Origin: Acytostelium subglobosum LB1
Lineage: Eukaryota; Evosea; Eumycetozoa; Acytosteliales; Acytosteliaceae
NCBI RefSeq assembly: GCF_000787575.1
Contig: NW_012236521.1
Location: forward strand, 266,924-330,923
Reading direction: 5' to 3'
DNA length: 64,000 bases
The position numbers were made by a program, and so were the translations under genes. Positions 1-64,000 of this stretch are shown piece after piece. Below the pieces are notes generated by a model, which saw nothing but the letters and a program-made list of their open reading frames with translations, was not told the DNA's origin and did not search any database. Every line of letters starts with the position of its first letter. Position 1 is the stretch's first letter.

Positions 1-651
1 GTTGTTCTTTGCATCCAAGATGTATCGAATGGATGACGCTGATGAGTAAAAGTGTTGCATCATCATATCATTGTATTTGATGTTGAGTATCAACTGATCA
101 ATGTTGATGTGACCCACGGCAAAGAGGAACTTGAGCACAGTGAATGCTTCATTCTTGATTGCTTTATTCGGTAGCCAAATCTCTTTCTTTAAGACCACTG
201 GATATGTCTGATGCCAGAGTACCATGACAGCGAGCGTGTTGTTGGCATTGACGGCATGCTTGAGAATATCTTTGTGATTAAAGTATCGTTGATACTTGAT
301 ATAGACCGCCATGAATGTCTCTTTGTCCACATCACCATGATTAAACATCATCATGGGAGTAGAGTATGTGAAGCTGATGTATAGGTTGCGTTTGATACGA
401 TCTCGCAACAGACCATGATGTCGGTACTTGAACAATGACTCTGCGTCTGTCCAATGATGGTACTTGAATCGATATGAAGGTTTAGGTGTTGGAGTTGAGC
501 TAAAAATTCCTTCCCTTTCTATCTCGTTGAACCTAAGTTGTAGTGTCCTCTTGTTTACAATACTCAATGACAGAGAGTTGATGATGGTCCTGATGATCAA
601 TCGATTGGTGAGCACCAGATAAAAGACTCCACGATCATTATTGTTATACAT
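1..651 (-). CDS. Partial dictyostelid ankyrin-family-like protein (C-terminus outside window)
   Basis: An uninterrupted reading frame of 217 codons starts with ATG at 651 on the minus strand and runs off the window edge, so only the N-terminal part is present. The N-terminus (MYNNNDRGVFYLVL) is followed by short hydrophobic and basic helices with no transmembrane segment. The overall look (N-terminal 'F..V..N..L...I', then helical repeat-like stretches such as ILKHAVNANNTLAVMVLW) resembles the large dictyostelid family of ankyrin-like proteins of unknown function. That resemblance is from memory of the family and not from a clear ankyrin consensus. The stretch upstream of the ATG (above 652) is AT-rich with stops, which supports this start. 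No function can be assigned. Confidence 0.6.
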   Translation of the reverse strand, partial: MYNNNDRGVFYLVLTNRLIIRTIINSLSLSIVNKRTLQLRFNEIEREGIFSSTPTPKPSYRFKYHHWTDAESLFKYRHHGLLRDRIKRNLYISFTYSTPMMMFNHGDVDKETFMAVYIKYQRYFNHKDILKHAVNANNTLAVMVLWHQTYPVVLKKEIWLPNKAIKNEAFTVLKFLFAVGHINIDQLILNIKYNDMMMQHFYSSASSIRYILDAKNN

Positions 652-1070
652 GGTCAATATAAAAGTAATTATTGATTGATTGTATATGTTATTATCATAT
701 CCCTTTTGGAATAGTCCAGAGTATCAGTGTCAGTTGCCTTCCTTGAAAGTGATACAATGAATTTGAATCCCTGGTGGCAATTTTTATTTTATTTTATATT
801 GTTATCAGTTTCATGAATCAAAAGTTCTTATTAAAAATTGGGTAATATCATTCTTTACTTACTCTGTGTTGAAAACAAAAGAGTTGGAAGGGAAGATGGG
901 GTACCGATTTAAAAGAAGAGGGGAAAAGAATGATTTTTTTTTTTTTTTTTTTTTGACTAGAGTGGAAGTTTATTATTATTGCAAATAAATTGGCGTCATT
1001 GAAGAGGCGGGATAATATATATAAGTTAGTCGATTTTGAATTTTCTTGATTTTTTTCTTTCTTTTCTTTT
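652..1070. other. Intergenic, AT-rich, no gene seen
   Basis: This holds the 5' side of the partial gene and the 3' side of the small ORF at 1071-1301. It contains a run of about 22 T at 934-954. I see no convincing coding exon or RNA gene here. Confidence 0.6.
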
Positions 1071-1301
1071 CTACTGTAGGCCTCTGAATTCGGCCACCAG
1101 GTATTTGTTGATAGTTGGCGGCAGAGGCGTGCTGAGGTGCCACTTGGTAGTGAACTCGGCCATCTCATTCTTGATGTTGACTGGTCGTCCGGCCAGGATG
1201 TGACTCGTTAGCGTGGACATGAGGGAACGCCACTCCTGGCGGAGGAGGGACTTGAAGAATGTGATGCACACCAAGCTAAAGAATGACCTCAAGTACCTCA
1301 T
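1071..1301 (-). CDS. Small hypothetical protein, 76 aa
   Basis: A single ATG-initiated frame encodes 76 residues beginning MRYLRSFFSLVCITFFKSLL and ending in a TAG at 1071. Its base composition is clearly more GC-rich than the flanking AT-rich DNA, and the third-base pattern looks coding, which is why I list it. The N-terminal 20 residues form a hydrophobic, weakly basic segment that could be a membrane anchor or an organellar targeting sequence. The rest is soluble and contains WHLSTPLPP. I do not recognise the family. It lies just 3' of a tRNA-Gly gene on the same strand. It could also be the last exon of a longer gene, although no good splice acceptor lies immediately upstream. Confidence 0.4.
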   Translation of the reverse strand: MRYLRSFFSLVCITFFKSLLRQEWRSLMSTLTSHILAGRPVNIKNEMAEFTTKWHLSTPLPPTINKYLVAEFRGLQ

Positions 1302-1333
1302 TAGTCCTTGGACAATGGGGTTTTAAAAAGGTT

Positions 1334-1404
1334 TGCGCAATCCGAGAATCGAACTCGGGTCTCCTGCTTGGAAGGCAAGAATTCTGCCACTAGACCAATT
1401 GCGC
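1334..1404 (-). tRNA. tRNA-Gly (anticodon TCC)
   Basis: The minus strand folds as a complete 71-nt cloverleaf: a perfect 7-bp acceptor (GCGCAAT with ATTGCGC), discriminator A, A-box TGGTCTAGTGG and B-box GTTCGATTC. The five-pair anticodon stem CTTGC/GCAGG closes the loop CTTCCAA, giving anticodon TCC (codon GGA). There is no intron. Dictyostelid retroelements often insert near tRNA genes, but nothing of that kind is visible within about 300 bp. Confidence 0.97.
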
Positions 1405-1743
1405 GTGCGAAAAGGGAAAAGACCGAACTCGTATTTTATAGCATCCAAAATTCGACAAACTTTTTTTATAAAGTTTATTCAGTGTAGATATTGTTAGAAT
1501 TCAGCCCATCCAATCCAGTTGTTATTATATTTGGTTCTTGCTATCTACCAACAAGTTTTATTTGGTGGTAATGTATCCTTCTATCTTAAACTTGGAGTCA
1601 ACTACCTTGATAGAGTTTAGACGTTCTAATAAATTGGAATGGAGTCAAATTGAGTGGAATGGAGTTATGGCATTAGATGAGTAGGTCAGTAAGTGCTTTG
1701 TTGGCAATTATTTGACATATTGTCTTCTTCCTCTTCCACACTT
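1405..1743. other. Intergenic, no gene seen
   Basis: This is AT-rich sequence between tRNA-Gly and the 3' end of the RhoGEF/RhoGAP gene. It presumably holds the 3' UTR and terminator of that gene. No further exon is convincing. Confidence 0.5.
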
Positions 1744-4700
1744 TTAGGGTGACCTACCTTTGTATATGAGTTGATAGTTGTTTAGCATCATGGTGATTAC
1801 ATTGTTGATCAAAGGTATCTTGAGAGAGGTCTCGATCGTTTGCTGTACAGGTTTGACAAGGTTTGGACCAAACACGATGGCCAAGTTGGAGTAGGTCATC
1901 TTGTTGACATCGCTGTTCTGACCGATGAAGCGTAGGAAGAGCAGAAGCATCTGTAGGGTGGCTTGATGGCAGGGCGGGATCGTGGACAGCATAGACCGCA
2001 GAGTTTGCACCTTCTTGCTCGACTCGTCATCGCTATCGGCTAGCTCCACAATCTTGTTGAACAGTTCATATGTGAGCAATGGCGGTGTCGTATCCCTAAA
2101 GAAGTTCTTGATTACCGCGGCAATATGATGAGGTCCTTGTTTGGCCAACAATGCATCCAATCCACTAAATGTACATTGATTGAGGCTTTCTTTAAAGTGA
2201 TCAACCTCATATTGATTTGGTGATATCCTAAATAGTCCTTCAACGTCCGTATCTGAGTAGTTTATATCCATATTAGTTAGCATTTGTCTACGCTTCCCAA
2301 AGTGATTGAGTTAAAACATACGATTGAGTAATATGTTGAAGGACTTGATGATGAATGCTGGTACCAACACATTGGGACCTTCTCTTTGGACCAAGTCATG
2401 GAGTGATACTCCAAATACTTTTGATTGATTAGGTCTTGGAAGTTAGTTCCTTGGACAGACTGATTTGTGAGAATGTACTTACATCTCTCTGTTGTTGTAC
2501 ATAGTAGTGCAAACTGCTTCAGTAGTCTCTTCTTCTCCTCTGCATCGTCCACCTGGAAGAAGTAAGTGACTCCACCCTTTTGTAATATAGATATAATGTT
2601 CTTATGATCTATGATTGATTAAAGTGTGATTGGTCAGTATGTATAATCTTGGAATACTTTGTACTTTGGGTTACATACTGGCGTTATCTGTTTGATCAGA
2701 TACAGTTACTTCAGAGAGATGTAATAGACTCTTGAACTTTAACTCCTTCTCCTTTGGTGTCTTTTTACAAAAGACGATGATGTCGTTGCACAGATAGTAA
2801 TGGTACACTCTGTCTGGCTTCTTGGTCACAAACTTGGTCAGCCTACCTTCGTGCAAATATGTCCTACCTGGAATAACAAACTGGATATTGATTGATTGAG
2901 TGAGGTTAGCATGGTATGATTGATCACTAACTATTTCTACTTACTGGATCCAAGGCCTTCTTGTTATGCATCATCCTGTAAATGTTGATGAGGGTGGCAG
3001 CGTTTTGAGCCTGTGCCAGGTTGTCCTGGATCAATTGTTCAATCTCTTTCATCATTGTCATTGCATTGTTGATGCTGGGGAGGTCTGGCCTGTTGATTGG
3101 CGTGTTGGTAGAGATGACGCACAGTTGTCTCTGGTACACTGACAGGTGATTGAGGGGCGTGGCAATCAGAGCCATCAGATCAAACACTTTGTTTGTACTA
3201 TTGTTGAGATTGGACTCTACGCAATCCGTGAGGAATGCTGCAAACTTGTGATTGTTGTTCTTGCAGCGCTCCAAAGTGTCGATGGCGTTCTTAAAGTTCT
3301 TGACATAGTTGCCATAGACGCGCAGCTCTGGCGCCATGCGCAGGAAGATGTCGCCCACGCCCTCGATGCACGGCCACTTGTTGTGCAGCTGCTCAAACTG
3401 TGCCAGCATCTTCTTGTGCACGGCATGAATCTCCTCGATCGACGAGAAGATGTCTTTAAAGTTGTCGTCGCTGAGCAAGCTTGATGACTTGAGTGGCTTG
3501 TAGTAACAGCTGAGTATGATCTCCAAGTTGTCAATGTAGCGTCGCTCCTCAAAGTAGAGATGGCGGAAGGCAATGTTGCGCTCCTTGAGCTGCACCGAGC
3601 TGCTGTAGACCTTGAGTCGCTCGTAGCGCTTCTTGGCGAGGAATCGACGCACGCAGCTCTGCACCTTGATGACGTTGCGTACGTACTCTTGCTGCTCGGT
3701 CCACGCGCCGAGTGTCTGGATCGCATTGACCAGGCCATCAAAGTAGGGGCCATCGACAAAGGTGGAAAAGTCTAGCTTGAGATGCTGTCCGTAAAGCGTG
3801 TCCATGATGCCCATGACCACGGTGGGTGAGATGCCAGGCAGCGCAATGAGGATCGACTGGACGGCATTGAATAGTTTGAGCATCTCATTGTTGCTCTCTA
3901 TGATGTTGGGCAGACTGCGCTTCTGCTTGTTGTTCTTGATCTCATTGTTTCGCTTCATCATCATGATGCCCTTGGCCAGCGGCAGCAGGCGAGGCGACAC
4001 TGAAGACGGCAGTGCCAGAGACATGTGCGCGTTGATCTTGCTCTGTTTGCCATTGCCAGCGATCCATACCTTCTCATGGTTGAGGCCAACCTTTTGAGGT
4101 GTCTGTTGTTGGTCGGTTGTCGCGACTGGTGGTTGGTGGTGTGGCGTTGGAGGGGACGATGGTTCGTTGCGACGAGGTGGTGTTGTCACCGTGCCCTTGC
4201 TATTGCCATTTGGTGCATGTTGAGAAGGAGGAGGCGCGCTGGGTGGAGTGGCAACAGTGTCCGCTCCATTGGCGTCGCTAGAGAATGTCTTGATGTGTTT
4301 CTGTACAAGTGATGGTTGCATTGTGTCTGCGGAAGATCTTCTTCTTGGTTGATCAGTGGAGATGATGGCAGATATTGGTCGTCCAGCTGATGGTGATGTT
4401 GTCGTTGTAGTTGTTGTGGTATTGGACCTCTTTGACTTTGATGGTGTTGTTGGTGTCGTTGATGTTGACGCACGATTCTTCTTGAACAACTTGAATATAG
4501 TTGACCTTCGTTTCTTATCGTTGTTGCTGTTGCTGCCTCCAATAGTATCGTCGTTGTTATTATCCTTAATTGATGAATTTGGAACAGTGTTATACTTGTT
4601 TTCTTGGCGGGATGGCACTGTAGATGAAGATGTTGTTGTCAAAGTGGATGATGATGATGGTGTTGTGGATTGTTGTTGTTGTTGTGGCTGTTGTTGCTCT

Positions 4701-5305
4701 TGATGTGGCAGTATTGTTGTTGGATTGTTCTTTGTTGGTTTCAAATGGACTATATATTGATTGTTTGTTGTTGTTGTTGTTGATGATGATGCTGTTGACG
4801 TTGGTCGTAGTTCATCCTGTTTAGTCGGTGCCAATAAGGACAATGATGAAGCTGTAGATCTATTCAATATCAATATTGTTATGTTAGTTATCTCTCTATC
4901 TATATCTTAAGAAGATATATAATAACAATGCGGTGCGTGTTATTATAGATTGATTGATTGATTGATATTGATGGATTGATTTATTATAACAAGGCAGGAT
5001 AGGATTGGATACAACATCCAGTCCACACACACCCCTCTGGCGAAGGGTGTGGCGGTAGAAGGAAAGAGATGAGCTGGAAACACAATACGGATAATGGAGT
5101 GTGAGTGTGTGAGTGAGTGAGTGTTAGTGATGGTGGTGAATGATGTTGATGATGATGATGATGATGTGGATGTGTAGATGTAGATGTCTCAGAGACAGAT
5201 ATAAAGTGCTTACTTGACTAATCGATGTTCGTTCTCTGTTTTGAAACAATGTTTACAAACGTCAACTCTCCACAGTTGAGGATCAAAGCGTATACAGTTG
5301 TTCAT
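1744..5305 (-). CDS. IQ-RhoGEF(DH)-PH-RhoGAP signalling protein, about 979 aa
   Basis: Bifunctional regulator of Rho/Rac GTPases: the DH-PH unit would load GTP and the RhoGAP domain would stimulate hydrolysis. Six exons join in frame: 5305-5214, 4859-2945, 2880-2679, 2608-2483, 2417-2322, 2252-1744 (2,940 nt with stop). The 5' exon encodes MNNCIRFDPQLWRVDVCKHC, a Cys-x2-Cys motif that I recall from the N-termini of other dictyostelid signalling proteins. A Thr/Ser/Gln/Pro-rich linker follows, then an IQ motif (KVQSCVRRFLAKKRYERL, about residue 430). The DH domain comes next (FEERRYIDNLEIIL to IYRMMHNKKAL), then PH (LHEGRLTKFVTKKPDRVYHY) and a C-terminal RhoGAP (REGPNVLVPAF..DVEGLFRIS) that carries the Arg-finger context GLFRIS. 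The PH and GAP domains are cut by introns of 63 to 70 nt. The last exon could continue past a GTAGGT near 1755, but the TAA there gives a normal GAP ending. Confidence 0.9.
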
Positions 5306-5646
5306 TAGAAAGTGATTGAGTGAGGTGGTATGAGAGATATTTGAGTTCGATGGATGATGATGATTATTATTACTTTTAGTGTCTAGGCATAGGGACCAAA
5401 CTAATCAACAAAACGATCACCTCACTCCACAAACCTCATTTTGATCAAATAAAACAACAGTCTGATATGATTCGCTTTTCAATGAATGGAGGACTTCACG
5501 TTGATGTATGACCAGTCGCACCCCTCCACACACTCGCACACCCACATACTCGCGAAACCAAGTCCTTTCAAAGTCCAATGATGAAAGACTGATTGGTGCA
5601 TTATCATTATAATATATATTATTGGGGGGTCACACGTCAATGATTA
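5306..5646. other. Intergenic between two minus-strand genes
   Basis: Promoter side of the RhoGEF/RhoGAP gene and 3' side of the VASt gene. Apart from AT-rich tracts and short TGA repeats I see nothing defined. Confidence 0.5.
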
Positions 5647-7308
5647 CTACTTCTTCATCAGGGATTCTAACAACGGCAGAAGGTACTTCCACAGCTTCTT
5701 GGCAATGATTGGCCAGCCAATGAGGAAGAAGAGCAATGCCATAATGTTGAACCAGAGCGTCAGCCTGGAGGACTCGTTGACATTCCTCAGTTTGTTCTCC
5801 AACTCGCCCACCTTGGATTCCCACTCTTTCTGCTTCTCCTGGGTGCGCAACTCCTCGTCCTGTTGCTGCTTGACCAGCTCTTCCAGCTTGGTGATGTATG
5901 CGTTGAGTTCATTGGTGGCGTTGTGTGTCGTCGTAGTTGTCGTTGTGAATACCTCATTGGCACCATTGTATTGGTGTTGGTACTGTCGCTGCTGTGGTTG
6001 CTGGCCATTGGGCGTCGTCAGTGCAGATGATCGCGATGTCTGCATCTGGGAGAAGGCCGTCTCGAGACCGAGCAGTCGTGTGTGGTTCACCTCTATCACG
6101 CACTTCATTGAACTGAGCTCGTTGGTGAGCGCCACCATGTAGTTCTTGATATCGCTGTTGCCTGCGGCCAGGCCATTGTTTGTCCACACCTCGTTCGAGT
6201 CAAAGAACTGTTCGTCTGAGCTTCTGTCCTCCTCGTCATCTGAAATATAGTCATCGTCATGTATCGATGGTGGGCCGGAGAAGTCTGACAACTCCTCCTC
6301 GGCGTCCTCATCCTCATCATGAGTTTGTAGTTGTTGTTGTTGTTGTGGATTGTACAATTGCATCTGTTGCTGTTGCTGATTCTGTCTGTGATGTTGTTGA
6401 TGAACTTGATTGTTTGTCGTTGATGTAGTTGATGTTGTCGATGTTGTAGGATGTCGCTCAACGACATCAACGTCCAAGTCATCTTCATCATAGAACTCAA
6501 CTGGTCGCTTGTCCTGTCTGTGATTGATATGATGTGCTCCATGACCATTGTTCCTGACATGATGTCCCATTGATGGCGCCGCTGGCTTGACAGGAGTGGG
6601 CGGTGCCGATCGCTTCAACATCTCTGACTGCTCATACTCCTCGACCTGTGACCTAACAAGATTGAGCCAGTGTTTAAAAGATGCCTCTGTAGTGTCGTGT
6701 ACCCAACCCTCGAGGGCACTTCTAAACATTGATCCCGAGTAATTGTTCTTCACATCAATCACAACCTTGCATCCAGGGGATCTATTTGTCGATGGTGTAA
6801 CATTCCATTCAGACTCTGATGTAAATGACTTTCCAATTGAGCTTCCTTCAAAGTAAGTCTCTGATGTTACTTTTAGTACACTATGTTTGATTGTGATTGA
6901 TGTGTGAGTGACATTGATCGATTGATTGATTGATTGATCGAGTGATCCAACAACAACATACCTATCCTTCATTGTATAATACTGCAACTCTCTGACTTTT
7001 GCCTTATCTCCAACTAACTTCTTGATCATTGGATTATTTGATATAAATGAACAGAACATGATCTCGCGAGTGTATCGCCCATCAGTCATTGGTGTCCATA
7101 GCTTGACCTCAATAGTTGTATCTCCCTATATTCATTCATTCGTTCAGTGTAAGCATTGACTGTATTCGTTCAATCATTCATTCATTCAATCATTCAATCA
7201 TACTCTTGTTGAGTGATAACGCTGTTTGAAACCAGGACTTTCAAAGAAGAATGTAAAGAATGTCTCTACAGATATGTTGAACTCTTCTTCCAAATGCAGT
7301 AGTTTCAT
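5647..7308 (-). CDS. VASt-domain, tail-anchored membrane protein, about 500 aa
   Basis: Three exons join in frame: 7308-7204, 7125-6962, 6880-5647. The N-terminal half is a VASt (StART-like) lipid-transfer domain, recognisable from FNISVETFFTFFFESPGF, then LWTPMTDGRYTREIMF and TPSTNRSPGCKVVIDVKNNY. Proteins of this class (yeast Lam/Ysp, animal GRAMD1/Aster) move sterols at ER contact sites. A low-complexity Asn/Gln/Asp-rich linker follows (about 230-370), then a coiled-coil segment and a C-terminal membrane anchor (FNIMALLFFLIGWPIIAKKLW) with a short basic end. The usual N-terminal GRAM domain is absent: upstream of the chosen ATG the DNA is AT-rich with a TATA-like stretch and no coding signal. 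Sterol transfer is inferred from the family only. Confidence 0.85.
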
Positions 7309-7579
7309 CTTTTATCTCTTTGACCTGTATCTATATTCACTTGTATATAATATATTACTTGTATCTTTATATATATATTACTTGTATAACTACTTGAACA
7401 ACACAGAGATTGAATGTTTGTGCAAGCTCACGATGACCTGTCCACAACAACTGCGCCAACTTCAAAAACTCACAAATTGGAAGTTGTCAGTTTGACCCAA
7501 AAAGTCAATCAGACGATAAGATGGGATGGGAAACGAATGTATTTGTTTGAATGAATAAATGAATGATATGATATGATAA

Positions 7580-10333
7580 CTATATCCACTCAGGGGCGGA
7601 ATGTGATGGCTTGGGCTGACTTGGTAATTGTTGTTGTTGTTGTGGTGGCGGTTGAATGTTTTGCGGATTGCGCAACAATTGTTGTGGCTGTGGCTGATGC
7701 TGGACGGTAGGAGGTGGGATCACTCTACCCAAGTGATCGACATGTCCACCACCACCTCCACCTCCATTGTTGTCAAGAGCTTGCTTAAACTGTTGGTTAA
7801 AATGTCTGTCTGGAGCGTGTTGCTGACCCATGACCATTTGTTGTTGTTGTTGTTGATGAGGCCTTGTGCCACCACCGACTGGCGAGTTACCTGGAGGCTT
7901 GGCGTATGGATGTGATTGCTGTCTCACTGGACTTGGATTGTTGCTATTGCTGTTCTGGGGGAATGATCCTTGATGGCCCTGTTGGTAGTTGGATGGTAAC
8001 TGGACATTCCTTAGTGATGCGTCGTATCCAGGTTGTTGTTGATGCTGTTGGTTGTAATGTCCACCACCACCTCCACCACCATTGTTGTTATAGTTGTTAT
8101 GAGATCTGTTGTTGTTATAGTTGTTATGTGGCCTATTGTTGTTGTCACCACCTCTTTGTTGATGTTGGTTGTTGTTGTTGCCATAAGGTTGATATTGTGG
8201 ATGATAGTTCTGTCTGTTGTTGTTGTAGTGTCCACCACGTCCACCTCTATTATTATTATAACCACCTTGTCTCTGATGCATGTTGTCCGGTCTGTTTGGA
8301 ATGTCCCATTCCCTCAGACACTTATTGACCATATCCTTCTGATCGCAAACATAATAGTACTGATCTTCAATGGCCTTGGTGAGGAATCCAAATGCCTCAA
8401 TCTGGTTCAAACATTGTCTAGTCGAAGAGTGAGTGAGGTGTCAGTGGACCAGTCCATTGGATCATCTTGGCTAATTGATTGATTGATTGATTGACCTACA
8501 TGTTTGACTTGTCCATGATGTAATCCTTGAACTTATCGTCATCAATGTCCACGATCTTCAAGATGTTCTCTCCAGCGTTCAATCGATCATTGATATCAAA
8601 CATGTAAGAGTTGATCTCTGGCTTGCGTACCAACAAGTTCTTGGCAATCACGTATCTATCGAGGGTGTGATCAAGTGAGTGAATGGAATGATACATGTGA
8701 TCACCTGATCAGTCATGGACCACCATCAGGTACGTACCTCTCAGAGTTCAATGGTCTGCTGGTATAGGGCTTGCAGATGGCGAATGATTCAAAGTGCTGG
8801 TAGACAAAGTAGAGCAGACCCACGGTGAAAGGATTGAATGTGTCAAAGATCTTGCAGACAAAGTTGCCACCATAGGCCAATGTCTCAAACATCATGAGGA
8901 ACTGACAGAGGATCAGATGTCCTAGTAGTGTCTCCTGTTGAAGCTCCACACCCTCTGTGCTGACACCACCATCGGCCATGAACAGGTGCACACCGCCACC
9001 CGTCTCCTTCTCCACCAGCGCCGAGAAGTGTCTGATGTTGGCACTCTTGAGCACGTCACCTGTCTGGTCCTCTCCATAGTTCACCTGGAAGTTGATCTTG
9101 TCGCGCAGGTCCAGACCAGAGTCTGGCGAGAACTTGTCCAATTGCCAGTCGCAATCGCCCTTTAGAGTGAAGCCGAATCCCTTCACCACATTCTTCTGAT
9201 CGTCCGGCTTCTTTCCCTTTCCAACTGTCCTGTACAGTACATACTCTGTGAATCCACCAGGTCCTGCGCATACATCAGCAAAGTGGAACTGATATGATTG
9301 ATTGATTGATTGAGTGAGTGAGTGAGTGAGTGAGTGAGTGAGTGAGTGAGTGAGTGAGTGAGTGAGGTTGTCATCCTGCCGCGGCTGCCAACATACCTTT
9401 GTTTGTCCCGACGGAGTCTTGGTCAGGTCTGCAAGTATGTCTAGATTGGCCATCTTTACTGCTGCTCTGTTCTGGAAGATGGCACCTCTAATCAGCTCGT
9501 ATGGGTTGGCTCTTGTACGTGCCCTCCTGAATATACGATCGTCAAGATCGTTGAGCTTGTTCTTCTCAGTCTCCAACTCATCGATCAGTTCTTGTGAACA
9601 GAAATCACCTCGCTTGGCCTGCTCACCAGGCTTGCCAATCAATAGCTGTTGTCGCAGTCTGTCCACCGTCATCAAAGCGAGCTTGCCAGAGTCAGACCTG
9701 ATCCAATCGAGCTCCATCTTGTGTGGGAAGTCCCTCATCTCTGACTCATGCTTCTGTTGCTTGAACGGCTTGGGCAGTACAAACTCATGTCCAAGGCCTC
9801 CTCTATCGTGCTTTGCATTCTTTATCGCATCGTCCTGTCCCTTGAACACACTCCTATCCTTTGATTGTAGCTGTATGTTGTTGTGTATACGTGCGTCAGA
9901 CTCTGGGCCTTCGATTGATTGATTGATTGATCGATCAATGTGAAGTGGTTATTAAGCTTACAAGTGCATCTTTGTCTGATTGGTAACTATAACTTGAGAT
10001 AAACTGTGCGAATGGTGATGGACCCTTGTTGACACTGTTGTTGCTGACGATGTTGTTGATGTTGCTGACATTGTTGTTGGGTACTACTGGTGCTCTGTTG
10101 CTGGGGATGTTGTTTGAGCTTGTAGGTATGTCAGATGAGGAGAGGATGGTCGTGGTCTCCTCAGTGTCATCGTCAAAGGTCTCAGTCTTGGCTTGACTGA
10201 ATGATGGAGCAGGTGCCGCCCTCTTCTTTGTAGCAGCACTAGTTGGCATTAGGGGTACATATTCGTTGTTTGGCCTGCCCTGCTCAACAGGAGGAGGACG
10301 AGTATGTTGTTGTTGAGTTATCTGTTCAGACAT
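7580..10333 (-). CDS. cmtr1: Cap-specific mRNA 2'-O-methyltransferase (CMTR1 family), about 796 aa
   Basis: Methylates the 2'-O of the first transcribed nucleotide (cap 1) with S-adenosylmethionine, in the nucleus. Exons 10333-9962, 9870-9397, 9288-8738, 8655-8500 and 8417-7580 sum to 2,391 nt. Only the acceptor at 9870/9871 is uncertain, because another in-frame acceptor lies about 23 nt upstream. The RrmJ/FtsJ core is nearly collinear with animal CMTR1: substrate lysine in RAAVKMANLD, SAM loop DVCAGPGGFTEYVL (about 287-300), catalytic Asp in MADGG, Lys in FVCKIFD, and Glu in RPLNSERY. An unstructured Ser/Thr/Asn-rich N-terminus precedes the core, and I see no G-patch. The C-terminal third is an Asn/Gln/Gly/Arg-rich tail with RGG-like repeats in place of the guanylyltransferase-like and WW regions of animals. 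Intron 2 holds a long GAGT tetranucleotide array. Confidence 0.92.
9293..9368. repeat. (TTGA)n/(GAGT)n tetranucleotide microsatellite in an intron
   Basis: Four ATTG units run into about 16 GAGT units. The array fills most of the second intron of the cap methyltransferase gene and is the longest of the many ATTG-type arrays in the introns of this window. Confidence 0.9.
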
Positions 10334-10454
10334 TATAAATTAGATATAATGATTGATTGAAATTACTCAGTTTGTAATTACTGTTGTACTTTTTGATGTC
10401 AGAGATCTTGTTTGATTTCGGAAGTTCCGGTCCTTTGAAGTACTCAAAATATTC

Positions 10455-10526
10455 CTCCCCTTCCGGGAATTGAACCCGGGCCTTTCGCGTGACAGGCGAA
10501 AATCCTCACCACTAGACCAAAGGGGA
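10455..10526 (-). tRNA. tRNA-Asp (anticodon GTC)
   Basis: A 72-nt cloverleaf on the minus strand with acceptor TCCCCTT/AAGGGGA and discriminator G. The A-box is TGGTCTAGTGG and the B-box GGTTCAATTCC. The anticodon stem TTCGC/GCGAA closes the loop CTGTCAC, giving anticodon GTC. It is intronless and lies 120 bp upstream of the cap methyltransferase start, on the same strand. Confidence 0.97.
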
Positions 10527-10902
10527 ATTGATTTCCCAATACCCATTTTTTAACTTTTGTAGTAACAAAATTTGGATTTTTTTTTAACTTAGAGTTATAA
10601 TAGTTAACTAAAGATTAATCTTTAGTTGAATTAGAATATCAAGTTTGGTGGATGAGTTTCATTAAATTTTAAACTGCAAACTCTTATTTATAAGAAATGC
10701 CCATTTGGTCAATCAAAATATTGACTTGCTACCTTTTCATTTTGTCATTGATTGATTGACTTGTCATGTAACCAAAGTCAATTAAATTATTGACCTCTCT
10801 ATTATGAGATGAACAGGATAATACTTATTTAAGGAGTGATCCTTGAGATGAAGGATAGAACAAACCTAACTGATATAAACATAATAATCTATTTCTTAAG
10901 CA
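10527..10902. other. Intergenic, AT-rich
   Basis: Sequence between tRNA-Asp and the small plus-strand gene at 10903. It contains the inverted pair AACTAAAGATTAATCTTTAGTT at about 10605-10626. Nothing coding is visible. Confidence 0.5.
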
Positions 10903-11330
10903 ATGAATTCTTCAATTTTCCAAAGATTATTTAGAATACCAAGAGGTACCAGGTCAATACTAGGTAACCTGGAATTCTTTTCCAAGAATAATAAGAATCA
11001 AAATAGAGTAAGTAGAAATTATAAACAGGATTAATACAATATTTATTAACTTTATAGTTACAGGGACATCAAGGAACAAATATTAATGGAAGTAGTAGAT
11101 TGGTAACAGGTGGTGCCATGATGTCAGCTGCTGGGATTATCTTAAGTACAAAGGAACAAAGACGGTTGGAAAAGATGTTGATTCAATATCAAAAGATATT
11201 TGACAACTCTTTGTTCAACAAGATGCTCAAGAAATTTGGTAGACTACTCTATGACCTTGTACCAACCACCATCATTCTACTTTCTACTTTCCTAACATGT
11301 ATGGAAAGTGTCCTCCTATTGACTCTATAA
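10903..11330 (+). CDS. Small membrane protein, probably mitochondrial, about 126 aa
   Basis: Two exons (10903-11007 and 11058-11330) join in phase 0; an acceptor six bases further in (11064) would remove two residues. The N-terminus MNSSIFQRLFRIPRGTRSIL is free of acidic residues, rich in Arg/Ser and amphipathic, as in mitochondrial presequences. A Gly/Ala/Met-rich short hydrophobic stretch (GAMMSAAGIIL), a basic linker with LEKMLIQYQKIF and a C-terminal hydrophobic segment (LVPTTIILLSTFLTCM) follow. This suggests a small organellar membrane protein. I do not recognise the family, and the mitochondrial location is an inference from the presequence alone. Confidence 0.65.
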
Positions 11331-11501
11331 CTATAATCATCATTCATGTAAATAAACTTTAACATTGATCAAGGGTTGTTCAGTGAACATCACTCTCTCA
11401 ATTAAATGATTTTCAGACAACAATGTTTCACAAGTCATTTCGAATCAAACTGATCACTTTTAATTATATTAATACAGATACTACCTCAACAACAACACAA
11501 G

Positions 11502-12758
11502 ATGATAAGAGGTATGAGTAATCGAACTACATTACTATCAGTTGGTATAGTACTGTTGTTAGTATGCCAGATGACCAATGCTCTAAGATCAGGTGATCTA
11601 GTTAGATTGTCAAAGAAGAGTATACATGATATGGTATGTTGATCCTGACAACATCATCATCAACAACAACAACAAAAACGTATGATAATAATATGTCTAA
11701 CGGGATCAACAACAATAAATAGAAAGCAACTGATTGGACTGATGTCAAGGCCAAGTACTCACCAAGGTTCAAGATTGACAAGACAATCACATTGGCATCA
11801 TTGACCTCTGTTAATCTAACTAAACACTCATTATATAAGATGTATGTAACAGAGACATTAACGTCTATAATCAACCAAGTTGGTCTAACATACTTATCAC
11901 CTGTCATGTAGACAGTTTGCCTTCTTTGACAAGTTCCCAACGACATGGATCACTGTAGCAAATGGCAATGGTACATTCTTGAATCACATCGAGTTCACAT
12001 TCCTTTATTCAAACGACAAGATTGTTGATGTCAAGTATATACTAGATTGTAAGTTATGATGGATGGGATGCTAGCAAGAGTACAAAGATACAAGTTGGGT
12101 TACTAACATACACACTTACATGTATAGACAATGATGAAGAAGAACATCATGGAGTCAAACCAGAACATTTTTATCTAATATACAAATGGCAACAGATAAA
12201 GGACAAGGATATCACAATGGGACTGTTCGTCCTGTTCTTCACTGGAATTGCTCTCAGTGGCTTCATCTTCACTTACAATGCCATGAGGTTCCAGTTTGAG
12301 TTTGGTTCATCATCAAAGTGAGTAGTGGCCTGGCGAGGACAGACAGGCCAGGACACGAGACGACTTGGACTGACCATCACCATCACTACCATGAATACAG
12401 GAAACGAAAGCAACAACAACAATTACCAACAACATTCAATCAAGGATATCAATCAAATAACTCATGGAAGACAATGTCACCAGCATCGTCATCACCATCA
12501 TTGTCCTCAACAACAGCAACATCAAATGTATATAACAACAACAACAACAACACAGAACAAGTGGTGCACTCTGATGGCAATCAATCACCTGGTCTCAATA
12601 TTAGAAGCAGTATCAGTGGCGATCACTTTGGTTTCGAGACTGTGTCACTGGCAGAGGTAGAGTCACCGCCTCATCAGCTACATCATCGACAGCATGACTC
12701 TCCACCTGCTGCCGGTACATCTCAACCCTACACAAATACAAGCAACAAGGACGATTGA
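11502..12758 (+). CDS. Type I single-pass membrane protein with low-complexity cytoplasmic tail, about 311 aa
   Basis: Five exons (11502-11633, 11723-11841, 11912-12048, 12128-12317, 12401-12758) join with matching phases to 936 nt. A signal peptide (LLSVGIVLLLVCQMTNA, residues about 11-27) leads into a luminal or extracellular domain of about 130 residues. A transmembrane helix follows (MGLFVLFFTGIALSGFIFTY), then a 125-residue tail rich in Ser, Asn, Gln and His (KKRKQQQQLP near its start). The last intron is supported by a GTGAGT donor at 12318 and a TACAG acceptor at 12400; without it the protein would stop at FGSSSK. The luminal domain (IQFAFFDKFPTTWITVANGN) is not one I can name. Confidence 0.75.
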
Positions 12759-12842
12759 TCGTTTGACTGATCGATTGATAAGATATTTACAAGATACTCG
12801 GATGTTTATTCGGTTGATTGTGATGAGATGGCCACCTCATCA

Positions 12843-13214
12843 TCAGGCGATTGGCTCGATTTGGCTGTCAAACAGTTGACTGTAGTGATCCAGACAGGAT
12901 AGACGCGGACTGACATCCTGCTTCTTGGGGAATATGCCGACGATGAATACTTTGTTTGCTCGCACTACGATACATCCTTTGGTATCGCTGTGTCCAAACA
13001 CCTTGGACTTGTCCTTGACGTAGATGTTGTAGTTCTCGCCCATCAACTTGATCGACTCGAACTTCTTTTGCTTCTTATAATTGTTCAACATTGTCTCGAC
13101 CTCGCCAGGCTCTGGCAACTTGTTGTACGCTACCAACTTGCCATCCAAACCAACTACCAACACATTGGCAAACAATTCATTTCCAAGGAATTCCTTTATA
13201 ATTGATTTACTCAT
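12843..13214 (-). CDS. Profilin-like protein, 123 aa
   Basis: A single-exon gene of normal profilin length. The pattern matches the profilin fold: start MSKSIIKEFLGNELFANVLV, then VVGLDGKLVAY. The C-terminal half runs IKLMGENYNIYVKDKSKVFG, then KGCIVVRANKVFIVGIFPK, matching the beta strands around 'YG.KG..G.I.VKT..AILIG.Y' of canonical profilins. Profilins bind actin monomers and poly-proline proteins at the cell cortex. It is clearly divergent: the N-terminal Trp of the poly-Pro site (MSW) is absent and the last helix (SCLDHYSQLFDSQIEPIA) is atypical. It may therefore be a paralogue with altered ligand binding. I am confident of the fold but less so of the function. Confidence 0.75.
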   Translation of the reverse strand: MSKSIIKEFLGNELFANVLVVGLDGKLVAYNKLPEPGEVETMLNNYKKQKKFESIKLMGENYNIYVKDKSKVFGHSDTKGCIVVRANKVFIVGIFPKKQDVSPRLSCLDHYSQLFDSQIEPIA

Positions 13215-14048
13215 TATGTATTATTATGATATAAATTTATATGTTTGATGTATGTAAGTGATTGATTGATCGATGTGATTGAATGATGTGTGATTGAATG
13301 GAGTATGATCACATGATGTCGAGATGTGATTGAACTTTGGATTGAAGAATATATATTCATTCAATATTAACTGCCAGCCAAGAAAACCAAGCCATTCTAA
13401 GCTATGCCCTTGTTTGGGCCCACCTCGACTGGCTGCTGGTATGGTCAACATCATCAACACCTACATCACAGCCAACACGGCCAACACAACCAACACAACC
13501 AACACAACCAACACAACCAAACACACAATCATCATTGCCCGTAGTTATAACCAAATAAAGTGAGTGTGATTGAGTGATGGGAAGAAGGTGTGAGATAGTG
13601 CACGAGTGAGTGAGTTAGAGTGACAATGGAAACACAAGTAAGATGATCGGTATGCATACCACCTTTCTACACAGGGTACACCACACTCATATGATCATGA
13701 ATATTGCCATCTGATTGTGTGTGAATAGATCTGTTCAATGGGTGTGGTGTCGATTCAACAACTTGGTTTATGGGCAAACCATCAATCATCGTCATAGATT
13801 GTGAAAAGGCATCATAAATTGAAATCTATGAATGATTGATTGATTGATTTAATGTTGGTAATATATTATAATTTGTAGTAAACATTTGTTATTCTTCTTG
13901 TATAATAAATTATGATCAGAAGTTTGTTTGTAAAGTTTACAAAACTATTAATAGATTGAAAATGGGAGACAGGTTTTTTTTCAAACTTTTGAAGGAAGTT
14001 CCAGGACATTGATGTTATTTATTTTGGAATGATTCCAATAAGGTTTAA

Positions 14049-14079
<31 letters not shown>

Positions 14080-14573
14080 GATTAATAATATATCCCATTA
14101 TATTTGACAATTATCTGATTACTGTGTATGATAGACATAATAATGAGTATTATGTGATAGGTGGGGTGTGTGGTAACGATGTTCTTATTCTCGCAATCCA
14201 CTGAAACAATGCTTTCACTCGTTTTTTAATCATTATTTCGTCTTGAGACATTTTATAGTTAGCTTAAACATTATTATTGTTAATCTAGACAGATAGACAT
14301 ACATACATATATACATTTAAACGAGACTCTAGAGAATATAAACTTAAGAAGATTGAGTGTTATAAAGCAAACCATTATATATATATTATTTATATAAGAT
14401 AGGATAAGCAGACAGACAGCATCATCGTGTCTGAAACAGTGTGACAAGCTTGTTGTTGTGTTGTCATTGTTAATGTTGTATTTAATTATAGCAACAAACA
14501 ATCAATCAAACAATCAATCATTCATTCACACTGCTCTACTCAAAGGCAGTGTCAGTGTGTCATTCACAACACA
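13215..14573. other. 1.36 kb intergenic region with a GC island and a minisatellite
   Basis: This separates the profilin-like gene (minus) from the FHA/BRCT gene (plus), so it should hold both promoters. Most is very AT-rich, with a (AAT)n run near 14050-14078. Between about 13370 and 13455 there is an abrupt GC-rich island that is open in one minus-strand frame (reads PAASRGGPKQGHSLEWLGF) and has no obvious gene around it. A nonanucleotide minisatellite follows at 13473-13535. Confidence 0.5.
13473..13535. repeat. Minisatellite, unit CCAACACAA
   Basis: Tandem near-identical copies of a 9-base unit (CCAACACAA, first copy GCCAACACG), about six in total, on the plus strand in intergenic DNA. 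Confidence 0.85.
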
Positions 14574-17239
14574 ATGATACATCATAATCATAAACATAAA
14601 CATCATAATAAGCAACAGCATCAACAACAACAATCATCCAAACAAGAACAACAACAACAACATAAAGAACAACAACGATCAAAAAAGAGGAAAGCATCAT
14701 CAAAAGAATGTATCGATGATGATGAACTTATAACAGGAAAGGAGTTCCCCTTCTATGTCCCAATATCAGAGATGATCAAAGATGAGCAAGAACAACTAAA
14801 ACGACAAGAACAACTCAAGTTACAACAACAACAACAGCAACAACAACAGCAGCAACAACAGCAACAACAGCAACAGCAGCAGTTCGCGGCGGCGGACTCT
14901 AAGCAGATGCCAGAGCAACAGCAACAGCAACAACAACAACAACAATATATATTTGGACAAGATAATAGACCCATCGTTAATAATGAGTCTGATTATAGTA
15001 GTGGTAGCGGCGGAGGATCGTATTACACAACTCCTGTAAATACGCCCAACAAACGTCTGGCGTCAAGTCTGCCAACGACTCCATTGCGTCAACATCGTTC
15101 ACCACAACAACAACAACTTATAGATAGGTCACCGCCGTTTCCATTCGGTCATCACAACAATAATAATATATATACTCAATCAATAGCATCATGTCCACAC
15201 TCACCATCATCCGCCGCATCAACATCTGACGACTCAAACAACAACCTTATCAACAACTTAAACAACTTAAACAATGTAGCCACTTGCAAAAGAGTGTACT
15301 CGATCGATCCCAACCCAACATACATCAACAACAACAACAACAACGACAATAGCGCCATACCCGTAGCCTTCCCAAGTGGCATCAGCGGCATAAACACCAG
15401 CAACACTAACCTGAAACGATACGTCAATGCATACGCCAAGCTCATCCAACTCACCTACAACCAGCCAAGCAGGGAGCACATGATCACAAAGAAGAACTTC
15501 TCAATCGGAGGGTATGTTTGCGAATGATTGATTGAATGATTGATTGAATGATTGATTGAATGATTGATTGATCGACCCGAGCGAGACTAACAACCAATCA
15601 AACAACAGCAAGAAGAGCGATGACTTGGAGATCAATGATACATTTCGCAAGAGTTATGCGGTCATTTCGTTTCACAGTCCAGGAGTGATGTCTATTAGAC
15701 CCGTCGACTTTGGGTCAACAGCCGTCAACAATCATATCGTATTCGAGCAGACCCTTCTTACCACTGGCGATCAGATCAAGATCAGGGAGTGCACATTCGT
15801 CTTTCAATGTATGAATCACGCGGTGACTCTGGCAATCAATCAATCAATCATACTGACCAATCCATCATGATACAATAGTGCTTAGCCAATCATCAGTAAG
15901 CGATATTAGTACGGAGAAGATTATAGAGTATAGGAAGCCATCATCGTCGAGTTCCAAAAGGTCTGGCAGTCGTTCAAAACATTCGTCAAGACGACACTCA
16001 CACAACAACAGCAGTGATACAAGTAGTTGTAGCAGTAGTGGACATTCAGATTACTGCAGAGATGATGGCATTGGTAGTAGTGTGCCGACAACTGGCGAAA
16101 CGACAACGACAACTACAACAACGACATCAGCATCCGCAATCAACTCTAATTCGACACCGACATCAACATCGACTACACCAGCCACTCAATCACCAATACC
16201 ATCACCATCAATAGCAATGACAACCTCTGCCAAGACAACAACAACACCATCGTTGGCACAGATGCTGCAAGATCCAACTCCACAGCCAACAACGCCATCA
16301 GTACATACTTCACAACCACCTTCACCTTCACCATCTCCATCTCCTTCAATCAATCAACATCGACAACAACAACAACAACAACAACATGACGAACAATCAA
16401 CAACGACAAAGACAACAACACAGACACAGAGTAGCGAAACAATTGATCATGTGATGGCATCATCTGATGATGCACCAGAAACCGACAACACTGAATCACA
16501 GACCGATGGATCATCACGCTTGTTGGACGGTCTGAGTTTCTACCTGGTACAACCATTGGACAAAGATCTGAGAACGATCATCTTGAACAATGGCGGATCA
16601 ATCATAGACTCCATGGAGGAAGACAATGATACATACTACATTGTCTCAGATGGTCTGGTATTCTCCTCCTCAATCCCCACATGTTACCAGAGGAAGAGAC
16701 GCACAGCTTTGAGATCATCATGGGTCACAGAGTCCATTCACAAAGTAAGTTATCTTGTTGGCCGTCCATTACATAGATTGCTAACAATATAAACCAATCA
16801 TATACAACAGAAGGAACTACTGCCAACCGATAACTATATATTCAAAGTGGTCAGACTCAAACTCTCAAGCATTAAGATATCAGTAATACCTTTGATGGAG
16901 ATGGAGACCAGCAATAACAACAACAGCCAACAAAAACAACATAGATCACTAGCGGAGTATTATCATCGCGAGCTTCATTTCCATGGTGCCAACACGATTG
17001 ATTTTGGATCGCGACACATCGAGAAACCTACCTACTACTTATCAATCGATGGCAACACGTCTGAACAGTATATGGACCTACTTCGACAATATGGAATCAC
17101 CAATGAGAATGTTCTGACCCTTCAATGGTTTAGAGCATGTCTGGAGCAACAGAAGAATATCAATCCTCTCTCCGACCCAACCTATTATTTATTCAAGAAG
17201 GAGGGTGGCAGAAGAGGTGGCTTCATTAAACCAAAGTGA
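14574..17239 (+). CDS. FHA-domain protein with C-terminal tandem BRCT-like region, about 810 aa
   Basis: Four exons (14574-15511, 15609-15808, 15879-16744, 16811-17239) give 2,433 nt in frame. The N-terminal 300 residues are His/Gln/Asn-rich, with a CAA/CAG-coded Gln tract at about 14820-14945. An FHA domain spans exons 1-2: YAKLIQLTYNQPS..KKNFSIGGKKSDDLEIND, then KSYAVISFHSPGVMSIRP and IKIRECTFVFQ. It resembles the FOXK-type FHA, but the usual phosphothreonine-binding SxxH is not obvious. A long Ser/Thr/Pro linker follows. The C-terminus has a BRCT repeat (LLDGLSFYLVQPLDKDLRTI..GGSIID, RSSWVTESIHKKELLPTDNY) and a second BRCT-like unit ending LTLQWFRACLEQQKNI. FHA plus paired BRCT is the plan of NBS1 and MDC1, DNA-damage adaptors. 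That role is an inference from architecture. Confidence 0.75.
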
Positions 17240-17410
17240 TACTATCTCCATCAACCAGATCATTATTCCAGACACATGGATGCAACTCCGATGAGTGAAT
17301 TGGTCCTGGCAATTATGTGTTATTATTACAATTTATGTCTAATGGGTTGGACGAGGCGGAGGAGGAGGTGGAGACGTAATCATCATATGTTTGTTTGTCT
17401 CTAATTGTGT

Positions 17411-18749
17411 TTAATGATCATTGATCAATGTTATCAGTTCGATGACCATTGCTATCAGTGGTACGTATGGTGCAAGAGGTGGATACATTCTCATCACAGG
17501 CAATGCTTTGTTCAATCCATTGATGATCTTATGTCTATTCTTCTTGATTAGTTTCCAAATGTCCAATGTCAATGCTGCAGCACGATCTTGGAACTTCTTA
17601 TCGTTACTCAGACTTTGTTGTTGTAATTGTAGTTGAGCTTGTTGTGATTGTTGTGGGACATTGAATGAGTATGGTGGACTGCCAGGTGTATAGTTATAAG
17701 GTGACATCATGTTTGGACTACTATAGTTGACTTGTTGAATAGCATTATTCATAGTCTGTCGAGTACTTTGTTCGAGGAGTAGTTGATCAAGCTCACATAT
17801 CTTATCACGATGTTGATTGAGCATTGATTGCATCTGCTCCAATTGTTCAATGAGTTCCATCACAACTTCGTTATCATTGTTAACTACGGGTGCAGGACAC
17901 AATAGATCCTGAGCTCTTTCAACAGTGTCCACTTTGCTTGTTGAAGGACAAAAGATTGAGTCACAAGTAATAAGATGTTGCCAAAGTATATGTCTTGATG
18001 CTTCCCTCATTTGTGCACTGATTGATTGATAACCATTATCCAATCCACAACACAATGGTAAGTTATTGACAAACAGTACCCTGTTACATTCATTTGCAAT
18101 GTCGCTCTATGTTTGATTGATTAATCGAATGAGTAGTGAGTTGGATAGATTCCAGAGTGTTGATATCTGTATAAACATGCATACTATTATTGGGTCATTC
18201 TTGATGGATTGATGTTCAGCCAGCACTCTGTCATTGTCCATGAAGAAGTATGAGTTGGTACGTACGATTGTAGTGTACTTTGCAATGTTAGGTGACAATA
18301 AGGTGGTCAACAGGTTGAATGCCTGTATCTCCAAGTCTGTTATCCGATTGTTGATTACGAATAGCACTTGATGTATTCCACCATTATCATTGATCAGTTT
18401 GTTACAGGCAATATTCAAGTCATTGATGATGTCCTCATTGGACATGCCAGTACTGCCAAGACCACATGAATCAACTATATTCAAACTAATATCATTTGAT
18501 TCGATTGATAGTGATGACGAGTGATACTTATAACATGTTGTCTGTGTTCTACATCCATTGCCTTCACCAAACACATCACTGATGATGTCATTATTGTTGT
18601 TACAGAGGACGTTACAAAGGGTACTCTTGCCACTTCCTTAAATGTTTGATTGACAACATAATTAGTATTAAGTTAATATGTATAATAGGTTGAAAAAAAT
18701 AGATGTTACCAGTCCTCCCAAATACAAGTATATTTCTATCTGATACCAT
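17411..18749 (-). CDS. AIG1/GIMAP-type GTPase, about 395 aa
   Basis: Three exons (18749-18710, 18636-18185, 18106-17411) join to 1,188 nt. The short first exon ends inside the P-loop, which reads across the splice as FGRTGSGKSTLCNVL. G2 lies in the Thr-rich CRTQTTC and G3 is IVDSCGLGSTG. The helix HQVLFVINNRITDLEIQAF and the strand KYTTIVRTNSYFF with following segments match the AIG1 family, where a conserved box sits between G3 and G4. After the G domain comes a coiled-coil segment (LIEQLEQMQSMLNQHRDKIC), a Gln/Pro-rich stretch and a hydrophobic C-terminus (YPPLAPYVPLIAMVIELITL). That end could anchor the protein to a membrane, as in several GIMAPs. Its cellular role is unknown. Confidence 0.8.
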
Positions 18750-18925
18750 TGAAACTTATACAAATGAAAGGTCACAGAGTGGATCTGATCAAACTTGGAT
18801 AGAATCACTTTTACAAATAAATTTGGTTGAAAACCATCAACTCTGAGTTGTTATGATTTAATATTATTTATTATTATATTTTAATATATAAATTCACAAT
18901 CCTATCATAACAGATTAAGACTTCA

Positions 18926-19347
18926 ATGACTTGCCCAATACTCACATCGAAGGAATTAGCAATACGCCGTCATAGCTTGAGAGTAGTCTCCATGAATGAA
19001 ATTTCCCCAAACTGTTTCTTGCTTGTTGGATCATTTGAGATCAGAGTAACGTCACATCGCCAATTGGGGGATGCTATACAAGACATATATATACAAGACA
19101 TTCAATTGAATCGTTTCAGGGGAAGGACTATCCATTTGAATCTGCATTTTGTAATGACAAGGAAGAGGTAATTCTCCTATTCTTCGAAGCTGAAGTACGA
19201 GATGAAACATATTTTGGAGTTTATATCATGCAAGAGAACAAGATAATATGTTCTATATCTAAATATATTAGTATAGATGGAATACCCATATTGGAATGTT
19301 CCAGATTATATAGAATAATGGGACTCTCAGAAGAAGAATTTGAATGA
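18926..19347 (+). CDS. Orphan small protein, about 115 aa
   Basis: Two exons, 18926-19045 and 19120-19347, join in phase 0 (GTAACG donor, TTTCAG acceptor). The first reads MTCPILTSKELAIRRHSLRV; the second continues GKDYPFESAFCNDKEEVILL and ends RLYRIMGLSEEEFE. The second exon is strongly coding-like, and its frame stays open across the intron only as far back as a TGA at 19036-19038, which is what revealed the splice. There is no signal peptide, membrane segment or low-complexity tract. I do not recognise the family. Confidence 0.6.
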
Positions 19348-19470
19348 TAGTTGGGACTTCAGTCAAGGTTAAGTCCATCTATTAATAGTAAATAAAATTA
19401 TTCAAGAGAGATTTAAAGTGTTGAGAACAATCTGTTCATAATATTTTAATTGTAGGAGCAACTTTAGATA

Positions 19471-19790
19471 TTAACAAATGTTGGCCTTTACACATGTGTC
19501 AACTACTGTGCAACCATTGACAGTGACATTGATATGAACATCAGCATTAATATGGAGGTCTGGAAGACATGGGAGACATCCAAGGAGGTTGGCACTCTTA
19601 TTGGATCCTTGCATGGTAACACCAGATGAAGATGATCCAATAATAGCGTTGGACATGCCCATCGAGGAGGCAGTTGGGGTCAAGTTCTTCATAGCGGCTA
19701 TAATATTAGGAATTAAATTAAAGTTAGAATAACAATTATAAATATATATAAATCTTTCATTTTTATTTAGTACTTACCAATGATAGTCAT
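19471..19790 (-). CDS. hssA/B-like small Ser/Gly/Cys protein, 79 aa
   Basis: The first exon encodes only MTII plus one base (19790-19778). After an intron of 80 nt the second exon (19697-19471) encodes the rest: AAMKNLTPTASSMGMSNAII, a Ser/Gly-rich core, then NLLGCLPCLPDLHINADVHI and a C-terminus with two further Cys. A short MT-I-start exon followed by an early intron, small size and Ser/Gly/Cys richness are hallmarks of the dictyostelid hssA/2C/7E-like families, which are abundant in developing cells. The biochemical role is unknown. The His/Asn/Val alternation near the end (HINADVHINVTVNGC) predicts beta structure. Confidence 0.65.
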
Positions 19791-20366
19791 TTTGATTGAT
19801 TTAGTTAATTAGATATTAGTTAATTGATTTGATGATATTATTCAATACCAAAATCAAGTATTTATATGTTTTGGATTATCACAACTCTTAAAATTGATTG
19901 ATCTACAAATACTTTATAAGGTCATTATCCGTCAAAAGGAAGATATTTGTTCCTTGAATTATATGTTGATTCTGACCAACCACATCACACTTGTCCATCA
20001 TGCCAATCACTACAACACACCACTAACCCAACAAACACATAACTCAACATATTCACAACATCAATCAGATATAATAGTGTTCTATCTGTTTAACAGTTAT
20101 AACCCACTTTTAAAGTAATCAATTAAGTGGAGTGGATGTAGATGACAAGTTGTTGTAAATACGAATGTTGTTGTTGTTGATGATTGTTGTTGTTGTTGTG
20201 ACAACTGACTGTTAACCTTTGTTTATTTGAGCACAAACATCTCTGTTCTGGCTTGATAGTTGTTGTTGTTGTTGTTGTTGGTCCATCGGTATGTCGAATG
20301 ATGTGAGGTGTGATGATGTAAGTGTAGGTGTAAGTGTAAGTGTATATATATTATCGTCCGGTCCAT
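19791..20366. other. Intergenic, AT-rich with GTT/TTG runs
   Basis: Upstream of the hssA-like gene and downstream of exportin-T. It has several (TTG)n stretches at about 20165-20280. I see nothing coding. Confidence 0.5.
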
Positions 20367-23300
20367 TTACTTCTTGGATGATTGTTGTTGCTGTTGTTGT
20401 TGTTGCTTGAGGTTCCTAATAAATAGTTTAAAGAAGTCTTGGAAATCCTTCAATGGTACTGTGACGGGTAGAAGGCGGGCAAACTGCTGAGCGACCTCGG
20501 GTGAATGTATGTTGATCTGGGCCAGATAGACACCGCCAAGGTAGTTGATAAACTCGTCGCCATATCGCTGCGAGATGATCTTGAGCGACTTGGCAATCTC
20601 CATCACCAACTGATTCGAGGCAAAGTCGGCAGTGTTGAACGATGGCGCCATCGGCACCTGGAAGCACGTCGGTATGATCTGGCTGTAGACAAACTTGTCA
20701 AAGCCGTCCACCTGCTTGGGTCCGCCGCGGCCAAACTCGTCGATGAGCCGCTTGAGAATCGAGAACGACGTCTTTTGCACGCTGTCGCTGGTGCTGCACG
20801 TGCAGCCATTGATGATCGACGTCAGGATCTGCGGCAGCGTGTTGATGTTGAGCGGCGATGTCAGCGTGGCCGCCAGTGCATTGTTCAGGATGGACAGGAT
20901 GAAGGAGTAGTAGGACTTTTGCAACTCGAGGTAGCTGCGTCCCTCGTCCGTGTTGGGCTCGGGAGGACGGGGCAAGTCCATCGACTTGTACAGTCTATAA
21001 ATGATCTGTTGCAGCAAATCGTTGATCAAAGTGTTCAACTCCTCCTTGTACTTGGCCATCAACTGATTGACATATAATATGAACTCGACCAACTTCTCAA
21101 TGCTGTTTGTATGATTCAACAACGTTGACAATATCTCTGGTAGCATTGGCTTGAGGTCATTGCCAAGGCAATCAACCATTCTGTGCATGTAAAAGAATGT
21201 CTATATGTTTGTTTGATTGTTTGGATGATGGTCAGTCAGTGAGTGATTGGTCGCAACATGGTTTGATGTTTGTGTGTAGACATGGACATACCCTCGAGAT
21301 GATCTCCTCATTGTGTGGAAGCAGCTTGGGTAGGAGGAGAATGACTTTGAGCGACTTGATAAAGTATGCCTTGTAGGAGTGTGGTTCGGGCTTGAGGTTG
21401 CCAGTCGAGTTGTTGATCGGTGTGAATCCTTTGCTGAATGTTCCAATTGCACTGATCAATTGGATGAGCTGAGTGCCATGGATTGGCTGTTCTTTGGTAT
21501 CTGTTTTGTACAATCCCTTGGTCACTATCTCCTCCATTCTCATATATGGATTAAGTAGTATTTTCTGATGTGATTGGTTAGTGATGGTCACTCGTGGACT
21601 ATCTTAAGGTGAATGGATGGTATCATACCTCGACATAGTTCTGCTCTTCTTGGGGTGGCAGGGAGGCACCTCCAATCAAGAAGCCAAGTGATTCGTAAAA
21701 GTTGAGTTGCTCGTCGAATGGTACTTCCTTCTGTATCTCGTATGATATGATTAAATGGTTCTGGTTTGTGATTGATTGAGTGAGTGAGTGAATGAATGAA
21801 GGAGGACTGGTGGTTGCTTGACATACCTTTAGCGCTTCGATTATATTGTTGATGTAGGGGAAGAGTTGGGTCTTGAGCTGCTTGACCAACTTATTTAGTA
21901 GGTAGCCAGCTCTGCTTCGCACCAGTGTGTTGCTGTTGAGTAGTCCGCGTTGATCCAAGAATGCCGACAGGATCATTCCCAAGTTCTGCGGATCATGTGG
22001 AACGTACTTGGCATAACGTACCACTGTCTCAAAGTAGGTCAGCGATACAATCTGATGGAGCTCAAATGTGATGATCCCTGTGATTGATTGATTGATTGAT
22101 TGATTGAGTGAGTGATACTTGGAATCCACACAATCCAAATGAATTATTACTTACTGCTGCCTGCCAGGAGTATGACCATTGAGCCAAAGAACTTCTCGAA
22201 TGGCTTCATTGTGTCCTCGGGTGTGGCGGTGATACCCTCACCCATTTGGAATAAAAGGTAGATGGCCACCTCGATGTCTGTGAACTGGTAGTGATCTGGG
22301 TCTTGTGTGATGTTGGCGATCATTGTCTGGACGAAGGAGCCCACCATCTCTGGACAAATCCTAAAGATGTTCCTGAACTGATTGGACAAGTCCTTGCGGA
22401 ACTCTGCAAACTGAACCTCATCCTCTCCCTCTGGATTGCCAAAGTCAAACTCCTTCTTATATTTCATCTTGTTGCGAATGATCTGTACCAACAATGTGAC
22501 GTGTTGCAACTGCTTCTCATTCAATGGCTTGACATTCTTGAGCTGTAATGTTTGAGTGAGTTAGTGTCTGTGAGTGAGTGATTGAGTGGAAGGCATGGAA
22601 ATTACCTTTGTGATGTATAATGCAGAGAATGGCATGACTGTGGTGGAGACCTCATTGTACTCGTTGTTGAGGAACTTGACAAGCAGCTCTAAAAAGTCGT
22701 CCAATAGCTTGTCTGCTCCCTCCACTCTCTTCTCCTGGTTTCCAGCCTGTGTACACGTGTCGCGAGGTTGTTAGTCCATCATCCTGATTATGGTAATCAA
22801 TCAATGAAACAATCAATCATCATCAATAACATACCACTGATTCCAGACCCCTGAGCACCTCCATACCAGTCAGGTTGACCAGACTTCCAATCTTGACGAC
22901 AAAGTCCAAATCGTCAAGGGCCACCAGGTTGACAATGTCCTTGATCTGAAGCTTCTGGATCAATAATAACTTTGAACTTGGATCCATACCCTTGTAAATG
23001 ATCTCCTTGAAACAGTCGCATACCTCTTCGCGCAGAGGCATCACATTCAATAGCTTGAAGAACAGTTGGATGAACCTGTCGTTGACAATCAGATTGATAT
23101 CTATCCATCCTGTTTGTTTGTTTGTGATTGATTGATTGAATGATTGAATGTTGTCAATGCCATGCCATTCCATCCCATCCTAATAATAATAATCCTTACC
23201 AACATAATGCTTGATGTTCTGCAATGCCATGTTTGCCAAGTGAGGATTGGTTTGGTGATAGTGGACCAGTATCTCGTACCATGACGATACGATGTCCTTG

Positions 23301-24048
23301 ATGGCGCCATCCCTCATTGTGTCTTTCTGTTTGATTGGTTTGTATTATCCAGGTGATGTTGATATGAGTGGTGGAATAGTTCCATCCAGGTGAATGAGTG
23401 GACGAGTGGAAGAGTGAGTGAGTGAGTGATTGATCAGGTGAGTGAGTTGATTGATGAAGAGGGATACGAACGATCATTGTATTATGTGCCAACTCTGCAG
23501 TTGACCTGTGCACATTGAATGACACCACTTCAATGTCGATTGACTTTAGTATGCGTAGGAAGATGTCAATCACATTGGGACCAATCGCGAGCATTGACAA
23601 GAAGTCATTAAAGAACTGTGGCCACTGCTCAGGGTACTCCTGCTTGAACAACAACACAACGATCTGTGCGTACTTGTTCTTGATTGCTGAAGTATGGTAT
23701 GAGTGAGTGATTGATTGATTGAATGAGTCTTTGCCACCCCTGACGCTTACCTGTATCTTCATTTGTGTTGGCCAGTACGACCTTCAAGTATGTGATTAGG
23801 GTGCTCTTTAGACTGAGTCTGTCCTGCTCGGTAAGTGCTTCGTAGCGATGTAGTATGACGTCTTGAAAGACGTGAAAGCAGAAGAACTTGACGTGTATTG
23901 ACTTTGTCTGAAATAGCTTCTCCAGACAGAACTTCCAACCATCTGGTGACTCCTTAACTGTATTGGTATATGCCAGCGCCTTTAGCTTCAATTCCTCTGA
24001 TATAGAAGGGTCATAGCTATACAGGATCGCTGTTTCAAAGTCATCCAT
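20367..24048 (-). CDS. xpot: Exportin-T (tRNA exportin), about 967 aa
   Basis: Importin-beta-like receptor that carries mature tRNA out of the nucleus with RanGTP. Ten exons (24048-23751, 23686-23472, 23326-23200, 23109-22835, 22746-22606, 22542-22155, 22077-21827, 21730-21629, 21564-21292, 21200-20367) sum to 2,904 nt, and the length matches animal XPOT. Collinear landmarks are ALAYTNTVKESPDGWKFC and HVKFFCFHVFQDVILHRYEA (Ran-binding N-terminus), WIDINLIVNDRFIQ, REEVCDCFKEIIYKGMDP, EFRKDLSNQFRNIF, TYFETVVRYAKYVPHDPQNL, FLDQRGLLNSNTLVRSRAGY and a C-terminal KDFQDFFKLFIRNLKQQ. A Gln tail of CAA/CAG codons (QQQQQQQQSSKK) ends the protein and is a dictyostelid addition. Exon 5 is short and the donor of exon 2 (GTTCGT) is non-standard. 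Many introns carry ATTG arrays. Confidence 0.95.
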
Positions 24049-24745
24049 ATTCTATATCTCTATCTCTTTCTCTCTATATCTTGAGTTGACCTATATCTCT
24101 ATCTATCTCTATCTCTATCTTATATATTATCTATATTATTATTATATATATATTGTAGTTGTATATTTGTGTTATGTCAATACATCCAATGAATGAGGTC
24201 TGTGTTGTGTATATATGTATATATCTATGTTTGTTTGGCTGCAGATGTATGAATGATTGACTGATTGACTATTGACTAAGTATGAATATGTTGATTGATT
24301 GACCGGTTGATTGACAGAGTTGATGGTTGTGTAAAGAATGAATGAATGAGATGTGGACGTTGTTGTGAATGTGAAAGACCTGAATGAATGAATGAATGAA
24401 TGTATTCTTTAGTCGTCTTTTCTCAAGAACGCTGACCCAGCCAAAGAATGAACACAACAACGCCCAAGAGTCTCGAATGTTGTCGCACGACCCTTCAGCG
24501 ATGCAAAGTAGAAAAAAAAAGTAGTAGTTCGTGACAAACACACACATTCAGTACCGGTCCACTCAATGCCAATGATCGAATGAATGGTTTGATTGTTTAA
24601 GAAGACAGATAGATATCAACTTTAGTTTATTCAATCACCATGATAACACAATGATTGCTTGGATCGTGACTATCTTGTTGATTACCTATCCACCCTGTAC
24701 CACCCATCTCATTAAAATTGGTATGATCATCAAGTTGATTGTTTG

Positions 24746-24779
<34 letters not shown>

Positions 24780-25077
24780 AGAGTTGGCTTAAGGGCATAA
24801 GAATGTCCATTCTACAACTAATTGTTGTTGTAATAATAAGAATAAACTTATAATTGAGCTTGCAAATGATGTAAGGGTGTGGCTCCAACCAATTTGAAGT
24901 TGCCGAATGATGCAAAGGCATCGGCAATTTGGTCCACAACCCACAATTAAAATCCTAAATCACTTTAAAAGTTGATCATCATTCTACTTCAATCAAATAA
25001 ATATCATTCAATACATATATACAAATATACAAGTAGTAGTAGTAGTAGTAGTAGTAATAGTATAGTAGTAGTTAGTA
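24049..25077. other. 1.03 kb divergent promoter region
   Basis: Lies between divergently transcribed exportin-T and the SDR gene. It holds TCTATC runs just upstream of exportin-T (24055-24120), TGAA and ATTG arrays, a GTAGTA run near 25034 and a nested inverted repeat at 24875-24942. I see no complete gene. A minus-strand frame through the inverted repeat is open but has no start or splice support. Confidence 0.5.
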
Positions 25078-26609
25078 ATGACAAAGAATACAAAGATAGC
25101 AACATTAGCATCATTAGCATCATTATCATCACAATCATCATCATCATCATCATCACAAACAACATCAACAAGTGATCAGAAAGGCAATGGAAAGGGAAAG
25201 CTTAATGTACTGCTAACTGGAGCAACAGGCTTTGTTGGTTCAAACTGCTTGCGACCAATGTTAGACTCCAATCAATATAGAGTGTTTGCATTGGTGAGGA
25301 ATAGACATAAAGTGGATGGTTCGACACAGTCAAGACAGATGCCAAAGGAGTTCAGACAGTTCTCATCCAATCCATCATTCTCAATACTGGTGGGCGACAT
25401 TGTTGACTTGGACCTGGACGCTGCGCATCAGGGCAAGGTGATTGAACACTTGCGCAAGTTGATCATCTCGCATCGCATCCACATCATTGTTCATCTGGCC
25501 GCTGCAATGGAATTCTATCCAGGCGATCAGCATATCGTATACATGACCAACGTCATTGGAACAAAGAACCTGTTGGAGGCATCAATATATCGCAAGCATA
25601 AAGGTGGTGGTGATGGCGATGGCAGTGACAGTGACAGCGACAGCGAGGAGAGCGAGCAAGACAGTGATGATAGCGATGGTGAAGCCCTGCCAAAGGTGGT
25701 CGACCACCCACTCATCAAGAGGTTCATATACATCTCGTCGACAGAGGCCATGGGTGGCTGTCCACCTAGTCCTGGCGTGCTGAGATCAGAGACTTCAAGG
25801 GACAACCCACCCAACTTCTATTATGGCGAGACGAAGCTGCAGGGTGAGGAGCATGTGCGCGCCACCGAGCAGGACTATGGCCTGGACACAATGATCGTGA
25901 GGCTCACCGGAGTCTTTGGACGATCGGACGACTTCTCGATGTTTGAACTGATCCAAGCCATCTCGTACGGTCTGATATTCTTCATACCATCGTTCGCCAC
26001 GGGCTCTGTCATGTACACACACATCGATGACGTCGTGCACGGCATTATGTTGGCGATGAAGAAGAAGCGATCTTCGTTGGACGTGAGCAATAAGTCGGAC
26101 TTGCCCTACACCTATATCATCGCGCCCGACAAAGGACTATCATACCGCGAGGTCATTATATATATCAATGAGAAGCTCAACAGAATGAAGCCAAGACTAG
26201 TCCTACCAGGTGTCATTGTACAAGGTGCCATCGGCCTCGTTGGCAAGCTCATCTATCGATTCAAGAACAAGCAGTTCCTTTTCCAACCAAAGACATTGGA
26301 GAGGTAAGTGTCCTAGGTGTCAACATCCAGCAACATGTATGTTACCAATGCGAACTCTGACTGACTCATTCAATCTATCAATCAATCAATCATATTACTA
26401 GGATGTCTGAAGACCGTATGTTCAACAATGAGAGAGCCAAGCGTGAGCTTGGATTCAAGCCACAGTATACATTTAAGCAGGGACTGAATGTGACGATCGA
26501 GGAGTATCTGGAGAATGATAGGATATCATACTATCCAGTGTCTCCATTGTTTATAGGCTTTATAATGCTGATACTCTTTATTAAGTTTATGTCATGGGAT
26601 ATGTTCTAG
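25078..26609 (+). CDS. Extended short-chain dehydrogenase/epimerase, C-terminally membrane-anchored, about 477 aa
   Basis: NAD(P)-dependent oxidoreductase or epimerase of the extended SDR superfamily. Two exons (25078-26303, 26402-26609) join in frame. A Ser/Thr-rich leader is followed by the Rossmann motif LLTGATGFVGSNCL (GxxGxxG). Next come the conserved Asp region LVGDIVDLDLD, HLAAAMEFYPGDQ, the catalytic Ser strand FIYISSTEAMGG and the YxxxK pair in YYGETKLQGEEH. An acidic Asp/Ser/Glu insert (about 25610-25690) interrupts the fold. The C-terminus has EYLENDRISYYP and a hydrophobic helix (LFIGFIMLILFIKFMSWDMF), so the enzyme is probably tail-anchored, as in 3-beta-HSD/sterol C4-decarboxylase-type SDRs. 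The exact substrate is unknown; sterol metabolism is a guess from the layout. Confidence 0.88.
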
Positions 26610-26900
26610 CCTCATCCATTCATAACAGTACAGTACATAGCAAGTACTACCATACATTACATTATATTATCATCTTGGACATCAATTATTGTACAAATAA
26701 CAACAACAAACAAATAATAACAACAATGTGATGTTGATGAGGGACGTAAAAATGAGTGAATGAAGTTCAAAAAACAAGTTTATTTTGTTTGTTGGGGTTG
26801 TTCAAATTGAACATGGGTGTCATCGTTGAAGTTGTCTTGGTCAGGTGCTCATTATTCAATTAAACACATAAGTAACAACCAAACAAATATATATATAACA

Positions 26901-27387
26901 ATGGTACGAAGAATTATATATATGTTCAAAGAATGAATGAATGAATGAATGATTATACTCACACACAACACAACACAGGGCGTTGACATCGAAACTAAGG
27001 TACAGGGAAATGGAAAGAAGCCAGGAAAGGGACAGACTGTCTCTGTTCACTATGTTGGAACGTTGACCAACGGAACTGAGTTTGACTCATCTCGCAAGAG
27101 AGGCAAGCCATTCGAGTTCGTCCTCGGCAGGGGTCAGGTTATCAAGGGATGGGATGAGGGTGTTGCCCAAATGACCCAGGGTGAGAAGTCCATCTTGACC
27201 ATCTCCCCAGGTATGAATATATAGGATATACCCATTTCAATGTGTGTATTACACTTAATCTAACCAATACATTCATTCTCCCTCAATCATAATAATAGAC
27301 TTTGGATACGGTGCTTCTGGTATCGGAGGTGTCATCCCAGGTAATGCCACTTTGATCTTTGAGGTTGAGTTGCTTTCATTCAGATAA
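26901..27387 (+). CDS. FKBP12-type peptidyl-prolyl cis-trans isomerase, 107 aa
   Basis: Cytosolic proline isomerase and receptor of FK506/rapamycin. Three exons: 26901-26903 (only the ATG), 26979-27210 and 27299-27387, total 324 nt. The mature sequence [20 protein letters not shown] is followed by all classical pocket elements: [40 protein letters not shown], and after the second intron [19 protein letters not shown] and IFEVELLSF. Length matches single-domain FKBP12. The start is fixed by the unique ATG directly followed by a GT donor and by perfect continuation of the family N-terminus after the acceptor. Confidence 0.95.
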
Positions 27388-27755
27388 GCAAATGTCTGTC
27401 TGTTCTCTCTGTAAGCAGCGACAATAAGTGATAAAGTGATGTGATGATCACACTCTCTCTCTCCAACAGTAAGAATACGTTCAAATATGAATAAAATCAC
27501 TTATCTAGTATGTATGTTTACTGCCGTGTGGTGTAGTCTGATCTGGTGATTGATTGTACATCCATTACAGTGTATATCCTCGAGCTCGATGCTTGTTGTG
27601 TCTGTCCACACCAATGTTTGTGCGCAGACCAATCGCCTGTCATGGAAGAAAGAGGAGGAGAGGAAGGGGAGGAGAGGAGGAAGGAGGGAGGAGGAAGGAG
27701 GAGGAAGGAGGGGAGAGGAAGCTGGAAGATAGTAACATAATATTGTATATTTATC
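27388..27755. other. Convergent intergenic region with a homopurine tract
   Basis: Lies between the 3' ends of FKBP12 and the small type I membrane protein gene. It includes a stem-like segment (GTCTG..CACA..TGTG..CAGAC, about 27599-27628) and a purine-only run of about 80 nt from about 27644. Confidence 0.6.
27644..27724 (+). repeat. Homopurine (A/G) tract
   Basis: About 80 bases with almost no pyrimidine, built from GGAGG, AGGAAGG and GAGGAGG blocks on the plus strand. It is strikingly GC-rich and strand-asymmetric compared with the AT-rich surroundings and lies between two convergent 3' ends. Confidence 0.85.
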
Positions 27756-28177
27756 TTATGCCATTTCGTTGATGCTGTAAATATCATCGTCGTCATCGCT
27801 GTCAAAGTCACCGGATATCAGTGGTACCTGTCCATCGGCACCCTTACGACGACGATTGCCACGCAGTCCATTCAGATTCATCGCAGCACGCTGTTCTCTA
27901 ACCTTGCAATAGAATATCAACAATACCAACAGCACTATCATACACACTACTACCACAACACTGACAATGATGAACACAGTGTTCTTCAATCCTGGTATTG
28001 GTATCGCCTCAGAGTCCTCCGAATCTGCAATAACTAATATATGTATAAATATTGTCAGTCCAACTATCCATTCCATTAGTTCATCCACATTAGTTCATTC
28101 ATTAATTCATTACCTTGACTGAATAGAGTAGCAAGTCCAATCAGTAACAAGAACAGTCTATCAATACCTATTGACAT
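27756..28177 (-). CDS. Small type I membrane protein, 113 aa
   Basis: Two exons, 28177-28114 and 28033-27756, join to 342 nt. A signal peptide (MSIGIDRLFLLLIGLATLFS) is followed by a very short acidic ectodomain (ADSEDSEAIPIPGLKN). A strong transmembrane helix (TVFIIVSVVVVVCMIVLLVL) leads into a cytosolic tail with a basic patch (GLRGNRRRKGADG) and an acidic end (SGDFDSDDDDDIYSINEMA). The tail pattern suggests trafficking signals. It is not a family that I recognise. Confidence 0.75.
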
Positions 28178-30107
28178 TGTATATAAATGTGTTGTTGTAT
28201 TATATATAAATATAATGCTGTAAAGTATGTTTGTTGGTTGTAAGGATGTCTAAACAATGGGTATCATCATACCAATTAGTGTATGTATGAATGAATGGAA
28301 TGTTGATGTATTAGAGATAGGTAATGTATGTAATGTTGAATTGATTGATTGATTGATTGAGTGTTGACACTTGTGTTGTTGTGTTTGTGTGTGTAAGTGT
28401 GTATAAGTGTGTTTGTATGGAAGTGTGTAATGTAATTCATTTGAGAGTGTTTGTCTTTGCAAAGGGGCTTCGACTCTTCATCGTCGGTTGGACTTTTAAG
28501 GTCAGTTTGGGGTCACCTGCCAAACTAACTAACTTCCCGTTCTATCAAGATGTAGTTCAACTTCATTGTACATGTTTATTAATAACGTAATAATTGGTGA
28601 ACAAGATTGTTATATTTATTCTACATCGAATAGAGAGGGGGTGAAACAAATAACTTACAACATTGTAGTTTACCCTTGAAGGAAATTGTGACTCACTCTA
28701 TAGTATATATCACCACTTTGAGATATAATTGGTAGTAGTAAAGATCATAACATCATTCGAATTATCTATTACCAGGGTAGAGTGAGAGAAGTAGACAGAC
28801 ACACCCACTTGGTAATGCAAGGAATGAATGTTCAGTTTCTCTTGCAACAAGCTGGCAAACGCGATATCTTTGTTTTGATTACTGAATGCGCATGAGGAGT
28901 GTGGTTGCGATGAGTAAAGTAAAGCAAAAGGACCTTGATAATGGGCTGGGCAGTTCTTGGCACATATCTTCCGATCGCCAAGATACTGGACCGGCCAGTT
29001 GGGCCGGATCTGACAATCCTCTTATTCTGATTCGTTGATGAAATGACTGCCCCACTTGTTTGATGTTGTGGTGTGATCATCATCAAAGTTGACTACCATT
29101 ATTCATAAATCCAATCATTCATTCATTCATTCATTCATTCATTGTACATTATAACATTACTATTATTTGTAACAATATTATTATTATCATCAGATACCTT
29201 TGATTCCGAAGTTGTAAGTACATTCACATTCTGTCACTCACATGTTTGATTTGGTCATTAAATTTATGACCCATAAGTTAGCCATATGGTAGACAATCCA
29301 TCCCCATCAATTCACCGAACATCTTTGAAGTTTAAGTCAAACTGTTAAATCAGAGTGGGTTGACGCACTCTAGAACCACACACCGGTGATTGGACTCCAT
29401 CCATCCATCCATCCGTCAGTCCGTCCGTCTGAACACCAACGGATGGACACCCAAGTTTAGATTGACGCGAGATGATCACCCACAATCCAACCAAAAGACA
29501 CAATCAATCAAACACATATGTTCTACAATACCCTTTGAACTCTCAAGATCTAAACGACTTGTTGTTGTTACTGTTGTTGTTGTTGTTGTTTGTTTCGTCG
29601 ACTCGAGTCGAGTTGAGTCGTCTAAACATCTCTCAAAGATGATCTTGCCCCAGGATTGATCAAATAACTACTTCATGCCAAAGGCCACACTGAGCCACTT
29701 GTCAGATCCCATCACACACATAGTTAACGCCAACACGTTCACGCAACATGTGGCAGTTGGAGATGGACTGCGGACCTCGCAAAGTGCGTGTGCCTCCCCC
29801 TTCTCGAAAAACAGAACGTTCCACAAATTGTCACCTATTTTTTTTGTTTTGTTTTGTTGATGTTGTTCCAAACCCCATGCGTACCATGGTGCTGGATGTA
29901 CTACTGCTGTGGACAGTCAATCGCTATCTCTTATTCTCTCACAATTACTTGACCTTCGCTTTGTGTCTCTCACTCACACTCACCTCATTCATTCACTCGC
30001 TCATCAACATCACCTGAGTGTGATACATACCGTTCATTCTCCACTTTGCGTGCTTGTTTGTTATTATACCTCTCTATCTATCTATCTTTGTTTCGTATTT
30101 CTTATTC

Positions 30108-30140
<33 letters not shown>

Positions 30141-31092
30141 CAAGGTTTAGTTTAAAAGACATTCATTACCTTGGTCAAATTCCCCTGTAGTAAGCATCAT
30201 CTCCCAAAGACAAAGACATACATTACATTCACAAGTCGATCACAATGAACAACCAATCAATCAAACACCAAGCCATTGTCAACGTCGCGACAATGATTAT
30301 AATTTATTATACTCCTACCATCTCCTACCACCAATCACACCACTCATTCGTTCATTCCATCCATTCATTCATTCTATTCATTCACATCACAGTCCAATCC
30401 ATTGTCCAACCCACACTTGACTCTCTCTCTCTCTCTAATTTAAACACATAATGAGTGAGACAGTTGATGGATACACACACAGTCGGAGTGTGTTATTTGA
30501 GTTGACACACATACCACACCACACTCATCAATCAGTCAATCAATCAATCAATCAATAACACACTGATTTAACACTACACTTCCATCCATCAATCATGTTG
30601 TTGTTGTTGTTGTTATAACACTGTTGATATTTTAAGAGTCATACTAACACCCCTTCCTCTCCCTTCGCCCTCCCACTTCTTCACCTCTCTCTCTCTATTT
30701 GTTTAATTAACTCTTTTAGTTATACATTATATATATTCACATTCAAAAGGTTAACAGCAACACACAATACTCAACTTCCTTTATTCATTCATTCATTCAC
30801 TCTACCAACCAAATATTTATTCACACATACACATAATAATATATTAATTTCATTACTTCTTATATATATAATATAATCAATCAATTATTATTATATATAT
30901 AGTTATAAATAATCCAAACCAACAATCCAACCCAATCCAATTAAATAACATTGTATAGTACACCTTAAAGGTCATTTGACAGCGACGCCAAACTGACCGA
31001 GTAGATAACAGACGGAGAGAATAGACAGATCAGTAACAGACAATAGCGGAGGCAGTAGTAATTACAGCAGTAGTCCCAGCAAGATTAACAAA
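28178..31092. other. 2.9 kb non-coding region upstream of the G-alpha gene
   Basis: By far the longest gene-free stretch in the window. It contains a perfect 7-bp hairpin at 28504-28526, a double GC-rich hairpin at 28951-29010, a DUSE-like box at 29268-29277 followed by a hairpin at 29352-29371, and CCAT/CCGT repeats near 29400. Several moderately GC-rich islands (29670-29820) have open but unconvincing frames. Closer to the G-alpha start it is AT-rich with CAAT and ATTC microsatellites. I would expect the G-alpha promoter/5' UTR and probably one or more non-coding RNA genes here. Confidence 0.6.
28951..29010. ncRNA. Candidate structured RNA: two adjacent GC-rich hairpins
   Basis: Plus-strand reading: CAGT(T)CTTGGC pairs with GCCAAG(AT)ACTG around a 15-nt loop (28951-28988). 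Immediately after, GACCGGCC pairs with GGCCGG(A)TC around a 5-nt loop (28989-29010). Both are far more stable than expected for this AT-rich DNA. The strand, ends and family are unknown; I could not match it to SRP RNA, snRNA or class I RNA from memory. A minus-strand frame is open across it, so a coding explanation is not excluded. Confidence 0.35.
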
Positions 31093-32298
31093 ATGAGCTG
31101 TGTAGCACGAAGAACCGACGAGCTCAAGATCTCCATCGAGATCGACAAGGAGCTCAGACACGAGGAGCGCCGCTTGAAGCGCGACATCCAGATCCTGCTG
31201 CTCGGCGCAGGCGAGTGCGGCAAGTCGACCATCTTTAAGCAACTAAAGATCCTGCAGGACAATGGCAAGTGGACGGAGCGCGAGCTGCTCGAGTTCCGCA
31301 ACAGCATCTATGTAAATATCACCTCTCAATTGCTCGTCCTCGTCATGGCCTGTGAGAAGTTCAATATACCTCTGTTGCCCCAGAATCAAGATATACCAGA
31401 GAGGATTAAGAATCGTCAACATCTCACAGAGGATTGGACTGCTGAAGTGGCAGACGATGCCACCAGACTCTGGTCCGATCCAGCTATTAGATCAGTTTAC
31501 GATCGTAGAGATAAGGATTTCCAATTGAACGATTCAGCTAGATAGTATGTACATTCGCTCAATCAATCAATGTGATGTGAATGTTGATGCTAACTGATCA
31601 ATCAATCAAAATATAGTTTCTTTGATAACTTAGCAAGGATAGCAGATTCAAAGTATTTGCCGACGCCACAGGATGCCCTTCGATCAAGAGTGATGACAAA
31701 GGGTATTGTAGAGGCTGATGTTGTGTTTGATGGCATTTCGATGAAGATCATTGATGTTGGAGGACAGCGTTCACAACGACGCAAGTGGATTCACTGTTTC
31801 GATGGCGTGTCAGCGGTGATCTTTGTCGCAGCACTGAGCGAGTACGATCAGATGTGTCGCGAGGTTGCCGTCAACCGTCTCGACGAGTCAATCAACCTCT
31901 TCTCAGAGATTAGCAACAGCCAGTGGTTCGTAACCACTCCAATGATCCTCTTCCTCAACAAGAAAGATCTACTCATCGAGAAGTTACAAAGAGTGCCATT
32001 CAATACTTATGATTCACATTATACAGGTATGTTTGATCGATCAAACACACACAAACGAACACAAACACAAACTAACTTGTCAAACTCAAACATCAAACTC
32101 CACAATCATAAACTCAAAGGCGACAACTCATTCTCTGATGTATCAACATATATAAAGAAAAAGTTCCTGGCCACAATGAAGAACTCCCAGAAGGATATAT
32201 ACACTCACATGACAATCGCCATCGACACTCAGAACATCGACTTTGTATTTAAGGCCGTGAAGGAGATCCTCTTGAAACAGACTTTCAAAGAGTTTTAA
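31093..32298 (+). CDS. Heterotrimeric G-protein alpha subunit, 346 aa
   Basis: GTP-binding subunit that couples receptors (such as cAMP or folate receptors in dictyostelids) to effectors at the plasma membrane. Exons 31093-31544, 31617-32026 and 32120-32298 give 1,041 nt. G-box motifs are G1 LLLGAGECGKSTIFKQLK, switch I RVMTKGIVE (with the Arg/Thr of RxxTxGI), G3 IDVGGQRSQRRKWIHCF, G4 LFLNKKDLL and G5-like TIAIDTQNI. The C-terminal receptor-contact tail is EILLKQTFKEF. Two oddities are visible: the start is MSCVARR, so the myristoylation Gly2 is missing (Cys3 remains for palmitoylation), and the P-loop has Cys where most G-alpha have Ser. The paralogue number cannot be assigned safely. Upstream is an unusually long non-coding region. 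Confidence 0.95.
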
Positions 32299-32859
32299 AA
32301 TTATCTTCTTTCTTACACCTCTTCACCAATCTACCAAACCAACCAATCAACCAACAACGACCATCATCATCTTTATCATATCCAACTCATACACAACAAC
32401 AACAACAACACAAGGTCCAATACGCAACCACAAACGTCAACAACTACTCCAACACCTATACATACATACGTACATACTTCTCCTATCCCTCTTTCTCTCC
32501 TCATCTCCCCTGCCGCCTTTAATAAATGCAGTGCACTGCACAATGGACCACCTGTTTGATCACAAATATTCGAAGTTCATTTGAATGTGTTCTGTGGTGT
32601 CAAAATTGCGCACACAATTATTATGTGTGCTTCAGCGAAGATTCTCCCAGAGTACAACTCACAATGTTGTGTGAGAACAAAGTTTGAATGAATGTTGAGG
32701 ACAGTCAGGCTTAAATAGATTGAGCTCACACAACATTCACTTCATTCTCATTCTCTCCCTCTAGTTAGTTGTAATACAAACAATCCTTTCTCTCTTTGAT
32801 ATTAAATTGTTAATTGAATTAATTGATTGATTATCTCTTTGAATTGAAATATCAATATC
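32299..32859. other. Intergenic between G-alpha and Nup98 with small hairpins
   Basis: Holds the 3' UTR of G-alpha and the promoter of nup98. The palindrome GCAGTGCACTGC (about 32529) and two perfect stems (32610-32630, GCACACA/TGTGTGC; 32658-32675, CTCACA/TGTGAG) lie within 150 bp. No coding signal. Confidence 0.55.
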
Positions 32860-35825
32860 ATGTCTATATTCGCACCCAATCCAACATGTAAGCACGCACT
32901 ACTTTGATTGAATTCTTACCTCTCTCTTTCTATCTATCTCTTTCTTTCTCCTCCTCTCTCCCTCTCTCTCTCTCTCTCCAACGACGCATACCCAACACCA
33001 ACACAATCGCAACACTGATCCTCACCATCCATCCGTCCACCTGCACCACCTCTTGATCCGATGTGCATGGTAAACTATGAATGAGATGCTCATTGTGTTG
33101 TTGAGCTACAAGGCTGAATTCAATGAGATTGATAACCTGATGATCACATTTGAATATACATCCATCCAGTTATTAAATTAATTGGTGTGCATTGCTGCCA
33201 GGCTGTTGCTCTCCTGAGGCCTGGTTGGCACCCACAATGCATCGGCGCGCTTCAGAAAGACTCTAAAGAGGATGAATGATAAAGGATGAAGAATAAGATA
33301 TCTTTGAAGAGTAAGTACAATGAATCTGCCGAGTAATAAACTAACATCTCCCTTTCCTTCTTCTTCTCCTTCACTTTCTCTTCTTTTCTCTCTTCTCCCT
33401 TTTTTTTGTTCTCCTCTCAAAGCTACCTTTGGTACCTTCAACAACAATGCTACACCAAGATGGGGATTCGGACCCACAACTGGACAAGCAGAAAATAGGC
33501 CAACAATCTCAACGTTTGGGCCTTCAACAACAAGTAAGTGTCAATATGTGATCGACCGATTATAATAGTAGAGGCCATTCATTACTAACGCTCATTCTCA
33601 AAGACCCTTTCAACACAACTCCAACAACTACCAACTTTAACTTTGGACTCGGTACCAACACCGCCGCCACCACCAACCTGTTTGGAACTCAGACTCCCGC
33701 TGCACCAGCCACAGTCTCCACGTTCAACTTCTTCACGCCTGCGCCTACAGCCACAGCCACTACCAATGCCGGTCCATTCCAGTCTCTTACGACAAACAAT
33801 GGAAGTACCCAAACAAACTTGTTTGGCATGGCCACATCACCTACAACCGGTACTGGCAACCCTCCTTACAAACAGACGTCTGATTTGGAGACCATAAAGG
33901 GAGAGCCTACCAAGTTCTTTATCAACTCCATCAGTGCAATGAAGGAGTATAAGGACAAGTCTTATGAGGAGCTCAGACATGAGGACTCAAAGAAACCAGT
34001 TGGAGCGTTCCCCAATCCTTTCCCAAGCTTCTCCACCACTGCGCCAACTGTAACGCCAACACCAGCGCCATCTGCCTCTCCAAATGCGTTTAGCAATTTA
34101 CTCTTTGGCACCAACAACAACACTGCTGCTCCAGCAGTTACACAATCTACATGGTCCAACCCATTCACAACCAATACTACTACGACTACTACCAACCCAT
34201 TTGATGCCAACCCTTTCAAAACAAATCCAACTATACAGTTCAACAACAATACAACAACAACAACAACAAGTCCAGGTTCAATCTTCAACAATCCATTCAA
34301 CACAACAACGTCCAATGCTTTGACACTAGGCATGTCATTCATTGACCATTCAATCAAACCAACACCATTGCCAATATTCAATATCAACAACGGCAATACC
34401 ACACCAACGTTGTTCAATCCTCAGACTTCTATGTCACTCATTACTCCAGCGGCAGTATCTACTACTGCTCAGGACCCTAAGACATTCTCATGGCTTACCA
34501 GTACATCTGCCAACCCAGTGTCTACTGCTCCTGTCCAGACCACCAATACCTTTCCCAACATCTTCCAGACCGGCAACACTTCCACGTTGTTGTCAAACAA
34601 CACCAACGCCAACAACACCAACAACACCGCTCAGGTGTCAATCTTTGATAAGCCAACATGTGGCTGGCCCACAACAACACCAACATTTACTTGGACAACA
34701 CCAACTTCCACAACGTCCACGTCAACGTCAACAACAAATGACAAGCCAATTTACTCAAACTGTTGGTTTGGATTGGCTGCCAATTCTTCATGTCTGGGTA
34801 ATAACCAGACCACTTCTACAATGATTGGGGCGCTTGAGCCAATCGCCCAGCCAACAATCAAGTTGAATGATTCCATTGCCTCCGAGAACCCCTACTTCCC
34901 AACGACCAAGGCCCAGACCTTGCCCAAGGTCCTCTTCACAGCAACAAACAATGTTGCCCAGGTCATCCCCACGACCATCACTTCAGTCGCTGCAACTGTC
35001 CCAGCCACAACAACTCCTCAGGTGTCCACATCCAGCACCACCTCCACATTGCAGTTGTACACTCCAAGATCAACCACCAAGTTGGTTCCACGTAGATTCA
35101 ATGCAACCCAGGCATCCGAAGCACCAGCACAACCAATTAGCAATAGCAGCCGCACAACAACAACAACAACAACAACATCAACAATCACGTTGGATGACTT
35201 TGTTACCAAGTACTCAAAGAGTCTCACAGTTAGCACAGCATCCGAGACTGCCGCTTCTCTCAGGAAGCCAGCTCAGTTGTTCACTACTGCTAAACCAACT
35301 GGAGATGTTCAACAACCAGCCCCAGTGTCATCACGTAAAGTCAAGGTCCATCAATCAAAGCCAGTCGTACAAGAGATCAAGTCCAATCCAAAGGCACCAA
35401 AGTTGACCCTCACTGGATACGCATGCCGTCCAACTATTGAGCAGCTCCAATCAATGTCTGATAATGAGTTGGCCGCCGTCAACAACTTTTATGTTGAGCG
35501 CATTGGATATGGTTCAGTCTTGTTCCTTGGCAATGTTGACCTTAGAGGACTCGACCTGGATCAACTCATCGTATTTGAGAAGAGAGAGATCACCGTCTAC
35601 CCTGACGACTCAAAGAAGCCAGCCGTGGGAGAGGGTTTGAATCGCAAGTCAATGATCACACTCCAAGAGTGTTGGCCACAGAACAAGGATGGAACATTCA
35701 ACAAGTCCGAGAAGCATTTCGAACTCTACACCAAGCTCTTGAAGAACAGAGAGCGACAAGGAGCACACTTTATCGATTACGATGGTAACGAGGGAGTGTG
35801 GCGATTCAATGTGGACCACTTCTAA
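32860..35825 (+). CDS. nup98: Nucleoporin Nup98 (FG repeats, GLEBS, C-terminal autoproteolytic-type domain), 786 aa
   Basis: Symmetric FG nucleoporin of the nuclear pore. Exons 32860-32887, 33423-33533 and 33604-35825 sum to 2,361 nt. The N-terminus (MSIFAPNPTSTFGTF) starts a Thr/Asn/Pro-rich region with scattered FG, LFG and PF motifs. A GLEBS motif that binds Rae1/Gle2 is present at about residues 135-170 (YKQTSDLETIKGEPTKFFIN, SYEELRHED). The last about 145 residues are the Nup98 C-terminal domain: LTGYACRPTIEQLQSMSDNE, YVERIGYGSVLFLGNVDLRG, VIV-type strand LIVFEKREITVYPDD and EGVWRFNVDHF. The reading frame ends directly after His-Phe, the residues preceding the scissile bond in the family. 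No Nup96 part follows. Intron 1 is 535 nt and carries a strong hairpin. Vertebrate and yeast genes end with a cleavable tail or Nup96/145C. Confidence 0.93.
33188..33241 (+). ncRNA. Candidate intronic hairpin RNA in nup98 intron 1
   Basis: TGCATTG (33188-33194) pairs with CAATGCA (33235-33241). Inside it TGCC and AGGC pair with GCCT and GGCA (with a GGTT side bulge) around a 15-nt loop. It is GC-rich in an otherwise pyrimidine/AT-rich intron, so it could be a snoRNA-like or microRNA-like hairpin. No clear H/ACA or C/D boxes are positioned correctly. Confidence 0.3.
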
Positions 35826-35941
35826 GCACAGTAGTGATCAGTCCTCAACAAACAATGTAATAATAATAATAATAAATGAACAACAACAATAACAAATAAT
35901 GATTAACTAAGATTGAATGTATATTGTAATATTTGGGATTA

Positions 35942-38900
35942 TTATGCAGTGGTGGTTGATGGCGCAGCAGCGTCATAGGTTAGACTAAAGTATGGATAAA
36001 GGATGAGGTTGTTCTTCCAGGTCATTGTGATGGTCTTGGTCAGACTGCCACTGATATATGGTGGTACTTGGCAAGACAACAACTCAGTGCCGTCCAACAG
36101 TTTGGTGCAGATCATTGCGACACCATCGACTGTGATCGATGCCAGACCTTGTCCATAAGTATCCTTCATCAGAATGGTACCTCCGGTTTGTGGTACAGTG
36201 CTGGCACCGTTGGCAACAATCATGGTTGGGTCCAATATCTCGATGGAACCATTGACAAATGCCGATTGATCAATTACCAGCTCTGTCAAGTTGGAGTGAA
36301 CTGATGTCTGGCCAACATTATTGGTCAATACCAATGTCTTGTTGGAGATTGTCGATTGAATAATTGACCAAAGTGTAACTGTTGCGTTGGGTGTTGGTGT
36401 GATTGTTGGGTATACTATCGAGTTGAACATGGTCCATGGATATTGACCGTAGGGTAGTGTGATCACTTGGTCTCTGGTGCTGTTGAATGTCTCCAATGTG
36501 GTTGAAGCATTGAGTGGCAGTGAGGAGTTGTCAACCTGCGCTACAATGAATCGTGCCATTGATGCTGTCTGATTGGCATCAGCGTAGAACACTGGGTATT
36601 GGATGGTGGTGGTCTCACTGGTGTTGACTAGGGGGACAAATCTGTTCTGTATCATTGGTGTCAAGGTGTTGTTGGCACTGGCGAACGAGAGTATGGCGGT
36701 TGAGGGTGGCACGTCAACAGAGACATTGACTGGGAATTGAGTGATACTCAGATGGCGAATGATTGTCAGGCCCGAGACTGGATTCCTTGACTTCACCATC
36801 AACTCTGTTGTCGATATGTTTCCAAGAGTCTGATTGCGTTCGGCATCATCCAACAGACCATTCATATTCGAATCGATGTACAATGTTGTGTCCAAAGTCT
36901 GGTTGAATTTGATTGTCAAGTTACCATCAGTCAAGTTGGTCTTGCAGTATGAATCAAACTATAAAGTTTGAATGAGTTGGCAGTCATGTTAGTGATTGAT
37001 TGATTGATCGAGTGCAATATAGCATAACATACGTTGAATACCAAGTTGGAACTGGATACATTGGTAATACCATAGTCGGTAAGGTTGAATGATCCATAGC
37101 AAAGGTGAACTAGTTGGTTGGTGTCCAGTGCACGTACGGTGCCATTGCATCCAAACTCGTTAACGAGCAATACAGAGACGTTCTTGGCAATGTTGGAAGT
37201 AGGTGTGAGTACTATATCATGGTGGATGGCAACATCAAGTGGGAGGAGCAGTCTGCCAGCTGGCAATGAGATGATGTTCACATTGTATGATCCAACAGGA
37301 TTGACAATATCTAATGAGTAGTAGCCGGTGACGTCTGATGATGTCTGGATGGGCGTGGATAGGGAAGGTCCAGTGACCTGGATCATCACATTGGGAAGAG
37401 GTTGATCAGTCTGCTCCTCGTATTTGTTGTCGGTGCTATGGTCGATGAACAAATAACCGTTCAGGTGAGCTGCAAATACTGGGATGCCTGTAGTCGAAGC
37501 TGTGGTTCCAGATGTGGTAGATGCAGATGTTGATGCTCCAGTGGCCGAGGCACTTCCAGAGGTTGTCGATGGAGATGTTGTGGATGCGCCAGTTGTCGAT
37601 GCTGTCGATGGAGATGTAGTTGATGCATCGGTGGTCGAGGCACTTGACGATACGCCAGTGGTCGAGGCTGTCGATGGAGAGGTTGTTGATGCATCAGTGG
37701 TCGATGGGGAGGTTGTTGACACGCCAGTTGTCGATGCAGTGGATGGAGATGTAGTTGATGCGTCAGTGGTCGATGGGGAGGTTGTTGACACGCCAGTTGT
37801 CGACGCAGTGGATGGAGATGTAGTTGATGCATCAGTGGTGGACGGAGAGGTTGTCGAGGCTGTCGAGGTAGTTGAGACTCCAGAGGTTGTTGAGGCATCG
37901 GTGGTGGTCGAGGCACTTGTTGATGCGCCAGTGGTCGAGGCTGTCGATGGAGATGTAGTTGATGCATCAGTAGTCGATGGGGAGGTTGTCGAAGCAGTCG
38001 TTGTGGTTGTGCCTGTGGATGGTGATGTTGTCGATGGCGAAGTTGTTGAGGCGGTGGTGGCAGTTGTGGTTGATGGGGATGTTGTAGATGCTGCGGTGGT
38101 CGATGGAGAGGTAGTTGATGCGCCAGTGGTCGATGGAGAGGTTGTCGAGGCTGTGGTCGTAGTCGAGACTCCAGTTGTTGTGGATGGGGAGGTTGTCGAT
38201 GCAGTAGATGGAGATGTAGTTGATGCGCCAGTTGTAGATGGAGAGGTAGTCGAAGCGTCAGTGGTCGATGCAGTGGATGGAGATGTAGTTGATGCGCCAG
38301 TGGTCGATGGAGAGGTTGTTGATGCATCGGTGGTCGATGGGGAGGTTGTCGAAGCGGTCGATGTAGTTGGGACTCCAGTCGTAGTGGCGGCAGTTGTAGA
38401 CGGAGATGTTGTCGATGGCGAAGTTGTTGATGCATCCGTGGTCGATGGAGAGGTTGTCGAAGCGCCAGTGGTCGATGGTGATGTTGTGGAAGCGCCAGTG
38501 GTCGAGGCTGTCGATAGAGAGGTTGTCGAGGCTGTCGTGGTGGATGGCGACGTTGTTGATGCATCAGTGGTCGATGATGGGGAGGTTGTCGAAGCTGTCG
38601 TAGTAACTGGGGTTCCAGTCGTTGTGGCGGTTGTGGATGGCGAAGTTGTTGAGGCAGTGGTGCCAGTTGTGGTCGATGGGGAGGTTGTCGACGCAGTTGA
38701 TGTAGTTGGGACCCCAGTTGTTGTGGCGGTAGTTGTTGAAGGCGAAGTAGTTGAGGCGGTGGTGCCAGTTGTAGTCGATGAGGAAGATGTAGAGGCTGTC
38801 GTAGTAGTTGGTGCAGTTGTACCAGCAGTAGTCGATGGTGAGGTTGTCGAAGCTGTCGATGTAGTAGGGACTCCAGTCGTTGTGGCGGTAGTTGTGGATG

Positions 38901-41900
38901 GCGAAGTTGTTGAAGCGGTGGTGCCAGTTGTGGTCGATGGAGATGTTGTTGAGGCGGTCGTTGTCGTGGATGGTGAAGTTGAGGTTGTGCCAGTTGTAGT
39001 TGTGGAGGTAGTGGATGAGGAGTTTTGGTAAGTCATAGTGTAGTATTGCAATAGTTGTACATTGTTCCACAGCATGGTCACTTGCTTGACAAGTTCTCCA
39101 CCTCGGTAGGCTGGTACGGTACAAGTGACATTGTCCGACTCTGGTGTGGTGTAGCAATCAATGGTAACACCATCAATGATCATCACAGGCTGTGCAATGA
39201 ACTGATTATAGCGCTTCTTGAACGTGATGTTCTGGCCAGCCTGTGGCACATCGATCGATACATTGGCCAAAAGGGTAGGGTCAAACACCTCGATCCAATC
39301 ATAATCAGTGATGTTGAATGTGTACTGCATCGTTGTGTTCTGGTTCAAAGTCACATTGCTGCCAAGTGCTGCTGTGGAGGTGAGCGCGATCGACTTTGTG
39401 GACGTGGGTGCCACGACGATCTGTGTGTGTGGTGGCATCCAGCCAACACTCTGGAAGTATGAAGTCCTGAAGCGGCCATAAGGTAGTGACACTGATGGAG
39501 TTGTTGAGTTGGCCGATGCCAACATGGTGATTGTGTTCTCGGACTTCTCCTCATAGTATCCATAGTGCACTGGGGTGGGGTTGGCTGATGGCGAGACGAC
39601 CAGACCCTGGACCACGGGGACCACGGGTGATGTCTGGTTTCCAGATAGGGTGGCGCGGTATGTGATGATGGCGTCGGCTGGCACATCGAGTGTGACCAGC
39701 ACCGGGAGCGAGGTGACCTGGATCGTGGTGTTGACGGCAGAGTTGTACTGCGTGGAGTTGGAAATGATTGTGATCTGTCCGTTCACGGGCAGGCTGGTAG
39801 TGGTCTCGTTGGCATCCATCATTCCATTCATGTCCTGATCAACGTAGAGTTGGAGCTTGATTGACTGCGCGTAATTGATCGTTACCAGTGGTCCACTTCC
39901 AATGAGGGTAGACTGGCATATTGGGTCAAACACCGACGACGATGGTGTCAATGGTGATGGCGCGACAAAGTTGAAGTTGGACAGATTGTATGTGCCATAT
40001 TGCAGTGTGATCGAGTTGCCCTGTGCGTCTGTGAGTGTGCCGACACAGCCCTGCTTGGACCTGGTGAACTTTGCAAAGTTGACAATCACCCTTGCGCCGG
40101 GATCGACTTGCACCGTACGTTGAGTGATCGGCATTATGTGCTGTGGCTTGGTGTTGACCACGGTGACAGTATGTTGGCCAGGAGTAAACGTGGCGTAGTA
40201 ATATTTGCCATTGAAGTCTGTTGTCAAGTTGGTAACGTGGCCTGTTGGATCAACAATGAGTACAGTGGTGCCATAGTCCAAACGATCAATTCCAGAGTCG
40301 TATACATTGTTGAAGTTGTTATCAACATATACAATGCCCTCGAGTTCTGACACTGATCCAGCACCTGTTGTAGCGCCAGTCGTGGTTGTAGCTCCAGTCG
40401 TTGTGGATGGTGATGTTGTCGATGGACTGGTGGTAGATGGGCTGGTGGTGGAAGTAGTCGAGGCGGGACCAGTCGTTGGGGTGGTTGTGGTTGGGGTTGT
40501 CGTTGATGGGCTGGTGGTGGAAGTGGTCGAAGCGGGGCCAGTTGTTGGGGTGGTTGTGGTTGGGCTTGTCGTGGAAGTAGTCGAGGCTGGACCAGTTGTT
40601 GGGGTGGTTGTCGAGGGACTGGTAGTCGAGGGACTTGTGGTCGTGTCAGTGGTCGAGGCTGGACCGGTAGTTGGGCTGGTTGTCGCCGGACCTGTGGTGG
40701 CTTGACCGGTTGTGGTGGTCGAAGCGGGGCCAGTGGTTGGGCTGGTCGTGGATGGACTTGTTGTGGCTGGACCAGTTGTTGTTGTGGTCGAGGCTGGGCC
40801 AGTTGTTGGACTGGTGGTTGATGGACCAGTGGTGGCAGGACCGGTTGTGGAGGTGGTCGAGTCAGTAGTCGAGGCAGGGCCAGTTGTTGGGCTGGTCGTG
40901 GATGGACCAGTCGTTGGACCGTTGGTAGTTGTCGATGGATTGTTGGTTGTTGTGTCCGTTGTTGTTGATCCACCATCGGTAGTTGAGGATGGATTTGAAC
41001 CACATGGATTGATAGCTGGGAAGTTGAAGATATTGCCAAAGAAGCTGGTGATGCCTCCCAATCTGCTGGTGATCTGCAGTGCACTTCCAATGACAGCGTT
41101 CAGGCTACATTTGCCCAGTGGATCGGTCATCCATCCGAGTTTAGGTGGCGAGGGCAGTGTGATTGTGGGTGGCAATATGTCGTCAAAGTCAAAGTTCCAA
41201 GGGATGGGGTCGCGGGTCTTGAAGATCATGTCGGTGGCCGTGAATCTCCATGGTGTTGGCAAGCCAGTCACCACTCCAATGGGTATGGTCACGACGAATG
41301 TCACGACTACTGTGCCAATCTTGGTCACAGGGTCGATGATAACCGAGGTCGTGGTAATGATGTCAATCACAACTTCTCCCTCAATCTCTGGTGTCTTGGT
41401 CTTGTCTGGCTCTTCTGTGCTTCCAGAGTTGGAATCTGATGACGATGAGGACGAGGATGAGGAGGATGATGAAGAGTCATCGTCGCGATGAGTGAATGTG
41501 ACGGCGTTGGATTGGCGCGATTTGAAGGTCACAACGACATCCTTGGGTCCAGCGGCAGCGGGCGCGATGGTACATGTGAGCGCTGTGGCATCGTATGCCA
41601 CAGTCTCCATGGGACATGCCACACCACCGACTGTGATGGTGGATGTTTGGCCAAACAGTCCGAGGTCAGTACCCTTGATGGCAATGTGGGTGGACTCGCT
41701 GACTCCGCCATCGGATGGTGTGATCGAGTCAATATGTGGCGCACGGAATGAAAAGTCTGAGTTGTCATTGCTGCGCTGATCGCCCAAAGTGACGTACAAG
41801 TTGATGTTGGTGCCCCATCCGCGTGGACAAACAAACACAATCATCGTGTCGTTGGACGAGGTGATGCGTTCGGCGTGGCCGTTGAAGTACACACTGAGCA

Positions 41901-44900
41901 CCGAACCATCCTCACGGAAGTTGTGTCCATTGATTGTTACGGCGTACTGGCCAACGATTGAACCGTCGGCGGGCGAGATTGAGTCGATCTTGGGTGGGCC
42001 ATAGTATGTGAAATTGACCTGTTGGGTGGTCGAGCGGCCATCTGCCACAGTGACCACAACCAGCGCGTCACCTTCAGTGCTGGACGCGGGGGTGGTGCAG
42101 ACGATGGACTCGTGCGTGCTTGAGAGGATGGTCGTTGCGACGTTGCCAATCTTAACCGATGGGTTGAGGCCATAGTTGGCTCCGGTGATTGTGGCGCGCG
42201 TGCCACCTTGCATGCGACCGCGGTTAGGCACGATCGAAGTGATGTTGGGCGCATCGTATGAGAAGTATGTGTTGGTGTCGGATTCTTGGCGGCCGGCAGT
42301 GACCTTGACGCGCTTGTCCACACCCTCGCCACTTGGCACGGTACAGACGGCGCGCGAAGCATTGATCCAGGACACGGCCAAACATTGGAGATCGCCTACA
42401 AAGATTGAGTTGTCCGCTGATTGGCCTTGGGCGGTGGTCGCGGTGGCCAGTGGGCTGGGGACAAAGTTGGCGCCGACGATTGTGATCTGCACACCACCCT
42501 TGGTCGGGGCGTGGTAGTCCAGGTCATCGACTGATGGCTTGTTGTACGACATGTTGTACGTGCCCTGTTGGTTGGCGATGTTGACGCGCATGGGGATGTT
42601 GGCGCCCATCCCATAGGGTGCGAGACATCTGATGGTCTGATGGTCGACCCATGTGGCGTTTGCGCATGTGCGCGAGTCTGTGGCCGATCCAATCTCCACA
42701 CTAGAGTTCTGGGCGTCGACACCTGTTGGCACAAAGTTAGCACCAGTGATTGTGATCAAGCTGCCCTCTGTGTCAGAGAGTGTGGCCGCGGTAACCTGTG
42801 GTGCGTTGTAGGAGAAGAATGTGTTGGCTGCCTCGATGGCCTGGAAGCCGACTGTGACGTTGACGATCAACTCCTTGCCAATGCCCTTGGGCACTACACA
42901 CTCCACCTTGTCCTGATCGATCCATCTGATTGATTGACATGGGGTCGCGCCTATAATGACTGTGAAGTTGGCGTCGGGCTGTGGGTGCTGGGTGTTGATG
43001 TCGTTGGCGAGGGACGCTGGCACAAAGTTGGCTCCGGTGATTGTGACGTGTGCGCCACCCTCGGTCGGGGAGACATAGGGTCCCGAACTGACAGTGGGCG
43101 GGAGATAACTGAATGTAGAGTTGTCAGTGTTGAGCTGTCCCCCAACTGCCACGTCCAGACTGAGGTTCTTGCCGACACCCGCTGGCACAGTGCACACCAA
43201 CTGCGCGGACGACACCCATTTCACCGGGGTGCACAGGTGGCTGTTGATCGTCACGTTGCTGCGTGTGACTCCGCCATCAGACACATTGGTTGGCACAAAG
43301 TTGTGGCCTTGGATGGTGATGTTGACGCCGCCAGGAGTTGGTGCGCGTGGTACCAACGTCACGTTGGGCGCGTTGTACGCAAAGTTGACAGTGTTTGATG
43401 GTTGATTGCCGATTGATGTCATTATAGTATGATTGCGGCCGATGCCTGGAGGCAGCTGGCCGATGATGAATGTCGAGTTGACGAATGACACGTTGTGCAG
43501 CATCACTGTGCCGTCCATTGTTACGTTTGTGTAGTTGGCTGGGCCTTCCAGTGGAGCGTCGGTAAGGTTGAGACCAGACTCGTGCACCTCCACGATCAGC
43601 TCGTTGGGAACAAAGTTGTCTCCAATCAAAGTGATCTGAGCGCCACCATCCGTGTCACTATCACTCACTGATGCGTTGGCAATCGATGGTGCGATGTAGC
43701 GCAGCTTGTCCTGGGCGATGTCACCTCCCGAGTACAGGCCAACCTCGACCACAATGTCGCGGCCAATGCCTGGGTTCATCCAGCAGCGCACACAATCAAA
43801 GTCCACGGTGCGGCGGAACGAGTCGTTCAGAGAGATGTACGGGTCGAAGTTGTCGATGCTGATCGCCACATCAGGGCTCTGGGCGGCGGGCACAGGTGCC
43901 GGGGTGTGGCCGTCAGCGGCAAAGTATTTCTTGTCCATATAGCAGTTGTCGTGGTCGTCCTCGCACTCAAGGTCGACCGTGGCATCGTATAAGAACACGC
44001 TAGGCATCAGACCATCGCGCACTCCCAGGTTGGTTCCGGCGATCCAGAACAGGGAGAAGTAGGCTGTGGGCATGGGCGGGTACACGATCTGGAGGATGTG
44101 TGGACCCTTGTACGACAGGATGAAGTTCCTCTCCTGTGACACCTGGTTGTCGACCACGACGCGTACCGTGGACAGCGGGTTGGTTCCAGTTGGCGTGAAA
44201 CACGTTGCCAGGGTATCGCTTATGATTATTGATGGCTCACAAGGGTTCTCGGCAAGGAGTATGGAGAACTCGGTAGTGGTGTCTGGCGCGCCAAATGACG
44301 AACCTTGGACAGAAATTAGTTGTCCACCTCCATTGTCCAAACTGATCATTGGTGTGATTCCCGTGATCTTTGGTGCAGTAAAGTTGATGAAGAATTGATT
44401 GAATGATAGATCATTGGATTGCTTGGCGACTGTAACTGTTATCAGTCTTCGGGGGTTGATGGTGTGAGTATGCATTTGAATGTGTGAGTTTGCATTTGAG
44501 TTTGAGTGGATCTTTTTGGTAATACATACTTGTTCAAACCTGTACCCTTGGCTTCAAAGATGAAACCCTGACCTTGGTAACTGTCGACTATGTGTTGGAC
44601 TATGTTCTCAACTTGGACCGTGATGTCTGCGATTGTGGATGTGTATGAGAAGAAGCTGGATCCTGTAATCGTCACCAATGAGCCAACTGTTGGCACTGGC
44701 TCCACTGGCATGATCACTTGACTAATGTAAGGTCCTACATGATTGAGTGTGAGTGTGAGTGAGTGATTGATTTGGTGAGGGGTTGGAGTGATTCCAAGAA
44801 CATACTGTAATATGCAAAGATCCAGTCACGAAGTGGTCGCTCGGCGGGTAGCCTGGCTTGGGAGTTGTAATAGGTGATTGGTAGGATACCAATGCCATCG

Positions 44901-47900
44901 GCCAGGTTGCACACCATTGATTGATCGTATTGATTGTAGTAGGAGTTGGAATAGACGCAGTCCTTGTTGCCAAATTTGAATGTGACGCCATCCATGGCCA
45001 AGTTGTGACCGATGACTGTGATGGCACTGGATTGATCGGTGGGTCCGTCCAGCGGGTCGATCGAGGTGACCAAGGGGCCGACCTCACAGTGCTCAAGGGG
45101 GATGCCGCGCTTAAAGTCCGCCAGCGAGGTGGTACCCACCCAGCACAGATGGTCGTTGTACTTGGTGACGGCGACGCCTGTCGAGACCCAGTTGGTAGTG
45201 TCGCCAAAGAAGTAGGTCTCAATGTTGCGCGAGTACTGGAAGGACATGGTGGCGTGGTACAGCTGGTTGGCGAGCACGCGGGTGAATTGCACCATGGACT
45301 TTGGCAGCGAGTCCTGGCCACAGCGGGCCGTGTTCAGGCTGTTGACAAGCGACACAAGCACTGGGTCGCGGGTCTCCACGGGTTGAGTGATGAACTTTAC
45401 CAAAGTGTTGTCGACCACATTGTTGCTGTATGATACCCATTGTTGCATGGCCTCCTGTATGGACTCAAGTGAGACTTGATCGATCTCACTCTGGCACACG
45501 CCCAACGAGATGAGGTACTGCTGGATGGAGGTGGGATCGGTCACCGGCACAGGTGCGGCCTGGCACGACGTAGCACACATGTAGATCTGGTCATAGTCCA
45601 TTGTGCCTTGCACTTTGCTGACGGTTGTGGCGGGCATTCCCTGGACCATTTGAGCGGTAAAGTCGCGAGCATTGGTGGGCTGCTGAGCCTCGGGTTGCTG
45701 GCCAATGCGGTACAATGATTGAAGTAGTTGAGCGAGTGAGATTGTTGGGTCTGGACTGTTGTCGTTGGCGCCAGAGTCTGGGTTCTGGTCCAACAGGTCC
45801 CAGAAGAAGGCTGTAGTCCAGCCCATCGACATTGGTGCATCTTGAGTGGCATTATAATTCTCATAGTCTACCCATTGACCCGAGCAATCAGGGTCAAATG
45901 ATTCTTTGAGATGTTGTGAAAGTGATGGGAGTACAAGCTGAACGAGTGTGCATGTGGGAGGGTGGTGTGAGTTTTCAACTCCAGTTTTCAATTTGAGTTT
46001 GAATCAATCAATCAATCTTGTAACTTACACTCTTGTAGTTCATGGCGATGGATGTGACGAGACCATGCACAAGGTCCCACTTGGCTGCGGCGACGGGATA
46101 GGTGGCGGAGGATGGACGTGAGGTCCAGCCAATATCGAAGGAACGATCGAGTTGAGCGACGACATCATAGGCGAACGCTTGGAAGATGGAGTCCATACAG
46201 AATGACTTGATGACGGGACCATTCGTGCTCATGCGGCCACTGAAAAAGGCGTCAGATGTGACAAAGATGCTGCGGGGTGACGGCGCACCCATTGGCCACA
46301 CAGTCTGGCGCACGTCATGCAGCCACTGCAACACACGGAACAGCACGACGTAGTCGTCGGTGAAGTAGGGCGAGTAGGCACCCTGATCACTCATGTCGCG
46401 CGACGGCTCAGAGATGGTGGCGTTGTTGTCGTCGACAATGGTGATGTCGCGACCCTGGTCGTGCAGGAAGATCAGCACGAATGGCTTGAACTCCTTCTCA
46501 AATGAGAATTGAGCGTAGTCGTCCGAGCGGTACCAAGACTGCTCGCTCATGGCGGCCAGACATGAGTCACTGCACCAATGGTTGGTGTTGTAGATGCTCA
46601 GGTCGGTGTTGGGCAGCAATGAGTCGGGGAATGCTGCCATGTACTCAGCGATGCTCTCGGGCAGCATGGGCGACTCAACGTCGATCAACAACTTGCCCTT
46701 GATGAACTGTGTGGCCTGGAAGTTGTCCAAGTCTGCACAATTCGGCTGGCCAACGCACATCGAGTTCTCATAAGTCTCAACAGCACGGATAAAGTGTTGG
46801 GCCAGTGGGACATCGCCTGGAATACAGATGATCAATCTTCCCATGTACTAGGGGTGAGGAGGGGTGGAATGATTCCAGTGTTAGCATGTGAGATTGATTG
46901 AGTAGTTGATGGGTGAGTCCGAGGACTTACATTGAGCTGATGGTAGTTTGAAAGACAGACGACTGCGGGCGACTCGGATACAGCGAGTTGAGCCTCATCA
47001 ATGTCGAAGGACCATTGGGAGAGCGAGGGTGGGATCGAGAATTTCTTGGAGAAGTCAGGGGAGAGCTTGGTGCTCGTGACAAGCATGTTGCCATTGGGTG
47101 TTGGATCGCGACGTGGCTGAGTCATCTGGAATCCAAATGATTGAGAGAGTACCCAGATGTCGTCGCCATGACTGCCAGTCATCTGTATGTCGTTGTCCGT
47201 GCTCTGAGCAAAGTGAGCTGCGGCCAACAGTTGTTGATTGAACACTGGTGCCAAGACAGAGGGGAATGGTTGATTGAGTGGCGAGATGTTTGTGCGGTAG
47301 ATGTAGGGGTAGGCCTGCGAGAGCACAGTGGCCACCGAGCTGAGCGCGGTGAATGTGTGGCAGAGGAAGGCGTGGCCGTGAGACACGTCGGCCGCGAGAG
47401 TGGGGTCGCCCTGCAGATGGTAGTCGTGGGGCATCCATCCATTGGTGCCCGGCAACTTGAACAGCGACTTGTCGATCGGTTGACCCGGCACATCGTTGGG
47501 CACGGGGAAGCCGGCCATCGAATTGCAGGATGTGGAAGCCCGGGTTGCCCGGGGTGTTGGGTGCGTAGGCCAGGATGCCCCTGGCTGCGCATGTGGGTGG
47601 GGTGGCGACGCCGGCCACCGGCGTGTCCATCGTGCCGTCATCCTTCCACGGCATGTCATTGTACATCAAGTACTTTTGAGATGTTATCGATGCGAGTGTC
47701 TGTGCCAAACTCGAGTTGGACGCGGCCAAATTGTCAAAGACGACGATATCTTCTCTGCTGCTGTCTGCATATATATATCGCTGGGTGAGCGGCAACTTGC
47801 GAACCAGCCACCAGGTCACCGGTTGTCCGGCACCCGACAGGCAGCTCTGTGCCTCTATCACACTAGCCACTACTACCAACATCAGGCAACATAGCATTAG

Positions 47901-47918
47901 TCGTGCCAGTCGTGCCAT
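35942..47918 (-). CDS. Giant secreted DNase II-like / IPT-TIG / SdrD-B repeat protein, about 3,857 aa
   Basis: Six exons: 47918-46931, 46847-46029, 45937-44806, 44734-44530, 44446-37033, 36958-35942. The signal peptide is LARLMLCCLMLVVVASVIEA. Residues about 25-320 are DNase II-like (SGAGQPVTWWLVRKLPLTQR, YLMYNDMPW, GHAFLCHTFTALS), but the family motif with catalytic His reads GFHILQF, and I find no C-terminal HxK. Residues about 330-870 are an unrecognised domain with several Cys. About 11 IPT/TIG units follow (for example SPTEGGAHVTITGANFVPAS) to about residue 2030, then a Ser/Asp linker and a Thr-rich mucin-like block. An SdrD-B-like unit (YVDNNFNNVYDSGIDRLDYG), a calcium-loop-like YVDQDMNGMMDANE, a second longer Thr/Ser block (about 2860-3370) and a second SdrD-B unit with YIDSNMNGLLDD complete it. 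There is no C-terminal membrane anchor. Exon 1 has an apparent one-base frameshift near 47511-47516; correcting it makes all phases fit. Confidence 0.85.
37480..39020 (-). repeat. Coding minisatellite: Thr/Ser/Pro mucin-like repeats (second block)
   Basis: About 1.5 kb of irregular tandem repeats encoding ASTTSPSTT-type units in the minus-strand giant gene. On the plus strand the same DNA reads as GTCGATGGAGATGTTGTTGA-like repeats, giving a long stop-free shadow frame. Such tracts are typical stalk regions of cell-surface or matrix proteins and are prone to length change. Confidence 0.9.
40370..40985 (-). repeat. Coding minisatellite: Thr/Ser/Gly/Pro repeats (first block)
   Basis: About 0.6 kb encoding TTGPSTTSPTTGPASTT-like units in the giant minus-strand gene, between the IPT array and the first SdrD-B-like unit. 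It is the same kind of O-glycosylation-rich stalk as the block at 37480-39020, with Gly-Pro as a distinguishing element. Confidence 0.9.
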
Positions 47919-48786
47919 GATGTAGCTGTGATTGATTGATTAAGTGAGTGAGTATGTATGTATGATTGATTGATTGATTGATTGATGATATAGTGAGTGT
48001 GATTGTTTGATTGATTGATTGATTGATTGAGTGTCTTCATTCATTCGAGAATGAGAGAGTGAGTGAATGAATGAGCGAGTGATCGGTGGCTGGTCCTTGG
48101 CCTACACACCTACCCAGGATACCTTTACCTTGCCATTGGTCGTCAAGTCGAAACTTGATCGCCATCATCATCATCTGCAAAGGTACGACCACACATGAAA
48201 TTGATGATGGGGCGCATGTGAACATATCTTGGTGAAACCGAAGAGTTGTACATCAGTGATCAGGTGATCAAATGTTCTAAACTTGTGTAGGTTATGAACG
48301 AATCAGTGCTAAAATTGGTTGATGAAGCCTTGCGATGTAATCAAAAATCGCCAAAAGACATCAAGACTGCTCCTAAAATTGATCAAAGTCGAGACCACAC
48401 ACAAACTCACACAGATGATCAACCACACTGATCATACGATCACAACCTAATTTCATATGTCTATTCGTTCGTTTCCAACCCCTGTTCAATCACATCATCA
48501 CCATCATTTACAACCAATCGCACCTATCACCAACATGATATCCAAGTTCAGACTGCGACCATTGGTTGGGCCCAACCCTGGTCACACATTCGGCGAGACA
48601 AAGGCATGCATGGCACTAGCCTTACTGATCAACTCATGATCACTTCCATACTTACTCAATGATCAATCAATTATTCAGTCGATCAATCAATCACTCACAT
48701 CACATCACATCAATCAATCAATCATACATACATACACAAACAAACACAGAGAACATAGCATAACATAGCATAGATAGACACAGAGA
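47919..48786. promoter_or_regulatory. 868 bp divergent promoter region of the giant gene pair
   Basis: Separates the ATGs of the two giant genes, which are transcribed away from each other, so it must contain both promoters. It has dense ATTG arrays on the minus-gene side and CAAT arrays on the plus-gene side. A GC-rich perfect 14-bp palindrome lies inside a longer hairpin at 48557-48583. No convincing gene lies within. Confidence 0.65.
48557..48583. other. Palindromic hairpin in the divergent promoter
   Basis: GACCA / TGGTC flank the perfect palindrome GGTTGGGCCCAACC (48564-48577). Together they give about 11 bp of stem, far more GC-rich than the surroundings. It could be a symmetric protein-binding site or an RNA hairpin in a 5' UTR. 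Confidence 0.4.
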
Positions 48787-51700
48787 ATGACGCGAATAAG
48801 TCTACTTCTGGTCTTTATTGCCCTGTTTGTGTTGGCTGTGCATGCACTCCCACCGGTGCTACAAACCGTGGAGCCACAGATAATGATAGTACGTGGTGGC
48901 AGGTTTAAAGTGGCCGGAACATCAATTAGGAGCAATGTCAATGTGCCCCAAGCAAAGCTACACAACCCAAGTGGCGCGGTGATGGTCACCTTGCCAGTCC
49001 TCTACGACGTCGACAACGTACACTTCTACGTAGATGTGCCCAATCTGGAGGCAGGAGGCCTCAACCCCTCGGCCAACTCGATCTGGGACGCCAAGCTGAC
49101 GCTGACCACCGACGACGGCCAGTCCAACCCGCTGGACGTCACATTCTTTGCGCCTATGATCACCAATGTGGCGCCTCTCCAGGGCTTCGAAGGCACCGAG
49201 ATCGTCGTCTCTGGCTACAATCTGTATGCTGGCNNNNNNNNNNNNNNNNNNNNNNNNNNNNNNNNNNNNNNNNNNNNNNNNNNNNNNNNNNNNNNNNNNN
49301 NNNNNNNNNNNNNNNNNNNNNNNNNNNNNNNNNGTGTACCGCCCCTCAACCTTTGCCGGAACCAGTCATTCTCGGTGAGCCCGATGACCGTCGTGGTCAA
49401 CGGCCAGCCCGAGTATCCACCCAATGGCAACTTCAAGTTCATGTACACCGAGCCCATCATCACCGAGGTCACTCCATCATTGGGACTGACCCAGGGCACC
49501 ACAACTCTCCAAATCAAGGGTCTCAGTCTACACACTGCCACTGGCGTCAGCATTGGCTTTGACTTCTACGACAACACACAATTCCAAATTGGCCTCTTTA
49601 GCACCATCACACTCTTGGCACGTCCACAAGCTGGACCCACCCAACCACTCGCAGTCTCAGTCACAGCTCACAGCTACCGATCCAACGCCGACAAGACATT
49701 CCAATATGTTGGTATGTTTGACCTATCATTGTTTGATTGATTGATCGTGCTTGTACTAACACTCCCACCCCACTACCTCCAGAACCAACAATATCTATAC
49801 CATTGGGAATGGGATGGTCCATTGGTGGATATCAGGTGGGCGTCCAGATGGTGAATCCATTGTATCCACCAACTGTATTCATTGGCACACAACAATGTCC
49901 TATTACAACTGTGTTGCCAGCAGACCTTACTGGTAACGTCGGCTTCCAATGCACAGTTCCACAATACATGGCAATGGATGCTTCAGTCAAAGGTGTATTG
50001 CCAATCAGTTTCACAGTCAACAATCAACATTATGCCACGACCAAAACATACACCTACACTGGTAAGTGATCATATCATCACTGGAATCATTCCAATCACT
50101 CACTCACTAATTCATCCTCATATCATCACATTAGTGCCCAAGATTAACTCTGTGACTCCAAACTTTGGATGGGCTCAGGGTGGAACTGAGATTGAGATAC
50201 AGGGTGATTTCATGTTGACAAGTGATCCAAATAGATTCGTGGTTCAGATTGGAACTCAGACATGTACCATCATACCTGGAGCATCGACTGCCACATCACT
50301 CAAGTGTATCACACCAACATGCGTCGGTCCAGTTAACCCGGCTGGTGAAAGACTCATCCTATTCATCGACGGACAAATATCCGAGAACTACATCTCATAC
50401 TTCTACCAAAGTATGATTCATTCACTCAATCAATCATTATCACATGACTGACTAACATGGAATGATTCCACCCCACTCCCCTCATATTAGTCCCAACCTT
50501 TGACTTCAATCAAAAGTTTGGATATGCTAGTGTTGGAGCCAAGTTTACATTGACATTGCCAGTGAAGAATAATGCTAATGATCCATTGCCCATTGTTAGA
50601 ATGATTGGTGTTGGTAACTGTGTGTGCACACCTCAGGTCACCAACGACGTGCTCGACTGTGTCGCGCCAAAATTAATTACAACAAACTCCATTACTGCTG
50701 TGGATTTGGAGTTGGAGTATCCCAATGGCATCAAGGTGCCATCGAGCAGCCAGTTCAGTCTGGTCGTTCCAACACTCGACGCGATAGAACCCAACCTTGG
50801 AGTGATGGCTGGTGGCTCCATCATCCAGCTCAAGGGCACCAACTTCATTCTAGGATCCGTTGTCGCCATCACTGTTGGCACAGTCACTGTCCCACCACCC
50901 AAGATCAACCAGATCTCTGACACGATCATCAGTTTCGAGCTGCCTCAAAGCATCAAATTCAACTCAATCGATCTCACCGACAAGTGCATCATCAATCTCA
51001 AGCTCAGCAACCAAGATGCATACTCTGCTCTCTCGACCGCCAAGGAGTTCTTCTACTATCGTATGTCAATCACTCACCCAAACAAATGATGGCTGGAATC
51101 ATTCCAATCAATCACTCTATCATTCGATCACTCAATCAATCACACTTGGATTCATTCCCAACAATTAATCACACATTTGATCATTCAAACAATCACTCAT
51201 GCACTCATATACTCAATCAATCACACTTGGAATCATTCCCATCAATCATACTAACAATCTCATATTAATAATAATGTAGAGCCAACTGTTGAGTCTGCTA
51301 ATCCTAGCACAGTGATTAATGGTGGCGTGGTCGAACTTGATGGCCAATTCCTCAAGCACACTCAGTCTGTGATGGTGGCTACTGTTCCAGGACGTGATCC
51401 CGCATTCTCTGCAGCATGCACATCTGTTGAGTTGTTTGACATCACAATGGACTCATTCGATCTCAGTGGCAAAGTTCGTTGCCAACTCCCCACTATCCCC
51501 ATTCTCGGATCATCCGAGCAACTACTCATCTATTCCATGATCGATGGCAAGCCATCCACCAAGCTAGCCATCACTATTGTTAGTATGTTGACTCAACTCT
51601 GATCGCCCCACCCCTCATACTAATACTCAATAACTGGAATCATTCCAATTAACAGACCCCGTTTTGGTATCGATCACACCTCCAGTTGGACTTAACAAGG

Positions 51701-54700
51701 GCACGACTAAGGTGGTAATCAAGGGTCAGTACTTGACCAAGGTTGATAAGCTCACTATTGGCGCCGAAGTCTATAACTTGGCCCAGATCGATGTGATCGA
51801 TGATGCTACCATCGAGCTCGACGTCAAGGAGCCCGCTGCAGCCCTCGACATCACCAACCCATTCGCCGTCACAGCCAGTGCTGGCACGATCAATTCCAAC
51901 AACGACAAGACCTTCCAATACAAAAGTAAGTGATCACGATCAGAGACCAAACCCCGGCCATTTACTAATCCGCTCATTCAATCACACATTGTAGCACCAA
52001 CAATCACACTCACTCAAACACATGGATGGTCCATTGGAGATGGTATTGTGGACGTTACGATCGTAGACCCATTGTACCCACCAACTATATTGATTGGCGA
52101 CTTGTTGTGTGTGCAACAGGGTGTGTTGCCAGTAGTCTACCTTGGCAACTACCAGGTCCAATGCAAGACCCCACCATACACCGCCACAGACGGCTCGACA
52201 TCTGGTCCACGCCAAGTCAGCTTCATTGTTAATGGCCAACGCTACAACAGCCCCACTCCCTACAACTATGTCCTACCATCGATCACCGGTCTGAGCATGC
52301 CCAGCAGTGTGACCAATGGCGGTGCCAACATCGACATCGATGGTCTCAACTTCATGGCCCCTGTCGTAGTGTACGTTGGCGACACGGGCGTGCTGTGTGG
52401 CGCTCCCACCTTTGTGTCCAACATACTGATCACGTGTGACTTGCCCGCATTCCCAGCGGGCGCCACCACGATCCAGGTTGAGTGCAATGGTGTCAAGTCT
52501 AACAAGTTCCCATTCACCTACACTGGTGTGTCGGTCACCGACATCGAACCCAAGCACGGCGACAAGCTGAACCCCGGACCCGTAACCCTCAAGGTCACTG
52601 GAACAGGCTTTGGCGTGAACGCTGCCGCTGTCACCGTGACCATTGGTGGCCTCAACTGTCCCATCACTGCCATCATCAACACGGAAATCCAGTGCACCAA
52701 GCCCGTATCGCCAGTCACCAACAACGCTGCGCCGGTGGTCGTCACCCGCGGAGCGAGTACCTCGCAGGACGTCGTCAACTTCAACCTGCACGGACTCGAG
52801 TGTCTGGGCTATCCAAACGACCGCGCGCCCGTTCCCTGGTGGTTCTCATACAAGATCAGGAAGTCCGAGCACTTCCTGTACTACGACTCCAACAGCCAGG
52901 AGTTCGCGCTGCACCACGACATTGTCCTGGCGACCAACCACCTCCACGCGACATTCGAGCAGCACCTGTATGGATACTACTACCTATTCTACAATGATCA
53001 GCCAGACATCAGAGGTAGCAAGGGCAGCAAGGGCGGCTATGGCCACGCCAAGGGCTTCTTCATGTGGGAGCATGATGGCACGGGCATCCACGTGATCCAC
53101 TCCAACCCGCAGTTCCCACGTGAGCTCGTCGGCGACGTCTATGACTTCACGGTACAAGGCTCCAACAACAACAACCAACACTTCTTCTGTTATAAGTTTG
53201 CACCGACTGGACTTGACCGTGTGGCCCTCTACGCACTGCGCAATCATGTCTTCTTCTATCCCCTCGACAACCTGCCAGTCCACCCACCACCTCCCGTTGG
53301 AGGCTTCAACTGGGGCAACTACCCCAACCTGGACAATCTGGTCAACATCAACAATGATGGTGCTATGAAGGCCCTCGCTGCTGTAGGTATTTCGATTGAT
53401 TGATGAGCAAACTCGAAACCAGTTTGCTAACTCAAACTCCCTCCACACACAACAGGCATGCCTCGTTCAAAAGGCTTCGAGCAATATCTTGTTGAACTTC
53501 TGTTACTGGGTTGGTCCACAATTCACTATCAATGGAATGAATGCAAACTACTTCATGAAGACTAATATGAAGACTCCGCCAACTTATGTTGCCGGTCGCC
53601 AGGTACAGGTGACAGTGGCCGGCCATCCTCAAATCTTGGCCGTCGATCAATTCGTCGTGGACAACCCCAACAAGGTCAACACCTACGAGGGCATTGACAT
53701 TTGGCAGGTGATCACCAATCACTACGGCCAGAGCATGTTTGTCCAGACCTGGACGTCCAAGGAGACCAAGTTGGACTCGGTGCCAAGCATTGCCAATGTG
53801 GAGGTTGTTCGTATCCCTCGCAACCTCGTCTTCAACATGGCTGGTGAGGACATGGAGGCATTCTTCCCGCACAAGAACGACCATTCCAAGATGGCTTACA
53901 GTCTCCTTGCCAAGACCACTAACGCTGGTGCCAACGACAACATGTTCTGTGTTGGTGATCTAAACCGTCACACTGGCCAAGGTAAGCGTGGTGGTGGAGC
54001 ACTCTGTTTCCAACACGCTGGTCTCGTCTACCAATTCAATCGTTTCGTTCATGGATACTCAACATACGTAAGTCTCTCTCATTCTCACACTCAATCACTC
54101 GTACAATCACTCTGGAATAATTCCAGTCACTCAATAATCACTCACAACTCACTCAAACACTCAATCAATCACTGGAACTATTCCAATCACTCATCATTCA
54201 ATCAATCAATTACTAACTCCAAACTCTCCAAACAGGGCTTTAACCTTCACAAGAACCAAGACTGGATGGCTGCCGATGGTGGCTTCATGACTTACTTGTC
54301 TGTGTTTGACCTTGTCACTCCTACCCGGGTACAATTCTCATCCAAGGTCAAGAGTTTGAATAATGCCGGCTATCCAAACTATTTGTCGCCTCTCGTTGCC
54401 AACGAGCGTCCACAAGAGAACGAAGGCTACGTCGTCTACGCTTCGCCAATCCAAATGCCAATCCAATTCACCATCCCGCCCACCGAAGCCTGGGCCAACC
54501 CCATCTACTTTGAGATCAAGGACAGCATCTGGGACACGGTCAACGCCCAGGAAGACACACTCAAGCGCCTGCCCGCCTACACCCAGAACGTGGCCGTCAA
54601 CACGCTGTACCAGGTGGACAACATGAATTCGCTGCGCACGGTCGGTCCACAGAACACCATGGTCATCAGAACAATCCCCAGGACCAAGACATTCACCGCC

Positions 54701-57700
54701 GGCGCGACCACGATCAATCCCAGCGGTGGAACGCACGTCGACACTGTGACCACCTTCACCCCCATCAACCCCAACATCGTGCAATCCGCACAGGTGCTCA
54801 ATCAGCTGCAGATAATGCCCGCCGTTAACGCGGGCCCGAACCAGCAAGCACTCAATAGGGCTGCCGCGCACCAGTTGGTCAACCCGCGAACTTACAACGA
54901 GTACGATGTGGAGACGATCGTCACGGTGGGCTTCGAGTCGTCGCCAAATGGCAACGTCAGTCCGCTGCTGGACATCCGCGCGCATGATGTGTGCGCCGTG
55001 TTCTACATCGCACACGATCCGGCTGTTGCCACCATCTGCACGCTGGTCGATCTGCAGAACGACATCAACCAGCCGTGTGTCCCCGCTGTCGCCCTGAGCA
55101 ACCATCTCACCGCCACCGGCGCGCCCGCGCCACCCGTGTTCCCCAACGTCCGTGCCCCTCCCAACCCCGAGGTCATTGGACAGCGCGACTATGACGTCTT
55201 TGTCATCCCCACGTTCTTGTGCATCCGCCATGTGTTCAAACTGCGCACGGCCATCACCCCGCACCTGGGCGGCGTGGTCCTTCCCACGCTCTACCCGGTC
55301 GTGATCGACCCGTTGCACGTCAACAACCCATACGCCCAGGTACCCGACCACAAGATCATGGCCACCACCGTGGACTGCCTCGACGAGATCACCTACAACA
55401 TCCTGATCGACGTGATTGGCGCTGAAAAGTTCGTCGGTGTGCCCACCTGGAAGCACGCGATTGTCCTGGCGCTGGCCAAGAAGATCAACGTCGACGAGAT
55501 GGCCATGACCGCAGGCCTGCAAGTGTGCTTCGACTTTGGAAATGACATCGCGGGCGACTTGAACTCGTACGTCGGCGCCGACCCGTTCTACACACAGGCC
55601 AAGGTCGTTTGGGAGCTGATGAACGAGCTGCGTGTCACCGACCCGGCCTCGGTCTTCTCGTGGGACGCTGTGTTCTCGGCCTTCCTGAAGCTGCACCCGC
55701 TCGAGAACATACACTCCATCCCAGACTTCTTCATGAACAAGATGGGTGTGCCCATCTCTGCGCAGAACCTCAAGATCATGGTCGACGAGGGTGTCTTTGT
55801 TCCTCCACCCCCCAACGTCGTCGACAGGAAGCGTGCCGCTGCCATCTTTGGAGGCGGCGGTGGTATGCCATTCGTCCACTTCCTCAAGTTGGCCGCGAGA
55901 CTCGGTGCTGGCCCTGCCCCAGCCCCAGCCCCAGCTCCAGCACCCGCACCAGGACCTCCTCGTCCTGGCAACCAACGTACATTCCCCACAGCCGTACAAT
56001 TCCTCATTGACTATCCAGTTACCTTTGAGGGCGAGGCCGTTGCCGCATTGTCAGACCGCCAGATTGGTGTTCTGGACCAGGCTATGGCCAAGTGGGCAAC
56101 ATTCAACCACGTCAATCAAGCCGCACGTGTCCTTCTCTGGGACCAAGCACTCAAGACCAGCAACCAGGAGATCAAGTTCTTGGACGAGATCACACTCACA
56201 TTGGGCCACGATGGCAGCTACCCCATGGCACTGTGCTACTCTAGCACTCACATTGAGTTGTGCTCGCCAATGTCCATAGTCACCGCCACCCTCACACTTG
56301 AGCGCATTGTCATCAACACCGCCCCTGCACAGACCCTGCTCATGGGCGACCTCTCGCTCTATTACTATGCGCGCCCGTCCACCTATGACGGACCTGTGAT
56401 GGCTGGCGTCGATGGTCTGGCCATCGCCACAATCAATGGCCTACTTTGTGATATCCGCATGATCGCCTCTGACTCGTTCGTCCCCGACAATGCCGTGCTC
56501 AACAGCTTGTGCCCACAACAATCTGGCGTGGTTGCCAATGTATCGGCCACGGCTGGTACCACCCAGGGTGGCGACACCCTCGTCGTCACTGGCTACCGCT
56601 TCACCGGAGGCATGGCCGTGCTCATTGGCGACGTGCCCTGCACTACCACCACCCTAGTCTCACCAAACGAACTCGACTGTGTTGTGCCCCCTGGCGCAGG
56701 CCGCGATCACCCCGTCAACATACTCACATCGGCCAGAGGCAAGGAAGCCACCGGTTTCTACTACTCATACAACCGCCCTGTTCTCGGACAAATAATGCCA
56801 GGCGCTCTGGTCAGCACATCAGGCGCAATGATCACATTGCTCGGCAGCAACTTTGGAGTGGACGTGGCCAATGTCACGGTGACGATCGACAATGACCGTC
56901 CTTGTGTGCCACTCCAACTCATCTCGCACGAAGAGATCCGATGCCAGGCCCCACCAGCGGTCGGCGCCTTCCACTTTGTCAAGGTCACCGTCGCAGGCCA
57001 GTCATCACGACTCGGTGTGCAGCACCTCTTCACCGATCGCTACCTCACCGCACCCGCCAGCATCACCTCGATCAGTCCCATTGCGAGCCAGGGTGGTCTC
57101 CTCCTCAATGTCACCGGTCTCAACTTTGGCAACGATGCAGCCAGCCTCACTCAGCTCACAATCAATGAAAAGTCATGTGATGTTATTGTGGCCCAGTCCA
57201 CGCCCACAAGCATCATGGCCAAGATACCATTTGGCGTACACCCTGGCACTGTGTCGGTGAATATCGCCGGCCTTGCTGGCGAGCCCTTCTCCGCATTCCA
57301 GCACTCTACGCCATTCCTCAACACAGCCAACATCACACTGCCTACAACTGGTGGCGTCATCCAACTCAATGGAGGTTCATGGCCCATCTCGCCCAGCGCC
57401 ATCGACTATGTACGTTTGAACGCAACATTCGACATCCAGTGTGTGCCATTCGTCACGTTCCTCGAGTGTACAGTGCCACCTGGTGTGGGCCGCAATGGAC
57501 AGCTCACGACATCAGTATTCCAACAGGTCATCAACACTCCAGTGGTGATATCATACCGCACGCCAACCATTCAGTCGATCAGTATCGCTAGCAGTGGTGT
57601 CACTATCCGCGGAACTGAGTTCGCGCCCAATGGACTAACGATCAACAGTGCCACAACATACGTATCATTGCTCGACTCGAACAAGGTCGAAGTTGGACGT

Positions 57701-60700
57701 TGTCCCACCACATACTTTATCGATCAGACCACGATAATTTGTCCAGACCTCCCCGCCAGCAACGTTGACTACATCAAGGTCGTCATTGGATCACAGCCAT
57801 CCAATGCCTACTTTGTTGGTATGTATTCTAACACTCTCCTGGAATCATTCCAAACACTAACTCACACTCAATCAATCAAATAGACTCCGCGATCTCTGGA
57901 ACAGTGTACATTGATTTGGATCAGAGTGCTACTTACAATGCCGGTGATACCCTGCTTGTTGGCGCAACAGTCAGCCTGAAGAACTCAGCTGGCACCGTCC
58001 TCAAGTCGGTTGTGACAACATCCACTGGCATCTTTGAGTTCCAGTTCTTGGCGCCAGGCAACTACTCGGTCAGCATCACCACCCCAGCCACCCATTTCGC
58101 TCCAATTACTTCATACAACTTTGTTGTTGTATCTGGTACATACACTGCCACCTTCTCAACATTGATCAAGAATCAGTATGGATGTGATGCAAGAATGACC
58201 TCCAACACAGGCTACGTGCTCAACCTCCAATACGGCAGCTTCGACCTCACCAAGTATGGTTGGTGCAACACCGTCACTCCATGCCTTGCCCCATCACAAA
58301 TCACAATGATACAAGATTGTGGATACCAAATCAATGGAACAATCATTACAATCTTCTACAGTAAGTACTCCTGGGATCATTCCATCCAATCCCATAAACT
58401 AACACTTACCCCACACACTCAATCAAACTCAGAGCAACAACTCAGATTCGACCTGTTCAATGATGTCAATGTCAATGGTATACATGATATATTGGACACG
58501 GGTATGGCTGCTGGATCAGTGTCAATCACTGTCAAGACTCAGGTGGCAGGATATGGTGTTGTTTCCAGGACATTGGTCTCGGCTGTCCCAGGCGATTGGA
58601 TGACTTTTACCGTTCCACTGGGCAAAGCTGACATCACCGTCACACCACTGGCCTCAACCCTATTCGTCTCGATGAAGAATAGCATGTCCTACACATTCAC
58701 CACCGTCAGTCAATCGATCGCAGACAACCTCTCCTTCTACATTTGGAACAACACACTGTTGTCGCCAGTCACCTTCTATGACAAGCCCAACCGTGTTGGA
58801 GCATCCCTCACTCTGCCCGTCGGCATCTTCGACTCGTCCATGCTCACAAACGTCGGCTGGCTCAACCGTGTCCAGTCCTTCCTCCCCTGCACACGTTGTC
58901 GCGTGGCTATCCAAGTGAATGGCACCTACACTAACGTGGCCAACACCAACGGCGCACCAGTTGTGATCAATATGCCAGCTCCAGCAGTGAGTGTCCGTGT
59001 GGATATTGCCGACATAGACATGGTCAAGGCCTACAGCGCCACTCCACTGTCCAACTTGGGCCAGGTCATCACCTTCCGCCACTCATACCTCTTTGAGCAA
59101 CCTCAGTTCAAGTCCAACAACGCCTTAGTCACCTGCACATACAACGCTGCCACCTTGATGACATCGTGTACCATCCCAGCCGGATATGGTGCCATCCAAT
59201 TCGTCGTAGTTTGGCGCGGACTCACAATGTACTCGTACTACACACTCAACTACGCACGCACTTCGCTCAGCGGCTACGTCTACCTCGACACAAACTTCAA
59301 CAACTTCAAGGACCCAGCAGAGGCCATCATGGCGGGCATCACCGTCAAGTTGTTGCCAGGCACCTTGACAGCTGTGACCGACACGACTGGTAAGTTCACC
59401 TTCATGGATGTCGTTGCTGGCACGTTCAATGTGCAGCCACAGCCAGCCGCAACCCACATCAGACCAGTAGACATACCAGTCACACTCAACGCAGCCAACG
59501 GATTCACTGCTGCCAATGTCAACGCTGGCCTTGTCCTCAAGAACACATTTGGATGTCTTGGATCTGTCCTGGTCAATGGACGCGCATTTAACTTCCAATG
59601 GGGCCAGTTCAACCTTCAGTGGTACAAGCTGTGCGACACCACTCAGGGTTGCACTATGACCTCACTCACCGTCGCCCAGCCATGTGAGGCACTGCCAACA
59701 ACAGTTTCCCCATACTACTTCACCGTGCAGTACAAGAACCGTTTGTCCATCGACATCTTCAACGACACCAATGCCAACGGAGTCAAAGATACCAATGAGG
59801 TCAATGTCGTTGCACTCAACTCTTCCAAGATGATTCTCGACTTGGTCGGAGTTGCTGGTGCCGTAAACACATTCACAATCACCGGCCAGAGTGTGTTTAC
59901 CTACAACGTCCCCACCGACTTCACGCTCAGAACTGTACCACCAACTGGCTACACAGCGACCGTCGCCGTCAAGGTGTTCAAGATCGCAGTCACAACCGCC
60001 ACAACCGTTGCGATCAAGGTTCCCATGCTCAACACACTGGTGCCAACAGTCACATTCTGGGATGCGCCAACACTCAAGGGCAGTGCGATCAATATACCAA
60101 TGGGAAGATGGAACAATATCTACCTCACCAACCTCGGCTGGAACGATAAGATCAGGTCGTTCCAAGCCCCCAACACATTGGCCGTAGGATTGTCCGACGA
60201 TACATTGATTACCACTCCTCTCACACTCTATCCCAACCTAGCTGGAGCGATTGTTGAGTTGGCCACTTCCAACACATCTCAAGTTGAGGTCATTCTCAAG
60301 TCCATGTTCACAGGCATCTCAGGCATCCCCACTGGTGGAGGCTCCATCGCCATCACCAAGCAGTATCCATACTACTTCCCTCAGCCAGTCTTCAAGCTCA
60401 ATGGAGTCGCCCTGGTATGCACAGCGAGTGCCTGCACAATTCCCGCTGGTATTGGAAGAGCCATGATCACGGCAGTCTGGAACGGACTGACCCTGTATCC
60501 ATACTTTGAAATCACCTACGCCAATCCATCACTGGGCTATCTCGACAAATCACTTTCCCAGCTGGGTGGCGCGGAACTGATCCTCATCGGATCCAACTTC
60601 CCCTCGACTCCCGCCCTGGCGGCCAACTCTACAATTAAGGTCGATGGCCAGCCATGCCAAGCACTCACATGGATCAGCACCACCAAGATCATCTGTATCA

Positions 60701-61377
60701 CATCGCCCATCACACCAACGACGGTAAACGGCAAGGTTGACTTTTACATTGGCAACCTGCCCATGGTCACTGGCACTTTCTTGTACAAAACAGTCAAGTG
60801 TCGCGGTGCCCAGTTCTTCCCCAGCCTGAGCTTTGGAGGCACGCCACAGACCGTACCGTATGGCACCAACAACCTTGTGCCCGCAACAGCCTTCCAATCA
60901 ATGCAGTGCTCTTGGTTCTGTTTCTGCCAGGTGCAATCACCCGACCCCAACTGGAACAAGAACTACAACTCCTACAACTTTAACTCTGGACACTCTGCCA
61001 CAGCCGCACAGATCAAGGTGTCTGTTGGTTACGCCAAGTGTAACACAGCCTATTTCTCCGATGTCAGTGGCAATCTGTTGAGACTTGAGCTGCCGCTCAA
61101 GACACACGACCTGGCCGCAGTGGGCTGGGCCAACAGAATCGCCAAGTTCACAGACAACAACAACATTGGTTGTAAGGTGACAGTATATGTTGGAACATCA
61201 ACGACTGGAATCACATTGCTCTCTGGCGTGGACTTTGCCAACTTCCCAACCTACTACCAAAAGATCACACGTGTCAAGGTTGAAGACTATCCCGACCTTG
61301 GAGGTGAGAATGTCACTCCATGGTCATCATCGCCAAACCTCAACCAAATGGGATCAGGAAACTATGTCAATCGTTAA
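48787..61377 (+). CDS. Giant secreted IPT-TIG / DNase II / SdrD-B / beta-gamma-crystallin-like protein, about 3,875 aa
   Basis: Eleven exons: 48787-49711, 49783-50061, 50135-50410, 50491-51060, 51280-51582, 51656-51925, 51995-53382, 53456-54067, 54236-57818, 57884-58360, 58433-61377. The signal peptide is MTRISLLLVFIALFVLAVHA. About 11 IPT/TIG units occupy residues about 25-1140. A DNase II domain follows (about 1141-1541) with PVPWWFSYKI, YYLFYNDQPD, the catalytic-type IHVIHSNPQFP, DHSKMAYSL, FCVGDLNRHT and KRGGGALC. Residues about 1542-2290 form a large unrecognised region with a GPAPAPAPAPAPAPGPP linker. Four or more IPT units come next (about 2300-2735). SdrD-B-like units (GTVYIDLDQSATYNAGDTLL; GYVYLDTNFNNFKDPAEAIM), DxNxNG loops (FNDVNVNGIHD) and beta/gamma-crystallin-like strands (VGWLNRVQSF, LGWNDKIRSF) end the protein, with one more IPT near 3590. 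There is no transmembrane anchor. An assembly gap removes about 33 residues of exon 1. Confidence 0.88.
49234..49333. other. Assembly gap (100 N) in exon 1 of the giant plus-strand gene
   Basis: Exactly 100 unknown bases, a conventional gap size, lie inside an IPT unit. The frame happens to be preserved across it, but the true length and the residues in between are unknown. Confidence 0.99.
50082..50094. repeat. Dispersed intronic palindrome TGGAATNATTCCA (first of about 12 copies)
   Basis: Perfect inverted repeat TGGAAT-C-ATTCCA in an intron. Matching or near-matching copies in the plus giant gene introns are at 50458, 51094, 51146 (degenerate), 51228, 51635, 54113, 54173, 57840 and 58372. 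Copies in the minus giant gene introns are at 46865 and 44784, and one is in an exportin-T intron at 23372. The centre base varies (C, G, A, T). I found none in exons. Confidence 0.8.
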
Positions 61378-61551
61378 GGCCATACAACGCTATCCCATCT
61401 TACAACAAGATAATAATAAACATTAATATATATATAAATACACAAGACTGATTGCTTGGATTAATAAATAAATAAATAGTTGGGTATGTGTTTATTGTGA
61501 TCACCTTGGGAGCACATCTTGATGGTGATTCATCAGACACTAGTTGGTCGC

Positions 61552-63438
61552 TTATTGAACGAAAGCCAAGACCAAGAAGGTGAGGACGGCAACGATGATC
61601 TTGCTGACTTGAGCAGTGTCTGAGAGTGATTGATTGATGGGTTAGAGGTTGTCAAGTGAGAGTGATAAAAGAACAACTTACTGGCATCGTTGGTGGTGGT
61701 ACCTTGACCAGAGACTCCAGTGGTTGAGGATCTTGGTGGGAGCGTACCTCCGGCTATAAATGATTAAAGGTAAAGGGCAAAGAGAGGTTAGCATATTGAT
61801 GCCAGGTAGGCATGACTTACCAATCGAAGTATCGATAGAAGGATGGATTAAGGTATCAAAGGAAGGATGGGAGGTAGATGGAAGGTAGATTGATAACAAA
61901 CCAGCTGAGGTTGCGCCAGTGGTGGTGACTGAGGCAGAGGTGGCAGCGGCAGTGGTGGAAGCCGAGGCGGTGGTGGCTGAGGCGGTGGTGGAGCCGGTGG
62001 TGACTGAGGCAGTGGTGCCGGTGGTGACAGCAACGCCGGTGACTGAGGCGGTGGTCGAGGCAGAGCCAGAGGTGATTGAGGCTGTGGAGGCTGAGGCGGT
62101 GGTTGAGGCTGAAGCGGTGGTGACCGAGGCGGTGGTGGCTGAGGCAGTGGTGGATGAGCCAGAGGTGGTTGGGGCTGAGACGGCTGGGCTGGACAAACAG
62201 GTCAAGTCGACGTTGATGTCGAGGACGTTGCTTGGGGTGTACTTGGTGGTGTCGTCACGGGTGACAGTGTAGTTCAACCATGAGGAGAGACCGTTGTTGC
62301 TGTTCTTGCCGTTGGCTCCAATGCCCATCTGCAGTGGCATGGCGAAGTCAGAGACGATGTTGACACGGTTACCGTTGACGTTGCATGTGGACTTGGTGGT
62401 GTCGACATCGTAGAGGGTCCAGAGCGATGAGTCGAGTGGTCCCTTTGGGAAGTAGATGCTTGGGTCCAACTCCATCTTCATTGAACGGAAGTAGTCGTTG
62501 TTGGGTAAGTAGGTGAGGTCACAGGACATTCTTGGGGTGGTTTGGCCGACTGGGGTGAGGTCACCAGTGAGACGGATGTCACCGTTCTGCTGGACCTGGA
62601 GCTTGCCAGAGTCGTTGATGAAGTCCCACTTGTTGTTTCCGCTGAATGGTGTCATGTCGTCGGAGGTGATGTAGAGCGATTGGCCTCCCTGGTAGCCTGG
62701 AGCGGCGGTCATCTTGTAGGTCTGGGACATGCAGTCAGCGCAGCAAAGGTCAATGTTGATGTCAACGACTCCTGAACCAACCTGGTTGCCGTCCTTGTCG
62801 ATGATGGTGTACTCCATCCATCCAGAGACACCGTCGTTAATGTTCTTTCCGTTGGCACCCAAACCAGCCTGGAGTGGCATGGACATGTACTCGGACAACT
62901 TGATGGTCATTCCCTCGGCGGCACCGCGACCCTCAATCTTGGAGACGGCTGGGTCGATGCGGTAGTACTGGAACTTGGAGGTGTCGATTGGGCCGGCTGG
63001 GACGTAGGCCTCTGGCTTCAACTCCTTCTTTGGCTCGAATGATCCGTCGGCTCTGTAGGCAGCGAGACGGAGCTCAAAGTATGGGTCGGATCCGGTAGTT
63101 GGGACAAGTGTTCCAGAGCAGGTAATCTTCTCGTTGTTGTTCATGCAGACGGCACGGTGACCCAAGAAGTCAAACTTGTTGTGTCCAGCAGAGATGGCAT
63201 TGTTGAAGGTCAAGGCATTTCCTCCCAAAGTTGGTCCGTATTGGTCAAGCAAGGCCTCCTTGGCATCTATTTGTTATTTGATTGAATGAGTGATGTTAGA
63301 CAAGTCCAAGACCAAGGATAAGGCATGTAGTGCCAGCCATTTGTTTTGATACATACTGTAGACGTGACAATCCTTGTCAAAAGCGTACACTGACGCAATG
63401 CTCAAAAGAGAGAGCAGAATGATGAAGTTAAGCTTCAT
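61552..63438 (-). CDS. Secreted, probably GPI-anchored protein with a duplicated domain and Ser/Thr/Ala stalk, 528 aa
   Basis: Four exons (63438-63357, 63266-61902, 61753-61682, 61619-61552) give 1,587 nt. The signal peptide is KLNFIILLSLLSIASVYA. Two homologous domains of about 170 residues follow, each with NKF/WDF near the start and the signature MPLQ-G-GANGKN-N-G-S-W--YT (MPLQAGLGANGKNINDG; MPLQMGIGANGKNSNNG). Paired cysteines are present (CCADCMSQTYK). A Ser/Thr/Ala/Val-rich stalk of minisatellite origin (about 61905-62170) follows. A small exon and the C-terminal hydrophobic segment VSKIIVAVLTFLVLAFVQ end directly at the stop and, with an upstream NDAN, form a typical GPI-attachment signal. 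The domain family is not one I can name; a carbohydrate- or matrix-binding role is a guess. It is convergent with the giant plus-strand gene. Confidence 0.85.
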
Positions 63439-64000
63439 TGTTGTTGGAGTGATGGTAATGTTGGTGTTGTTGATGATAATATAAGAGGTGTAATGAAAGG
63501 GATACTGATACTAAGCTAATTATATATTAATTTAGTTAACAAGTAAGTTGTTGTTTGAGTGAATGAATTGAAAGACAAGTCCTGTCTTTTATAATAGAAT
63601 GGATACTAAGAAGGACTTGCACTTGCATTTACGATGACATGTCATGTCATGTTGGAACCACATTCACTCATTCAATGGTAGTATGGTCGTATACTCTATA
63701 CCCTTGCATGCCAGCTAGCTACCTACCTAGCTTGCTTGTGAGTTGGCATTAATCCGTCATCCGTCATCCTTCATCCTTCATCTCAACCACTACCACTACC
63801 ACTTCTCACTCCCATCCATCCACCAACCCACCATGTCCTATATCCATTCTTCTTCACATGAATGCCATGTCATGTGTCATTGCCATTGTATGTGTGTGAG
63901 TGTGTATTGTATATAAGTTCTGTTATAATATTGAGATAGGAGTGTGTATGATGATGAGTAGTGAGACATACTCATACATCCACCTCGATTTAGACGGTTC
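63439..64000. other. Upstream region of the GPI-protein gene
   Basis: Contains the presumed promoter (TATA-like TTATATATTAA near 63519) and, further up, CATGTCATGTCATG and CTAGCTAGCTACCTACCTAGCTTGCTTG repeats that make several nested palindromes. No coding exon is visible up to the window edge. Confidence 0.5.

What the first reader, a model, noticed from the sequence alone, without database searches (positions are those of the whole stretch)
35942..61377. Divergent pair of giant secreted IPT/TIG proteins that also carry DNase II domains
Two adjacent genes, divergently transcribed from 868 bp, encode proteins of nearly identical length (about 3,857 and 3,875 residues). They use the same parts list: signal peptide, DNase II-type domain, IPT/TIG arrays, SdrD-B-like units, DxNxNG loops, no membrane anchor. 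The part order differs: DNase II is N-terminal in one and central in the other. The layout recalls the tgrB1-tgrC1 allorecognition locus of D. discoideum, which is also divergent and IPT-based. Combining an adhesion array with a nuclease is, to my knowledge, undescribed. One idea is a matrix or slime-sheath nuclease, possibly acting against bacterial or extracellular DNA.
Basis: partly seen in the sequence, partly recalled or inferred. Interest (0 to 1): 0.88.

Follow-up and report, generated by a model that had tools for sequence, protein, structure and literature searches.

The report
Twin giant amoeba proteins carrying DNase
Two giant secreted proteins, probably of a social amoeba and encoded back to back, each join a DNA-cutting-enzyme domain to long sticky adhesion arrays, but only one of the two still has the residues needed to cut DNA, so the pair looks like an active matrix-bound nuclease and a dead twin.

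Summary
Two divergent genes start 868 bp apart and encode signal-bearing proteins of about 3,857 and 3,875 residues. Both have a significant Pfam DNase_II domain (gene B 1.3e-40, gene A 1.5e-17) and long IPT/TIG arrays. In B the fusion needs no intron prediction: three TIG domains and the first half of DNase II lie in one stop-free exon. Corrections: (1) B's domain holds exactly two HxK catalytic motifs; A's holds none (AAR and EAQ align there), so A is very probably a pseudo-nuclease. (2) The architectures are collinear: DNase II, linker, TIG array, two homologous C-terminal modules of 422-490 residues; B adds an N-terminal TIG array on phase-1 exons. (3) A is interrupted by a one-base frame shift; B holds a 100-N gap. 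(4) The tgrB1/tgrC1 parallel is layout plus TIG domains only; no clear membrane anchor was found. Best reading: a co-regulated matrix pair, B a tethered nuclease and A a non-cutting twin. No eukaryotic homologue, expression or activity could be tested. Base composition fits Acytostelium subglobosum (inference). New variant of a known kind.

The parts
35942..47918 (-). Gene A: 6 predicted exons (47918-46931, 46847-46029, 45937-44806, 44734-44530, 44446-37033, 36958-35942), about 3,857 aa
   Evidence: introns of 71-91 nt beginning GT and ending AG; one-base frame shift in exon 1 near 47513-47534
46934..47846 (-). Gene A DNase II domain (about aa 25-329), no HxK motif
   Evidence: Pfam PF03265 1.5e-17
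47580..47588 (-). Gene A residues aligned to the first HxK motif: AAR
46988..46996 (-). Gene A residues aligned to the second HxK motif: EAQ
45080..46817 (-). Gene A linker (about aa 341-889), no domain above cut-off
41485..45079 (-). Gene A IPT/TIG array (aa 890-2036), 11 domains by local profile
   Evidence: Pfam TIG 1.7e-68 in exon 5 (9 stretches), 1.4e-6 in exon 3
40360..41034 (-). Gene A Ser/Thr/Pro-rich mucin-like tract 1 (approximate limits)
   Evidence: 60-residue windows over 60% S+T+P
39022..40359 (-). Gene A C-terminal module copy 1 (SdrD_B-like start, DxNxNG loop, TIG-like end)
37489..39021 (-). Gene A Ser/Thr/Pro-rich mucin-like tract 2 (approximate limits)
35945..37488 (-). Gene A C-terminal module copy 2
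   Evidence: Am1 vs Am2 E 1.3e-26
47919..48786 (.). 868-bp intergenic region between the two start codons (candidate shared promoter)
48787..61377 (+). Gene B: 11 predicted exons, 3,875 aa
49235..49334 (.). 100-N assembly gap inside exon 1 of gene B (limits to within a base)
49450..52791 (+). Gene B N-terminal IPT/TIG array (aa 222-1140), 8 domains by local profile; exons 2-6 all phase 1-1
   Evidence: no TIG detected in exon 5 or the first half of exon 4
52804..54067 (+). Gene B DNase II domain (about aa 1145-1541)
   Evidence: Pfam PF03265 1.3e-40; PDB 5i3e 7.1e-6
53044..53052 (+). Gene B first HxK motif: HAK
53882..53890 (+). Gene B second HxK motif: HSK
54236..56524 (+). Gene B linker (about aa 1542-2304), no domain recognised
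   Evidence: model at pLDDT 32.5 is uninformative
56525..57817 (+). Gene B second IPT/TIG array, 5 domains by local profile; best match of the gene A array
57818..60522 (+). Gene B two C-terminal modules (57818-59256 and 59257-60522), SdrD_B at each start
   Evidence: (Bm1 vs Bm2 1.9e-45)
60523..61374 (+). Gene B last TIG domain and unclassified C-terminal end
   Evidence: TIG 6e-7

Best explanation
The two genes arose from one ancestral secreted protein with the order DNase II, linker, IPT/TIG array, two C-terminal SdrD_B-containing modules. They now form a divergent, probably co-regulated pair of giant extracellular-matrix proteins. Gene B makes the working half: a DNase II-type nuclease held in the matrix by TIG arrays on both sides, able to cut DNA that reaches the sheath or aggregate surface. 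Gene A makes a mucin-rich twin whose DNase II fold has lost both catalytic HxK motifs, so it does not cut and most likely serves as a DNA-binding or partner-binding platform. Shown here: domains, order, motif retention in B and absence in A, module homology, the single-exon TIG-DNase II fusion in B. Inferred: secretion into matrix, shared promoter use, activity of B, function of A.
For: DNase_II is significant in both and in B shares one stop-free exon with three TIG domains. Two HxK motifs are required for catalysis in human DNase II alpha (title of a reference seen; the paper itself is not held). B's domain contains exactly two, HAK and HSK, at the columns of the solved bacterial enzyme 5i3e and of 48 bacterial sequences, with KRGGG downstream of motif 2. 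A's domain contains no HxK at all, whatever the alignment (0 in aa 25-350); the same columns, H and K in 48 of 48 bacterial rows, read AAR and EAQ. At columns conserved in at least 90% of the 48 rows, B matches 42 of 107 and A 29 of 107. Common origin: the C-terminal modules of A and B match in all four cross-comparisons (1.6e-21, 8.6e-14, 1.2e-12, 9.3e-16), and A's TIG array matches B's post-DNase array best (5.9e-20; best match in the N-terminal array 5.2e-11). B's N-terminal array shows duplication: exon 2 against the start of exon 7 is 45% identical (9.9e-22), end of exon 1 against exon 6 37% (5.5e-17), and exons 2-6 are all phase 1-1. Hydrophobic N-terminal signals in both.
Against: No expression, localisation or enzyme data. 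B reads DHSKM where most bacterial rows read DHAKW and carries insertions, so activity is not assured. DNase II is called an acidic endonuclease (start of the abstract of PMC11430429 in the listing), and the pH of the sheath is unknown to me. A is not wholly degraded: a histidine aligns at the third column (H in 48 of 48 bacterial rows, H in B and in A), though after a long insertion in A. Which A residues face the motifs depends on the alignment: the two-sequence alignment places other residues or gaps there, and in the profile search the A stretch at motif 2 scores below zero bits. The linkers of A and B do not align. A's frame shift may mean decay rather than a maintained pseudo-enzyme.
Confidence: 0.45

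Rival explanations
1. Both DNase II domains are non-enzymatic matrix modules: the fold was recruited for binding DNA or another polyanion, and B keeps the motifs without real activity.
For: A has no HxK motif; B matches only 42 of 107 strongly conserved columns and reads DHSKM rather than DHAKW.
Against: B keeps exactly two HxK motifs, the third histidine and the KRGGG stretch, which drift without catalysis would not be expected to spare while much else diverged.
Confidence: 0.22
2. B is a prey-digestion enzyme: a secreted or phagosomal acid nuclease that degrades DNA of engulfed or surface-bound bacteria, with TIG arrays binding bacteria; the matrix role is secondary.
For: DNase II is an acidic endonuclease (listing; lysosomal role recalled); dictyostelids eat bacteria (recalled); signal peptide present.
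Against: Giant size, mucin tracts in A and tandem SdrD_B-type modules fit matrix better than lysosome (judgement).
Confidence: 0.15
3. An allorecognition pair of the tgrB1/tgrC1 kind: the divergent neighbours bind each other through TIG domains and the nuclease domain is incidental.
For: Functional tgrB/C loci are sought as paired, diverging genes sharing one promoter (PMC12324515 passage); here an 868-bp divergent pair with TIG arrays.
Against: Tgr proteins are transmembrane with cytoplasmic signalling domains (same paper); no C-terminal anchor seen here. Polymorphism between isolates could not be tested.
Confidence: 0.08
4. Gene A is a decaying pseudogene and gene B the only working gene; the pair is a remnant of a duplication.
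For: One-base frame shift in exon 1 and absence of HxK motifs.
Against: The rest of A reads open over about 11.5 kb in the hand-built model, including one exon of 7.4 kb that needs no splice choice inside; the assembly has a gap nearby, so a sequencing error is at least as likely (judgement).
Confidence: 0.1

Closest known systems
DNase II family (Pfam PF03265; bacterial structure 5i3e/5unb)
   Same: Domain matches in both genes; B has both HxK motifs and the CVGDxNR...KRGGG stretch.
   Different: The 48 bacterial relatives fetched are reading frames of 298-468 codons stop to stop (one, L014, starts at a contig edge); here the domain sits inside proteins of about 3,850 residues, and A lacks both motifs.
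Tgr (Tiger) family, tgrB1/tgrC1 locus of Dictyostelium discoideum
   Same: IPT/TIG repeats, divergent neighbouring genes.
   Different: Tgr proteins are transmembrane; here no clear anchor was found, the proteins are several times larger (Tgr size recalled), and they carry DNase II, SdrD_B-type and mucin parts.
Dictyostelid IPT/TIG and Colossin (Cna_B) families
   Same: PMC4334915 table 2 lists 43 members of the IPT/TIG-containing group and 33 of the Colossin D/Cna_B group in Acytostelium subglobosum (section read); this pair joins both kinds of domain (that SdrD_B is a Cna_B-like fold is recalled).
   Different: No nuclease domain is mentioned in the section read.
Social amoeba extracellular DNA traps
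   Same: Sentinel cells of Dictyostelium discoideum slugs release DNA nets against bacteria (PMC4773522, passages including the abstract), so secreted DNA and a matrix nuclease could meet.
   Different: No link between that system and these genes was found.

Membership tests
DNase II (PF03265) | Significant profile match over most of the domain | tested here: met
   B 1.3e-40 in two stretches; A 1.5e-17, profile positions 6-294 of 326
DNase II (PF03265) | Two HxK catalytic motifs, gene B | tested here: met
   HAK and HSK, the only two in the domain
DNase II (PF03265) | Two HxK catalytic motifs, gene A | tested here: not met
   None in aa 25-350; AAR and EAQ at the aligned columns
DNase II (PF03265) | DNase activity at acid pH without metal (recalled) | not testable with these tools
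   needs an enzyme assay
Tgr/Tiger proteins | IPT/TIG repeats in the exposed part | tested here: met
Tgr/Tiger proteins | Transmembrane segment and cytoplasmic tail | tested here: not met
   No C-terminal window among the six most hydrophobic of either protein; hydropathy scan only, one internal stretch in A at 2092-2110
Tgr/Tiger proteins | Divergent pair with shared promoter | tested here: inconclusive
   Layout met (868 bp); promoter use not testable
Tgr/Tiger proteins | High polymorphism between isolates | not testable with these tools
   no second isolate held
Colossin-like (Cna_B/SdrD_B) proteins | Tandem Cna_B/SdrD_B-type domains | tested here: inconclusive
   Above cut-off in B, below in A; two modules each, not long arrays

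The most novel reading that the evidence does not exclude
An extracellular cut-and-hold system: one giant matrix protein carries a live DNase II and its divergent twin carries a dead one that captures or protects DNA, so the amoeba tunes how much foreign or self-released DNA survives in its sheath.
Probability: 0.2. Interest if true: 0.8.

Novelty: new variant of a known kind. Interest (0 to 1): 0.57.

Why it matters
If true, a social amoeba built a matrix-tethered nuclease by joining DNase II to its adhesion-protein toolkit, with an active/inactive twin pair flanking one intergenic region. That would tie giant IPT/TIG proteins to the handling of bacterial or self-released DNA, and it gives simple tests: assay the B domain, delete either gene, measure DNA in slime.

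Tried and rejected
Rejected: 'both are nucleases' (no HxK in A); 'part order differs' as a sign of separate assembly (order is collinear from DNase II on); separate TIG and DNase II genes in B (single-exon fusion). Linkers: nothing above cut-off in Pfam or NCBIfam; one sub-cut-off Pfam row in A's linker (Herpes_pp85, 0.012, 14.4 bits against 19) was taken as chance. In the PDB, 9 of 10 rows for B's linker, best 0.0028, overlap its Pro/Ala run and were discarded, the tenth has E 0.98; for A exon 3 the Plexin-A2 row (0.007) lies on the TIG part. The linker model (pLDDT 32.5) was not searched. The C-terminal module model is weak (pLDDT 49.9); its fold search gave 0 matches at E 0.001 or better, though TIG chains (2cxk) and scaffoldin X-module chains (4wi0, 4u3s) reach Foldseek probability 0.9-1.0. 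I suspected beta-gamma-crystallin Greek keys in the module: PDB profile rows for protein S (0.18, 0.83) and 2kp5 (0.062; its crystallin nature is recalled) are not significant and Pfam showed no crystallin match, so it is not claimed. Relatives: DNase II alignment A1 in genome contigs and viral contigs, none confirmed; plasmids, no match; no eukaryote collection was available. Whole-protein blastp of B against itself listed no internal repeat; repeats were then found by comparing pieces. One search left out exon 5 of B; it was scanned later and shows no TIG. The palindrome count used a pattern one base too short and was replaced. The protein A made lacked most of its N-terminal 135 residues and was corrected. 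Paper searches gave context or nothing of use.

Full report
What was checked. I rebuilt both genes from the DNA. Gene A runs on the minus strand from 47918 to 35942 and gene B on the plus strand from 48787 to 61377, leaving 868 bp between start codons. With hand-chosen GT-AG introns that keep the frame open, gene B gives 3,875 residues including a 100-N gap in exon 1, and gene A about 3,857. A is not a single clean frame: codon usage switches frame abruptly near 47513-47534 in exon 1. That is either a sequencing error in a gapped assembly or a real frame shift; I cannot tell which.

Domains. Pfam DNase_II matches B at 1.3e-40 and A at 1.5e-17. TIG domains are above cut-off in both. A locally iterated profile counts 11 in A and 8+5+1 in B; it was seeded with window TIG domains, so the count leans generous. 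Exon 5 of B and the first half of exon 4 show no TIG. SdrD_B passes the cut-off in B and stays below it in A. A has two long Ser/Thr/Pro tracts. The segments between DNase II and the TIG arrays have nothing above cut-off.

Is the fusion real? In B, exon 7 is one stop-free stretch of 462 codons that contains three TIG domains and the first half of DNase II; exon 8 holds the second half, and exon 9 the linker plus TIG domains. So the fusion does not rest on intron prediction. In A, DNase II reaches the TIG array across predicted introns 1 and 2. If intron 1 were retained the frame would end at 46835, leaving a short DNase II-like protein. Intron 1 has a GTAAGT donor, a CCTAG acceptor and the palindrome found in 9 of the 15 introns of the pair, which favours splicing but is not proof.

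One live, one dead. I fetched 48 bacterial DNase II loci and aligned both window domains with them. The loci were found with patterns that include the motifs and their reading frames were chosen by motif, so motif conservation among them is partly built in; the solved structure 5i3e is an independent anchor. B has HAK and HSK, and these are the only HxK triplets in its domain. A has none in residues 25-350, a result that needs no alignment. At the aligned columns, H and K in 48 of 48 bacterial rows, A reads AAR and EAQ. Against this, a third histidine column is kept in A as well as in B, and the two-sequence alignment pairs the motifs differently. His115 and His297 are described as the catalytic residues of porcine DNase II, and a cited title names His132 as a third crucial one (PMC11430429, passages); each half of DNase2 carries an HxK motif (PMC9208542, passages). 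A is therefore very probably a pseudo-nuclease, and B a candidate enzyme.

Common origin and order. The C-terminal module (422-490 residues) occurs twice in each protein, and all six pairwise comparisons are significant (1.9e-45 to 1.2e-12). A's TIG array matches B's second array best (5.9e-20); its best match in B's N-terminal array is 5.2e-11. The linkers do not align. So A and B share DNase II, a linker, a TIG array and two modules, in that order, and B carries an extra N-terminal TIG array. That array shows duplication: exons 2-6 are all phase 1-1, exon 2 resembles the start of exon 7 (45%), and the end of exon 1 resembles exon 6 (37%).

Organism. The window is 45.9% G+C, holds reading frames matching Nup98, Exportin-T, a RhoGEF and an FtsJ methyltransferase, and has a 100-N gap. 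Acytostelium subglobosum is 55% A+T, lower than the other dictyostelids compared, with 371 contigs in 106 supercontigs (PMC4334915 section 5). I infer that species; no record confirms it. Table 2 of that paper lists 43 members of the IPT/TIG-containing group and 33 of the Colossin D group in it (section 7).

Mechanism. Most likely a co-regulated pair of matrix proteins in which B cuts DNA and A binds without cutting. Sentinel cells in slugs of Dictyostelium discoideum cast DNA nets against bacteria (PMC4773522, passages including the abstract), so a matrix nuclease has a plausible substrate, bacterial or self. This is inference: expression, secretion and activity were not testable.

Compared with the known. 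Functional tgrB/C loci are paired, diverging genes sharing one promoter, but encode transmembrane proteins (PMC12324515, passages). Here no clear anchor was found by a hydropathy scan, so these are not filed as Tgr proteins. Paper searches for the combination gave nothing (0 papers, 8 papers with 0 occurrences of the DNase II domain terms); the library lacks most subscription journals. Whether other dictyostelids have the combination could not be tested.

Noticed in passing
introns of genes A and B; also 14025, 18142, 23372, 34863: A 13-bp palindrome TGGAAnnnTTCCA (mostly TGGAATCATTCCA) sits in 9 of the 15 predicted introns of the pair (11 copies with at most 1 mismatch), against 0.031 copies on average in 1000 base shuffles, and one imperfect match in 23.2 kb of coding sequence. 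Window-wide there are 8 exact TGGAATNATTCCA against 0.03 expected, 7 of them in these introns; near matches elsewhere are. Possibly an intron hairpin or splicing element.
   Followed up: partly
49783-51925: Exons 2-6 of gene B are all phase 1-1; 4 of these 5 hold one detected TIG domain, exon 5 none. Symmetric phase-1 exons are a mark of exon shuffling (recalled).
   Followed up: yes
61552-63438 minus strand: Neighbouring gene, convergent with B, with an N-terminal signal, Ser/Thr-rich stalk and a hydrophobic C-terminal tail that looks like a GPI-anchor signal (read by eye); no Pfam match at 0.01 for its main reading frame.
   Followed up: no
47919-48786: The intergenic region is flanked by inverted TGAT/ATCA simple repeats (30 nt at 97% complementarity, arms 47949-47978 and 48709-48738), so the two 5' regions mirror each other.
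   Followed up: no
C-terminal modules of A and B: Segments resembling beta-gamma-crystallin Greek keys; PDB profile rows for protein S and 2kp5 are not significant.
   Followed up: partly
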